Shown here one piece after another: positions 1 to 64,000 of a stretch of DNA of 64,000 bases. The stretch comes from Isoetes taiwanensis. Taxonomy: Eukaryota; Streptophyta; Lycopodiopsida; Isoetales; Isoetaceae. The DNA is taken from the NCBI GenBank assembly GCA_021234155.1, contig JAJEKV010000064.1:1860001-1924000 (forward strand), given 5' to 3'. Position 1 is the stretch's first letter. Each line of letters begins with the position of its first letter. The translations under genes and the position numbers were made by a program. Below the pieces are notes generated by a model. The model saw only the letters and a list, made by a program, of their open reading frames with translations, had not been told where the DNA came from and did no database searches.

Positions 1-173
1 ATGATAAACATTTTAAAATCTGCATTAGACTTACCAGGTTACTAAAATATTGCACCAGCCATATGTTTAATTTGCAAGCTAATGATTAAAAAAACCTGGT
101 AAGGTCAGTGTAGATGTGTATTACCCAGGTCTTTTGAGAGATGCAACATGGATATCTCCTTGGCTAACTGCAG

Positions 174-3100
174 GGTTCTGACATCAAACAAGGCGAAACT
201 GTACTAAGAGCCGGAGCTAAATTAGGGGCAGCAGAGATAGGACTTCTTGCATCTATTGGTGTGACCATAGTAAAGGTATGGATGTCAACTTGTTTTCAGT
301 TACAATTATGTTTAGTGACTCTAATAGATGTTATTTTTAAGATATATCCAAAGCCAAAGGTTGCTGTCTTGTCCACTGGAGATGAGCTAGTTGATCCAAC
401 TGTATCAAACTTGAATAGAGGCCAGGTGGTGACCTTTTTATGGATCTGATTTATCTATGACGATAGATAGAATTATTTTAATCTTGTTCAGAAACCAAGT
501 TTATATCTATCTGATGCAGTATTCTAAATTTCTGGTGGAATATCAGATTCGTGATTCGAATAGGGCTATGCTGCTAGCTGCAGCAGTAAAAAATCAGTGT
601 GATGTTCTGGATTTCGGTATTGCGCCTGATACCATTGAGGATCTAGAAAATAAGATGAACAATGCATATATTGAGGATGTGGATATACTGATCTCCTCAG
701 GTGGTGTGTCAATGGGTGACAAAGATTTGGTGAAGCCTTTGCTAATGAAGCTTGGAAAAGTCCACTTCTCCAAGGTCATTTATCATGCATTACATGGTTT
801 GTACACCTCAAATGTACATATGTCTTATGGCTTTAGACCTCAAGCCTTTTTTCCCTGATATATTGTGTCTGGTTTTCCAAGTTGAGTTATTTTCTACTTT
901 GTGTGGTATAACTTATTTTATCTTAGGAAGCCTTAGTGTCGACGTTTGAGGATTATGTGTGTCTGTAAATTATAATCCCCTTGAATCTTCTTCACTCAGG
1001 ACTTTATCTTGTCTCTGCTTCTTTAAAGTTTCATCATTTCTTCTTTTCACCATTACCAGTGGTATAAGTTCTATAGTTCCAGCTCAAATGCTATTGGGCT
1101 GCATTTTGGTTAAATAAAGAACAAACTTAAGGGATGAACGAGGGTGAATTTATGGAGTGTCATTTGAGTATTCAAAGAATCAAACTATGTGGTATGCTAG
1201 CATTTAAACTGTTACTATACTTGTACTTCCAAATGTATAGGCTATTTTATGGGCTAGAAGCAGCATGCACAATATTGCATTTAGCCATTAGCTGTTTGGA
1301 CCTGCTTTTTTCCATTTCAAGTGGAAGGCATAATGGTGGGGACTGTTTGTATATCCCTTTTGCCTGAATGGCTTGTTATTCTTCCCAAGGCATAATATTA
1401 GCAGTGCAGATTGTATTGCTTGTTAGGTTATTCTTCGAGCTTGCTAAAAAGATAATGTATATGTCTCAGGTAAATATGAAACCTGGAAAGCCTCTTACAT
1501 TTGCAACGATTAAAGTATCAAAAACCTCTGGACGGACTAGGCAGCTTCTTGTATTTGCATTACCTGGAAATCCAGTCAGCAGTCTTGTCTGCTTCAATCT
1601 GGTTACTGTTCCTGTTATTCGTTCTTTTGCAAGGTGGCCAGACCCTCGACTGTGTAGGTCTGTCATGTTTCTTTTAATGTGCTATATGATTGTTCTTGTT
1701 TCACAGGGTACTTCTTTGTTAAAAATTATTATAGTGTTTTGGTGTCACAGGATACAGACAAAACTACTTCATCCAATCAGATTGAGTGCTGAGAGGCCAG
1801 AGTTCTACCGTGCAACAATCTGGTGGGATGGTTCAGGGTAACATTTTTCACTTGTCCCTCTGAAATGTCAAAATTCATGATCTCACATGGTAAAGGATAT
1901 TCTGGCATGTTCCAGCTTTCTTGCAGAAAGCACTGGTAATCAAGCCAGTAGCCGTTTGTTAAGTATGAAGAGTGCAAATGCTTTATTAGAGCTTCCACAA
2001 AAGGACGTTACATTACCAGCAGGAACTATGGTCTCTGCACTTATTATCGGAGATCTTACTTCAGCACCTCCTGTCTCAGCAATGCCCTCTGTCTCAATGT
2101 CGTTAAAACATCGAGACAATCAACCTCATGTGGTGGAAAACAAACACGGTGACATACCACCGCAAGTCAAAGTAGCTATTTTGACTGTTAGTGACACTGT
2201 TGCATCGGGAAATGGCTTTGACCGCAGGTAATATATACGTAGAAATTGTGCATTATAACCAGCAACGTATTTTTGTGTGGGAAATGCAAGACTCAATTTG
2301 CTTCAGTTTCTTAAAGCGAAATGTAGCTACATTTGTGGGTCTGATAGCTGATATAAATTTATTCGGCTTGTCTTGGCTCTTAGTGGCCCTAGAGCAGTGC
2401 AAGTAATCAATTCATTATCAGAAAAGATGGGGGGAGCACAAGTTATGGAAACGTCTGTGGTCCACGATGATGTTAAGGATATACAAAGAGCTCTATTGCA
2501 CTGGTGTGAGCTTGGAATGGATTTAATTATAACAACTGGTAGTCCTTTTATTTTTGGCTTTTCAACTGTTTTCCATGAAAGCTCAAATACTACTGCTCTA
2601 TGACAGGTGGTACTGGCTTTACTCCTAGAGATGTCACACCCGAAGCAACAAAACCTTTGATTGAGAAGGAGGCACCAGGTTTAATTTTGGTTATGCTACT
2701 GGAAAGCTTAAAGGTAAGTATGTCGTTCCGAAATCCTCAAATTATAGGTCACGTGCCAGGCTATCTATTTTGACATGGACTAGTCAGTGTAAAATTTCAC
2801 CAGAAGACTTTTTGTGGTTTGACTGAATAGCTTGTACCATTATATGTGATTCTAGAAGCTTCATCGTGCAGGTGACTCCTACAGCTGTTCTCTCACGAGC
2901 TGTGGCAGGAGTTCGTGGATCAACCCTTGTGAGTTCTCTAAATTAAAATTTACTGTTCCTAGTCCAAAAAACTATTTATATGCAATATATCTTGATACTT
3001 GTCTTCACAGATAATTAATATGCCTGGGAATCCAAATGCCGTAGCTGAATGCTTGCAAGCTCTAATACCTTCTTTACCACATGCTTTGCGGCAATTAAAA

Positions 3101-3223
3101 GGAGACAAACGAGAGAAACATCCAAGACACGAACCACATCCAGAAGTAGCAAAACCTGATGCATGGATGAAAAGCTACAATATAGCCAACAGCCATGAGA
3201 AATCATGTTCTTGTGAACATTGA
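174..3223 (+). CDS. CNX1: CNX1, molybdenum insertase / molybdopterin adenylyltransferase (5' part outside window)
   Basis: Last two steps of molybdenum cofactor synthesis in the cytosol: the MogA-like G domain adenylates molybdopterin and the MoeA-like E domain inserts molybdate. Ten exons, all with GT/AG borders and matching phases: 174-275, 342-425, 547-774, 1470-1657, 1751-1837, 1916-2227, 2384-2538, 2607-2713, 2872-2928, 3011-3223. They sum to 511 codons with the stop. The Arabidopsis protein is about 670 residues, so roughly 160 N-terminal residues lie upstream of the window. The MoeA part shows [26 protein letters not shown] and ALPGNPVS. After a short linker the Mog part shows LTVSDTV and [14 protein letters not shown], then [13 protein letters not shown] and GDKREKHP, ending in a Cys-rich CSCEH tail. 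The E-then-G order is the plant order. No disabling change seen. Recognition is by memory of the Arabidopsis protein, not by a search. Confidence 0.97.
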
Positions 3224-3834
3224 TAAAACACTATGTATAATAATCTCGGTGTATGGAATGAACAGTAAAGAAATGTCCAGCTGGCCAGCTTGAAGTTTTC
3301 ATTCAGAACGATTAAACCATTTTGTTGGCGAGGATAATATAACATGAGGAGGAAACTTGAAGACTATGCATTATGAACTGATCTAGGCCTGTAATTATAT
3401 GAAATTCCCTCCCCTTTACTATTATTATTATATTATGTCAATTCCTAGGCTTTTTATCCCCTATGCAGATGTCTTGCTTATTTTTTTCTAGGCATGCTCT
3501 CTAAGGAAGCCCTCAAGAAATGTCGTACAAAGCGTTGACGCCACCCATGTTTTCATTGTCCACTTTTTGCTCCATTATCAAGCATTGTATTATGAGGGGG
3601 TTAATTCTCCCCCTTGAGCATGCTATGCTTGAGGTGGAACATGTTATCAAGCAGGTTATTGGGTAACTGCGACAGGGGGAGGGTTGACCTCCCTTAAATT
3701 GAAAAATCGAGAGGTTTAGATGTGAAATCAAAGATTCACTTTTAAGATATTAACAAGCAAATGTGATTCAAGAGGTTATTGTGATAATCTTATTGTGATA
3801 ATCTCCTGTGATAATCCTCTGCTATGTTGTGTAA
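3224..3834. other. CNX1 3' UTR and short intergenic stretch
   Basis: Follows the CNX1 stop codon. A TAATAA tract at about 3237 could serve as a poly(A) signal, but nothing decides the 3' end. At 3778-3822 the phrase GTGATAATC occurs three times in close succession as a small degenerate direct repeat. No coding sequence recognised. Confidence 0.5.
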
Positions 3835-4721
3835 AGGTATCTTGTTGAGTTGTTTAGGCGAATTATTTGTCTAGGTAAATATTTGAGTAGTTTGCCAAAG
3901 GGGAAGTGGAATGCATTAGAGCAGATACAAAAAAACTTGCTGCACATGGTTCTCAAGGTCAAAAGGTCAGTACCATATGAGGTCTTGTTACTAGAGAGTG
4001 GAGCATATCCGTTGGAAATCCAAGGTGTATGGCAAACTGTTCGCTATTTAAATAGAAAAGGTAAGGTACATCATTAGTAAGTGTGGCAATCAAGGTGTCA
4101 CCTGAATTGGGGAAAGAGGGAAAACAAGTTGGCATAAAGATATCCATAGATGGTCACATCACGCTTGCACCTTACCATGGCTGATTTTGGGAAGGCATTT
4201 AAAGAGAAGGCATTTGAGCGGTATGTTCGGTTTTGTGTGAAAGAAAGTTGAATATTATTTGGCGATTTTAATCTCGAAGCAAAACATGGCATACAATTAT
4301 ACCTTCGACATAAGGATATGCACCCGAGGGGATGATACGGGATTGCTTTGGATCGCATGAGCTCACATCATCTCATGATTGAAAAAGGGAGGTGGTTTGG
4401 TCTTCCTAGGGAAGCAAGGGTATGTGGATGCTTGGGCAAGACATAGAAACGTAATTGCATGCTATATTTCACCGCCCCGGTTTGAGGCACTTCGCAAGGT
4501 ATTCTCGTGTAAACCGAGTAATCGAGACTTTGGTGACTCTTTTCCAAAAATTTTCCACAATATGTCAAGTGGCAAAATTTATCAGAGAACTTCTTGCGAG
4601 CGTGGAGCTTAATGAAGTACATTAGATGATTTCAAAAAGAAGCAATGATGTAATACAGTAAAGTTTGTCCCATGACCTATGGGTCTTTGTTGGACGTAAA
4701 TAATAAATTATTATTATTAAA
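3835..4721 (+). mobile_element. 3' end of a degenerate non-LTR retrotransposon (LINE)
   Basis: A frame at 3850-4077 encodes QKNLLHMVLKVKRSVPYEVL followed by LLESGAYPLEIQGVW. This is the look of the C-terminal part of plant LINE ORF2 proteins, downstream of the reverse transcriptase. A further piece at 4379-4612 carries PPRFEALRKVF, resembling the Cys/His-type end region. The stretch closes in a (TAA/TTA)n tail at about 4697-4721, a normal LINE 3' end. The reverse transcriptase itself is missing, so this is a 5'-truncated or eroded copy with several frame breaks. It lies in the same orientation as CNX1. Family assignment is from motif memory, and relation to the LINE at 60-64 kb cannot be judged because the two copies do not overlap in content. 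Confidence 0.55.
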
Positions 4722-7440
4722 TATCTCGACTTTATCAGAAAAGTCACAGTTTAAATGCATATGAGATAGTTAGATTTATCGTAGACCAGTGGTGAGGATA
4801 GTTTTTTATGGTACACGAAAAATACCTACAAACTTAAAATGTTACAACAAATTATATAGGCAGTTCAATCTTCTGACTTTTTTCTCATCTATCCTCGTCT
4901 TCAAAATCCTCCATCACGTCGTCATTGGCATTCTACCATATCCCTTGCTTTCCAGAATAGAGAAAGTGGCAATAAATGTATGAATGTTTCTCTAGTTTCA
5001 CTTTGATAATCATTTTCGTTTTCCAGGGTAAGCTATAAATTTATGAATGTTTCTCTGCTCTCACTTTGCTAATCATTTCCATTTTCCCCCTCAAGCTATA
5101 AATCTAGTCTACTCTGCTACAAATTTGAAGGAACAACACCTCAACATGCAGGGATCATAAGTACTTAGGTTGCATTATAGCATATTAACAAATAGTTTTC
5201 CAATAGATTTTTATATGTACGAGCACTTTTCCTATCAAATCTCAACTGTACCAGCTAATTTCCTATTAATCTTCTAATGTACCAGTTTATTATAAGATCT
5301 CAAGTGTACCACTATTTTCCTGTTAATCTTCAAATGTACAAGCTTATTATAGGATCAATTTCTACAAAAAAATTTGTGTATTAGAAAAATAGAAATTCAT
5401 ACTGGCAAAATTTGCATGCTTAGGACTTTCCCCACCACTGTTGTAGACCAATTTAGTGAAATATACACATCATTTTGCAAGAATTCTCTTGCATTAGAAA
5501 CACTAGGACAAATACTCAGTGTATTTGTCTCTAGATGTTGCTCCACAGGAGCTACCACTTATATATTGAGGATATCACATAGTTAATGATTGAGCCATAC
5601 CTTAGACATGCAGGATATCATATAGTCTAAAGTGGTCTAATGGAGCAAGTATGATCCTCCCTTCAAAAACAAGGTGAGGTCAGATCTTCATTTTCAAGTC
5701 ACTCTATGATTATCCAACCATAGGTTGGAAATCAACAATATAGTCAATTGACATACTACTTACATATACACTACCAAACTAGTTTTCCATTTATGTAACA
5801 CAAAACATTAAATTAACATCACATTCCTGCAATCATTTGGTTACTCCAGAAGCCCAATTTCCATCGTCAGAAAACTACGACTTTCAATAAAGGTTTCTGA
5901 GACCTATTTAGGATTCCAAGATCTTATTGGGTTAGAAGAGACAAATTTTGAGATCGTATAACTAACTTGCATTTTATTTTCAAGGGATTGGAGCTAATTT
6001 GCAAGAAACTCAGGCATATTTAAGGATATTCAAGTCTATTTAAGTCAAATTCAAGGCTGTATGGGTGATTTTGCCGATTGATGAAGTACTTGTGTTTATT
6101 TTACATTTGTCACGCACTTTTGTTTCTGAAACACTCTTGTTCATTCTCGCTTTGTTTGACACAGGGTCAAGTTGACATGCTTGACGAGCTTGATTAATGC
6201 CATAAAATAAAAGGATATGGATGTTTTGCTTGCGGATATAATTTTTTAAATACAGATTGATATCTTTATCAATAAAACATGTCTCACCAAATTTCCATAC
6301 ATTTTATTCTTATTTTCTATTCTTATTTTTCCTACATTCTGCATTGGACCTGATTGTGTCTATAGATAAATACATAGATAGTAAATTTTACGCCATGCTA
6401 CATTGGCCTCAAAGACTAAATCACCCCGTTTGCAATGGTTTGAAAAGTATTTTTGGGAAGGAAACCATTGAGTATTTGGGAACAAAAATCAGGTCCAGAT
6501 TTATATGGTTTGTATTTTGGTTAGATGAGCATAAATATTTTTGGAAGTTTTTTTATGGTAAGTTAGGGCATGGATGGAGATGATCGTGGCAGGTAGCGCT
6601 GAGTTACAAGAGCTTTGGTATAATCTCATCTTCCTTCTCTGGCATTGATAGTAGGAGAAGCATTCTGGCCATAGCTTGTTTTGTGCAGAAGAATCTTTTT
6701 TTTTTTCCACTTTCTGCTGGGCCTAGCTTTATCTTCAGATTTTTACTTTCTATTAGACTAGTAAAGACTCAGATTACAATCTAATAATTCCATTCAAACA
6801 GAAAATCTTATTTCAGACTTTTACATGTTCATGTTTTTCATTTCTATTAGAATGGAGAATCTAAATTTGTGCTTGTTTGTATTTGTGAGGTCTAGTAGAT
6901 TAAGGATCTTCGTGGAAGAATAAAGAATTACACCCCTCTGTCCATTGTTTGTAAAGAACAATGAATACAGCTTTGTGCATCTTTGTATATATTTATGCAA
7001 CTTTTAGCTGAAGAAGCCTTTTGGGATGCCAAAGATGGCGTCAAATAAGCCAATTATTCCGTGGAAGAATCTAGTTTGTGGTTATACTTCAGCAGCAAGT
7101 AGACATGTGTTTCTGATTTGTTAGAGAACAGTCTTATTGAACAGGCATGCCATCTTTATTCTAGCTCCAACCTGCTCTAAACTTTTGTCTTGAATCCTTT
7201 GTTTCAGGGCTCAGTGGCATTATTTAGGTTCAATTCCCGAGGAGCAGCTTTTTTAGTAGTTAAATGGTTCTTATAAGTTTAGGGATTTGGCATAAGTCGC
7301 ATTTAATTAAAGTGGGTCTCATTCCATTCCCACTTTTTTTTGGAACCCTGTTACTTTACACGAAAAGAACGAGGGAAACTTTTAAAATCGCATTATTGCT
7401 TTAGAAGATGCCTGTTTTCCTGTGTAAAAAAAAATGTTAA
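4722..7440. other. AT-rich intergenic DNA, no gene recognised
   Basis: No conserved coding stretch, RNA gene or complete transposon was recognised on either strand. Longest frames (for example 6257-6583, +) are low in recognisable motifs and rich in Phe/Leu/Ile, as expected by chance in AT-rich DNA. The stretch contains a 63-bp tandem duplication at 4974-5100. At 5220-5350 is a looser repeat in which the phrase 'TTCCTATTAATCTTCTAATG' returns with small changes. Confidence 0.6.
4974..5100. repeat. 63-bp direct tandem duplication
   Basis: Units 4974-5036 and 5037-5100 share TATGAATGTTTCTCT, then CACTTTG.TAATCATTT and AAGCTATA in the same order and spacing, with scattered substitutions. An old local duplication in intergenic DNA. 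Confidence 0.8.
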
Positions 7441-7459
7441 GGAAAATTACATGGTCAAT

Positions 7460-8105
7460 TTTTCTCGGTTAGCGAGTCGAGAACGGCTAAAACCAATGAA
7501 AATGCTATCTCTCTGTAAACAAAGTGTTGATCTGCCCTGAATTTTTATTAAATAATTTCATTACATTGTATTTTACAATAATTGAAGATACCATGATGGT
7601 CGGGCTGGCACAAATATTACATCATCTTTGCACACAGACCACCTACTGGGAACAGCATGCAGAGCAAGGTCCGAGGTGTTCCAAGCCACGAGAGCAACTT
7701 GAAGAGAATAGAAATCTGAACACGCTGGCCTGACCAATGCATGTCATCAACCTCTTCTCGTCCTCTTTCTTCAATGAACAAGTCTTTCCATGGCTCCCAA
7801 TCATGTCCAGGCGAAATCAAGTTAATGCAAGTGATGCTACAAACAATACAAATAAGAAAACAACCAGTTCTAAGGGCCATTTCTGAAGAAAGTAGGTCTA
7901 AGGGCCTTTCTCGACTCGCGAAAAATCCCTTTTTTTTTTAAGTAGGAAAAAAAAATCCCTTTTTTTTAAGTAGGAAAAAAAAAATTTGAGGGCCTTTTTT
8001 TGACTCACGAGTCGAGAAAGGCCATCAGACCTTTCTTGACTCGCGAGTCGAAAGACCCTCAACGCCCCTCTGATGGCCTTTCTCGACTCGCGAGTCGAGA
8101 AAGGC
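7460..8105. repeat. Cluster of GC-rich palindromes built on TCGACTCGCGAGTCGA
   Basis: The clearest unit, 8076-8105, is a perfect 30-bp palindrome centred on CTCG|CGAG and flanked by CTTTC/GAAAG arms. Near-palindromic relatives lie at about 7993-8022 and 8028-8057, a half unit at 7907-7923, and a diverged form at 7460-7487 (TCGG..GCGAGTCGAGAACGG). Between them are duplicated stretches of poly(T) with AAGTAGGAAAA. A related near-palindrome sits at 48111-48130, on the other side of the giant transposon. I do not recognise the family; foldback or MITE termini are possible. Confidence 0.8.
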
Positions 8106-9695
8106 AGCTCAGAGTGATAAACGCATTTTTCAGGATAAATCTATGTAATAAACCTACGAAAGCACATTGAAATGATTAAACCAATGTAAACCTATGCATT
8201 GAACCTATGTAAACCTATTAAACCTATGCATTAAACTATTAATATGTAAACCTTGTGCAACATTGTGTCAGGAACTATAGAGGACGATTATGTGCGTCAA
8301 AGAGTACTTGTCTTCATTTTGTGTCTTAAACCTTCAAACTGGGTCAAACAAGGTTCAAAGTATATCATGTCATGATCTTTAAAAAGTTAAATTTTTTTTA
8401 CCTAGAATAAGAATTATATGCCTCGAAAACATGCACCTATAATGGCAACATAATATGTAATGCGTGAACATAGTAGCACACACATAAAAAGGGAAATTGG
8501 GGACGTATAAATAGACGTCAATTTATATATAATATTTTAATCCTTCATACCCATTAGCCTTAGAAAAATAACCCATTGGCCACGCTATACCCGCCTTATG
8601 TACACTCTATATTCCGCTTTTTTCTCTCAATATTCGACCTTTTCTTCTCCCACCCATGCTAAGTTTGAAATTTGAAATTGAAAAGGGGGGAAATTTGGTA
8701 CATACCTTTGAAAAGAAGTGATTTAGTACATGTGGTCGTGCCAAGATTTGGTACACTTACGAAATTGTGGCCATGGCGAACTCTCAAGATCCTGGCTATG
8801 GCATGGAACTCTCAAGATCCTGGCTATGGCATGCTTCGGCCCACAGATTTGCTTCCAAAATCCGGCAATAAAAGGATTTAAACTGGAATCTTCAAGACCT
8901 CTGCCAGTGCAAGAGCTCCAATCCAAAATCTCAATTTAGTGTGCTCCGCCCCTGAGAAATAGAAGGCGACATGCAAGACCTTGAGGAATCTGTTCAGTGT
9001 GCTCGAAAAGAAGCAGATCATGGAGCTGTTAGCACAGATTGAGTGTCGGTTTACAGATTGACCTCCGATGCAGACCCTATGCAGACCTCGGATGCATGAA
9101 CAGCGTAGCTCGGCTTCATCCAGACTGAACAGCATAGTTCGTCTTCATCCAGACGCTCTCGCATGGGCCGACTTGCAGAGATAAGGGTTTTGCAGAAAGA
9201 GGGGATTTAAACATCTGATTTGAAGTTCTGTGCAGTCAGACGCTTCTTGGAAATCGAAATGAAATGCGGTCAGACGCTTCTTGGACAGAGATGCAGACAT
9301 TCCGGTCGCTTTGGCAGTTGCTACCCCTTCGGATCTTGCAGAAGACGTCGTTCTTGCATGCTAACATTTGATCGGCAGATTTTAAACCTCTATCTTGGTT
9401 CATGCCGGAATGGCCTGTCAAGCTCATGTCTGCAATCCTATAAAACAGGGGATTCAACTCCGGCCAGGATTTCCAATGGATAGCAATCTCGAGCTGTGTA
9501 TGATGGAGCTTGGCGCATGCAAGAAGGTAACGATTACTCTTCTATTGATCTTATGATATGACGAACTCATCCTTTAGATAAGCAGGTGATCTGGTGATTC
9601 AAGGCCGGCATTCATTTTACAACAGGAAAATGCGACAGAGTCTGGCGAATGAATCCGGTGAAGAGTGCAATAGAGATGAATCCAGCTTCATGATT
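8106..9695. other. Left flank of the giant transposon, no gene recognised
   Basis: At 8150-8260 a short AT-rich phrase (AAACCTATGCATT and variants) repeats about four times. At 8778-8833 is a perfect 28-bp tandem duplication. At 9233-9285 TCAGACGCTTCTTGGA occurs twice. Several frames of 60-90 codons exist on both strands but none shows a familiar domain, and they overlap each other in ways that suggest chance. I see no RNA gene. Confidence 0.5.
8778..8833. repeat. Perfect 28-bp tandem duplication
   Basis: Units 8778-8805 and 8806-8833 are identical; each begins GAACTCTCAAGATCC and ends GGCATG. Perfect identity implies a recent slippage or duplication event. Confidence 0.9.
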
Positions 9696-9699
9696 TTGA

Positions 9700-9780
9700 G
9701 GCAGAGGCAGAGGCAAATGGAGGCAGATGCAAATCCAGCTTCAAGATCAGAGGCAAATGGAGGCAGAGGCAAATCCAGCA
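9700..9780. repeat. GAGGCARA-type minisatellite, insertion target of the giant transposon
   Basis: Phrases AGGCAGAGGCAAATGG and GCAAATCCAGC alternate twice. The last copy stops at AAA (9780-9782), where the transposon begins. Immediately after the transposon (48088 on) the sequence continues AAATGGAGGTGAAGGCAT, which is the expected continuation of the same repeat. This supports a precise insertion inside the minisatellite. Confidence 0.75.
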
Positions 9781-9782
9781 AA

Positions 9783-9811
9783 CACAACAAGAGAATGGAC
9801 ATTTAGCGACG
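9783..9811 (+). repeat. Left terminal inverted repeat of the CACTA element
   Basis: Begins CACAACAAGAGAATGG and ends ATTTAGCGACG. Matches the reverse complement of 48059-48087 at 26 of 29 positions; the three differences fall in the middle third. Preceded by AAA. Confidence 0.93.
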
Positions 9812-10180
9812 TGGGGTTGCGACGTGCGGGCGACGTGGCGCCGCGAAATAACGCCCCCTGCGGCGACGCCAGCGGCGCCACGCCGCAGACACGCTGCATG
9901 CGACGGGGTAGTCGACACGCCCGACACACGCCAGTGGACGCTTTGCGCCAGTGGACGGCACAGTGACAAAGTCACGCCCAGTGGATGTTTACGACGGACG
10001 CCGCATGCGACGTCGATATGTGACGATGTGTCGCATGTGTCGTGATATGTGACGATGTGTCGTGATATGACACGCCAATACGATATGTGACGTATATGAC
10101 ACGCCGGTATGTATATGTGACGATATGACACGCCAAGACGATATGTGACGTAGGTGGTCGATGTGACGATATTTTTATAC
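9803..10180. repeat. Left subterminal repeat region of the CACTA element
   Basis: Dense short motifs: GCGACG, GACACGCC, GCATGC (9896, 10003), CGTCG and TGTGACGATATGACACGCC-type phrases that recur about every 40 bp between 10020 and 10160. In En/Spm such subterminal arrays are the binding sites of the element's own TNPA protein and are required for transposition. The same role is inferred here. Confidence 0.8.
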
Positions 10181-10688
10181 ACGAAGGTTAATGGTTTTTA
10201 GGATTACAAATTCAATACCGCCCCGATTGATACCGCCCGAAAAAGACTCGACGACCAACCTGCAGCTTCATTTAAGCGTGTTGCTCGCCGCATGCATCAT
10301 CACAATAGATGCTACCGCTTATAAATTGTTCATTATAAAGCCGACGTTGTCCGTGTCAAAAATCTAGTTGTTCCAAGTTTACAATCCTTGAAGGTAACTT
10401 GACAATAGGCTTGTTGTCAATCATTGTTGCCGGAGAAGAACAGATAAAGCCTTAAAATTTGTGCAAGAACACAAGAAAAATCCCACACTTTTACCTTTTG
10501 TCCGGCCAAGCATTATAGTGTTTAATATGACTTGCGCCGCTTGTCCCGGACGCCCCGATGGTGGATTCTAGGTTTACCTCCTTCATCTAGACTCTTCGAA
10601 ACCCGAATCATGAAAAAATGGTTTTTTGGGGGCTTTGAGAGCTTTGGGGGCTTTGGATACGCCAATACGCGGGGAAGAAGGTTATGAT
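10181..10688. other. Element interior with no recognised coding sequence
   Basis: Follows the left subterminal repeats. A CATGCAT (RY-type) motif lies at 10291. Short open frames on both strands show no familiar domain. It is downstream of the B3 frame on the minus strand and may be its 3' part or 3' UTR, which the sequence does not decide. Confidence 0.4.
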
Positions 10689-11539
10689 CTAAAATCTCAT
10701 CTTTGGGTATACAAGTAATTCTAATGGCACTATGGAAGTTGAAAGATCAACGTCAAGGTTGGAATCAAGAAAGAATGCTTGAACTTGCAACTTTACCCTC
10801 GCCAAACGCCCGATGATTTTGTGATATATGATGGTGGAGGAATTTGGCGCTTCAATTGCACAAGTTCCATATGAAGCCGACCCCATTGATGAGGATTTTG
10901 AAAAGCCGATACTATGTGGCTACACCGCTGATGGCCTTGTTTCGAGATCCATACATGGAAAGTGGAATTGAACATAGCTCGGGCCGCTATGGCCGCGAAG
11001 AGTATCTAAACCGCCACCGCTACCTTGAAGTCTTCAAAGTAGAGCATGTCATGGTGCAAAGGAAAATGGGCTTCACCGAGCTTAGGGATCACAAGGCGGT
11101 TGAGCTTGCCGACATCGCCGGGGTTCTTCACGAACACCCAATACCGAAAAAATGACCTCTCTTCGCCCCTACATGCCAAAATCGATCCTTTGGTGCGCTT
11201 TTTAACGCCATGCTCGATTGTTTTCGCTTCATGACTCATGAACTTGTTCCGCTTGAGCCAAGATTTTTATGGGTTGCCGCCGATCGATTGTATGATCCGG
11301 ACAAATCCAACATACGCTAAAGAAAAATCATGCTTTTTTTTCGAGAAATCTCTTAACCGCCTTTTTAATTTCTTCATTATGGCCATTCTCGGGTTGTGGA
11401 GGTCAAGTTGCCTTCTTGGACAAGTTTGTTCATCGAAAATCAAGAGAATTGTGGAGTTGGTTGAACCAAAATATTTTAATTGGTCATCTAGCAAAATGCT
11501 TTGGAAAGAAAAATAAGTGTATTCTCTCTCAACATTCAT
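10689..11539 (-). pseudogene. B3 DNA-binding domain gene fragment carried by the transposon
   Basis: The minus frame 11006-11239 contains NPGDVGKLNRLVIPKLGEAH followed by FPL and LYFEDF. This is the opening of the B3 fold as found in the ABI3/FUS3/LEC2, VAL and RAV families (TPSDVGKLNRLVIPK..AE.HFPL in most members). Upstream in the gene sense, 11267-11539 encodes a Lys/Arg-rich stretch (MKKLKRRLRDFSKKKHDFSL) separated from it by at least one frame break. The downstream part of the fold (W.FRY..W.SSQSYVLT in typical members) is not clearly readable: frames change after about 11010, although phrases such as SGPSYVQFHF and VWISKQGHQ occur in neighbouring frames through 10689. So the N-terminal half of a B3 domain is solid and the rest is uncertain. 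Transcription would run towards the left end of the element. Capture of a host transcription-factor exon is the simplest reading. Confidence 0.65.
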
Positions 11540-13585
11540 TCTAGAACTTTCTACAACATTCGAATTTTCTAGAAGGATTCCTTAGGCTCACCCAAGATTC
11601 TCTTATATTTTTAAAACTTTTTAAAACTTTCTAGAACATTCTAGAACTTTCGTATATGTGACGATGTGACATATGTGTCGTAGAAGGTCGCGATGTTCCG
11701 TAAAGGCACCATCTTCATTGTGCCCTTAAGCCCCGAAGCACATGAACTTTTAGTGTGAGCATTTCTAATGGATTGAGCTTCATCCGTAATAATTCTAAAC
11801 CACCTAATGTTCGACAAGTGTGCCCCTTAGCCCTGGGGTCGCTTCTTTTCATCCTCTTCGATGGCTTCAGAATTCGTAACAAATGGTTCCATATGTAGTA
11901 AGCACAATGTCGTGCTTACAAAGTTCAACACAATTTATTCTTCTCCTCGATCTTCATGGTATATGTACACGATAGCTTGATGGATGGTACTACTTTTTCC
12001 TTCAATTCATGTTCCCATTGTTTTAAAGCCGATTTAGGGCAAAACAATCAAGGTGCAAACAATCGGGTTGGCAAGGAGTATAGAAAATGATGCGCGTCCA
12101 TCTTTTCGTAGAGCTTGATTCACGCTTGATAATCGAGCCATGCGCGCTACAAAAAGTTCAAATTCTAGAGGATATTATGCTAGACACTCCACCGATATTT
12201 CGTGGTGGATCTAGTTGGCTCTCAAGATAGTGTAGATTGGTTAGATAAGAAAGTCCTTGAGACTGGCATTTCATTTCGCGGCTTGTGCAACCAAGTGGGC
12301 GACTTGATTTGATAACCGATTCTCGCGTTGGATTTTTGTTTCAGCTTATTCCAAAAATCAACGCAAGGCTGTATACATTTGCCTTGCGATGGAATTGTGG
12401 AGAAAAAAAAAAGATGAAAATCAATGCATGTGGAAATTTAGATAATCAAGTATTGGGATAGTTCCCAAAGTTATGTCTTCACAAAAGGTCGGAGCAGATT
12501 TGTCAAGGCAAAGAATTTGCAGTGAATGATGTGGTTTCGCTTTGAGAGAGATATCCAAGGTAAAAATTTACATCACCGGTGGCGAAGGGATCCTTCCGGC
12601 GGTGCTTTGAAATTACGTTGTTGATGTTGATGATGCAAATGTACTTTGCGTAAAAGTTTTCGTCATTTTGGAGTCGATATTTGGTATTGAAGCAACTTAA
12701 ATTCTATCTTTTGATATAACTATAATATGGTAGTTTTGAGCTCGATTAGCTCTTGGTTGATCCGCATTTTTGAGCTCGAATTTAGCTTATGGTTGATCCG
12801 AAATTTTTGAGGCAATCGCCTTTATGTATATATAAGCATGATGTAGAATACAAAAAACGGATATATGATATGATATAGATTTCTCAAATCGCTTTTCAAA
12901 ATGGAATTTGAAGATAAAAATATGAAGAAGATGAATATGATCGATGGATATCAAGAAGATGAATGCCACGATGAATAAGGATATGACAATAATATTGCTT
13001 GTTTTAATTTATATAGGCCTATTTGTGCTATGGGTATTTTGAAAAAGCGATGAATTTAGTGATGGACATGGAGTTGGAGATGGTTGATCCGCAATTTTTT
13101 AGCTCATAATTTAGCTTCCGCTGCGGAAAAAGAAAAAAAGAAGGAATTAGAAATGACATATGGATTTACCCCCCACTTTTCTACAACGAAGATTGGGTAG
13201 TCAAAAAGTGGGACTCCCATATCCTCACCAACATCTTTAGAGAAGCAACAAAATGCAATCTGAATGAGGAACTTGGTGTCCAAAGATAGTGGGAGAACCG
13301 CTTCGGCGACTCCTTGCAAATCCAAGGCATTAATGTCCCATGTGTCAAAGCCTCGATCAAAATTTGCCTAAAAACGCCATCGCCCACCGCATCGCCACAC
13401 GACAAATGTCACGGCAAATGTCGATTGCCACCCGCGGTGGATGCGACTAATCAAGCTATGTTCAAGTGTTTTTGAGGTATGCGATTTTAGGTTGTTACAC
13501 AAAACTTGCTCGGGGATTTTAGGTTGCTCGTAATGTAAAGATAGGTATACATAAATTTCATAACCGATAAATGTCACGACAAAAT
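11540..13585. other. Element interior, probable decayed upstream part of the B3 gene
   Basis: At 11575-11655 the phrase AAAACTTTCTAGAACATTC is repeated with variations (short tandem repeat). At 12710-12810 the phrase GGTTGATCCGCAATTTTTGAGCTC recurs, and again at 13082-13115. Minus-strand frames at 13104-13325 and 13181-13405 overlap each other and look like one decayed coding stretch, but I recognise no domain. Nothing else found. Confidence 0.4.
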
Positions 13586-13589
13586 GTCA

Positions 13590-13960
13590 CGACAAATGTC
13601 GACGCGTGAGCATGCGACGTCATGTGACATTACAGAACATAAGACACGCCAGTACGTATTTGCCACGTGTACTGCTAGGTCGCATGTGCCCTGGAATTTG
13701 ACCGTTGACTATACGTCGCATGCGGCGGACGACTGAAAACCGTAGACACGCCGATGCGCATTACTTGCCACGTGTACTGCCAGTGCGTCATGTGACCTCG
13801 GATTTTTGACCGTTGACTATACGTCGTATTTTCGCGGCGTGGTCTCGAACGTATGACACGCCCGGCATGCGTTTATTGCGGTGTATACCGCCAAGTCGTA
13901 GGTGACCTGGCATGTGACCGTTGACACTACGTCGCCGGCGACGTCACGTCGCATGCGGCG
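13590..13960. repeat. Internal array of subterminal-type repeats, upstream of the transposon promoter
   Basis: Three diverged units of about 115-120 bp. Each contains GACACGCC, GCCACGTGTACTGC (or a variant), a phrase near GTCGCATGTGACCTGG, TTTGACCGTTGACTATACG and CGTCGCATGCGGCG. GCATGC occurs at 13610, 13719, 13865 and 13951. These are the same motif types as at both element ends, here placed directly before a TATA box. In En/Spm the promoter region overlaps the TNPA binding sites, so an autoregulatory role is a reasonable inference. Confidence 0.75.
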
Positions 13961-13971
13961 TTAAAGATTTC

Positions 13972-13979
13972 TATATAAA
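13972..13979 (+). promoter_or_regulatory. TATA box of the transposon's rightward gene(s)
   Basis: TATATAAA in the context TTTCTATATAAACAAC, just after the internal repeat array and followed by a pyrimidine-rich leader (CTTTTCGCCTCC) typical of plant transcription starts. It is oriented towards the SET-like and transposase regions. The start site would be expected about 30 bases downstream; this is inferred. Confidence 0.6.
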
Positions 13980-14271
13980 CAACTTTTCGCCTTCATTGTT
14001 ATTTTCTTTTCGCCTCCTTCCAAAATAAGCCTTTGGTGTTCTTCTTTTTTTACCATATCTTATACTTGTTGTTGCCTCTACATGGATCGCCATGGTCATC
14101 TAAGATGATCGGCCTTTGAGATGGCCGAGACATTGATGTTGTCTTTACCACCGGGAGGCCGGATATGCGGAACCGCCACATGTAAATTAATGATTCTTGT
14201 ATTTAGTAGCCTAGACATATATAAACTAGGAGAGGACGTGTAATACTTTTAGTAGTAAAAAAAAAGCAGTG

Positions 14272-14560
14272 TTTTGGTCAAGGACACCTGGCGCCTCCAC
14301 CTTGAGTGGAGAGGACCAGTGTGCGCCCAAACTCACCTTCATACCTTACTAAGTACAATGTAGATTACAAAATTGAGGTGTCGCCAGAGTCAAGGTCATA
14401 TGTCGACTTCACCTTGAGTGGAGGGGACTCTATGTATCCGGGGCTAAGCTGGCCTCCAAAAGATCTTTATTGAAATTGAAACTTATATAAGGGTCGTACT
14501 GGGAAAGGGCATGGTCGGCTTCACCTTGGAGTGGAGAGGACTACGGTCCGGCCCAATTAC
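14272..14560. repeat. Three ~110-bp repeats with the CACCTTGAGTGGAGAGGAC motif
   Basis: Each unit has TCAAGG or AAGGGCAT, then TCCACCTTGAGTGGAG or TTCACCTTGAGTGGAG, then GGAC and a CC-rich tail. Relatives of the same family recur at 32870-33255, on the other side of the big tandem array. Confidence 0.75.
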
Positions 14561-14573
14561 ATCCCATTTAGGA

Positions 14574-14615
14574 TTTAGGGTTTAGGGTTTAGGGTTTAGG
14601 GTTTAGGGTTTAGGG
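14574..14615 (+). repeat. Interstitial telomere-type repeat (TTTAGGG)6
   Basis: Six perfect copies of the Arabidopsis-type plant telomere heptamer, inside the transposon. Flanking sequence on both sides is element DNA, so this is not a chromosome end. It could be a telo-box-like promoter motif, a slippage product, or a captured telomeric or break-repair tract. Confidence 0.95.
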
Positions 14616-14619
14616 TTTA

Positions 14620-15103
14620 TACTACCATATATTGTATCTATCACGATCGCTCAAACTATTGTGCAAAGATATATAGTACTTACCTTTTGTAATTGGCGAG
14701 AGGGACAAAATAGTTTTACATTGTAAAAGATGTATGGGGCTGAAGAGATGACTTAGAATCGGTTGTTGAAGACCATCCATAAGATTTGGTACATTTGAAC
14801 AACCCACCGATCGATGCTCGTCATGGATATCGTTGGTATACAATTATTATTTGTTTTTTTTTTTTTAAGAGTATCTCTCCCAGTTTAAGTATATATTCAA
14901 GATGTTTATGATATCTAAATATGTAGGTAGATGATGCTGATGTCTCCTCCAAACTAGATGTGGATTTTGGTTTAATGTTGTCCATAGAGGCATATGAAAT
15001 CAAGCAAAGAACCGATTCATCAATAATGTGGATGGGTGCCGCCAACGCCGAAGTGTTCCCCTGCGTGAAAGAACACGGCGGGCTACAATCATGAGAACAT
15101 TGC
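14620..15103. other. Element interior between telomeric tract and SET-like frame
   Basis: No domain recognised. Contains a 12-base poly(T) run near 14856. May be 5' leader or intron of the SET-like gene. The rightward frame leading into 15104 is open in places, but no start codon is clearly favoured. Confidence 0.4.
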
Positions 15104-15747
15104 ATGTGTCGCGACATTTCCCAAGAACGCTTGGCCTCACTGCCCGAGCGTGAAATTCCTGAAGAATTGCAAAGATTAGTCCGACCCTTTGTTAGGCACC
15201 GCAAGACATTTGGCTTGTGGCCAGTAGACTTACCTATCCCTATGGATCAAGAATTTGCTTATTGGGGAAGAAGATACATCATTATGCGGAGCCGCATTTG
15301 TCCAGAAGCTGGATTCGGCCTTATCTCCGGCACGCGTATAGAAGTGGAGCGAGATACCCACATTCCATTAATGCCATATGCAGGTCCCGAGTACGATTGG
15401 AAAACTTGGCAAACTTTGACTAAATATGCTTGGCGTATGAGGATTTATGGAATGAATTCCAATGCCGCTACGATAGTCTGTGGGGGCATGTGATGAGGAG
15501 TTGAAGTTTATTGATGGTCGGCCGTGGTTCATGGCAATATTGCGGGGTTCATCAACGTTCTATTGACAACCGTGAGCCGATGCAATTGTGAATTTTAGAG
15601 TGTCAAGGAGGGGAGGAAGATTTTTTTACAAGATCCATCAAAAAGCGATATATCATGGTGTGTGCTATTAAAAGCATAAACATTGGAGATGAGTTATTCA
15701 TCAACTATCGCTATGATAGACCTCTCCCATTTGAGATGGAACAATAG
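15104..15747 (+). pseudogene. SET-domain (protein lysine methyltransferase-like) gene carried by the transposon
   Basis: SET proteins transfer methyl groups from S-adenosylmethionine to lysines, often on histones. The frame 15104-15493 gives ELQRLVRPFVRHRKTFGLWP, then GFGLISGTRIEVERDTHIPL, which fits the GxG opening of a SET domain. After frame changes come FIDGRPWFMAILRGSS, AGFINV with NCEF (the N..NC.E region that binds cofactor) and finally GDELFINYRYDRPLPFEMEQ and a stop at 15745-15747. GDELFINY matches the GEEL..DY C-terminal SET motif with its catalytic Tyr. The order and spacing (about 150 residues) fit one SET domain read through roughly two or three frame breaks, which may be decay or consensus error. 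It lies 1.1 kb downstream of the TATA box and immediately before the transposase, in the same direction. It could be a separate gene or an N-terminal extension of the transposase transcript. Family identification is by motif only. Confidence 0.62.
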
Positions 15748-15959
15748 TATTGTTGTACTAAAAAAAAGGAATAAAGAGGTTTTTTTTTTTTTTTAATATG
15801 TTTTTTGTCATTCGTGAGTCTATACAAATGGTTGTATGTATTTTATACTTATTACATTATTTGACATGATGGTTAATACGTTACTCTGCTTTAATGAACT
15901 CATTCGAGCGGTCTCCATCCCGATCCATTAGTTCTAAGTTACTGAGCAAAGGAAACCTA

Positions 15960-17860
15960 TCGCCGCGGAATTTCAAGCCGTGAGCGCACCAATATGAAGA
16001 TATTGCATACGATCAATATGAAGAGGATGAAACTATTGACGAACCCGAAACGGTCTTTCGCGGACGGAGCCGATGCTCGATATGTTGCACGCTCTTCAAG
16101 AATTACCCGATATTGATTTAGATGATGTCGAGGATGGTGGTGGAGAGGATATGGTAGAAGATGTGGGATACCCTTCGAGGATTGGTCGCATCGACGATGA
16201 CCCTATTGTTATCGGGCGAAACGCAAAGCTATTTCCTCGCGCCTCAACCTCTCGCTTTTCACAAGGCTCGCTAATTCTCAATCTCCAAACCAAGTTCAAG
16301 GGAGCAATGCAAGTGTCTCTGCTCTATTGAGGTGACATACTTATCAAGTCTTTCTATCTTACCACCATCTCCATCTTTTATCTTACCACTCTTAGATGCG
16401 CAGGTTATTGCACGAGAAGATCCTTCCAGAGAAGAACAATATGCCTACCGACGCATCTCAAGTTAAGAAAATGATTCAAGCTTAATCGCCTTGGTTATAA
16501 AGTCATACATGCATGTCCAAATGATTGTATGATCTTCTATCCCCGCCGAGCATGAGAAGTCCACTCATTGTCTCGTATGTAATGAACCCGAGATACGTGA
16601 ATGACCTAAAGGGAAAACGGTACCTCAGAAGGTTATTCGACACTTTCCAATAATCCCAAGGTATATGCATCACCACTTCTTACAAATAGTTGTAAATTCA
16701 CTTATTTTCGGTACTTATATGTTGCCTATAATTTATTCTATAGGTTAAAGTTGATGTTCCGCTGTAAGACATTGGCTAGCCTAATGGATTCTCACGGCTA
16801 CACATGCATCTAGTGATGATGTGATGCGAGTCCCGAGGCGACAAGCAGTAAAATTTGGAAGCATGTCGATGCGACATGGCCTCGACTTTGAAAAAAGAAC
16901 CACGTAACGTGCGCTTGGGCCCGGCCACCGATGGCGTAAACCCATATGGTACACAATCGACCGCATGGTCTACATGGCCGCTGATGATAGTGAACTACAA
17001 CATACCCCCATGGTTGTTGATGAAGAGTGGGCACATTATGATGACTTTATTGATACCGGGAAGAAAAACCAAGTAATTTAGATGTGTACCTAAGAATAAT
17101 TGTGGATGAGTTACTCCCTTTGTGGAACATGTATTCAGTGTCTACGATGCCCATAAAAATGACGCTTTTAATCTTAGAGGTATACTATTGTGGACTATGC
17201 ATGACTTTCCGGTTTGCCGAAAGTGTTCTCGGTTTAAGACATCGGGCACTTCCCTTGCATGATATGTGGGGAAAAGTTGCAGCACCGCCACTCTAAGCAT
17301 CCAAGAAAGTAGTATACGAGGGTTTTAGGAAGTATTTGCAGCCACGCACCCCTTCGTAAAAGCAAATACAGTATTACCCAGCTGGGCAATCGTGACTATA
17401 CGTAACCACCAAGCTGCAATTACCATACGAGAATGGGGTGAGCGCTGAGATAAGAAGGAAGAGGGGAAAATCCGCAAGGGAAATCCGTGGGGGGGCACTC
17501 CAATGAGGAGGTCGAGCTTTGGTAGACAAAGGAGGATGAGGAATTATACAAAGGGTGGCGCAGGAAGCCGCGGAGGAGGAAAGTCTTTATCGCCAATATG
17601 AAAAGGAAGTCCGCTTTTATAGACTACCATATTGGACCGACCTATTGATTCAACACCTTTTAGACCCGATGCATATCTTCAAGAACGGGGAAACTCTTTT
17701 ATGGAAGCATGTATTTGGTCAAAAAGACACAACAAATGCCGGGATGGACCTTAAGGTAAGTAATACAAAGAAAGAGGCATGGATCCGAGGTGAAGGGCAA
17801 ACACTTCCTCCGCAAAATGGGTTATTGCTAGGTCCACCATCGAGCTATTTATGATGATTT
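15960..17860 (+). pseudogene. En/Spm-type transposase, N-terminal and TNP2 (transposase_21) region
   Basis: This is the catalytic DDE-type transposase region of plant CACTA elements. An acidic N-terminal stretch at 16073-16330 is followed by MPTDASQVKKMIQ and, after a small gap, YKVIHACPNDCM (16400-16530). A clean 83-bp intron (16661-16743, GT/AG) leads to LKLMFRCKTLASLMDSHG. The 16855-17076 frame holds the hallmark VRLGPATDGVNPYG and VNYNIPPWLLMKSGHIMM with LLIPGR. Next come DVYLRIIVDELLPLWN and, with a frame change, LRHRALPLHDMWG. The 17555-17854 frame holds LPYWTDLLIQHLLDPMHIFK, corresponding to the LPYW..L..RHNLDVMHIEKN signature of the family. Three or more frame breaks are seen between these blocks. 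It continues directly into DUF4218. Confidence 0.9.
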
Positions 17861-18580
17861 AAGGGCCCTTAGAACACCAACCGGTTACATGCAATCATTG
17901 CGAACCGCATTCACAAGTAGTGGGAGCCGACCGTTTAAAGTCCCATGATCGCATAAGTTCTTGCATGTAAGCAATTGAAGTCCACATATATATGCACTAC
18001 TATAAAATGTAACCCATAACTTATATTTGGTGTTTGGATCATGCAGCTTCATGCCCCCGACCTTTAGGGGAGTTTTAGACAAGGGACCATTGAGGCAATA
18101 AGTGCCCTATCAAAGGTCATAAGGTTGTTACCCATGTTGATTTAGTGGTCCCCGCCTATTATTTTATTTGTGGCTAAGTTTTTGTTTTGGACCTCATAGG
18201 TGGATGTGTAAAAAACTATACCGAAAGACGAAATTGAAGAGATGAAAGTGAAAATGGCAGAGGCATGTTGCTTGTTGGAGAAGGAGTTTCCACGAGCTTT
18301 TTTGATAAATAACCCATCTTTTGGTACATCTTATTGAGGAAGTGGAGCTCAAGGGAACTGTATATGCCGATGGATGTTTTTCTTGGAAAGGTTTATGAAG
18401 GTATTGAAGGATATGGTGCGCCAAAGAGCACGCCCCCAAGGTAGTATGGCGAGGGATGGCTTAAGAAAAGAGTCACTTTTCTATATGATGTATATATTTC
18501 CGCCAGACATCCGTGATGCACCTCGCTATGGAGTGATGAAGGGGACGAAGATTGTGGGGTAGTGGCGTAAGGCAATGGTA
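17861..18580 (+). pseudogene. Transposase gene, DUF4218 region
   Basis: DUF4218 normally follows TNP2 in plant CACTA transposases; its biochemical role is unknown. Blocks visible in order are RTPTGYMQSLRTAFTSS, then SHD...KFLH, GVLDKGP, LIEEVELKGTVYADGCF, and in the 18374-18562 frame ERFMKVLKDMVRQRARPQG followed by SMARDGLRKESLFY. The last block matches ERYMK.LK..VRNRARPEGSI of the family closely. An AG/GT-bounded interruption around 17945-18045 may be an intron. Frames change several times. Confidence 0.85.
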
Positions 18581-18639
18581 TGCGTAAGTCATTTCACCGA
18601 TATGATCATTATAGTTAATCAATTTCTTCTTTACAATTC

Positions 18640-19640
18640 GCACCAATGGCAAAATGGATTGCCGCCGCTATGAGAATGCAAAGGAAGAAATGGAAGAGAA
18701 GAGGCATGAATGGAGACGACATAATAGACGCGAGCCCCAGACTCGATGGATATGAACCCTTGCCGGACAAGATGGAAAGAGAATGGGTACTACAGGCTTT
18801 GACCGATGCATATCACAAGGGGAGTATATTACGCCTACTTTATGGGCATACGCGACAAGGTGTCATGAAAAGGTAGTTGCAACAAATTATGTTGATGTCT
18901 AAATCGAGTATTTTCTTTTGATGTTATTGTATCTATTGACATTAATGGTGCTTTTGACAAGATATATCTTACTCCCTCGATATGGTGGCATGGGACCCAC
19001 TATCGTGTGAGTTCTCTTGACATACACAGAAGACTTGTGGATCATGAGTCATGGCATCATTCACGATGGAGTTTCAATCAAGTGTTGCCGATCGTGAATC
19101 GCCGTGAAGCCACCCGTGATTGGGCCGGAGGTTAAAGACTATAATGGAGGTGGATGTTGGTGGCAATTTTAAGACCTTCATATTCGGCGTCGATTGGTTT
19201 GACCTTCAATTAAGGGGCCAGGCCTACAAAGTAGTATGATAGAACAAGTGGCTTTTTCACGGCCAACTCTAGCAAGATGTACCCCGGTAGTGAGACGCTT
19301 GTCCTTCCGCATAACCGTGAAATGACACACATACACATATCCACTTCAAAATTTAGACCATCAATATCAATCTCACGCCCAACTTCTTTGACCAGATTTT
19401 TTTTCTTTACCGATCGACAAGACCCAACATGGTGGTTTATCATACAAACTACATTTAGGGACGGACCAATATTCCAAGGTGTTGTGCTAGAGGAGTCAAT
19501 AACGCCCCAAGAGCCCTCCGGCGCATCAAGGCATTCAAACTCACCGAAAACGAGCATCAAGAGGTTGACCACCAAATTTCATGCAAAGATCTTACACCGT
19601 AGCAATTCCACGAAATACGATGTACTTCGTGCATTTTAAT
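18640..19640 (+). pseudogene. Transposase gene, DUF4216 region and C-terminus
   Basis: DUF4216 is the usual C-terminal module of plant CACTA transposases. An open frame at 18646-18876 (WIAAAMRMQRKKWKRRG, then EREWVLQALTDAYHKGS) leads in. After a probable intron near 18880-18960, TFIFGVDWFDLQLRG at about 19180 fits the VVLF..DW.D block. In the 19277-19639 frame, FFFTDRQDPTWWFIIQT fits the VFY..D..DP.W.VV..T block. The frame ends at 19637-19639. Several frame breaks. Confidence 0.7.
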
Positions 19641-20274
19641 ACAAATGTTGGTAATGCTAACAATGATGACTCCTAGTTAGCACCTAGAGGAGACGATCAT
19701 TAAATTTATATGTCAAAATATTATGCACATCCTCGCAATCCTTCCGATAGGCTATGTCTATTGGTCTTCGTGGTGCAATAAAACCCATTCAATTCAATTC
19801 TTTTTTTTTCCCCCCCCCCCCTTTTGGTATACATTATATCTGGAGGAATAAAGAACGGCTGAACATGGGCTCAAAGAAGCCACATAGGCTCAAGCATTGC
19901 CTCTAGACTAGAACATGCAAAGAGTCTTCAATGGTATCTTAGTTACTTCCGATTTTCTAACCTTAAACCAAAGCCACCACCAAGTTAACCTCGATCATTG
20001 CTTAATTTGATGCTATCCACTAGCTTTCGTTGTGGATCACCGCTCTACCTTTCAAACAGATAATAATAATGGTATTTTGTAGGGTGAACAAGTCCAAATA
20101 CATAGAGGAAGCATGAGGAGCCTACAGACGCTGAACGCAGTAGGCGCTTGCATTTCCCTTAGGGTCGAACATGCTACCTAGGTTCAAACAAGCCTCTTTA
20201 GGCTCAAGCATTGTCTAGGCTCAAACATGCCCCAAGATCAAACATGTACACAACAAAAATAAAAATAGTTTAAA
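19641..20274. other. Element interior with short TAGGCTCAA-type repeats
   Basis: No coding sequence recognised. A poly(T)-poly(C) run lies at 19801-19822. The phrase GGCTCAAGCATTG or TAGGCTCAAACATGCC recurs at about 19868, 19889, 20200 and 20215. This is the junction to the tandem array. Confidence 0.5.
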
Positions 20275-20275
20275 C

Positions 20276-20293
20276 GACGCCGCTATAACAAAT
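20276..20293 (+). repeat. GACGCCGCTATAACAAA, left border motif of the tandem array
   Basis: The same phrase (ACGCCGCTATAACAAA) returns in the same orientation at 31688-31704, just after the array. It therefore brackets the whole 11.4-kb array as a short direct repeat. Confidence 0.8.
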
Positions 20294-21993
20294 AGACGCT
20301 CGAAGTCCATTGGCGAGCCAAATCGCAGCCCCGAGAGGGAGGTCGCCCGGCCCGGCCCCCTGTGGCCTTTCTGAGAGGAAATTCGGGCAAGCAGCCTCCG
20401 GGGATTTTAGGTCCGTGGATCTCAAGGCCAACACCCCCACTGACGCCAAGTCACGGCCGCTAAGGTCCCGCCTCGAACCGACAAGGAGAGGGCCTCCAAA
20501 ACGTGAACCCCGTGGGTTGCTGTGTTCTAGAAGGGTTTGCGCTTTGGGGGCCGAGACTTGCTCTGCACTTGGGACCTGGTCGGAAGCCGCAGCCGAATAC
20601 GGAGCAAGGGAACCGACGAGCGGAGTTTGGGCCTGTCCTCCTCCCGATGTGGCAAGTAGAAGTCGGGGGGCGCTTTTGGTGCTGGCAAGACATTCATAAA
20701 TTCGCAATTAATGCATTGTACGAAAAATAAATTCTGATTTTTTTTGCCAGCTGAATCCTAATCCATTTCCAGCACACAGCCCAATTTTCAAATTTTCGAG
20801 AAGGTCTAGGTCAAAGGGTTAGCATTAGAACGGGCGGGCAGCCCGCTGCGGCAACCGAGCCGCACCTTCCCCTGTCAAACGAGGCCGACCTTGCAGGATC
20901 CCTCACAAGAGGGGGAGAGTCCTGGACCCCAAGAGGGGATCCAAAAGTTCCCCGAGGCAGCCCTTTTCCTCGGCAGCTCCCCTGGGTCGCGACGCTAATG
21001 ACCACCCTCCCCGAGCCCCGGTTCCCCTATCCGACCGCTGATCCTCCGCTCAGGGGCCCCTCTTCGAAGGCCCAAAAGATTCCGTGATCGGGTCCGAGAA
21101 CTTGTCAAACCGCTGGCGCCCCGAGGCTCCGGCCTTTGTAGAAACCAAGCAGCTTGTCTTGTCGCTCGCACCGGGGAGGCCCGGAATGGCAAATCGACTC
21201 GCCAAATCGTCCGGAATGGCGAAATTACCCTAGGAGCAAGTTACAAGGTCGGTTTTGCAAAAGAAAGAAACACTCACGCCCTCCACGACAAAGATCCCGA
21301 TCCACATCCTAGGCCAATTGACTACGAGTGTGATGGAAGTGAGCTACTTTGGCGCTTCTTGGAGGTCGGGTGGTCTTCGCCACGGAACTTGGTCCCTGTG
21401 GCAACGCCGACGCTCGAGTCCATTGGCGCGGGCTATTTGAAATCGCATAATTCCGAATGAGAGGGGAGATCGCCTTAGGGTCCTGCCCGGCCCCTGTGGC
21501 CTTGGGGAGAGGGAAATTCCACCTTCGGCAAGCAGCTTCCTTTGTTTCGGGATTTTAGGGTCCGGCGGTTCAAGGCCAACACCCCCACTCCATCGTCAAG
21601 TCACGCCAAGGTCCCCCCACTCCACGCCAAGTCCTCCCGACCGACAAGGAGAGGGCCTCCAAAACGTAAAACCCCGTGGGCTGCCGTGTTCTAGAAGGGT
21701 TTGGCGCTTTGGGGGCGGTAGACTTGGTCCGTTGCACTTGGGACTCCGGGCCGAGAAGCCGCACCGGAGAATACGGAGCAAGGGGAACCGGACAGAGCGG
21801 AGTTTGGGCCTGTCCTCCTCCCGATGTGGCAAGTAGAAGTCGGGGGGCTTTTGCAAAGGGCAAGACATTCATAAATTCGCAATTAATGCATTGTACTAAA
21901 AATAAATTCTGATTTTTGCCAAATGGATTCCTAACCCATCTCCAAAGACACACCCAATTTTCAAATTTTCGGAGAGGGTCTAGGTCAAAGGGT

Positions 21994-22555
21994 TAGCTAA
22001 GGTCAAAGGAATGGAGTTTGTGGGATCGTTGTACTTGGGGTTGACCTTGGCTCACTGGACGCTATACTTGGTCTAAGATTGCATTGAGAATATAAGCATC
22101 ATAACTATTAGAATGAAGATAAATGATTGCGTAAAAGCATCATAACTACTAGAATGAAGATAAATGATTACGTAAAAAGCAAAAGACTAGTGGGGTTGGG
22201 GGTTAGATTTGGTTGCTTGTGATGATGGTTGTGTTTCAAGATCAAGGCATATGGATAGAGAGAATGCCCTTGTTCAACGGACTGCCCCAAAGCCATTTGA
22301 CATGGATGGCATAATTAACTTGTAATGAATCAATTCGGGGCAAGCAACTTCCTGGGAGTTTAGGGTCCCAGCTCAAGGCCAACACCCCCCCTCCATGTCA
22401 AGATACTGCAAGGTCCCACCAACCGGACAAGGAGAGGGCCTCCAAACGTGAAACCCCCGGACTTGCCGCCGTGATTCTAGAAGGGTTTTTGTTTGGGGGC
22501 CGAAGTTTTGGTCTTCTCGCCACGTAACTTGGTCCCTAGGGCAACGCCGACGTTC
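21994..22555. repeat. Variant module B, copy 1
   Basis: Starts AGCTAAGGTCAAAGGAATGG, contains two near-identical ~45-bp phrases with AAGCATCATAACTA.TAGAATGAAG, then GATTTGGTTGCTTGTGATGA. It ends in a stretch that fuses two distant parts of the standard unit. It recurs at 29798-30360 and partly at 30873-31045, so the array has a higher-order pattern. Confidence 0.85.
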
Positions 22556-25500
22556 TCGAGTCCATTCCCAGTCAAATCGCTAGCCCGAGAGGGAGGTCGC
22601 CTTCCCCGGCCCCTGTGGCCTTGGGGAGAGGAAATTCAAAGCAAGCAGCCCGATTTTAGGGTCCGCGGCTTCAGCATCAACACCCCCACTCCACGTCAAG
22701 TCACTTCGCCGCAAGGTCCCGCCTGACCGAAAGGAGAGGGCCTCCAAAAGGTAAACCCCGTGGGTTGCTGTGTTCTAGAAGGGTTTGCGCTTTTGGGGGG
22801 CCGACTTGGTCTGTTGCACTTGGGACTGGCCGAAGCCGCAGCCGAGAATACGGGAGCAAGGGGAACAGACGGAGCGGAGTTTGGGCCTGTCCTCCTCCCG
22901 ATGTGGCAAGTAGAAGTCGGGGGCTTTGCAGCTGGCAAGACATTCATAAATTAAATTAATGCATTGTACGAAAATAAATTCTGATTTTTGCCAGCTGGAT
23001 TCCTAATCCATCTCCATCACACAGCCCAATTTTCAAATTTTCGGAGAAGGTCTAGGTCAAAGGGTTAGCATTAGAACGGTCGGGCAGCCCGCTGCGGGGC
23101 AACCGAGCCGGCACCCTTCCCAAGTCAAACGAGGCCAGGACCTTGCAGGGATCCTCACAAGAGGGGAGAGTCCCGGACCCCAAGAGGCGGGATCAAAAAA
23201 GTTCCCCCGGAGGCAGCCCTTCCCCGGCAGCGCCCCTGGGCCGCGACGCTTAATGACCACCCTCCCGAGCCCGGTTCCCCTATCCGACCGCTGATCCTCC
23301 GCTCAGGGCCCTCTTTGGGAAGGCCCAAAAGATTCCAGATCGGTCCGAGAACTTGTCAAACCGCTGGCGCCCCGAGGGCTTCGGCCTTGTAGAAACCGCA
23401 GTGTCTTGTCGTTCGGGCACACGGGGAGGCTCCGAATGGCAAATCGACCACCGCCAAATCGTCCGAATGGCTAAATTACCCTAGGGAGCAAGTTACAAGG
23501 TCGGTTTTGCAAAAGAAAAAACACTCCACCCTCCACGACAAGATCCCCGCATCCACATCCTAGGCCAATTGACTACGAGTGTGATGGAAGTGAGCTACTT
23601 TGGCTTCTTGAGGTCGGGTGGTCTTCTCGCCACTTTAACTTGGTCCCCGGGCAACGCCGACGCTCCGAGTCCATTGGCGAGAGTCAAATCGCGATTCGAG
23701 AGGGAGATCGCCCGTCCGGCCCCTGTGGCCTTGGGAGAGGAAATTCGGGCAAGCGCCCGGGATTTTAGGGTCCGTGCTCAAGGCCAACACCCCCCACTCC
23801 ACGCCAAGTCACGGCGCCAAGGTCCCGCCCCGACCGACAAGGAGAGGGCCTCCAAAAACGTAAACCCCGTGGGTTGCGAGTGTTCTAGAAGGGTTTGGCG
23901 CTTTGGGGGCGAGACTTGGTCTGCTGTACTTGGGACCTGGCCGGAAGCCGCAGAAGAATACGGAGCAAGGGAACCGGACGGAGCGGAGTTTGGGCCTGTC
24001 CTCCTCCCGATGTGGCAAGTAGAAGTCGGGGGCTTTGCAAGCTGGCAAGACATTCATAAATTCGCAATTAATGCATTGTACGAAAAATAAATTCTGATTT
24101 TTTGCCAGCTGGAATCCTAATCCATTTCCGCACACACAGCCCAATTTTCAAATTTTCGAGAAGGTCTAGGTCAAAGGGTTAAGATTAGAACGGTCCGGGG
24201 CAGCCCGCTGCAGGCAACCGAGCTGGCACCCTTCCCCAAGTCAAACGAGGCCAGGACCTTTGGGGATCCCTCACAAGAGGGGAGAGTCCGGACCCCAAGA
24301 GGGATCCAAAAGTTCCCGAGGCAGCCCTTCTGGCGGCTCCCCCGGGGCAGACGCTAATGACCACCCTCCCGGAGCCGGTTCCCCTATCCGCCGTTGATCC
24401 TCCGCTCAGGGCCCCTCTTCGAAGGCCCAAAAGATTCCAGATCGTCCGAGAACTTGTCAAACCACGGGCGCCCCGAGGCCTTGTAGAAACCGGCAGTTGT
24501 CTTGTCGTTCGAGCATCGGGAGGCTCCTGAATGGCAAATCGACCACCTGCCAAATCGTCCGGAATGGCTAAATTACCCTAGGGAGCAAGTTACAAGGTCG
24601 GTTTTGCAAAGAAAGAAAACACTCACGCCCTCCACGACAAGATCCCGTGATCCACATCCTAGGCCAATTGACTACGAGTGTGATGGAAGTGAGCTACTTT
24701 GGCGCTTCTTGGAGGTCCGGGTGGTCTTATGCCACTTTAACTTGGTCCCCAGGGCAACGTCGGCGTTAAGTCCATTGGCGAGAGCCAAATCGCGGTCCGG
24801 GAGAGGGAGATCGCTTCCCCGGCCCCTCGTGGCCTTGGGGAGAGGAAATTCGGGGCAAGCAGCTTCGGGGATTTTTAGGGTCCGTGCTTCAAGCGTCAAC
24901 ACCCCCACTCCCGCTGTCACGGCGCAAGGTCCCCGCCTGGACCGACCGAGAGAGGGCCTCCAAACGAAAACCCGTTTGCCGTGTTCTAGAAGGGTTTGCG
25001 TTTGGGGGCCGACTTGGTCCGTTGCACTTGGGACCTCGCCGAAGCCGGCAGAGAATACGGAGCAAGGGAACTGGCGGAGCGGAGTTTGGGCCTGTCCCTC
25101 CCCCGATGTGGCAAGTAGAAGTCGGGGGCTTTTGCGCGGCAAGACATTCATAAATTCGCAATTAATGCATTGTACTGCAAATAAATTAGGATTTTTGCCA
25201 TTTCAGCCTAATTCATCTCTCCGGCCCCAATTTTCAAAATTTTCGGAGAAGGTCTAGGTCAAAGGGTTAGCATTAGAAACGGTCCGGGGCAGCCCGCTGC
25301 AGGGCAACCGAAATGGCACCCTTCCCAAGTCAAACGAGGCCAGACCTTGCGGGATCCTCACAAGAGGGGAGAGTCCGACCCCAAGAGGCGGGATCCAAAA
25401 AAAGTTCCCGAGGCAGCCCTTCCCCGGCGCGCCCCCCGGGGCACGCTTAATGACCACCCTCCCGAGTCCGTTCCCCTATCCGACCGCTGATCCTCCGCTC

Positions 25501-28500
25501 CCCGGGGCCCCTCTTCGAAGGCCCAAAAGATTCCAGATCGGTCCGGAGAACTTGTCAAACCGCGGGCGTCCCGAGGTCGGCCTTGTAGAAACCGCAGTTG
25601 TCTTGTCGCTCGGCAATCAGAGGTCTCGGGAATGGCAATCGACCCCCGCCAAATCGTCCGGAATGGCGAAATTACCCTAGGGAGCAAGTTACAAGGTCGG
25701 TTTTGCAAAAGAAAGAAACACTCACGCCCTCCACGACAAAAGATCCTCGCATCCACATCCTAGGCCAATTGACTACGAGTGTGATGGAAGTGAGCTAGTT
25801 TGGCTTCTTGGAGGTCGGGTGGTCTTCCGCCACGGAACTTGGTCCCTGTGGCAACGCCGACGCTCCGAGTCCATTGGCGAGAGTCAAATCGCGATTCCCG
25901 GAGAGGGGAGATCGCCTCCGGCCCGGCCCCTGGGCCTTGGGGGAGAGGAAATTCGCAAGCAACCGGGATTTTAGGGTCCGCGGCTCAAGGCCAACACCCC
26001 CACTCCACGTCAAGTCACGGCGCAAGGTCCCGCCCGAATCGACAAGGAGAGGGCCTCCAAAACGTAAACCCCCGCGGGGTTTGCGAGGTTCTAGAAGGGT
26101 TTGCGTTTTGGGGCCGAGACTTGGTCTGCTGCACTTGGGACTGGCCGAGAAGCCGCAATGAGAATACGAGCAAGGGGAACTGGCGGAGCGGAGTTTGGGC
26201 CTGTCCTCCTCCGATGTGGCAAGTAGAAGTCGGGGCGCTTTTGGTGGCAAGACATTCATAAATTCGCAATTAATGCATTGTACAAAAAAATAAATTGATT
26301 TTTGCCACCGGAATCCTAATCCATTTCCAAAGACACACCCCAATTTTCAAATTTTTCGGAGAAGGTCTAGGGTCAAAGGGTTAGCATTAGAATCGGGGCA
26401 GCCCGTTCTGCTGGCAACCGAGCGAGGCGGGACACCCTTCCCCAAGTCCAAACGAGGCCGACCTTCTAGCGGCGCTCCCATTTGATCCTCACAAGAGGGG
26501 AGAGAGTCCCACCCCAAGAGGCGGATCCAAAAAACTTCCCCCGAGGCAGCCCTTCCTAGCAGCCCCCCGGGCTGCACGCCAATGACCACCCTCCCGAGCC
26601 CTGCCTCCCTATCCCACCGCTGATCCTCCATTCGGGGGCCCCCTCTTTGGGAAGGCCCAAAAGATTCCGTGACGGTCCCCGGAGAACTTGTCAAACCGCT
26701 GGGCGTCCCCCCCTCCACGTCAAGGCCGGGCCTTGTAGAAACCGCAGTTGTTTTGTCGCTCGGGCACCGGAGGCTCCGGAATGGCAAATCGACCACCTAA
26801 AATCGTCCGGAATGGCTAAATTACCCTAGGGAGTAAGTTACAAGGTCGGTTTTGCAAAAGAAAGAAACACTTCACGCCTCCACGACAAGATCCCGCATCC
26901 ACATCCTAGGCCAATTGACTACGAGTGTGATGGAAGTGAGCTACTTTGGCGCTCTTGGAGGTCGGGTGGTCTTCACACGGAACTTGGTCCCTGTGGCAAC
27001 GCCGACGCTCGAGTCCATTGCGCAGAGCCAAATCGCGATTCCTGAGAGGGAGATCGCCTGGCCCGGCCCCGTGGCCTTGGGGAGGGAAATTCGGGGGCAA
27101 GCAGCTTCCGGGGATTTTAGGGTCCGGGTGCTCGGCGTCAACACCCCCCTCCACGCAAGTCAGAATCCGCGAGGTCCCGCCTCAACTGGACCGACAAGGA
27201 GAGGGCCTCCAAAAACGAAACCCCGTGGGTTGCCGTGTTCTAGAAGGGTTTTGGCGCTTTTGGGGGTGAGACTTGGTCCAAGGCACTTGGACTGCCGAGA
27301 AGCCGCAGCCGGAATACGGAGCAAGGGGAACTGACGGAGCGGAGTTTGGGCCTGTCCTCCTCCCGATGTGGCAAGTAGAAGTTTGGGGCTTTTGCAGTGG
27401 CAAGACATTCATAAATTCTAATTAATGCATTTAAACGAAAATAAATTCTCGATTTTTTGCCACCTGGAATCCTAATCCATTTCCAAAGACACAGCCCAAT
27501 TTTTTCGAAATTTTCTGAGAAGGTCTAGGTCAAAGGGTTAGCATTAGAACGGCTCAGGCAGCCCGCTGCGTGGCAACCGAAATGCACCCTTCCCAAGTCA
27601 AACGAGGCCGATCTTTGCAGTGGATCCCTCACAAGAGGGGAGAGAGTCCGGACCCCAAGAGGCGGATCCAAAAGTTCCCGAGGCAGCCCTTCCTAGCAAC
27701 GGGCCTCCCAGGGGGCTGCACGCTAATGACCACCCTCCCGAGCCCGGTTCCCCTATCCACCGCTGATCCTCCATTCAGGGGGCCCCTCTTTGGGAAGGCC
27801 CAAAAGATTCCAGATCGTCCGGGAGAACTTGTCAAACCGCTGGGCCCCCGAGGCCTTTGTAGAAACCGCAGTTGTCTTGTCGCTCGGCACCGGGAGGTCT
27901 CAGGAATGGCAAATCGACCGCCAAATCAGTCCGAATGGCGAAATTACCCTAGGGAGTAAGTTACAAGGTCGGTTTTGCAAAAAAAAGAAACACTCACGCC
28001 CTCCACGACAAAGATCCCGCATCCACATCCTAGGCCAATTGACTACGAAAGTGTGATGGAAGTGAGCTACTTTGGGCTTCTTGGAGGTCGGGTGGTCTTC
28101 TGGCCACTAACTTGGTCCCTGTGGCAACGCGCCGACGCTCGAGTCCATTGGCAGAAAGGCCAAATCGCGGATTCCGAGAGGGGAGATCGCCCGTCCCGGC
28201 CCCTGTGGCCTTGGGGAGAGGAAATCCGTGGGCAAGCAGCTTCCTGGGATTTTGGTCCGTGGCTCTCTGGCGTCAACACCCCACTCCACGCCAAGTCACG
28301 CGCAAGGTCCCGCCCTGAATCCGACGGGAGAGGGCCTCCAAAACGTAAACCCCGTGGGTTGCCAAAGTTCTAGAAGGGTTTATGCGTTTGGGGGGCGGGG
28401 ACTTGGTCCGCTGCATTGGGACCTGGCCGAGAAGCTGCAGCCGGTAGAATACGGAGCAAGGAACCGACGGAGCGGAGTTTGGGCCTGTCCTCCTCCCATG

Positions 28501-29797
28501 TGGCAAGTAGAAGCCCGGGGCGCTGCAGCTGGCAAGACATTCATAAATTCAAGAATTAATGCATTGTACCTAAAATAAATTCTGATTTTTTGCCAGCTGG
28601 AACCTAATCCATCTCGGCACACAGCCCAATTTTTCAAATTTTCGGAGAAGGTCTAGGCCAAAGGGTTAAGATAGAACCGGTCGTGGCCCGCTGCACAGTG
28701 GCAACCCAGCCGCACCCTTCCCCAAGTCAAACGAGGCCAGGACCTTTGCAGGGATCCTCACAAGAGGGGAGAGAGTCCTGACCCCAAGAGGCGGATCCAA
28801 AAAGTTCCCGAGGCAGCCCTTCCCCGGCAGCCCCCCGGGGTCGCGACGCTATTGACCACCCTCCCGGAGCCCGGGTCCCCTATCCCACCGCTGATCCTCC
28901 GCTCAGGGCCCCTTCGAAGGCCCAAAAGATTCCAGATCGGGTCCGGAGAACTTGTCAAACCGCTGGCGCCCCGAGGCTCCGCTTTGTAGAAACCGGCAGT
29001 TGTCTTAGTCGTCGCATCGGGCAGGCTCCGGAATGGTAACCTAACCCTCGCCAAATCGTCCCTAATGGCGAAATTACCCTAGGGAGCAAGTTACAAGGTC
29101 GTTTTTGGTAAAAGAAAGAACACTCACGCCCACGATAAAAAAGATCCCGTGATCCACATCCTAGGCCAATTGACTACGAGTGTGATGGAAGTGAGCTACT
29201 TTGGCGCCTCTTTTGAGGTCGGGTGGTCTTCCGCCACGGAACTTGGTCCCTGTGGCAACGCCGACGCTCCGAGTCCATTGGCAGAGCCAAATCGCGACAC
29301 TCGAGAGGGGAGATCGTCTGGGCCCGGCCCTCGTGGCCTTGGGAGAGGAAATTCTAGGCAAGCAGCTTCCTCGGGATTTTAGGGGTCCGTGGCTCAAGGC
29401 CAACACTCTTTTACTCCACGCCAAGTCACGGCCAGCAAGGTCCCGCCCAACTGACAGCGAGAGGGGCCAAAAACGTGAAACCCGGTGGGTTGCCAGGTTC
29501 TAGAAGGGTTTGGCGCTGGGGCCGAGACTTGGTCTCATGCACTTGGGACTGCCGAAGCCGCAACCGAGAATACTGAGCAAGGGAACCGACGAGCGGAGTT
29601 TGGGCCCCGCCCTCCTCCCTTCCGGATAGGCAAGTAGAAGTCTGGGGGCTTTTGCAGGGCAAGACATTCATAAATTCGCAATTAATGCATTGTACCTAAA
29701 ATAAATTTGATTTTTTTTGCCACTTGATTCCTAACCCATCTCCAAAGACACGTACCCCAATTTTCGGGAATTTTCGAGAGGGTCTAGGTCAAAGGGT

Positions 29798-30360
29798 TAG
29801 CTAAGGTCAAAGGAATGGAGTTTGTGGATCGCTGTACTTGGGGTTGACCTTGGCTCACCGGACGCTATACTTGGTCTAAGATTGCATTGAGAATATAAGC
29901 ATCATAACTATTAGAATGAAGATAAATGATTACGTAAAAGCATCATAACTACTAGAATGAAGATAAATGATTGCTAAAAAGCAAAAGACTAGTGCGGTTG
30001 GGGGTTAGATTTGGTTGCTTGTGATGATGGTTGTGTTTCAAAGATCAAGGCATATGGATAGAGAGAATGCCCTTGTTCAACTTGGATCAAGCCCCTAAAG
30101 CTATTTGACATGGATGGCATAATTAACTTGTAATGAAACCAATTCAACACAAGCAACTTCCGGGGAGTTTAGGTCCCAGTCAAGGCCAACACCCCTCTAC
30201 TCCATGTCAAGATACCTGCAAGGTCCCACTCAACTGACAAGGAGAGGGCCCTCCAAACGTGAAACCCCGCGGACTTGCCAGATTCTAGAAGGTTTTTTGT
30301 TTTGGGGCCGAAGTTTTGGTCTTCCGCCACGTAATCCTGGTCCCTAGGGCAACGCCGACG
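29798..30360. repeat. Variant module B, copy 2
   Basis: Nearly the same length and order as 21994-22555, differing mainly by small indels. A third, truncated copy follows at 30873-31045. Confidence 0.85.
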
Positions 30361-31687
30361 CCGAAATCCATTCAAGCAGAAGTCAAATCGCGCTTCGAGG
30401 GGAGGTCACCAACCGGGCCCCTGTGGCCTTGGGGAGAGGAAATTCGGGGCAAGCAGCTTCCCGGGATTTTAGGGTCCGTTCTAGCATCAACACCCCCACT
30501 CCACGCCAAGTCACGGCCAAGAAGGTCCCGCTAATCCAGACAAGGAGAGGGCCTCCAAAAGGTAAAACCCGTGGGCTGCCGTGTTCTCTGAAGGGTTTTG
30601 CGTTTGGGGGCGAGACTCTGGTCTGTTGCACTTGGGACCTGGCCGAAAGCTAAGCCGAGAATACTGAGTAAGGGGAATGTGACGAGCGGAGTTTGGGCCT
30701 CCGTCCTCCTCCGGCGGCAGAAGAAGCCGGGCAAAGGGCAAGACATTCATAAATTCGCAATAATGCATTGCGTGTTTAAAAATAAATTCTGATTTTTTTG
30801 CCACCGATTCCTAATCCATCTCCATCACAATAGCCCAATTTTCAAATTTTCAGAGAAGGTCTAGGGTCAAAGGGTTAGCTAAGGTCAAAGGAATGGAGTT
30901 TGTGGGATCGTTGTACTTTGGCGCTGACTTTGGTCACCGGACGCTATACTTGGTCTAAGATTGCATTGGACGAAACCCCGCGACTTGCCAGATTCTAGAA
31001 GGGTTTTGTTTTGGTTTTCCTCGCCCCTAAAGCTATTTGACATGGATGGCATAACTAACTTGTAATGAATCGGGTTTGTTTGTCGTAAAACAATTGTACC
31101 TTTGATGAAAGATTGCTTCATAGTTTCCAAGTGAAAAATTTTTAATGTGTCCGCACCGCCTTTGTTGCCCCTGGTCAAAGACTCGGCTTTTTCTCGATGC
31201 ACACTCTTTAGTTATGCATTTTATTGCATTTATGGTTTATAAATCTGTAGTTAATGCATGGCATGGAATTAAATTATGAGCTTTGGTCACCGGCTTCTAT
31301 GGTCATCACTGTAAAGATACAGGAAAATTTCCAAAATTTTCGGATAAGGTCCAGACCTGCTGCTGGGGTTAGAAATCCGGCCCGGCAGCCCTGCCAGTTA
31401 AAAGCATGACTGCACCCTTTCCCCAAGTCAAACAAGGCGACTTTTGAATGGCCACCTCAAGAGAGGGGAGAGTCCCGGCCCCGTGAGACTGGACCCCAAA
31501 AACGTTCTCGAGGCAGCGCCTGCCTGCACCGCTCCGGGGACTGTGATGTTAATGAACACCCCCCGCCTGGGCCTTCCCTATATATCCACCGCTGAATCTC
31601 CGCTCAAGGATCCAAATGTGGATCGCTCAAAAATAAGCCTAGGACAAACTTAATGAGCTTCACATTAAAAAAAGATGCAAAACAATA

Positions 31688-31704
31688 ACGCCGCTATAAC
31701 AAAA
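31688..31704 (+). repeat. Right border motif of the tandem array, with CGACG-rich tail
   Basis: ACGCCGCTATAACAAA as at 20276-20293. It continues to about 31800 with ACGCCGC, GGCGACGC and TTGACGCCTC phrases of the subterminal type. Confidence 0.75.
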
Positions 31705-31969
31705 TACGCCGCAAGACGCCGCTGGCGACGCAGATTTGACGCCTCGTAGAATATTTGACGCCTCAGAATATTCTAGGATTTTGACGATGCGACGCCCTTA
31801 ATATTTTGAACTCCGGGCCGCCGGGCCTCCGAACTTCTTTTGCCCTACTTCTCGAGGTTCTTGGGCTTATCCGCATGTGCTAATACCCCGACCCACCAAG
31901 TATAACTATTCTAAGGTTAGTATATCATGTTTTTAGATTGAATAGGTTTTTGATTGAATGGTGCATGCC

Positions 31970-32745
31970 CAACCTTCCTCTTTTTGGTTTCCTTTCCTTC
32001 CTTCTTCTTTCTTTGTTCTTGATTTTTTTTCCCCATTCTTCCATGCCTCGCTCATTCTTCCTCCTTCTTCTTTTCCTCATTGCCTTCATTTCTTCCCTCA
32101 TTCTTCCCTCATGCTTCATTTCTTCCCTCCTTCTTCCATGCCATTCTTTTCATCATTCATTCTTCCCATATTTCTTCTTTCCTCATTTCTTTCTCATTCT
32201 TTTCTCATTTCTTTTTCCTCATGCTTTCATTCTTTTTTCCTCACTCTTTTCATATCATTCTTCCTCATTCTTTCTCATTTCTTTGCTTTTCATTCTTTTC
32301 CTCATTTGTTTCCCTATTTCCATTCTTTCTCATGCTTTCTCATTCCTAATTCTTTTTCCCTCCCTTCCCTCATTTCTTTCTTTCTTCCCTTCCTTATTCT
32401 TCTTTTTTTTCATTTCTTATTCTTCATTCTTTTTAATTTCATTTCTTCATATTCTTCATTTGTTTCTTATTCTTTAGATTTTCCTCACTTTCCATCTCGA
32501 TCCTTTTCTTTCCCCTTCCCTTATTTCTTCCTTCCATTCTATTCCCTTCCCTTTTATTTCTTATTTTTCTTCATTCTTTCTTGTTTCTTCTCTATTTCTT
32601 CTATTCTATCCTTATTTCTTCCCTTCTATTCTCTTATTTCTTTCTCTTGTTTTATTTCTATCTCTTTGTTTTCTATCCCCCCTTTTTTTTTCCTTTCTTT
32701 TCTTCTTCATCTTTTTTCTTTTTTTGTTCTTATTCCTCTAATGCT
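31970..32745. repeat. ~780-bp polypyrimidine tract (C/T on + strand)
   Basis: Almost uninterrupted T/C sequence built from TTCTTT, CATTC and CCTT words with few purines. It lies inside the transposon, 300 bp right of the tandem array. Long open frames across it are trivial Ser/Phe/Leu/His readings of TTC/CTT words and are not genes. Confidence 0.95.
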
Positions 32746-32869
32746 TTGTTACTTCAAGGTAAAATTTCTATTACGATTTTGGACCCGGACAAAAATCTTG
32801 TACACGGCCCTATTTTGGTAAGTAGTTGATCGACTTGCATTTTATTTTTTATAGTTTTAAGTAGGTTAA

Positions 32870-33255
32870 AAAATTGATGGAGTGGCTTGTTCAAGGGCAC
32901 GGGCGGCTCCACCCAGAGTGGGGAGGACCATGTACCCTGTCCCAAGTCCACTTTCACTACAATCATAAATGTTTCCTAGGTTAATGAGTGGCTTGTTCAA
33001 GGGCACGGTCGGTCCACCTAGAGTGGAGAGAGGACCACGACCCAAGTCCACACTTCCACTGGACTTGTTTTTTTAGGTTTGTAATAAAATTGTAGTGGCT
33101 TGTTCATAAGCACTCCCGGGCTCCACCTTGTGGGAGAGGACTAGTGTCCGGTCCAAGTCCACTTTTTTTCTTCCTATTTAGGTAGATGTGGCTACGGCAT
33201 GACATGGCTCTGGCCCACTGCATGAGTGGGGAAGGACCTGGTGTTCTGCCCTTAG
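32870..33255. repeat. Four ~100-bp repeats with CTTGTTCAAGGGCACGG and GAGTGGGGAGGAC
   Basis: Units start near 32885, 32990, 33098 and 33195. They resemble the three units at 14272-14560 (TCCACC..GAGTGG.GAGGAC core). This pair of related arrays brackets the transposase and tandem-array block. Confidence 0.75.
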
Positions 33256-33780
33256 TTCACGCTATTGGTCGGGCTTTAGCTAGTAGTAGCTAGGGCTAGG
33301 TTAGTTAACAAAGAATCGGATGATTCCTTCACACCCGTAAGAAGTAAAAAAAAAAAAAAATAGGTTAGCTAACTTAATGTAGTACTAATTGCATCAAAAG
33401 CTTGTAAAAAATAACTTAATTTAATTAATTAAATTATTTCAACATGTTCAGTTGGTTAGCCAAAGGCATAAAATTATATGTACAATTAACTAAAACTAAA
33501 GTGACCTATAGTGCTAATTTCTAATTTAGTTAATTTTTTAGTTAATTTTGCTAACTAATCCGAACAAGGGCTTAAGGATAAGTTTAGGTAGTGTTTTTGG
33601 TTAAAAAGTTAACTAAATTTTGGGAATTATCCGCCAACTAATTAACTAGTAATACGTAAATTGACCGTGGGTCCGAATACCCTAATCTAACCTATTTAGT
33701 TTTTCTTGTTTCTTTTTCTTTTTTTGCTTTTTGGGGCGGGATCGATAAGGTATTAGTCGCCATAGGGCGGTTATAAGTAA
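33256..33780. other. AT-rich element interior
   Basis: TTAATTAATTAAATTA-type sequence, a 16-base poly(A) near 33345, and the word GTTAACTAA repeated. No coding sequence recognised. Confidence 0.5.
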
Positions 33781-33787
33781 TGATTAT

Positions 33788-34710
33788 ATGGTCCGTGATA
33801 CATGTTTGATATTGTCGTATTATGTTGCATTTACTTTGTGCATGCTTGGCTTTGTATTCATTATTTTGTTTTGTCAGAGGCATAAAATGGCCCTTTTAAG
33901 GACAGAGATGCTTAGCAAGAAATTAGGCATATCCTCATCAATCAAATATGCGACAGATCCTAACGAATCATATGCAAACCGGGATGATCGAATTAACCGC
34001 TTTGTAGCATCAGCTTGAGAAAGAATGTCACTGGCCTCAATTATGTGGGAGGTGGCCGAGCATGAGTCCGAAGTTGGAAGATATGATGAGAAAGAACTTA
34101 AAGTCTTGGTTTGCAACCGAGCCGTAATTGAGGATGCTACTTTGGTATAGTGCCACTTATGAGCCCTATGCTGAGAGGCATACGGGACGATGGGCTAATT
34201 CGCGGGCGAAGTGCAAAGGTTCACGAAAGATCACAAGATGGCCAAGAGACTAATGATGAGCGCGGTGTGAAGGAGTTGATAGTCTTATCCATGGTGGGAG
34301 CTCTATTGGTGCAGGGGGCTAGATTATCATTACATGTCACATGAAATGTGTGTCGGTGATTTATGACAACATTCCCGTGGATGTCATGGAGTTGTAAAGT
34401 GCATTGGTAGTAAACAAGACTGCCATATACCAAATCCGTATCTTTGGGAACCCCGTATTTTAATCAAGATATTATTATACCGCACGTGTGGAGAGGCCAA
34501 GATAGAGCTGATCATCGGTTGTTGGTCGACAAGTATATCCGCTTCAAGAGCCCAAGTCCAAAGATTGGCCACACCCCTTTGACTTGCCCCCTGAGGTCTT
34601 TTTGTGAGATGAGCCATTGTATAATAATTTCATTATATATGACTTTCCCTAAGTCCATATGCCTCCTAAATGAACCCAAATTTTTAGAATATAGGAGTTT
34701 TTTTTATTAG
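33788..34710 (+). pseudogene. Cargo gene, 5' part (unknown domain), copy 1
   Basis: The frame 33788-34018 encodes MLSKKLGISSSIKYATDPNE and continues, after a stop, as MWEVAEHESEVGRYDEKELK and VCNRAVIEDATLV. Further on, 34444-34710 encodes WRGQDRADHRLLVDKYIRFK and SICLLNEPKFLEYRSFF. The second part has a cleaner duplicate at 39220-39522 (WRGQDRAASWLLVDKYIRFK). I do not recognise the domain. Position and orientation suggest it is the N-terminal portion of the kinase-like gene that ends at 44265, interrupted by the minisatellite. The part before 34107 exists only once and so marks the original left side of the duplicated block. Confidence 0.45.
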
Positions 34711-37700
34711 AATGATGCAAAATTTCGAATCGCAAAGGTGTAGATGAGATGGCAGGCGCTGTTTATTCAAAGCTTCCGCGGTTTCCATGAATTCTTGGAA
34801 GCTCAAAGTGACTTATTTTCCTCCTCTTTCTACCCTCATGTGGAGCCACTTCTCGATTTGTCAAGACTCTCATAGCCCTTTGATTCTCTGCGACAACAAT
34901 AAAAAGTTCGGTTAGGAACAAAAGATTATGTCCCAAAGGCCAAACCGGCATGGCAAAAAAGTTTTTTTCAAGGCCAAAAACGGGCGGGTTTCAATTTGCC
35001 TTAGATGGTGCCTTGCACATCGATTTTTTAAGAGCTGGCACTGGGTTTCCCATTTGTAAGAATATTATGTTTAATTATTATGTTTATTAAACTCTCTCAA
35101 CAAGCTTTCTAACAAACTAAAGAATATAGAAAATGGAATCCAAATGCAAAAGTTACGTTGTGTGCCTATTCTGCCACCCCTCGAACCCCTTAAATGGTTC
35201 CGGGGGGCGTAATAGATTTGTTTGGCATGATCGCTTGCATCCCGGACCCGCTTATGCGACGCCCTTAGCTCGCTGAAAAACTTGTTCTAGAGCTTTGATA
35301 AAAATATCTAACCCGCATAATGTTTATACAAATAGTCCCCTTAATTTGCCTCGAAATCAAGGCCTAATTCTAAGGGCTTCCGGGGTATGTAATAGGATTT
35401 TTGGCTTGCATCCGGGTGAGTCCGATTTTGGCATTTTTTATCCCCGCTGGAAAGCTTCTTCAAAGAGCTTTGATGGAGGCACTAATGAAGCATACATTTA
35501 GAGAAATAGGGCTCGAATTTGATCTAAATTGGGCTGGCGCCCAATTTAAGGGGTTCCGGGTGGCGTAATAGATTTTTTTTGGGCATAACTTTTGCATCCG
35601 CATCTCGGACTTTTGCATTTTTATTTCGGAAAGCTTCTTCCGTGAGGGCTTTGATAGAGGCATATGAAGCATACTATCTATAGAAATAGCTCGTAATTTA
35701 ATCCAAATCATGGGCGCCCAATTTAAGGGGTTCCGGTAAAAGTAATAAATTTTTGGCATAACTTTGCATCCGTGACCCGATTTTGGCATTTTTATTTCGT
35801 TGGAAAGCTTCTTCTTCGAGGGCTTTGATAGAGCACTCAATGAAGCATACTATTTATAGAGATGGGCTCAGAATTGTCTAAATTGGGCGGGCGCCCAATT
35901 TTAAGGGTTCTTGGGTGGCGAATAGCTTTTGGCATAACTTTGCATCCGGGACCTCGATTTTGGCATTTTTTTATCTCGTTGGAAAGTTTGTTCAGAGGGC
36001 TTCGATAGAGCACCAATGAAGCTATACTATTTGTAGAGATGGTAAATTGCCTAAACTGGGCGGGAGCCCAATTTAAGGGGTTCCGGTGTAAGCGTAATAG
36101 CTTTTTTTCGGCATAACTTTTGCATCCGCATCCGACATTTTGGCATTTTTATCTCGCTGGAAAGCTTGTTCAGAGGGCTTTGATAGAGCACTAATGAAGC
36201 ATACTATTTTATAGAGATGGGCTCGTAATTGGGCTTAAATTGGGCGGGTTTCCAATTTGAGGGGGCCTAAGGGTGGTATAGTGAAGGTTTCTAATATAAC
36301 TTTTGGTTTTGACTCGCTTTTAGGGCGCATTAGCCTGGAATGCTTGTTATGAGTGCTTGGAGGGGCTCTATGTTAGCAAGGTTCCTTTTGCCAGGCAACA
36401 TGCATGTCCAATAGCAAGATAAGAGAGTGCCAAAGGACATGTATCCCCACCAAAAAGCAAGAAAAGGAAGGATCATCCATGTCAAAAAGTAGGGGAACAA
36501 CATTTGATTTATGCTAAGTAATGAAGGAGGACAAAACTATATAAAAGAACTAAAAAAGCAAATAAAAATGAAATGCACTAACCTTTCACTTTCCGCCTTG
36601 GACATGCAAAAATGCTTCAAAAAGTTCTAAAAAGATGGGCACCTTCCCGACGAAAGCACAATCAATGGAGGAGGAAGAAAACAAAATCCACCTTGCAGCT
36701 CTAAAAAATGATGTCCTAATATTTGAAAAAGTTTACGGATGGTTGTAATGGAGGATGGCACGGCATCATAAAGGAAAAGATCATGGGATATTTGGTGGGC
36801 CCATGTTTACACAAAAATAAACCCCTTTTTTTATGACTATTATTTAAAAATTTAAAATAAAGTTGCCACGCAGGTGGTTATTGAAATTCAAAAATTCAAA
36901 TTTGAATTTCCCCACTTAATATTGCCAAAAGCTCTTACTACCCATTCTACGTTTCGACATCTTGCCATCCATCTTTGAAGACTTGTTTCCTGCCAAGGTA
37001 GATTTTGTCTTTTATTCAAGACATAGTATATATTGTGTAATGCACTACTACTTTGTTTTTTTTGAAGTTGTAATAGCTTTTATTGTAATTTGTCATTTGA
37101 GAGTAGTTTCTCTCTCTCTCAAATGTTTGATCTCTGTTGATCTCTCTCTCTTGAAGCCAAGAGTTGCATTGCATGCATCACCCATGATGAGATGATGAGA
37201 CACATCTTAGGCTTCAAGAAGAGGTTCGAGCTTTTATCCGAAATCACATAGCTAGTTGTGGTAGGATTTGAATTGAGATGCGTGTACGATGTCAAGACCA
37301 AATCTCGCGTAAATCTAAAATGGGATGCTCTAATTTTATGCACATATAAGGCCGTAATCTTATGCAATCAAATAGGGCAGACGCCAATTTGGAGAGCCCA
37401 AATAAGGCGGGCCAATTTTAGGGTTAATTAGCGAAATTTCAACTTAAGGGCAAAAAAAAAAATTTTTTTAGCTCCATAAATCGGGCGGATGCCCATTTGA
37501 TTGGCCCGCAATTGGTTGTCTATCCAATTAGCTCATTAATGTGAGCCATTTTTCTCTCCTTTTTAAAGACATTTTCACCAAGTTTTGATATATGATTTTC
37601 ATGTGTATTATAAGCCAAATGAGGCTTCAATTTGTAACAATGATATATCTTCATCGTGGTGTGACCGGGGCTTCTAGGATTGAAGATCCATAACCGGCTG

Positions 37701-38873
37701 GTTCCCTCGGAGCATTCAAAGGGTGGACGCCCGTTGCCAAAGGGTTTGTTGCCCATGAGGGTGCAGATACTCTGGGGAGCCTAAAGACTCGAACCATGAT
37801 GTTGTGCATCGATTGACATTGAGCCAAAGACCTTCAACTCTAAAGAAAGGTAGGTGGAAGATGTAATGGGCAACAATTCATTAACTAGGTATACCTTTGA
37901 ATAATTAGAATGTGACATCCGCGTACATGGCATCACAATATCTTCGAATAGTCTCGTGATTTTCTTACAAGACCGGATGTTACAGATCAGATCAAAAATA
38001 ATGAAATTGTGCTTTTTGACTATTTCATTATATATGGACTACTACAATGACAAAAGCTATATGTGCCATCCAAGACTTGAGCTACATCGGACTTTTTAAC
38101 AAGAAGGCAATTTCATCGGTTGGCACTATCTATTGTTCAGATACCGGGCGCTCCCACTGTGAAGAACATGAATGTCCATTTGACGAGCCATCCGTGAAGT
38201 TCTTACTGCGAGATTTCTCTTTGCAACCGACGATTCATTTGTACAAAAATGTAATAGGTATGTGATTTCATATATTTTACATATTTCAATAACATGTGCA
38301 CATCTTTGATGATGATGAGAGGTTGATCGGTACATTGGGCCTCTAGTTTTTGGCTTGAGGACTACCATGTACCAATTAAAGCCAAGCCATCACCGTAGAA
38401 GCATTGGTCCTGCGGAAAAGATAAACCTATGCCTGTGTGATGTCATGTGTCTAACGTGGGAGATGGAAGCCAATGATCACTAGAAGATCGTGATAGAGAT
38501 AGAGACTATCGAATTTCATGCTTGGGAACCGCAAACAAGAAAAGAAGATAATTCGATACTATCACGATACACGTAAGCAAATTGAAGGCATATGCGCATC
38601 AAGCAGGGATGTCAATTAGTGTATGAAAAAGAGTCATTCATGCAAGTGCATTAAAAAATGGTCCATAAATCCGTGTATTGTCCAAAAAATTAATGAAATT
38701 GTGCCACAGGGACTAATGGTAGTCCTCGCCATTCATGAATGGAGGAACTTCTTTGCACTACTTCACCATCTTCCTGTTTCAATTCTCTTCTTACATAGAG
38801 ATGTCAAATGCAATGCATAGAAAACAAGAAGGGCCGAGCATGAAGATAAGTGCGAGTGGAAAAGCCAAATGAG
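34107..38873. repeat. Large tandem duplication, copy 1 (~4.77 kb)
   Basis: Starts at AATTGAGGATGCTAC and ends at GCCAAATGAGACTG. The same order of landmarks recurs in copy 2 (38880-43733): GTGGGAGCTCTATTGG, the ~180-bp minisatellite, CATGCATGTCCAATAGC, the TCTCTC tract, GTGACCGG.TTCTAGG, and GCACTATCTATTGT. Copy 1 carries more small indels and substitutions around C/G than copy 2. Confidence 0.93.
35290..36250. repeat. ~180-bp minisatellite in duplication copy 1
   Basis: Five to six units marked by GCCCAATTTAAGGGGTTC, spaced 170-186 bp (about 35537, 35707, 35885, 36057, 36243). Each has TTGGCATAACTTTTGCATCC, TCGTTGGAAAGCTT and ATGAAGCATACTATTT. Units are noisier than in copy 2. Confidence 0.93.
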
Positions 38874-39219
38874 ACTGCAATCTGAGCCAAATTGAGGATG
38901 CTACTTAAGTATAAAAGTGCCACTTATGAGCCCCTATCTTTGAGGCATACATTGGGGCGATGGGCTAATTCGTGGCGAAGTGCAAAGGTTCGACTTAACG
39001 AAAGATCACAAGATGGCGAGAGAGTCTCAATGATGAGCGGTGAAGGAGTTAGATAGTCTTATCCATGGTGGGAGCTCTATTGGTGCGGGGGGCTAGATTA
39101 TCATTACATGCTCATGATAAATGTCTTTGCATTTATTGACAACATTCACGTGGATCTTTGTTGGAGTTGTAAAAGTGCATTGGTAGTAAACAAAGGCGCG
39201 GATATACCAAATCCGGATC

Positions 39220-39522
39220 TTGGGAACCACGTACTTTAATCAAGATGATTATTATATCGGCATTGTGTGGAGAGGCCAAGATAGAGCTGCATCATGGTTG
39301 TTGGTCGACAAGTATATCCGTTTCAAGAGCCCAAGTCCGGCATTGGCCACACCCCTTGGACTTGCCCCCGAGGTCTTTTGTGGAGATGAGCCCCACGAAG
39401 CACAATTTCATTATATATGGACTTTCCCTAAGTCCATATGCCTCGAAAATGAACCCAAATTTTTAGAATATAGGAGTTTTTTTATTAGAATGATGCAAAA
39501 TTTAGGAATCGATGCGGGGTAG
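39220..39522 (+). pseudogene. Cargo gene fragment (unknown domain), copy 2
   Basis: One open frame of 100 codons with VWRGQDRAASWLLVDKYIRF, then LATPLGLAPEVFCGDEPHE and QFHYIWTFPKSICLENEPKF. It is the cleaner duplicate of 34444-34710. The protein has a globular, conserved look (Trp, Tyr, Cys, Pro rich), but I cannot name the family. Confidence 0.4.
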
Positions 39523-40019
39523 ATGAGATGGCAGGCGTTGTTTCTATTCAAAGCTTCCGTGCTCTCCATGAATTCTTGGAAGCTCAGTGACTTATTTTCC
39601 TCCTCTTCTACCTCATGTGGAGCCGACTTCTCGATTTGTCAAGACTCTCATAGCCCTTGATTACGCACAACAATAAAAGTTCGGTTAGAACAAAGATTAT
39701 GTCCCAAAGGGCCAAAGCTGGGCATGGCAAAAGTTTTTCCCCAAAGGGCCAAACAAGCTATAGCCCAATTTGCCCTAGATGGTGTTGCCTTGCACCTTTG
39801 GGCGACCAAGAGCCAAATTTGGAGCCCATTTGTAAGAATATTATGTTTAATTATTATGTTTATTAAAGTCCTCTGAACAAGCTTTCTAACAAACTAAAGA
39901 ACATAGAAAATGGAATCCAAATGCAAAAGTTATGCCAAAAGTTCTATTCTGCCACCCTGGAACCCCTTAAATGGTTCCGGGGTGGCATAATAGATTTGTT
40001 TGGCATGACGTTTGCATCC

Positions 40020-41045
40020 GGACTCCGTTTGCGACGTCCTTTAGCTTCGTTGAAAAACTTGTTGAGAGCTTTGATAAAAATATCTAATCGGGCATAATGT
40101 TTATACAAATAGTCCCCAAATTTGGCTCAAATTTGGAAGCCCAATTTAAGGGCTTCTGGGGTGGCAGAATAGATTTTTTGGCTTGCATCCAGAGTCCGAT
40201 TTTGGCATTTTTTATCTCGTTGGAAAGCTTCTTCAAAGAGCTTTGATGGAGGCACTAATGAAGCATACTATTTAGAGAAATAGGCTCGTAAATTTGACTC
40301 AAATTGGCGGGCGCCCAATTTAAGGGGTTCTGGGGTGGCAGTATAGATTTTTTTGCATAACTTTTGCATCCAGACTCCGATTTTTGCATTTTTTATTTCT
40401 TTGGAAAGCTTCTTCAGAGGGCTTTGATAGAGGCACTAATGAAGCATACTATCTATAGAAATAGGCTCGTAAATTTAACTCAAATTGGGCGGGCGCCCAA
40501 TTTAAAGGGGTTCAGGGTGGCGAGAATAAATTTTTGGCATAACTTTTGCATCGGACTCCGATTTTGGCATTTTTTATTTCGTTGGAAAGCTTCTTCAGAG
40601 GGCTTTGATAGAGCACTAATGAAGCATACTATTTATAGAGATGGGCTCGTAAATTGGGCTCAAATTGGGCGGGCGCCCAATTTAAGGGGTTAGGGGTGGC
40701 CGAGAATAGCTTTTTGGCATAACTTTTGCATCCAGACTCCGATTTTGGCATTTTTTATCTCGTTGGAAAGCTTGTTCAGAGGGCTTCGATAGAGCACTAA
40801 TGAAGCATACTATTTGTAGAGATGGGCTCGTAAATTGGGCTAAAAATGGGCGGGCGCCCAATTTAAAGGGTTAGGGGTGGCGAGAATAGCTTTTTTGGCA
40901 TAACTTTTGCATCCAGACTCCGATTTTGGCATTTTTTATCTCGTTGGAAAGCTTGTTCAGAGGGCTTTGATAGAGCACTAATGAAGCATACTATTTATAG
41001 AGATGGGCTCGTAAATTGGGCTTAAATTGGGCGGGCGCCCAATTT
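40020..41045. repeat. ~180-bp minisatellite in duplication copy 2
   Basis: GCGGGCGCCCAATTT recurs at about 40307, 40490, 40672, 40852 and 41031, a spacing of 179-183 bp. Each unit carries CATCCAGACTCCGATTTTGG, TCTCGTTGGAAAGCTT and AATGAAGCATACTATTTATA. The period is close to nucleosome repeat length. Confidence 0.95.
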
Positions 41046-41940
41046 GAGGGGGCTCAAGGGTGGTATAGTGTAGGTTTCTCGACATAACTTTTGGTTTTGG
41101 ACTCTGTTTTAGGCGTGCATTAGCTCGTTGGAATGCTTGTTATGAGTGCTTGGAGGGGCTCTATGTTAGCAAGTGTTCTTTGCTGGTGGGCAACATGCAT
41201 GTCCAATAGCAAGATAAGAGAAAAGCAAGGACATGTATCCCCACCAAAAGCAAGAAAAGGAAGGATCATCCATGTCAAAAAGTAGGGGAACAACATTTGA
41301 TGTGCGTATATAAAGCATGTAAGGAGGACAAAACTATATAAAAAGAACTAAAAGCAATAAAAAATGAAATGCACTAACCTTTCACGGTCTTGGACATGCA
41401 AAAATGCTTCAAAAAGTCTTCTAAAAGATGGGCACCTTCCTGGACGAGCACACCCAATGGAGGAGGAAGAAAACAACCACCTTGCAGCTCTAAAATGATG
41501 TCCTAATATTTGAAAAGCATGGATAAAGGTTGCATGGAGGATGCACGTGGCATCATAAAAGGAAAGATCATGGGGATATTTGGTGGGCCCATAATGCATC
41601 ACAAAATAAACCCCCTTTTTTATGACTATTTAAAATTTAAAATAAAGTTGCCACGTGTGTGGTTATTGAAATTCAAAATTCAAATTTGAATTTCCCCCCC
41701 TCGACTTAATATTGCCAAAAGCTCTTACTACCCATTCTATGTTCTCGACATCTTGCCATCCATCTTTGGCGCTCTTGACTAGCCGTTTTGCCACCACAAG
41801 GTAGATTTTGTCTTTTTTATTCGCACATAGCATATATTAGTGTAATGCACTACTACTTTTGTAGTTTTTTTTTTGAAGTTGTAATCTTATTGCTATTCTA
41901 GAGTAGTTTTTATTGTAATTTAAATGTTTGATCGTGTGTT

Positions 41941-41942
<2 letters not shown>

Positions 41943-41989
<47 letters not shown>
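41943..41989 (+). repeat. (TC)n microsatellite, about 23 copies
   Basis: Uninterrupted TC dinucleotides. The homologous place in duplication copy 1 (about 37100-37150) has only short, interrupted TC runs, so the tract expanded or contracted after the duplication. Confidence 0.98.
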
Positions 41990-41991
<2 letters not shown>

Positions 41992-43424
41992 GCTAAGAGT
42001 TGCATTATGCATTGCGACACTCATGATGAGATGATGAGACACATCTTAGGCTTCAAGAAGAGGTTCGAGCTTTTATCTGAAATCACATAGCTAGTTGTGG
42101 TAGGATTTGAATTAAGGATGTGCAGGCACAGCATGCTGAAGACCAAATCTCGTGCAACGAAATGGGATGCGCCCAATTTTATGCACATATAAGGCCGAAT
42201 CTTATGCCTTTGAAATAGGCAGGGGCGGCCAATTTGGAGAGCCCAAATAAAGGCTCAATTTTGTAGGCCCAAATTGGGAAGCCCAATTTAATGGCAAAAA
42301 AAAAAAAAAAAAAAAAAAATTTTTTTTTTAGCCCATAAATTGGGCGGGGCCTTAATTTGATTAATTAATTGGTTGTCTATCAATTTGGGCTCATTAATGT
42401 GAGTCATTTTTTCTCTCTCCTTTTTTTTAAAGACATTTTCACCAAGTTTTGATATGATTTTCATGTGTATTATGCTTGAAATGAGCCGTAATTTGTAATG
42501 ATATATCTTTCATCGTGTGTGACCGGTTTCTAGGATTGAAGATCCATAACAGAAGGGTTCGACATTCAAAGGTGGACGCCCGGTTTGCCAAAGGGTTTTT
42601 GTTGCCCATGGAGGGTGCAGATACTCTAGGGGAGCCTAAAGACTCTGGAACCATGATGTTGTGCATCAGATTGACATTGAGCCAGCACCTTCGAACTCTA
42701 AAGAAAGGTAGGTGGAAGATGTAATGGGGCAACACCATTAACTAGGTATACCTTGAATAATTAGAATGTGACATCTGGCAGGCATGGCATCACAATATCT
42801 TCGGGAATAGTCTCGTATTTTCTTACAGACCGGGATGTTACAGTCTCTGATCAAAAATAATGAAATTGTGCTTTTTTGGACTATTTCATTATATATGGAC
42901 TACTACAATGACAAAGCTATATGTGCCATCCAAGACTTGAGCTACTGGACTTTTTAACAAGAAGGCAATTTCATCGAAGTTGGCACTATCTATTGTCTGT
43001 ATACCGGCGGTCTCACTGTAAGAACATGAATGTCCATTTGACGAGCCATCCGTGAAGTTCTTCTTCGTGAGATTTTCTCTCTTGCAACCGGACGATTCAT
43101 TTGTACAAAAGCAGAAATAGGTATGTGATTTCATATATTTTACATATTTCAATAACATGTGCACATCTTTGATGATGATGAGAGGTTATTTGGGCACATT
43201 GGGCCTCTAGTTTTTGAGTTTGAGTGACCAGTCATGTACCACCAAAGCGTCAAGCCATCACCGCGAGAAGCATTGGTCCGTGAAAAGATAAACCTATGCC
43301 CAGGTGATGTCATGTGTCTAACGTGGGAGATGGAAGCCAATGACTGCTAGTGACTGCATAGAGATAGAGACTATCGACTATGCTTGGGAACCGTCAAACA
43401 AGAAGAAGATACCCGATACTATCA

Positions 43425-44265
43425 CGATACACGTGCAGCTGTGAAGGCATATGCAGTACTCGCAGGGGATGTCAATTAGTGTATGAAAAAGAGTCATTCA
43501 TGCAAGTGCATTAAAAAATGGTCCATAAATTCAGGTATTGTCCAAAATTAATGAAATTGTGCTTACAGGGACCAATGGTAGTCCTGCCATTCATGAATGG
43601 AGGAACCTTTGCAGAATTACTTGACCATCTTCCGAGCCAATTCTCTTCTTATAGGAGATGGTCAAATGCAATGCATAGTGCTCCAAGAAGGGCTGATATG
43701 AAGATAAGTGCGGAGTGGAAAGCCAAAATGAGACTCGTGTATAAGTACGTCCCAGAAATAGCTCTCGCTCTTGCAGAAGGAGTCTATGCCATCCACGCTC
43801 CAGGTTGGACACACACAAAGCTCAATTGCAAAAGGGTCAAACTCCATTTTGATGACTCCCTTACAAATGTGTGGGTGGCTATTGGTGATTGGGACACGGC
43901 CCTCCGTTTTTTTTGCAAGGAGCGAATGCCCAAATTGAAGAGCCATTATACACTACAAGATGGAACGGTGCGATATCCTTGGTGGGAGAAGAGAGTTTTT
44001 ACATCATCATCAGATGACCAAGCATCATGGGGGCATGAGATATCTGACATATATTCCCTGGGCTACATTTACGAGATGCTCCTTGATTTTGTCGGGGTTG
44101 TGTGTTGAGATAAACCCAACCGACCGATACTCTAGCACATTGGACATCATCCAACATATGAAGGTTCAAATGATGATGGATAGAGAGCTGGTGCACATGG
44201 ATCGCCCATCTATTGCTCGCGTCATCGATGTGTTCAAAACAAAGCAGGGCTTTCTTCTGATATAG
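43425..44265 (+). pseudogene. Protein-kinase-like gene carried by the transposon
   Basis: N-lobe pieces AAVKAYAVLAGDV (VAVK-type lysine strand), VYEKESFMQVH and CPKLMKLC lead to MVVLPFMNGGTFAELLDHLP, a hinge-like segment. The open frame 43518-44108 continues with EIALALAEGVYAIHAPGWTH, TKLNCKRVKLHFDD where HRDLKP.NILL is expected, IGDWDTALR where DFG is expected, and DIYSLGYIYEMLL (helix F region). A frame break near 44100 leads to EINPTDRYSSTLDIIQHMK, the usual C-lobe end. The catalytic-loop Asp of HRD is not present (H-T-K-L-N), so if translated this would be a pseudokinase. The N-lobe also exists in duplication copy 1, which stops just before the C-lobe. I cannot assign a kinase family. Confidence 0.62.
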
Positions 44266-44499
44266 TTGTGAGAGAGAGACGACATATGAAGTGTGGTGAT
44301 CCACTTGAGATGGCTAAGCTACTGTTAAATGCTTGCAAGAAGTGATTAATATAATTTTGTCTTCCTATTTGAGGCTTGTTGCAACAAATAAATGTTTTTT
44401 ATTCAAAATTACTAATGAAAAAAGTAATTTATTAATCAAAAAAATTATTATTAATGGTAAATAAATTATTAATCATAACTTGTAGATAAAGTGTCGCTC

Positions 44500-44800
44500 A
44501 AGCATAGGCGTCAAACCCTAGGTTTTGTGTGCTACATCATCAAACCCTAGATTGTAAATGCCATGTGGCACAATCTAGGGTTTGATGATGTGGCACACGC
44601 AAGCTAGGGTTTGATGACATGGCACTTACTATGATGTGGCAATAGGAAGTCGCGACGTGACACAACCTAGGGTTTGATGATGTGCCACCGCAAGCGAGGG
44701 GGTTTCATGATGTGGCACTAAAAATGCCACGATGGGATAATTTAGGGTTGATTGTATGACATGATACATGGCCTGATAATATGGCAACCTAGAGTTCGAT
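44500..44800. repeat. Short tandem repeats CTAGGGTTTGATGATGTGGCAC
   Basis: Five or six diverged units of about 45-60 bp, all with the core CTAGGGTTTGATGA followed by TGTGGCAC or a variant. Part of the unit (AAACCCTAGATTG and CAATCTAGGGTTTGATG at 44549-44590) forms an inverted pair. No function known. Confidence 0.8.
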
Positions 44801-45243
44801 ATGCACCCCATACATATATACGAGATACTTTTCTAATATAAATAAGAAGATAAGAATATAAATTTAGGTATTTATTCAAAGACACTTGTTCAAAGCTTTT
44901 CTCTCGCTAATTCTCGTTATGTTCAAATTAATATATATAGTCATGGCGGAGGCTCAATTCTTAGCGGTTTTCCTCATTGTGGCCCTCTTTTCGCTGATGC
45001 AATATTCATGGCATTATCGTCTCCCCTCAAAGCCCGGTCAAGGCGGTCAAGAAGGCTGATAAGTCTGTAGGGGCTCATTAGTGGCACATTTGAACCATAA
45101 AAATACTTTTTTTCATCTCTATGGTTTGTAAGTATCATTCTATTATTGCAACCAATATCATTCATGGTTATCAAATGTTTCTCTCACAATTTCTTTTGAT
45201 CTAGGTGTGCTCTTTTTTCGGGCGATGAATAGAGGTAATCGCA
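44801..45243. other. Element interior upstream of the second transposon gene
   Basis: AT-rich with TATATATA phrases (44815, 44930) that could serve as promoter elements for the gene starting at 45244. No coding sequence recognised. Confidence 0.4.
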
Positions 45244-47377
45244 ATGTCGATCACGGAGAATGAGCAAGGCGAAGGTAAGTATTTATATAGTTTTTATTAT
45301 CGCTTTACCCTCTAATTAGGTATGTGAGTTTATGCATGGAGTTTTAATTTGTTGTGTAGAGGAAAGGGACGAGTTTAGAGAAAATAGGAGGAGGACTCCA
45401 CGAGGTAGGGGCAATCGTGGTCGATGTTCCTCCAAGGCGCCAACCTCCACCTATCACTACACCGGCCAGGTTTGGGTATTAAGATAGCTTTTTATAAAAA
45501 TAATAAATAAATGAATTGTTTTTTGCATGATATTTGTGCTTTCCTGCAGCTCCTCCTCCCGCTCGCCTTCCTCATAAAACATGTCTCCGAGAGAGAGACC
45601 AAATTGTAGCATATTTTGCCTCTTTGACACCAACGCCCGGTTAAGTGACCTCCCGCTCCTATTCCCCAACGACATAGTGTTGATTATCGGCCTCCACGTT
45701 CTCGCGAGAATATTGAGAATGCTAGGCGTAGTATGGACTCCGTTCTAGGCAAGAGGCGGGAACAGATTTTTCTAATGCAAGGAACTTGGAGGAAGATTTC
45801 AACGGGTAAATATATATCCACCACGTACCAAACATTTCTTTGGTTGCGGCATGTTAAAGATGCTCATTCTCTCATTACTTCCAGGTCAAGAAGTAGTGGA
45901 GCAACAGACTCACAACGTTCAAGATCGCGGACGATCATCACGGGGTTGGGATCCAGAAGAACATGGTCGCCTTCGCTGACTTGGAGAGGGAAGGATCCCG
46001 ACGACGCCCACGTGTCATTGAAGAAGAGCGTCCATTTCGCTTTGTTTTAGACACGTAAGTTCTGGGTGATTTGGCCCCGAATATACCCGACTATCATATT
46101 AATAATAATTTTTGATGTAAGTTATGTGAACATATTATTTAAGATATCAACCTTAAATATTAGTACTTTGTCATCTGAATTTGTTGTTTTGTTCATTCTC
46201 TTCACTTAGAATACATTGTAAAGTGCTCAAAAGGTTCTTAATCGGGGCCGGGATATGTATATTGACGGTAGACATAAAACACGCTTTTATATACCCACCA
46301 TTTATGCTTCAGGGGACGCTCTTCCTAAGAAGGATGATGAGGGAAGTGTCTTTTATACTACACCGAGGGACGCGGTCACAAATAATATCTCGTTTATGGC
46401 CTCCCCAGCGGTATAGGGGAGTGGCACGGCGCTTATGACCAACGCGAAATAGAGAGCGTCAAAAATAAAATGAAACGAGTTTCCCGGAGATAGAAAAAGC
46501 AAAGGCGTTTAAGCGGAAGAAGCTCACTTCGATGATGGGCGAGCTTATACGAAAAAGGAGGTACATGACCTAGTCATAGTCTTGTTTTTATTATTTTGAT
46601 ATGGCGTTGATCTATCGATTTATGTCAAAGGCACCATGTGGTCAAGGGCCGGAAGCGGACTTTGCGAAAAAGAAGGAGGCGATTGGTCAAAAGTCCCTAA
46701 ACCACTTAATCTCCACAAGGAAGATATCAAGGTATTTCTTATTTTTTGTCATTCGTTCACTTTAACTTGTGATAATGTTGTGTGCCGTTGCAATCAGATT
46801 GCATTGAGCGTGCAAAGGATCGAAAGCAAACATAGAGCTTCGGACCCGACAAAGCAACTAAAAGTGACCGAAAAGGCGTCTCATTTGGGCTCCGTGGTCG
46901 AAAAGGGTTTCTCTATAGATTCAGTAAGAGCTATATTAGTTCACATTAATTTTAATAAGAACTTTAAATGTCACTAGCTAATACTCGTTATATTGTCATA
47001 GGAACATCTATACGGGTTTGCCCCTAACAAGCAAAGACGCATTACAAGTAGCCACGGGCGTGGATTTTGTTTATCTGTATCAGCGGTTATAACGACGAGG
47101 GGAACTCTCCCACTTGGCGGGAATGCGGGGGGTGCGTTGTAGAAAATTATTATAATTCTATGAACTACATTAACGCCATATTCTTTTGGTTTTATAGGAA
47201 GCGATGGCGGATATGAATGAAGGTCTAGAGCATGACATGGGACATGCTCGGGGCGGCGAGGATCTGCAGCAAACGTCATTTGGAGAGCCATCCAATCGCA
47301 ACCGTGCGGCTGACGGTTTGAGGCGTCCTCTAACTACGTACTCGGATGACTACTCCACTGAATCTGAGAGAGAGTAG
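45244..47377 (+). pseudogene. Second transposon gene, possibly TNPA-like DNA-binding protein
   Basis: A spliced start is convincing. ATG at 45244 opens MSITENEQGE with a donor GTAAGT at 45275. The next exon begins at 45360 and encodes ERDEFRENRRRTPRGRGNRG, and the next starts APPPARLPHKT. Later pieces include WSRAGSGLCEKEGGDWSKVP (46640-46700), VQRIESKHRASDPTKQLKV (about 46810-46868), and a last exon from 47198 encoding EAMADMNEGLEHDMGHARGG and ending TESERE with a stop at 47375-47377. An Arg/Gly-rich, basic start followed by a central region and an acidic tail fits the second gene of En/Spm elements, whose product binds the subterminal repeats. Position next to the right subterminal array also fits. 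Sequence similarity to TNPA is not clear to me, and some middle exons cannot be read in frame. Confidence 0.42.
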
Positions 47378-47419
47378 CTCTAGGCTAAAAGGGTGGATAC
47401 TCCTCTTAACGAGTCTTTT

Positions 47420-47576
47420 GTGATTATTAAAAAAATATAAATACAATTCACTTTTGTGATTATTTAAAAATATAAATATAAAATAATTTTGTGACTATTT
47501 AAAAATATGAATATTTTTATATAAATATAAATATATTTTTTATATAAATATTTTTTTTTTTTTTTTTTTTTTCCCC
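47420..47576. repeat. AAAATATAAATA-type AT-rich repeat and poly(T)
   Basis: The phrase TTTTGTGATTATTTAAAAATATAAATA occurs about three times, then a ~23-base poly(T) near 47549. It lies between the second gene and the right subterminal array. Confidence 0.8.
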
Positions 47577-48070
47577 TACACGTCGCATGCGACGTATCCA
47601 CGCGGCTTTTTTTTTGCCACGTGGATTTTCTATACTGCCGGATTTTCATTATTTTCCCGTGTATATTCCACGTGTCACGCCGCATGCGGCGTATACCGCG
47701 CGGGCTTTTACGCGTGTATATTCCATGTATTTTCCCGTGTATATTCCACGTGTATATTGCATCGCGTTCCGTTTCGTGTCACGTCGCATGCGGCGATATA
47801 CGCGGCTTTTTACCAAGACGCGTGGATTTTGGTGATGTTCCACGTGTATATTCCACGTGTATATTCCACGTGTATATTTCACGTGTCACGTGCCATGCGA
47901 CGTCTGCGCGACGATGCGTGTCACGTCTGGCTAGCGACGCCCGCTGACGCCGCCAACGCCGTGAGATGCGTCGCGTCGCGGCGTGTGTGCGCGACGTCCC
48001 CGAGCGACGTCGGCGGCTGCCGTCGGGCGTCGCGGGGCAGCAGCGACGTCGCTATTGGCGTCGCTAAATG
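47577..48070. repeat. Right subterminal repeat region of the CACTA element
   Basis: Repeated units combine GTCGCATGCGACG or GCCGCATGCGGCG (GCATGC at 47585, 47682, 47786), a CACGCGGCTTTTT phrase, and GTGTATATTCCACGTG, the latter at least five times. CACGTG is a G-box core. The outermost 150 bp (47900-48060) is almost pure GCGACGTC-type sequence. Same motif classes as at the left end. Confidence 0.85.
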
Positions 48071-48087
48071 ACCCTTTTCTTGTTGTG
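48059..48087 (-). repeat. Right terminal inverted repeat of the CACTA element
   Basis: On the minus strand begins CACAACAAGAAAAGGG and ends ATTTAGCGACG. Followed on the plus strand by AAA (48088-48090), identical to the bases before the left repeat. Confidence 0.93.
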
Positions 48088-48110
48088 AAATGGAGGTGAA
48101 GGCATACTTT

Positions 48111-48130
48111 TTAATTCTCGACTCAGTAGT
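48111..48130. repeat. TCTCGACT..AGTCGAGA near-palindrome
   Basis: Arms of eight or nine bases around CAGT. It is the same arm sequence as the palindromes at 7.5-8.1 kb. If the transposon is removed, this copy lies about 1.7 kb from 8105. Confidence 0.8.
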
Positions 48131-48247
48131 CGAGAAAAGAACGATTTATATTTTTTTTATTAAATTAATTAAATTATTTTATATTTAATTAAATTAATTA
48201 TATTCTAATATTATCATTTTTAATCTCAAAGGGATATATTCCCCTTT

Positions 48248-48590
48248 AGTTATTTTGGTTTTCCCCTCCCCCCTTCCCCCTTCACATCTTTTCCCAACTC
48301 TTCCCACTTGCCCCTCTTCCCAACCCCTTTTTGAACTTCCTCCCCTTGCCCCCTCTTTTCACCCCCTCTTCTCATCCCCCTTTCCAGAACTCACCTCCCC
48401 TGCCCCCCCTCTTCTACCCCTCTTTCCGAACTCACCTCTCCTTGCACCCTCTTCTCACCTCCCCCTTGCCCCCTCTTCTCACCCCCTTTTTGAACTTCCT
48501 CCCTCCCCCCTTCTTCTAACTTATCCCCTTCCATGACTTCTCTCAACTTCTCCCTCAACTTCTCCCCTTCCCCTCCCCCTGATCTAACAA
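48248..48590. repeat. C-rich polypyrimidine tract
   Basis: CCCCTCTTCTCACCCCC, TTGAACTTCCTCC and CCCTTGCCCC words recur in loose ~40-60 bp units. The plus strand is almost free of G. Open frames through it are Pro/Leu/Ser low-complexity readings, not genes. Confidence 0.9.
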
Positions 48591-51500
48591 CGATTCAATG
48601 TAAAACTTAAATTTTGTCAGTATGAGTCCCATTTTCAGTCTGAGTCCCAAACTTCGAGATTTGACCCACTTCGACTTGCATATTTTATATTCTTGGTATT
48701 CAATGAATGAGTTTAACCATTATATATTTAAGGTTAACCATTATGTAATCAATGAATGAGCTTTTTTTTAGCATGTTTTTGTACTATTGGTATTCCAGTT
48801 TTAGGGTTCCCATTGTGACAGCTAGGATCTAGCTTTAGATGGCATATTCTAAGTTGGTCCTGGCCGTTTGGGCCAGGATTTAGCCATAAAGCAGGATTTA
48901 GCCATGCCGCACAACTTTGATAGTGTTTGCGCCCTTTTTTTTAGCTCAAAAGCTTCCAATGAGTATAGACCATATACATAGGTCTGGAGCTTCAATGTAA
49001 CATAAAAGGAAAAAATTGTGCACACGCTACAATCCAGGATTCGAAAAAGTAGGGGTTTGGCTCAAGAATTGTCAATTGAATATCTTAAAGTCCAGTTTGG
49101 GTTTAGGACTAATTGCCATGCAAACATGCAAATTTTCGGTTCAAAGATTAGGAGGATCAGAGATTTTTTAAACAAATAAGTAAAATATATTTATTATATT
49201 AGTATTATAACGGGAAATTACTACTGCTACTGCTACTGCTACAAGAAATTTATTGCGGCGACCAAGGGTGCCGCGAACGTTTCTCTTCAACAAAAAAGAC
49301 CACAACCACCTCCTAATACAAAGCACTAACAACTATAATCAACCTGATCCTATTATACATTGGCATCTCGTTTTATGTGGCATATAGATTGCATATTTAG
49401 GACACACAAAATAGTTTTGATTCACTATGGCCCATTTGGAAGGCCATGACATCCAAATTTGTTTTTCCTATTTTGAGCCTCAACCTAGAAATAACAAAGT
49501 AGTGAAAAGTTTGAATGCAAATGCTGTTTCACAACGTAGAGATGTTAGGAAAAGACATTCAACTAAAAAGCTAGATTCTGACATCACAAAAGGAACGCCT
49601 CTTTTGATAATCAATTAGTGGTTTGTTGAATAACTAAAACAAATTGAAAATATATAATGCACCACTTGCTCTCTTATTCACAACTATACAAATCAATTTT
49701 CAATTGTCCTAACAGTGGGGATTTGATATGTTTAGTAAGTTTGTGAAAAAAGAAGAAATATTGAAGGGAGACTTGAAGATTGGTCACATGTCCAGTTGGA
49801 TGCTGCCTAGTGGCGTGACGTTAAAATACTATCTATCTATCAATCTATCTATCTTCTTTGGCCCACAATGCACAAACTTTATCTTTTGTTTCAAATTGCT
49901 TGCACAGAAATTTTATCTTTCATTTTAAATACCCTAGCTCAAGCCCACATCTTGGCAGTCATAGCCCCATTCTACTTGCAAAATAAACCTTTTAATTGTA
50001 AGGTCTAAAATGTATAAGAACCTATCGACAGTTCTATGGTATATTTAACAAAATTTGGACTTATTCAAATCTAATAGATATACTTCAAGAATGCCATGGT
50101 ATGATTAACAGTATTTTTAACTCTTATTGATTTCAATCATTTGTTCTGTTTATCTTTAGATTAAAGGTATGATGGTTACTAAAGTATAAAATTGCTTTCA
50201 AAATTTATTCAAAAGGTTATTTTTTCAAAATATTTAAAGAAAGTTTTAGATTTAGAATTAATTAACTGATCATGTATATATTTAAAAAAAATTATAATTT
50301 ATTATTGATTAAGTTTCAATATATTTTCTTTCATTAATAATAAATTATTCAATAGTTATTATTAAAATATTAACTTTATAATTTAACTGATTTCTGCCTA
50401 AAACTTTTCTTAAAGGTATTTTTAAAAGTATAAAAGTTTGTAAATTTGAAAAATTTTCATAATAGCTTTAAGTCAATCGCTTATCAAACCATCAGATTTC
50501 ATTTACAAGTTATCAGGATTGCCAAATTTTAAATTTGTTAAATCACTGAAATTTAAAACTCTATATTCTTGAAATGTCTAATCTAAATAGATTCAAGTAA
50601 AAATTAGTTTGAAAAGCAATTTTATGCTTTGATAACCATTAAGGTCTTAATTTAAAGATAAACTTAGATAATTAAAACTCATAAAAATTATAACAATCAG
50701 GAAGAATTAAATATAATATATATATTCTTATAATGGAGTCCTTGAAATGTTACCTATTAAATCTGAATAAGTCCAAGTTATGTTGAATATGCCATTTCTG
50801 CTTGGTTTCAAAAGGCGAAACAAAAAATTCCACAAGGGAAAATCGAAGATGATGTATATACTTTGTTCATCGTATAACAGGGAGAATGCCTAGTGGGAAA
50901 AAAAAAATTAGCAAAATGGTGAGGCTTGTAACCTTATCGGATTGGTAAAAACTATTCGACTTCAGTGCCGAATCTTGCAATCCTGGAATGGCTATTCACA
51001 GAGAAAAACAAAATGCATGTGAAGCAACGAGGGAAGAGCCTGTGTATATTATAGCCAAGCAATCCTGAGATAAAACTCGAAAACCGGAAGTGCTAACCTG
51101 AGGTCCCAGAGCCCATCGTACAGTGCTCAGCGGTTTTGAAAGAGCACAGCTATGGCTTCACATGTCTCTGCATGCATATTCCACATTAGTGCTCTGCTTA
51201 CAATCAAAGAGTCTCTTTCTATATAGGACTAGCATAAAAGATAAGTGGCGTTCACGGTGAGTGTGCATAGCCTAGATGCAAAAATTTGCAGGAACTGTAT
51301 ATGGTCCTGCATGTGCTAATGATTTTGGCTTCACAGAAACTATCAAAATTTGGAAAGAGAAGGCAAATGCCCATGTCTATAAGGGACAGCCAAATTAACA
51401 TCTGGTTTAGTATAGTCTGATCTTATTTTTCAGTTAATGTATGTATTCTCGTTTCAGCCTTCAAAGGTTGATAAATCCAGGCAAATTTTCAGCAACTTTG

Positions 51501-52305
51501 TTTTGAAATTGGGTTTCCAATTTGTTATTGTAAAATCTGATAACTATTGTAAAATCTGATAACTATGAGTATAAGATCCAATTTCGAGGGAGTTTACCGG
51601 GGAGATTTTTTAACTTCATTCCTGCCCAATATCACGACTTCTTTCAAGACTCCATTGCTGCCCAATATCACGACTTCTTTCAAGGCAATTCAGCACACTC
51701 GGGCCCCCTTTTTTACCATATATTGTAAATCTACTGGCTTAAATTGTCGCTTTCGTTTTTTTTTGTGAAAGATTCAATACATTTGCGCAAGGTTTAAAAT
51801 CCACAAAGTGTTCTACGCTCCCACCTGGTGGCTTTTGTCAATTTCCTCTGCCCAGCATTTCAGTAAGACCTTTAGGAATTTTTGCAAGCTTGATTTGCGA
51901 CAATGGATGGAGTGAAGCAGTTGACCTACACAGCTAAAGCTTTGAACTTAAATCACACACTCGTTCTTTGGTTGATTTCATTTCGTTCCATGTCATGTGT
52001 AGCTGCAAGAAATGATAATACATAATCCCTTTGCAATATAATATTCTCTTATTTATTGCTGATCCAACTTCTGTTAAGACAAAGCAAGGAACTCTAAAGC
52101 AATTGTTAGTCAAATCAAGCAACAATACCTTTGGTCCTTTCAATAGGGATTGTAGCTCATATTGCAAATGAAAATGTGAGCATGGATAGAACCTTTTTAT
52201 GGCACATAATGAGCAACTCTTGACATGCATACTATAACATCAATTTCTATTTTCAAAGCTTCAGATTGCCCCTTTGGAAGTCCATGTTGTAAAATAATTT
52301 ACATA
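48591..52305. other. Intergenic DNA 3' of VPS39, no gene recognised
   Basis: A (CTACTG)n-like run of four units is at 49219-49241. 50000-50800 is very AT-rich. A 36-bp-period duplication is at 51623-51684, and TGTAAAATCTGATAACTAT is repeated at 51532-51566. Short frames (for example 49427-49618, +) show no known motif. No RNA gene seen. Confidence 0.5.
51623..51684. repeat. 36-bp-period tandem duplication
   Basis: TGCCCAATATCACGACTTCT plus TTCAAG occurs at 51623-51648 and again, identically, at 51659-51684, separated by a ten-base spacer. Confidence 0.9.
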
Positions 52306-52309
52306 CGAA

Positions 52310-52369
52310 GACAATGCTGTGTATATGACATACACAGCATTGTCCAATACATACACAGCATTGTCCATT
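52310..52369 (-). repeat. Perfect 15-bp stem-loop and extra direct copy in the VPS39 3' UTR
   Basis: Arms GACAATGCTGTGTAT (52310-52324) and ATACACAGCATTGTC (52330-52344) are perfect complements around a five-base loop. The second arm, extended by a few bases, is copied directly at about 52349-52365. The stop codon of VPS39 is at 52400-52402 on the minus strand, so the hairpin would start roughly 55 bases into the 3' UTR. It may be a processing or stability element, or a small transposon relic. Confidence 0.75.
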
Positions 52370-52399
52370 ATACTTTACAAACCTTCCTTTTGATCTCAA

Positions 52400-55300
52400 T
52401 CATGAACCAAAGGCTGTGGGTGTACCCATCTTTGCGCCTTGCCCCTGATAACAGCCAAAGTGGTATAGCGCACCATCTGGACAAACAGCAAACACACTGC
52501 TTCCAATCTTTTTGCGACATTTAGAACAAGTGCGTTCACCTGTCATTTTAATAGCCTTCTTCCGGTATTGTATCAGTTCATTATGCACCTGAGATTCCAT
52601 TGATCAAACATAAATATTAGCAATTTACTTGCTTCATAGAATGTGGCACATATAATGCAGATAAATCAAGACGACAAACAGAGCAATGGGTTTACGGCCA
52701 CAGAATTTTGGAATAAAGTGATTCACAAAAAAAGTTTCCATTTGCAATAATGATCTATAATTAGCACAGTAGTATCAGCTTGATCCTGTCCTCCCTTGAG
52801 CCGAAGCACCATCAGCCTAGTCTGTCACAAGTTAAATGTCTGCTGGCAATGGTTTGGCAAAGTTAAAGATCAACTTCATTTTCCCCTTTCCCCTGCACAA
52901 AGTGGATGACACAATGTTCTTGCTGCCGACATGAAAGATCTGGTTGCCACTATAGGGGACCTCACATGTGAGGCTGCTAGAGTGTGTTAGCATGGACCAA
53001 CTGATATAACTGCTGCCACTAGGTACCCTGTAGGATTTAGTACACCCTGAGTCAACTAACCGTTGAACATCTACTGCCATGCCCAAGCGCATCTAATTGC
53101 ACCCTTGAGATAAACAAGGACATGTTCATCTGCTGTCTAGTGAGATTCTGGGGTTTCTAGCAATGAATAAAGATTGCAGCAGATATGTTAGTGCGCAAGT
53201 GACTGTAAGATAGCCAGTGCACCTATAAGACTCCTGTAAAGAGTGGAATGAATCTCAGCACTGGATTGTTGGCACTAAGAGATTCTGCTCATTTGTTAAT
53301 CACGAATTATAGACCAAAAAGATGGAATCTATAAACAAAAAACTCACCATGCAAGCATGTTCTTGTTCAACCGGTACTAGCTTAACCTGTGACCAGAGTC
53401 AGGAAGGAGGGAAGGAGATCGTTTTAACCTGGGGTCTATGAGGCCATAATAATTACAACACCCAGGTATGCTCTCCTGCTTGAAAACCCCTTGCTAAATC
53501 TATCCATCAGCTGAAATGTTCACAAAAATCTCCAAGCAAAAAATTGGGCGGGCAGCTTTTTGGTGGGATGATTGAGACAAAAAGCTGCTCCGTGATTATA
53601 CATTATAAGCCAATTGATTCTTTCCATTTCAAGTTAGGTGCTACTAAGTTGTGAGATGGTAAATAACCATTCATGAAAAAAGATAGGAAGTTAAATTATT
53701 GAGACTGCAGGCCTTACCTTAATAGACATGCTGATGAAACTTGCAGCTTTACATGGATCATAAATTTAGGGACTTGGAAATGGTTTCAATAAGAAAGACC
53801 TCAAACATCTCTCCTACCTAGAACAACGAAAGCTCTAAATATTGCTTGTGAACACTCTCCCATAGGTGGTTTATATTTCTTCAAGAACATTGGATGATCA
53901 AGAGTTAAAATATGATGGTTCCCAAGACCACTAGAGTATTCAACTCCGTGCACTTTCTTACTATTTACCACCATTTTCATATATAGCAGCACCTAATCCA
54001 AACTGGGCATTCTTGCAAATCAATCAGCTTGTACGGCATGAGCTGTAGCAGTCCAAACACATGGGTAAAACCTTCATAATTTTCAAGTAACATTTTCACT
54101 CTTGGACTGTAAAGACCAGTTCAAATGTGGCAATCTTTTCGTGATCTTAGACCTTATTATTATGGATCTTATGCCAGTTATGAGAGATATTGTCTTAATG
54201 AGTGATTTCTAATGGTAGAAATGAGTTGAAGGAAACGCTATTTGGATGAATCAGCTTACAAATATGAGATGAGTAAAGTGGATGGAATTGTCTGATAGAT
54301 GATACGGGGAACTGGCTTACATCAATAGGTAGTTTATTGGTATATCCTACAATCAGGTAATTACAATTGCAAAGAAAGAAGTGTGATAGACTGCCATGCC
54401 AGACTGTGCCAAGGATCAGACTAAGCATGTACCTTGTGCATGATGAAAGAAATAAAGTAGACCACCACAGAGTGAAGTTTTAGGTCCTCTTTCCAAAATA
54501 ATATAGCCCACTTGAATAAGTGGGGAAGCAGTTATATCAAATGCTCTTTTATTTGACATATTGGTGAACCAGGCAGGTTTCACAATTAAGACAGTGGATA
54601 TCAGGTTTGATGAGTGGTCTCAATGAGGAGGACCCTCTATCTCTAGGATAAAGCCAGGGGAAAGGCCTCATAATGTTAATACCAATCTTGCAGCATGACG
54701 AGACTATGCCAGTTCGTGGCAGACGAGATTCCCTTAGCTGGTTTATGGTCGTCCAAAACCCTAATTGAGCCTTTTCCTCTCCACAACACATTGCCTCAGG
54801 GTCTAGACTTAACTAATGAAAGTGAACTTACTTGAATACTTTCACTGCGGCGCAAGTTTTTTGTAATAGCACAATTGAGTTGTGATCCACTTGAATTCTG
54901 CAACACCCTTTCTAGAAATGGAAGCAAGTCCTGCGTCAAACAAGTTTGGCTATCAGAAAAATGTAATAGCAAATACATACAACAGAAAAACCTGGTGTAC
55001 CTGCAATTTTGTCTCAGAAGGCAACATACGGAGTGCACGAGGTCCATCAAAACGATTCCATCTGCAACTCAACAACTCCAGAGCTTCAGTCAGCATTATG
55101 CCCTCTGTTGGGATCCGCCCTTCCAGTACTTCCTCAGTATCACTCCGCCCACTATCTGGAGCACTTTCATTGCTGCTATACTGTCTGTTCTCCTCTATCT
55201 GTCTAACCTTCTTGAGTACAATACCTTTGACTCTGTGCGGAGGACCAGTTTTGTGGCTGCTCATTGTCTTCGAGTGTGTTAGAGTAGTAGTAAATACACG

Positions 55301-58300
55301 GTCGAACTCATTGATTGCAGCTTGCGGCTTTAGATATATCTCCAACAACATTTGGTACACGTTGGTCTGCCGAGGAATTAATACATTTCTATCAAATGTA
55401 AGTGTCGCAGTGTTGTAAACATGGTCACAGTACTGTAGAGCCAGATTTGGTTCATGAAGCTAGAAAATAGACATAACATGCTTGCAATCAACATACAATG
55501 ATATCTAAAAAAAGGTTGAGGCAAGCAAGAGAGCACCAACCTTGTGAGCATAAAGAGTTAAAGCGAGTTGATGACGTTTCATTCTCCCTAGCAAAAGTGC
55601 TCTTTCTTGATAAAGCCCATCCAGAGGCAAACGCCCCAACACAAGTTCAGGGCTATATCCTGGAAGCTTATCAAGTGCAGCTAACAACTTAGAACGATAT
55701 TCACCATGTGAACTTTCATCCCATTTCCCCTGTTTTTGTAGCTCTGACCATTCCTCAAGGACATAAGATAAATAGAATTCAATCTGCATGACAAATACCC
55801 ATGTTCAAAACAACTTGCGTAGCCTACAACTCTTTCAAATTGAGATATTGAGATATTTCATACCAACTCATTTTGAAGGTTCGGGGAAAGAGCAGCAGAA
55901 CTATGTTTGAACATTTCTTCCATGTACACTGCTTGTAATTGCGGAGCATGACTTTTCAAACATTTAAGTACAGAATCTGAAGGTAATGGTGGAACTAAAG
56001 ATGTGAAAAGAGTGATAGATAATTCTGAATTATTCTTGAGAATCCAGATTGCATACTCTAGAATGAGATCATGATCTTCAGAGCCAAGTGTCTGCCAAAA
56101 CAGAAACTCCATTAGCCTGCAAAGTAACTGTCATTAAATAGTAACATTGTTACTGGATAGCATTTCCTCCACTTGATATGTTAGAGAAATTATGCACATG
56201 AAATGGTTTATGATGCAAAATACATTCCATTTACTCGACTTTGCAGGAGTGGTAGCAGACTTCTACATATAGTTAATAAAGGGACATGCACTAATGAGTG
56301 GCTCTCTTTTGGTTATGGAGATCTCTGGGGTGATTCCAATTAGCAGGAACTTGTTGAGAGAAGACATATGCAAGGTAGCAAACAATAAGCCAGAGATCAG
56401 ATATATTCAATGCTTCAGAAAGGTTACACCATGTCCTTGCTTGTTGATAGAAGAAAACATATTCTTACCAAAAGATAGTCCACAACAGCTTTTGATCCGA
56501 ACTGCTCGGGTTCATATGATGTAGCCGAGAGCAAATCCGGATTCTCGGCAAGACGACACAACAACTGTAATGCCTTCTTATGCATTTTATTGTGTTTATA
56601 CAATAGCAACAATTCTGCATAATGCTTACCACCCAGCATCATTTCTTCACAAGCCGCCACATCACAATAATGCCTGTCTTTTAGGAACTGTAACGCAATT
56701 AGAGATTGATTGGTGAGGAGATAAGCTTGAACCAAAGCAGTATCCAAAACTGTGGCCAACTGAACTGACACACGCTGTTCTCCTTTTTCTGATGTAGACT
56801 CGATGTACTGTAGAACAAAGGGTAGTATCAGCAAGATGAACTTTTCAAATGAACACACATAGAGAGTGCATGAAGAACAAACATTGCGCAAGAAAAAACT
56901 AGATCAATATGACAGACAGCAATTGGTTTTGAGGTTTAAAAATCAAATGAAACCACCTACTCTTTTGAAAGCCCTCAAAACAGAAGGAATTCTTTGGTTA
57001 TAGATGATTAGACAAGGACAAAAGCTTGTGAACAATATTAACACAAATGGAAGCCAACCTACAACGTTTTTGATAGTTGAAGCTAGAATCAGCATGTACA
57101 ATTATCTTACTGCCGTTTTCCTCACCTTTTCTATAGTTTTTGTTCGTCTAACAGTGGCACTTCCCTGTTTACTTTCTTGAGTTCCAACTAGTGCAGCAAC
57201 CGTCGCATTAGCAAGCTCTGCCTCCGCCTTTGAAATCACTTTTGGACGTTTTGATATCAAAAATCCTATAAGGGCTACCAACGCAATCATTTTCTTCCGT
57301 TCATCTTCAAACTCCTTTTCTGCATGATCTACTGATGAATCTTCAACGGCCAATGGTGCATCAATGCCTTTAGAAATTCCTTCAGGAGTTTCTGATAGCT
57401 CTGAATCCTCTATTAAATTTCCTTCACAAAAACTTGGAAGCTTGATACATGGAAAGAATGACAGGATCTTTGCCAAGCTCAGGAGGATGCTGCAAATTGC
57501 TGCAAAGCTTCAACATATTGTCCACGATCAAACAGGAATTTTCCATACCTACCCAAACAAATTGGCCATGGAATAAGTAAATAGTATTCCAGTGTTTCTA
57601 ATCACATTTATCATTTTGGATATAAAAAAAAAAATGCATTTTAGAATAAAAGGTGGCAAACTGGTTGGAAAACGAAGATGCTTTTACCTTATATGGATTG
57701 CATCCTCCTTGGCAGCACGAAGAGCAGAGTCCTCTGGAGGAAGCATCTTACAAAGAGCCAAAGCATCGCCAAAGTCTCCAGATGCAGCTAGTTGCACCAC
57801 CTGAGAGAAGGCTATGCATTGCTCAACAGATGTTTTGACCAATAAAGCACCTCAAGGCAGGCTATGAGTGTGAAAACATACCTGCACTTCAATTGGCACT
57901 GGAGTTAAACGAAAAATTGAAGTTTCAGAAGCTGCAGCAAGCCCAGATGCAGTTGTAATTAACATCTGAATCTCTCTAAGAGGGATCATTTGTACAAGCC
58001 CGTACGGCTCTCGTAAAGATCTGACCTGAATAAATGTAAAGAAAGAAAGATTTGTTAACATCCACTGTAGACATAGGGAGGGAGACACAAAGGGGGGGGA
58101 AATATGAATACATATATATCAAACGAGAAAATGCTGTCTGATTCAACATGATAGGATGCTTAAAAAATGATGTTATCACCTCAATATATCGCGAAAGTCG
58201 ACCAAGAGCATATGGTGGACAAATTGCAACTGAAATAGGAGCTTCTGACCAGCTTAAAGCACTCTGTTGTGTTACTTTGCCATTTTGATCTACAAACACA

Positions 58301-59225
58301 CCAATGTTGTCCTGCACGAAGGAAGCTAAAATTAGCAATTTTAGTCAGACGGAGATTAGCAAGCTATTGTATAGGCATTGTGTAACGAGTGAAATGCTTA
58401 TGGCTTTAATCATGCTGCATAACTGCACATTGCAGGATCAAATAAAAAGGCTCATACCATTTTATCATGATAATGCCAGATAAATACTACATTCTTTGAT
58501 ATTGATTAATATGTACCTTCCCAAGCAAAAGTTCTCCAGTGGGGAGGGGTATTATCAATGGCGCCGCAACTCTACCACATGAAAAAAGTTCCACAGTTGT
58601 TCCAGAATTGATATTCATTATGACATATTGATTGCGAATACTAAGAAAGAGAGAATCTCCTCCACACCAAGCCACGGATTGCACAACATCCAATGCAGTC
58701 AGCTCTTTCATTTCAGTAAAATCCCTGCTTCCTGCAAATAAGCCTACATTATTAAGTCCTCAAGCAAGAAATGGCAATTTTCAAAAGCAGTAGAATAGAG
58801 AATTAAAAACCTTGGCAACGGTACAGAATCAATTTCTTTTGTTTCACAGCACACAAAAATCCATGCTTCTCATTCCAAGCATAACAGGAGGCTCCTTTAG
58901 CTTTACTCAAATTACCAGCAACATCTAAATGAGGCAATGTATGCACCACAAGTGCATCAGAGAGAGAAAGGAGAAGATTGCGAGTTCCCAGCACAGTCAT
59001 CGCAGTGATTGCCTTCTTGGAAAACCCAACAAGAGTATTTTTCAAAACATAAGTCTTTAGTTGTGTATCTGAGATGGTGGGATCATCTGGAGATTGAGAA
59101 TGGTAAACCCGGAGGCTGCCATCGATACATCCTACAAAGAGACGCTCGCCCCACGTTTCCAAAGATTCAATTTTGGTAGGGCAATTTTTTACAATCTGGA
59201 CAAGATCGAATGCATTGTGCACCAT
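52400..59225 (-). CDS. VPS39: VPS39, HOPS complex tethering subunit (complete gene, 12 exons, one apparent frameshift)
   Basis: VPS39 links Rab7 to the HOPS complex on vacuole and late-endosome membranes. Exons, 5' to 3' on the minus strand: 59225-58811, 58731-58517, 58311-58180, 58025-57882, 57800-57688, 57548-57126, 56807-56469, 56091-55864, 55783-55541, 55459-55001, 54930-54832, 52588-52400. All borders are GT/AG and phases agree. The product is 999 residues; the Arabidopsis protein is about 1,000. The start MVHNAFDLVQIVKNCP matches the family. Residues 1-300 form the CNH/beta-propeller (GFSKKAI, IGVFVDQNGKV). The middle is helical repeats, with LPGYSPELVLGRLPLDGLYQ in exon 9. Exon 12 holds the zinc-binding end, CSKC then YHFGC. 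Exon 6 reads into a TGA at 57479-57481 unless one base is restored nearby; after that the frame is open and in phase with exon 7. No missing coding block is evident. The last intron is 2.2 kb. Confidence 0.96.
52832..53092 (-). mobile_element. Possible Copia-type LTR retrotransposon fossil (protease-region fragment)
   Basis: Lies within the last intron of VPS39. A short stretch with a DSGC-type motif resembles the protease region of Copia pol. No long terminal repeats were found around it, so it is at most a small, broken, old fragment. Weakly supported. Confidence 0.25.
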
Positions 59226-59682
59226 GGTGCCGGAGCAGGCCTAGATCGATGGCAATATGCTGGCCAGCTCCTCTCAAAGGCGTGCACTTGCAATTTCCCC
59301 AAAACAAAAAGTAAGTTCATTTTTTTTTTTTTAACTAGGCAATTGCCCACTGGTACCCACAGGTACCATGCAAAAGATCTCTGACTTTTGGCTTTTCGCG
59401 TTGTTGCGTGTATATTGCTAGAGCCTGTATTATTCTTTGTAGGCCCTACGATTGTGGCATAGTTCATGGAATATTCTTCTCTCCATAGATCGTGTGGTCA
59501 ATAGGGGTCAATTTGGGGTCAAATCAACCCCTATTGACCCGCTTTTAAAGAGGGTGCCTAAAGAGCAGGCACCATTGGTTAGCATTGTATACAAAGATTA
59601 TGGTGCGTATATAACACGGCGTCATACCAATACAACACCAAATTGTAGACCTCTAACATAATAGCAGCATCCCAATGTGACA
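59226..59682. other. VPS39 upstream region
   Basis: 5' leader and likely promoter of VPS39 (minus strand). A poly(T) run lies at 59319-59332. A 12-bp perfect inverted repeat, GTCAATAGGGGT (59497-59508) with ACCCCTATTGAC (59527-59538), contains repeated GGGGTCAA words. No clear TATA box identified. Confidence 0.5.
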
Positions 59683-59730
59683 TGAGCCTGGGGAATCGAA
59701 CCCCAATTCGAATCCAATGCTTTCAGCTCA
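59683..59730 (-). repeat. tRNA T-arm-like element, copy 1
   Basis: Minus strand: TGAGC, then a short variable part, GGGGTTCGATTCCCC (a perfect T-stem and loop, also a consensus Pol III B box), AG, then GCTCA pairing with the first five bases. It is too short (48 nt) for a tRNA and lacks D and anticodon arms. A relative lies at 59919-59959. Likely a tRNA-derived SINE remnant. Confidence 0.5.
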
Positions 59731-59918
59731 CCTGTTCATGCTATGTTTCCTCACAGTTACAATAAGCCTATGCATAGGGACAATCAGACATATGCCACTG
59801 AATGCCACTTCAAGTTGCAACGGTCAGTTGCATGCATCCGATAATCCCTATACATAGCTCTTGCCAACTCTTGCCATGCCGAAGGACAATACCTGTAATA
59901 CAACAAAGAGACCATCAA

Positions 59919-59959
59919 TGAGCCTGGGGAACTGAACCCCAGTGCAATGCCAATGCTCA
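59919..59959 (-). repeat. tRNA T-arm-like element, copy 2
   Basis: Same plan as 59683-59730: TGAGC, GGGGTTCAGTTCCCC, AG, GCTCA. The middle part is seven bases shorter. GCATTGG is kept between the outer stem and the T arm in both copies. Confidence 0.5.
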
Positions 59960-59960
59960 T

Positions 59961-60128
59961 CTAGGCATAAGGGATATCCCACGAGAGGGGATCGCCCTTA
60001 TGCCTAGGGGCCGAAGCCCACTGAAAGTCTACAAGTCTTAGTAACCATGACCACAAATGCACAATCCCACGAGAGGGGATCGCCCTTATGCCTAGGGGCC
60101 GAATCCCACTGAAAGTCTACAAGTCTTA
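59961..60128. repeat. 88-bp-period duplication with a 13-bp inverted repeat
   Basis: Units 59977-60040 and 60065-60128 (64 bp each) differ at one base near the middle. Each contains CACGAGAGGGGATCGCCC and GAAAGTCTACAAGTCTTA. The first is preceded by CTAGGCATAAGGG (59961-59973), the exact reverse complement of CCCTTATGCCTAG at 59995-60007, giving a strong hairpin. Confidence 0.9.
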
Positions 60129-60251
60129 GGCGCAGCCCACATGCTAGGGTTTTGGCGTCGGTTCAGTCTGAGATATCTCCCTCCTGGGGTGTTCGTTTCC
60201 TGCGATTCTTGGTGCGTTGGAAAGCCTGTGCAGTGAGCTTTCCAAGGGCGT

Positions 60252-61864
60252 ATGGCATCAGGTGGTTTTCGTCTTTCAGATCCGGGTGGGATCCTCCATT
60301 TCGGCCTCCATGGTCGCCTCCGCCCGGTATGCATTCTTGCTCGCAATTTTACGCCTCTTTGGCCTCTCGGTCACGACCTCCTAATTCTCGTCTCAATCCA
60401 CTTGCATATGCCCCTGCCTCTATGGATTTGCAATTCCCTCCCCTCTCTTTGCCATGTATACGCTTACGCCTCTCTTCCTCCTCCCTCCACCTCGCCCAAC
60501 TCCTTCCTCTCTTGCCCTCTCATCCTCTTCGGGCCTCTTCTTGTCTCCTCCTCTTCCCTCTGCTCCTTGGTGCGCCCCTAACATTTGTTGCTCGAGTATC
60601 ACAAGCGCTTCGGTGATTGGATTAGCGAGACATGACATCCGGTGTGCGTTACGCTTTCGTGTTCTTTGCGGGCGGTGTCTCTTATGATGGAGAATAACAA
60701 AAGAGGTGTGCGAATATATGAAAGAGGCTGCGGGGTCTTGAAGATAGAATGGATGTTCAAGCGCCTCGATAATGTGTTCTATGAAGCGAGAGGTGTGTTC
60801 TAGTGCCTTCACTCAGGGCTGGTGTCTCGGTTGTGGATATAGATCATAGCGTCCACTTGCAAAGTCTGCACAATCTAATGTCCCATGCGGTGGTATGTCA
60901 TTTCACTGGTTAGTTCCTTGATCTCAAGAGGATGGGATTTTGGTTGAAACAACATCTGCAAAAGTTGGGATTGCCTCCTCATGAGTCCCTGAATGTTTTG
61001 GATAGGCAAAACAATTATTTCTTAGTGATGTTAAGATTAAGCCTATTGTTGTTGATAAACTAGTGGGCGTGGAGTGGATCCTTTGTGGGGACATTATCTC
61101 TTGTATCGGTATACACCCCGGATTTCATCCTAATAAGTGCGGTGCACGTCGTATGCCCCACCGGGTTTTGCATTGGAGGACTTCCCAATTGAGTTGCAGG
61201 TTCCAGACTTCTTGGTCTCCATTGCCAATGGATTAGGGTTGCTCCTTGCTCATTCGATTACCAACGGTCCTCGTATTTGTATTTCCCTTCCTGATGAGGC
61301 TTCCCTCCCCAAGTCTGTGGTTGTTAAAAGTGGTCCACTCTTTTTTAAATATAAATTATCTTTGCTTAACGGCCTAGAGCTTGCCAATATGTTTCCTGAT
61401 GTTGAGGCCTTCTGCGCAGACCCTCCATTCCCATCCCTCCTCCTGCTTCTGTCTCCCCTACTTCTACTTCCCCTGCTGCCATCCCTACTCCAACCACTCC
61501 TGCACCTGTCCTTGTCATCACCCCTTCTTCGTCTTCTACCCTAGCCATTGTCACACTCCCCGCAGCCCATAATTGTCTTTCTTCTGACCAGCAAGAGAGG
61601 CTGGACGTGATTGCACGCAAGCAAGAGCGCATTGAAGAAGAATGGTCCATTGCCCGCATGAAAAAGGCCGCTCGGAGGAGGAATAGCTTTGCACCACAGC
61701 CTTCTGCATCTGCTTCCCCTAACCCTGTTGAGCCAACTCTCCTCACCACTGTCACTACGCGTCCAATAGCATCGCAGCCACATTGGGCTGATCAAGTGGA
61801 GAATGAGTCTCATATACAAGTTGATATGGACTTAGAACATCCTCCACATCCACCTGATCAATGA
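60252..61864 (+). pseudogene. LINE ORF1 (DUF4283-like)
   Basis: Possible start MASGGFRLSDPG at 60252, followed after a frame change by a Pro/Ser/Leu-rich stretch. In 60900-61400, blocks IKPIVVDKLVGVEWILCGDI and, in the next frame, PPGFALEDFPIELQVPDFLV then SIANGLGLLLA resemble the conserved region of plant LINE ORF1 proteins, nucleic-acid-binding partners of the reverse transcriptase. The C-terminal part, open to 61864, is Pro/Ser/Thr-rich with a basic coil (ERLDVIARKQERIEEEW). The stop TGA (61862-61864) overlaps the ORF2 start. Confidence 0.6.
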
Positions 61865-64000
61865 AGTTAATCTCCTGGAATGTGCGGGGGGTTGCCTCCT
61901 CCCCTACTAAAAGGAGCAGGTTGTCCATGGCCCTGACTAGGTGGGACTCAGATTTCATTTGTTTGCAAGAGCATAAATGCAAGAAAGAGGATGCCTACAA
62001 AGTTCTTTGCGATAATCAATAAGCGTTACAATGTTCGGTGGCGACCTTGATTTCGGCAAAAGGCTGGTGTCCTTACAAAGCATGGAGGAGGACTATTACG
62101 GTGTCATTTACTCGGGTTCGCAGATTTGGCCGGTGGATCATAGTCAAGTGGTTTGATAAAGGGCAAGAATGGGGATTGGTTAATGTGTATGCGCATAATC
62201 GACCACGTCAGCAGGAAGGCGCATTGTGGGCTTCTTTGCGTTCCAAATTACTGAGGTTAGGCTCCCCTGTTGCATGGATCATGGTGGGTGATTTTAACAT
62301 GGTTGAGCTTGAGCAAGACAGATGTGGCAGAGGTGCAGAGGTAGTACAGGGCTTTGAACGAGAGCAATGGCACCGCTTAATACAAGATTGTGGCTTCATA
62401 GAAGTTGAGGGTCCCTCAAGTTTTACTTGGTGTAATGGCTGGTTGTGTGGTGGTAGATCATATGCAAGACATGATAGAGGCTACTATAATGCTTTGGTAG
62501 CAACCCTGTTGCCTGCTTTTCATCGTGAGAACCTGCGATTTCTGACCATAATCCACATTATTTCTCTTGCTCTCATATACGATTGGTGCATCTTTGCCTC
62601 TAAGACATATTTCAAAGTTTGAATACATTTTTCTTGAAGGATGATGATTTTTGGCGGTATCAGAGCCGGGCATGGTTCACTTCTTTCTCGACACGGGGGC
62701 ATGGCGGTGTATTGTTAATGCTCGCCATCGGAAGTCTTTTTGCCAAAGGTTGGGGTCGTGAATGGGCTTACGCTACTTGGGGAGCCTTCTGCTGGCTCTT
62801 TATCGACAACATGAGGCATGCAGGTCTGTTGCCCCATCAGATGGTCGTGTGGAGAAGCAAATTTTATGTAGCATTCGGCAGATGGAATCTGAACAAGTGC
62901 ACTTTGCTCGCATTAAATCTGGGTTGCAATGGTTCAAGGAGGGAGATTGGTGCACAGGTTTTTTCTTCAGAGCTGCCAAAACAAGAAAGCTAGCTGCATC
63001 TCTTCAGTCTCTGCAGATTCAGGATGGGCGTGTTGTTTCAGATCTAGCTGAGCTTAGAGGCTTTTTGCATAATCACTTTTCAGCTTTCTTCATTGCTCGG
63101 CGTCTTCCTTTTCAGTCAGATTTTCAAGCGGCCTTGCTTGCTAAGGTTCATCCTATAGTCACCAATGAGCAAAGGGCCACTTTAGAGGCTGAGATCAGCT
63201 AGAATGATTTAGCTGAGGCCACATTTTCTCTCAAGAGGGGCAAGTGTCCGGGTCTTGATGGTATTCCAGTGGAGTTTTTCCAGGAGCATTGGGATTGGCC
63301 TGGTGCAGATGTGTATGATGCTTTCAGGGATTTTAAAAGACAAAGACACCTGGACAAAATCCTCAACTCTGGTTGTATCTCCCTTATTCCAAAATGTAAG
63401 GATCCCTCTTCTATTTCAGATTGGCGCCCCATTACTTTGTTGTCCTCAATGTACAAGATCTTTGCTAAAGCTTTTGCTCAGAAGCTTTGTGGCGTGCTTA
63501 CCGAGTCCATCTCTTCCACACAATCAGGCTTCTTTCCTCGCCGGTGTATCTTGAATAATGTGGCAGCATCATATGAGGGTCTCTATTGGGCTAGAATGCA
63601 TGGTTACCCCATTGTATACTTAAAGCTGGATTTTGCAAAAGCATATGACAGTGTTGACTGGAGTTTCCTGAAGCAGTGCCTTTTACGTCTTGGTTTTGGT
63701 GCCCAGTTCGCAACATCTGTTATGAAACTTCATTATTCTGCTCGTTCTTCAGTTCTTTTTCAAGGAGAACCATCAATATTTTTTCAGGTGGGACGTGGCA
63801 TTCGCCAGGGCTGTCCTTTGACACTGCTGCTTTTTACAATTGTGGCAGAGATTCTTTCTCAGGTATTCTCTCTTGCAGTGCAGGAAGGCATCCTGCATGG
63901 TCTTCCCATGAATAATGGTTCACAAGAGATCTGTAATCAGTATGCATATGACACTTTCTTGTTCTTAATGGCTGATGAGCAGAATTTGCAGAATGCCATT
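61861..64000 (+). pseudogene. LINE ORF2: endonuclease and reverse transcriptase (3' end outside window)
   Basis: The endonuclease nicks target DNA and the reverse transcriptase copies the RNA there. ATG at 61861 opens MKLISWNVRGV. Then come FICLQEHK (catalytic Glu), WGLVNVYAHN, GDFNMVE and, in another frame, ISDHNPHYFS (catalytic SDH). The reverse transcriptase begins near 63200 with LKRGKCPGLDGIP, LIPKCKDPSSISDWRPITLL, YLKLDFAKAYDSVDW, GRGIRQGCPLTLLLF and QYAYDTFLFL. The last should be YADD; here the third position is Tyr, a loss of a catalytic Asp or its neighbour that would disable the enzyme. In-frame stops occur at about 62020 and 63199, and there are at least two frame changes near 62500-62700. 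The intact order of motifs suggests moderate age. Confidence 0.88.

Follow-up and report, generated by a model that had tools for sequence, protein, structure and literature searches.

A probable 38.3-kb CACTA-type transposon with a satellite, a tandem duplication and an internal subterminal-type array in Isoetes taiwanensis

The analyzed DNA was a 64,000-nt stretch of Isoetes taiwanensis (GCA_021234155.1, contig JAJEKV010000064.1, positions 1,860,001-1,924,000), hereafter the window, in which all positions below are counted. The nearest identified genes were a molybdopterin-domain gene to the left, which we take to be CNX1-like, and a VPS39-like gene to the right. The element was delimited at 9783-48087, and its features are given in Table 1.

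Table 1. Features predicted in the element and at its borders
Feature	Position	Strand	Remark
Host minisatellite, GAGGCAAATGGAGGCAGA type, split by insertion	9640..9782	.	left border approximate, by eye
Target-site duplication AAA, left copy	9780..9782	.	flank comparison
Left terminal inverted repeat (TIR), 29 bp, CACAACAAGAGAATGGACATTTAGCGACG	9783..9811	+	26/29 vs right end
Left subterminal array, 29-bp period, GACACGCC motifs	9812..10190	+	CpG-rich, o/e 1.67 over 9783-10190
Filler, left array to internal array	10191..13559	.	two weak gene-like fragments inside
SNF2/RAD5-like fragment, weak	11,644-11,826	-	SNF2 E = 0.0059, under Pfam cut-off
SUV3_C-like fragment, weak	~13,452-13,556	-	SUV3_C E = 9.3e-4, under Pfam cut-off
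Internal subterminal-type array, 108-bp period	13560..13965	+	CpG o/e 1.74 (13,560-13,970)
TATA-like box TATATAAA, just past internal array	13972..13979	+	by eye; promoter role inferred
Three copies of 112-113-bp repeat, GAGTGGAGAGGAC core	14243..14561	+	homologous to 32,851-33,161
tnp2-type transposase region	16852..18559	+	Transposase_21 + DUF4218, pieces in different frames
Satellite, unit ~1.11 kb, G+C ~55%	20295..~31609	.	self-comparison
Weak subterminal-type trace	31650..31830	+	CGYCGCATGCGRCG with 2 mismatches at 31,717; one CpG-rich window at 31,651
Second GAGTGGAGAGGAC repeat block, unit ~107 bp	32851..33161	+	homologous to 14,243-14,561
4.8-kb tandem duplication, copy 1	34112..38876	+	self-comparison
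4.8-kb tandem duplication, copy 2	38876..43735	+	self-comparison
197-aa stop-free frame, protein-kinase-like by motif order, weak	43515..44105	+	PDB + Pfam
Right subterminal array, period ~104 bp	47561..48058	+	CpG o/e 1.92 (47,560-48,087)
Right TIR, 29 bp, inverse of CACAACAAGAAAAGGGTCATTTAGCGACG	48059..48087	-	26/29 vs left end
Target-site duplication AAA, right copy	48088..48090	.	flank comparison

A preliminary description of this DNA had reported inverted ends matching at 26 of 29 positions, identical AAA on both sides and a minisatellite resuming beyond the far end, and all three were recovered. The TIR identity stopped after base 29, and 0.0012 such pairs are expected per window under a base-composition model. 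Elsewhere in the window, no site exceeded 20/29 to either TIR; look-alikes were seen at 8,477 (19/29) and 34,892 (20/29). The target-site duplication (TSD) was exactly 3 bp, i.e., base 4 was not identical. The right flank, AAATGGAGGTGAAGGCA, resembled the minisatellite unit of the left flank, AAATGGAGGCAGAGGCA. This match alone was modest, being equalled by 120 of 8,418 control 25-mers. Joining the flanks restored the local minisatellite, with a score reached by 15 of 8,418 control joins.

Elements of the CACTA (En/Spm) superfamily have short TIRs starting with 5'-CAC. Both TIRs start with CACAACAAGA, i.e., with CAC, but both tips read CACAA and not the exact five letters CACTA; therefore, the element is named CACTA-type, not strict CACTA. 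The earlier reading of a CACTA transposon with both ends intact is well supported for the unit, its two ends and its TSD, but not for the tips. Against the plant consensus CACTACAAGAAAA, the right end differed at 1 of 13 positions and the left end at 2. A 3-bp TSD is a further mark of the superfamily (PMC8978399), and here it was AAA on each side. Subterminal repeat arrays, which also characterize the superfamily, were found in the left and right ends with CGYCGCATGCGRCG in both.

The transposase claimed earlier was recognized as tnp2-type by the domains Transposase_21 (16,882-17,067, E = 4.2e-24) and DUF4218 (18,353-18,490, E = 3.9e-8), both above the Pfam gathering score. Both are on the + strand and follow the internal array; the transposase is frame-broken, its pieces being in different frames. 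The ORFs scanned contained a single transposase region, and no Transposase_24 or TNPA-like family was detected among those scanned with Pfam. A nested LTR retrotransposon cluster was considered and rejected. Self-comparison (E 1e-5, pieces of at least 120 bp, 76 rows) gave no LTR-like pair besides the satellite and the duplication, and no reverse-transcriptase family was found in the ORFs scanned on either side of the satellite region. Relatives were sought in IMG/VR, where 14 pattern stretches matched the transposase query but none could be confirmed, and the tip pattern gave 0. The Rfam search at gathering scores and the tRNA scan each gave 0 matches.

The Pfam input consisted of ORFs of at least 50 aa, i.e., 66 of 91 in 9,783-20,200 and 77 of 143 in 31,000-48,087, the two parts on either side of the satellite. 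At E <=0.5, 7 families were matched in set A1 (57 ORFs) and 14 in set A2 (76 ORFs), the best of A2 being SAYSvFN (0.0025). Over 133 ORFs, chance alone should give about 0.1 matches as good as SUV3_C and about 0.8 as good as SNF2, and so the SNF2 match alone is not significant. The 197-aa frame had eIF2-alpha kinase 1 as its best PDB match (E = 0.16) and a mean pLDDT of 35.9 in its predicted structure. Its sole Pfam match, Phage_Coat_A (0.015), was under the cut-off and was taken as chance. The three foreign-looking gene fragments of the preliminary description are present as similarities, but all are sub-threshold (SUV3_C 9.3e-4, SNF2 0.0059, kinase 0.16). The same matches, the Pfam ones under cut-off, make the case for captured genes, and for the element as a gene carrier, a weak one. 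A short and weak self-similarity was also seen in the filler (11,452-11,516 vs 13,075-13,138, E = 4.4e-4).

The 11.4-kb satellite and the 4.8-kb duplication reported earlier were both confirmed. Six whole satellite monomers showed a mean pairwise identity of 0.837, and a higher-order repeat was found 7.8 kb apart. The array is bordered by direct repeats of ACGCCGCTATAACAAA (20,277-20,292 and 31,688-31,703). Coding in the satellite was rejected because codon-phase bias was absent and 216 of 247 gaps in the six monomers were not multiples of three. Next to the satellite, a stretch at 20,249 resembles the tips and might have marked the end of a second element; this reading was not retained, as the far side showed, by eye, only direct repeats and no inverted partner. 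The 4.8-kb copies are placed head to tail and are ~84% identical.

The differences between repeat copies were clustered. The 4.8-kb copies differed in 425 patches vs 811 +/- 20 expected, with 88 patches of at least 4 columns vs 7 expected and identical runs of up to 72 bp. CG was present in 49% of merged patches vs 25% of random stretches, and 5 of 5 neighboring satellite pairs tested had fewer patches than expected. Consensus noise is therefore possible and ages are unreliable, and dating by repeat identity was rejected. This pattern would be in line with an assembly artefact, or heavy consensus error within the repeats, that distorts the structure. Such an artefact is nevertheless improbable, since the paired ends, the TSD and the restored site all lie outside the repeats, and clustered mutation or CpG decay could account for part of the pattern. 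The contrast with the flanks is also thin, because three internal 181-bp minisatellite pairs were less clear (12, 11 and 17 patches vs 17, 18 and 20 expected) and seven small flank pairs were slightly patchy (mean 1.35 vs 1.15 expected, 35 differences).

Subterminal arrays had been described before, and they were verified at both ends as CpG-rich arrays sharing the palindrome CGYCGCATGCGRCG. This palindrome occurs three times in the left array, two of them with mismatches, and four times in the right array, one with mismatches. When up to 2 mismatches are allowed, the window contains 11 matches vs 0.19 expected, i.e., left end 3, internal array 3, right end 4 and 31.7 kb 1, and 0 outside the element. 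The weaker trace at 31.65-31.8 kb is new here, and so is the internal array at 13,560-13,965, which was absent from the preliminary description. This array has CGYCGCATGCGRCG in common with both ends and GACACGCCARTACG in common with the left end; the latter had six matches (<=2 mismatches), three in the left array, one at 10,656 and two in the internal array. Isolated left-array motifs were seen at 10,656 and 11,654. CpG-rich windows (300 bp, CpG o/e >=1.4, >=15 CpG) were confined to the left end, the internal array, the right end, the 31.7-kb trace and 15.8-16.25 kb. No TIR-like 29-mer was found beside the internal array.

In local alignment, the score of the left and right arrays was reached by 9/200 shuffles on the + strand and 2/200 on the - strand, which is borderline. 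The corresponding counts were 6/200 and 1/200 for left vs internal array, and 0/200 and 3/200 for internal vs right array. By 7-mers common with the left end, the top of 612 background windows scored 78 vs 74 for the right end, and the best-scoring background windows sit in the internal array region. For the weak 31.7-kb trace, between 2 and 52 of 200 shuffles equalled the scores of its alignments to the two ends. The two GAGTGGAGAGGAC blocks showed 62.6% identity over 334 columns (E = 4.4e-13), and they lie in the same orientation, one downstream of the internal array and the other downstream of the 31.7-kb trace.

From the paired ends, the AAA flanks, the restored site, the shared arrays and the tnp2 transposase pieces, the locus is very probably a 38,305-bp CACTA-type (En/Spm-like) DNA transposon, inserted once as a single unit into the minisatellite. 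Its transposition as a whole would have been of the cut-and-paste type, by a transposase acting on both ends. If the two ends were instead separate insertions, the 38 kb between them would never have moved as a unit. The inverted alignment of the ends covers only 29 bp and base composition varies along the interior, as such an origin would allow. However, the matching 3-bp duplication, the minisatellite restored on joining, the palindrome CGYCGCATGCGRCG common to both ends and a window holding no other comparable end make it highly implausible.

Two accounts of growth are both compatible with the single-unit reading. It is quite possible, if short of an even chance, that at least two neighboring related elements merged after complementary end deletions and trapped the DNA between them, as in the Pack-CACTA transduplication model described in a review (PMC13317346). 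In this favored version, the left end of one element (9,783-10,190) would have been joined across foreign DNA to the remainder of a related neighbor (13,560 onward), which would have lost its own terminal repeat, yet kept its inner 5' array and promoter. The composite would also have gained the satellite and the tandem duplication. The signature that the model predicts was seen, i.e., one outer TIR pair, an orphan array inside that lacks a TIR (13,560-13,965), and other sequence between, and a second orphan module may lie at 31.7-33.2 kb. Against it, only weak gene matches back the filler as host genic DNA, and the ORFs scanned held one transposase region. The other account, somewhat less likely, is a single CACTA-type element whose 5' subterminal region was divided by later insertions (filler, satellite and duplication), with no fusion. 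Motifs of the internal array are also present in both ends, and it precedes the TATA-like box and the transposase like the 5' control region of a single element; satellite gain within a CACTA element is documented (PMC8978399). However, a subterminal-type motif and a GAGTGGAGAGGAC block are found again, with unchanged orientation, at 31.7-33.2 kb, and the array periods are unlike (internal 108 bp vs left 29 bp). An extended form of the fusion version is rather unlikely: three or more related CACTA-type elements of the same orientation would have merged stepwise as facing ends were lost time after time. Every merger would have left behind an orphan subterminal array (13.6 kb, perhaps 31.7 kb) as the mark of a trapped segment, and the entire 38 kb would still have been mobilized by the outermost ends.

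The element is far larger than Pack-CACTA elements. In published work, CACTA elements of wheat reach 30 kb, and a joint range of roughly 2 to over 30 kb is given for large Gypsy, Copia and CACTA elements (PMC4290129, PMC5738225). The usual range of several kb to about 20 kb, assumed earlier, is thus too narrow, and the term giant holds against the 30 kb of wheat, but only relatively, since the published range reaches over 30 kb. By their description in the same sources, the Triticeae families (up to 30 kb in wheat vs 38.3 kb here) are likewise very large and rich in tandem repeats, with gene capture in wheat. In the accessible text on soybean Tgmt* (PMC2613891), short imperfect TIRs, a 3-bp duplication, a tnp2 domain and asymmetric subterminal arrays with palindrome-forming capacity (4 repeats on the left, 24 on the right) are likewise described. 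Tgmt* differs in its 20.5 kb, its 13-bp CACTA TIRs and its transcribed gene, and that text mentions no internal array or satellite. A CACTA-like element of Chenopodium quinoa was likewise enlarged by a satDNA array downstream of its coding part, but measures 16,523 bp, of which 5,550 bp are an array of 171-bp monomers, vs 38.3 kb, ~11.3 kb and 1.11-kb monomers here; gene fragments were noted in other elements of that study (PMC8978399). Arabidopsis Pack-CACTA hybrids, in the model of Catoni et al. 2019 as given in the review (PMC13317346), arise by fusion of neighbors after complementary end deletions, which traps chromosomal DNA. Pack elements are non-autonomous, whereas the element here retains transposase sequence. 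The literature search found no paper joining CACTA with CACAACAAG, and phrases for large CACTA elements matched no paper. As CACTA sizes up to or over 30 kb and one satellite-bearing CACTA element are already published, the element is extreme but not new in kind.

At 38.3 kb, the element is longer than the 30 kb given for CACTA elements of wheat, but it may not surpass the other figure, "over 30 kb", which has no upper bound. If it was already this large when it transposed as a unit, its two 29-bp ends and their arrays sufficed to carry along a satellite and a large duplication; alternatively, the satellite and the duplication grew after insertion, and here the two are indistinguishable. The extra block of the element's own end-type repeats suggests that it may have grown through fusion of related transposons with uptake of the DNA between, and a split subterminal region might account for the internal array instead. 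The orphan internal array would allow a single-locus test of the fusion model for sequence capture.

The element was bounded by paired inverted ends. The 29 bases starting at 9,783 agreed at 26 positions with the 29 bases that end at 48,087, read in inverse; the likeness ceased after base 29, and 0.0012 such pairs are expected under a base-composition model. No further element ends were found in the window, where the best other site reached at most 20/29 to either terminal repeat. AAA borders the element on the left and right and the fourth base is unlike, so the target-site duplication is exactly 3 bp. The flanks joined through one AAA, i.e., GCAAATGGAGGTGAAGGCA, were compared with the minisatellite unit GCAAATGGAGGCAGAGGCA, and only 15 of 8,418 control joins equalled the result; the likeness of the right flank alone to the left-flank minisatellite was moderate (120/8,418 controls). 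The paired ends and the minisatellite resuming across the insertion, both claimed in the preliminary description, were confirmed. Its CACTA assignment held for the type of unit, i.e., paired ends with a 3-bp duplication, but not for the strict five-letter rule, since both tips read CACAA. The letters after the tips fit the plant CACTA consensus. It is very likely that the element is a single CACTA-type unit.

Features of the element and its flanks, in window positions
Feature	Position	Strand	Remarks
Internal array	13,560-13,965		period 108 bp
TATA-like box	13,972-13,979		after internal array; spotted by eye
112-113-bp repeat	14,243-14,561		three copies
TTTAGGG array	14567-14619		7.6 copies; directly after 112-bp repeats
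ACGCCGCTATAACAAA direct repeats	20277-20292 and 31688-31703		exact, 16 bp; border satellite
Clustered short, often CG-containing difference patches between long identical runs	34112-43735 and 22509-30300		
Near-pure pyrimidine tract	31950-32750		shortly past satellite; GC skew -0.56, AT skew -0.58 (32,001-33,000)
Second block of 112-113-bp repeat	32,851-33,161		62.6% over 334 columns, E = 4.4e-13
Hairpin	44511-44614		45-nt arms, 91% complementary; loop 14 nt
Second pyrimidine-rich stretch	48245-48590		C-rich minisatellites; just right of insertion
VPS39-like frames	about 54.9-59.2 kb	-	by eye
LINE-like endonuclease frame	62023-63202		right flank; placed by eye

The two ends shared 74 7-mers (repeats counted), against a mean of 16.1 and a maximum of 78 in 612 background windows, and the best non-end windows lay at 13.5-13.8 kb. 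The clearest word common to the arrays was the palindrome CGYCGCATGCGRCG. With at most two mismatches it matched 11 times in 64 kb (0.19 expected), i.e., three times in the left end, three at 13.7-13.96 kb, once at 31.7 kb and four in the right end, and it was absent from both flanks. A CpG scan (300-bp windows, observed/expected at least 1.4, at least 15 CpG) picked both ends as well as three internal stretches, at 13.35-14.1, 15.8-16.25 and 31.65-31.95 kb. Observed/expected was 1.67 in the left array, 1.74 in the internal and 1.92 in the right, whereas the flanks gave 0.49 and 0.44. Whole-array local alignment was less striking; of 200 shuffles, the + and - scores were attained by 9 and 2 for left-right, 6 and 1 for left-internal, and 0 and 3 for internal-right. 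According to the available part of one source, the subterminal repeats of En/Spm are bound by its own TNPA protein and serve as cis-signals (PMC2613891).

Transposase_21 was found on the + strand by Pfam over 62 profile positions (E = 4.2e-24), as was DUF4218 (E = 3.9e-8). Another 20 Transposase_21 positions followed in a different frame, below the cut-off (E = 0.038), and additional frame changes were read by eye in a three-frame translation at 17.1-17.3 kb. In its sequenced form, the transposase gene seems not to be functional. Between the copies of the 4.8-kb tandem duplication, mismatches were clustered into 425 patches (811 +/- 20 expected) between identical runs of up to 72 bp, with 377 transitions and 340 transversions, and the share containing CG was about twofold higher among merged patches (0.49) than among random stretches (0.25). 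All five neighbouring satellite pairs tested clustered likewise; in three minisatellite pairs clustering was weak or none, and seven small flank repeats, with 35 differences only, showed little. Mutation in clusters, CpG decay combined with effects of the alignment, or errors of the consensus where repeats are methylated might each explain the pattern. Whatever the cause, repeat ages and frame changes are unsafe.

Of the foreign-looking gene fragments described earlier, only weak similarities remained. In Pfam, SUV3_C reached E = 9.3e-4 (19.4 bits, cut-off 27) and SNF2 0.0059 (16.2, cut-off 24.9); in the PDB search, the SNF2 motif matched RAD5 (E = 0.15) and a second SNF2 protein (0.43). The best PDB match of the 197-aa frame at 43,515 was a kinase (E = 0.16), then Cas3 helicase (0.54), and Pfam gave this frame no kinase family, only Phage_Coat_A below cut-off (0.015). 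These sub-threshold similarities may be leads to captured genes, short of proof. No LTR pair was found in self-comparison, and no reverse transcriptase in the ORFs scanned outside the satellite region. The hairpin could be a small foldback element. Among 15 flank ORFs, MoCF_biosynth was found in two (best 2.9e-14, ORF 433-858), CNH in two (best 3.1e-7), Vps39_1 in one (1.8e-16) and Exo_endo_phos in one (E = 0.0043), which by eye corresponds to the LINE-like endonuclease frame. TTTAGGG is the plant telomere-type repeat, and the window is probably plant DNA, judging by this array, the tnp2 transposon and the types of gene present.

The satellite, whose unit measures about 1.11 kb, is non-coding and looks as if it grew or was inserted between the ACGCCGCTATAACAAA repeats. 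Two such words with at most three mismatches also occurred in 7/100 window shuffles, so the weight of the pair lies in its position and exactness.

GACACGCCARTACG is common to the internal array and the left end, and the internal array and the right end have an identical word of 18 bases in common. The internal array is separated from the true left end by 3.4 kb of other sequence, and the transposase lies ~3 kb downstream. The second 112-113-bp block lies ~1.1 kb past the faint subterminal-type sequence seen at 31.7 kb. From these arrays and blocks, the element resembles a row of same-orientation 5' modules with a single 3' end. Growth by fusion of related elements is plausible, though just short of an even chance, and fusion of adjacent Pack-CACTA elements is a described route of sequence capture in the accessible text (PMC13317346). 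Insertions splitting one element are nearly as plausible, if somewhat more tentative.

In the portions of the literature available, wheat CACTA elements reach 30 kb and large TEs, CACTA among them, span roughly 2 to over 30 kb (PMC4290129/PMC5738225). A soybean element has 20.5 kb (PMC2613891), red alga En/Spm families 16-20 kb, and a CACTA-like element of quinoa 16.5 kb with a 5.55-kb satellite array (PMC8978399). The claimed giant size is therefore qualified; given these sizes, the satellite carrier and the fusion route, the element is very large but of an already known kind. The orphan internal array is its interesting part.
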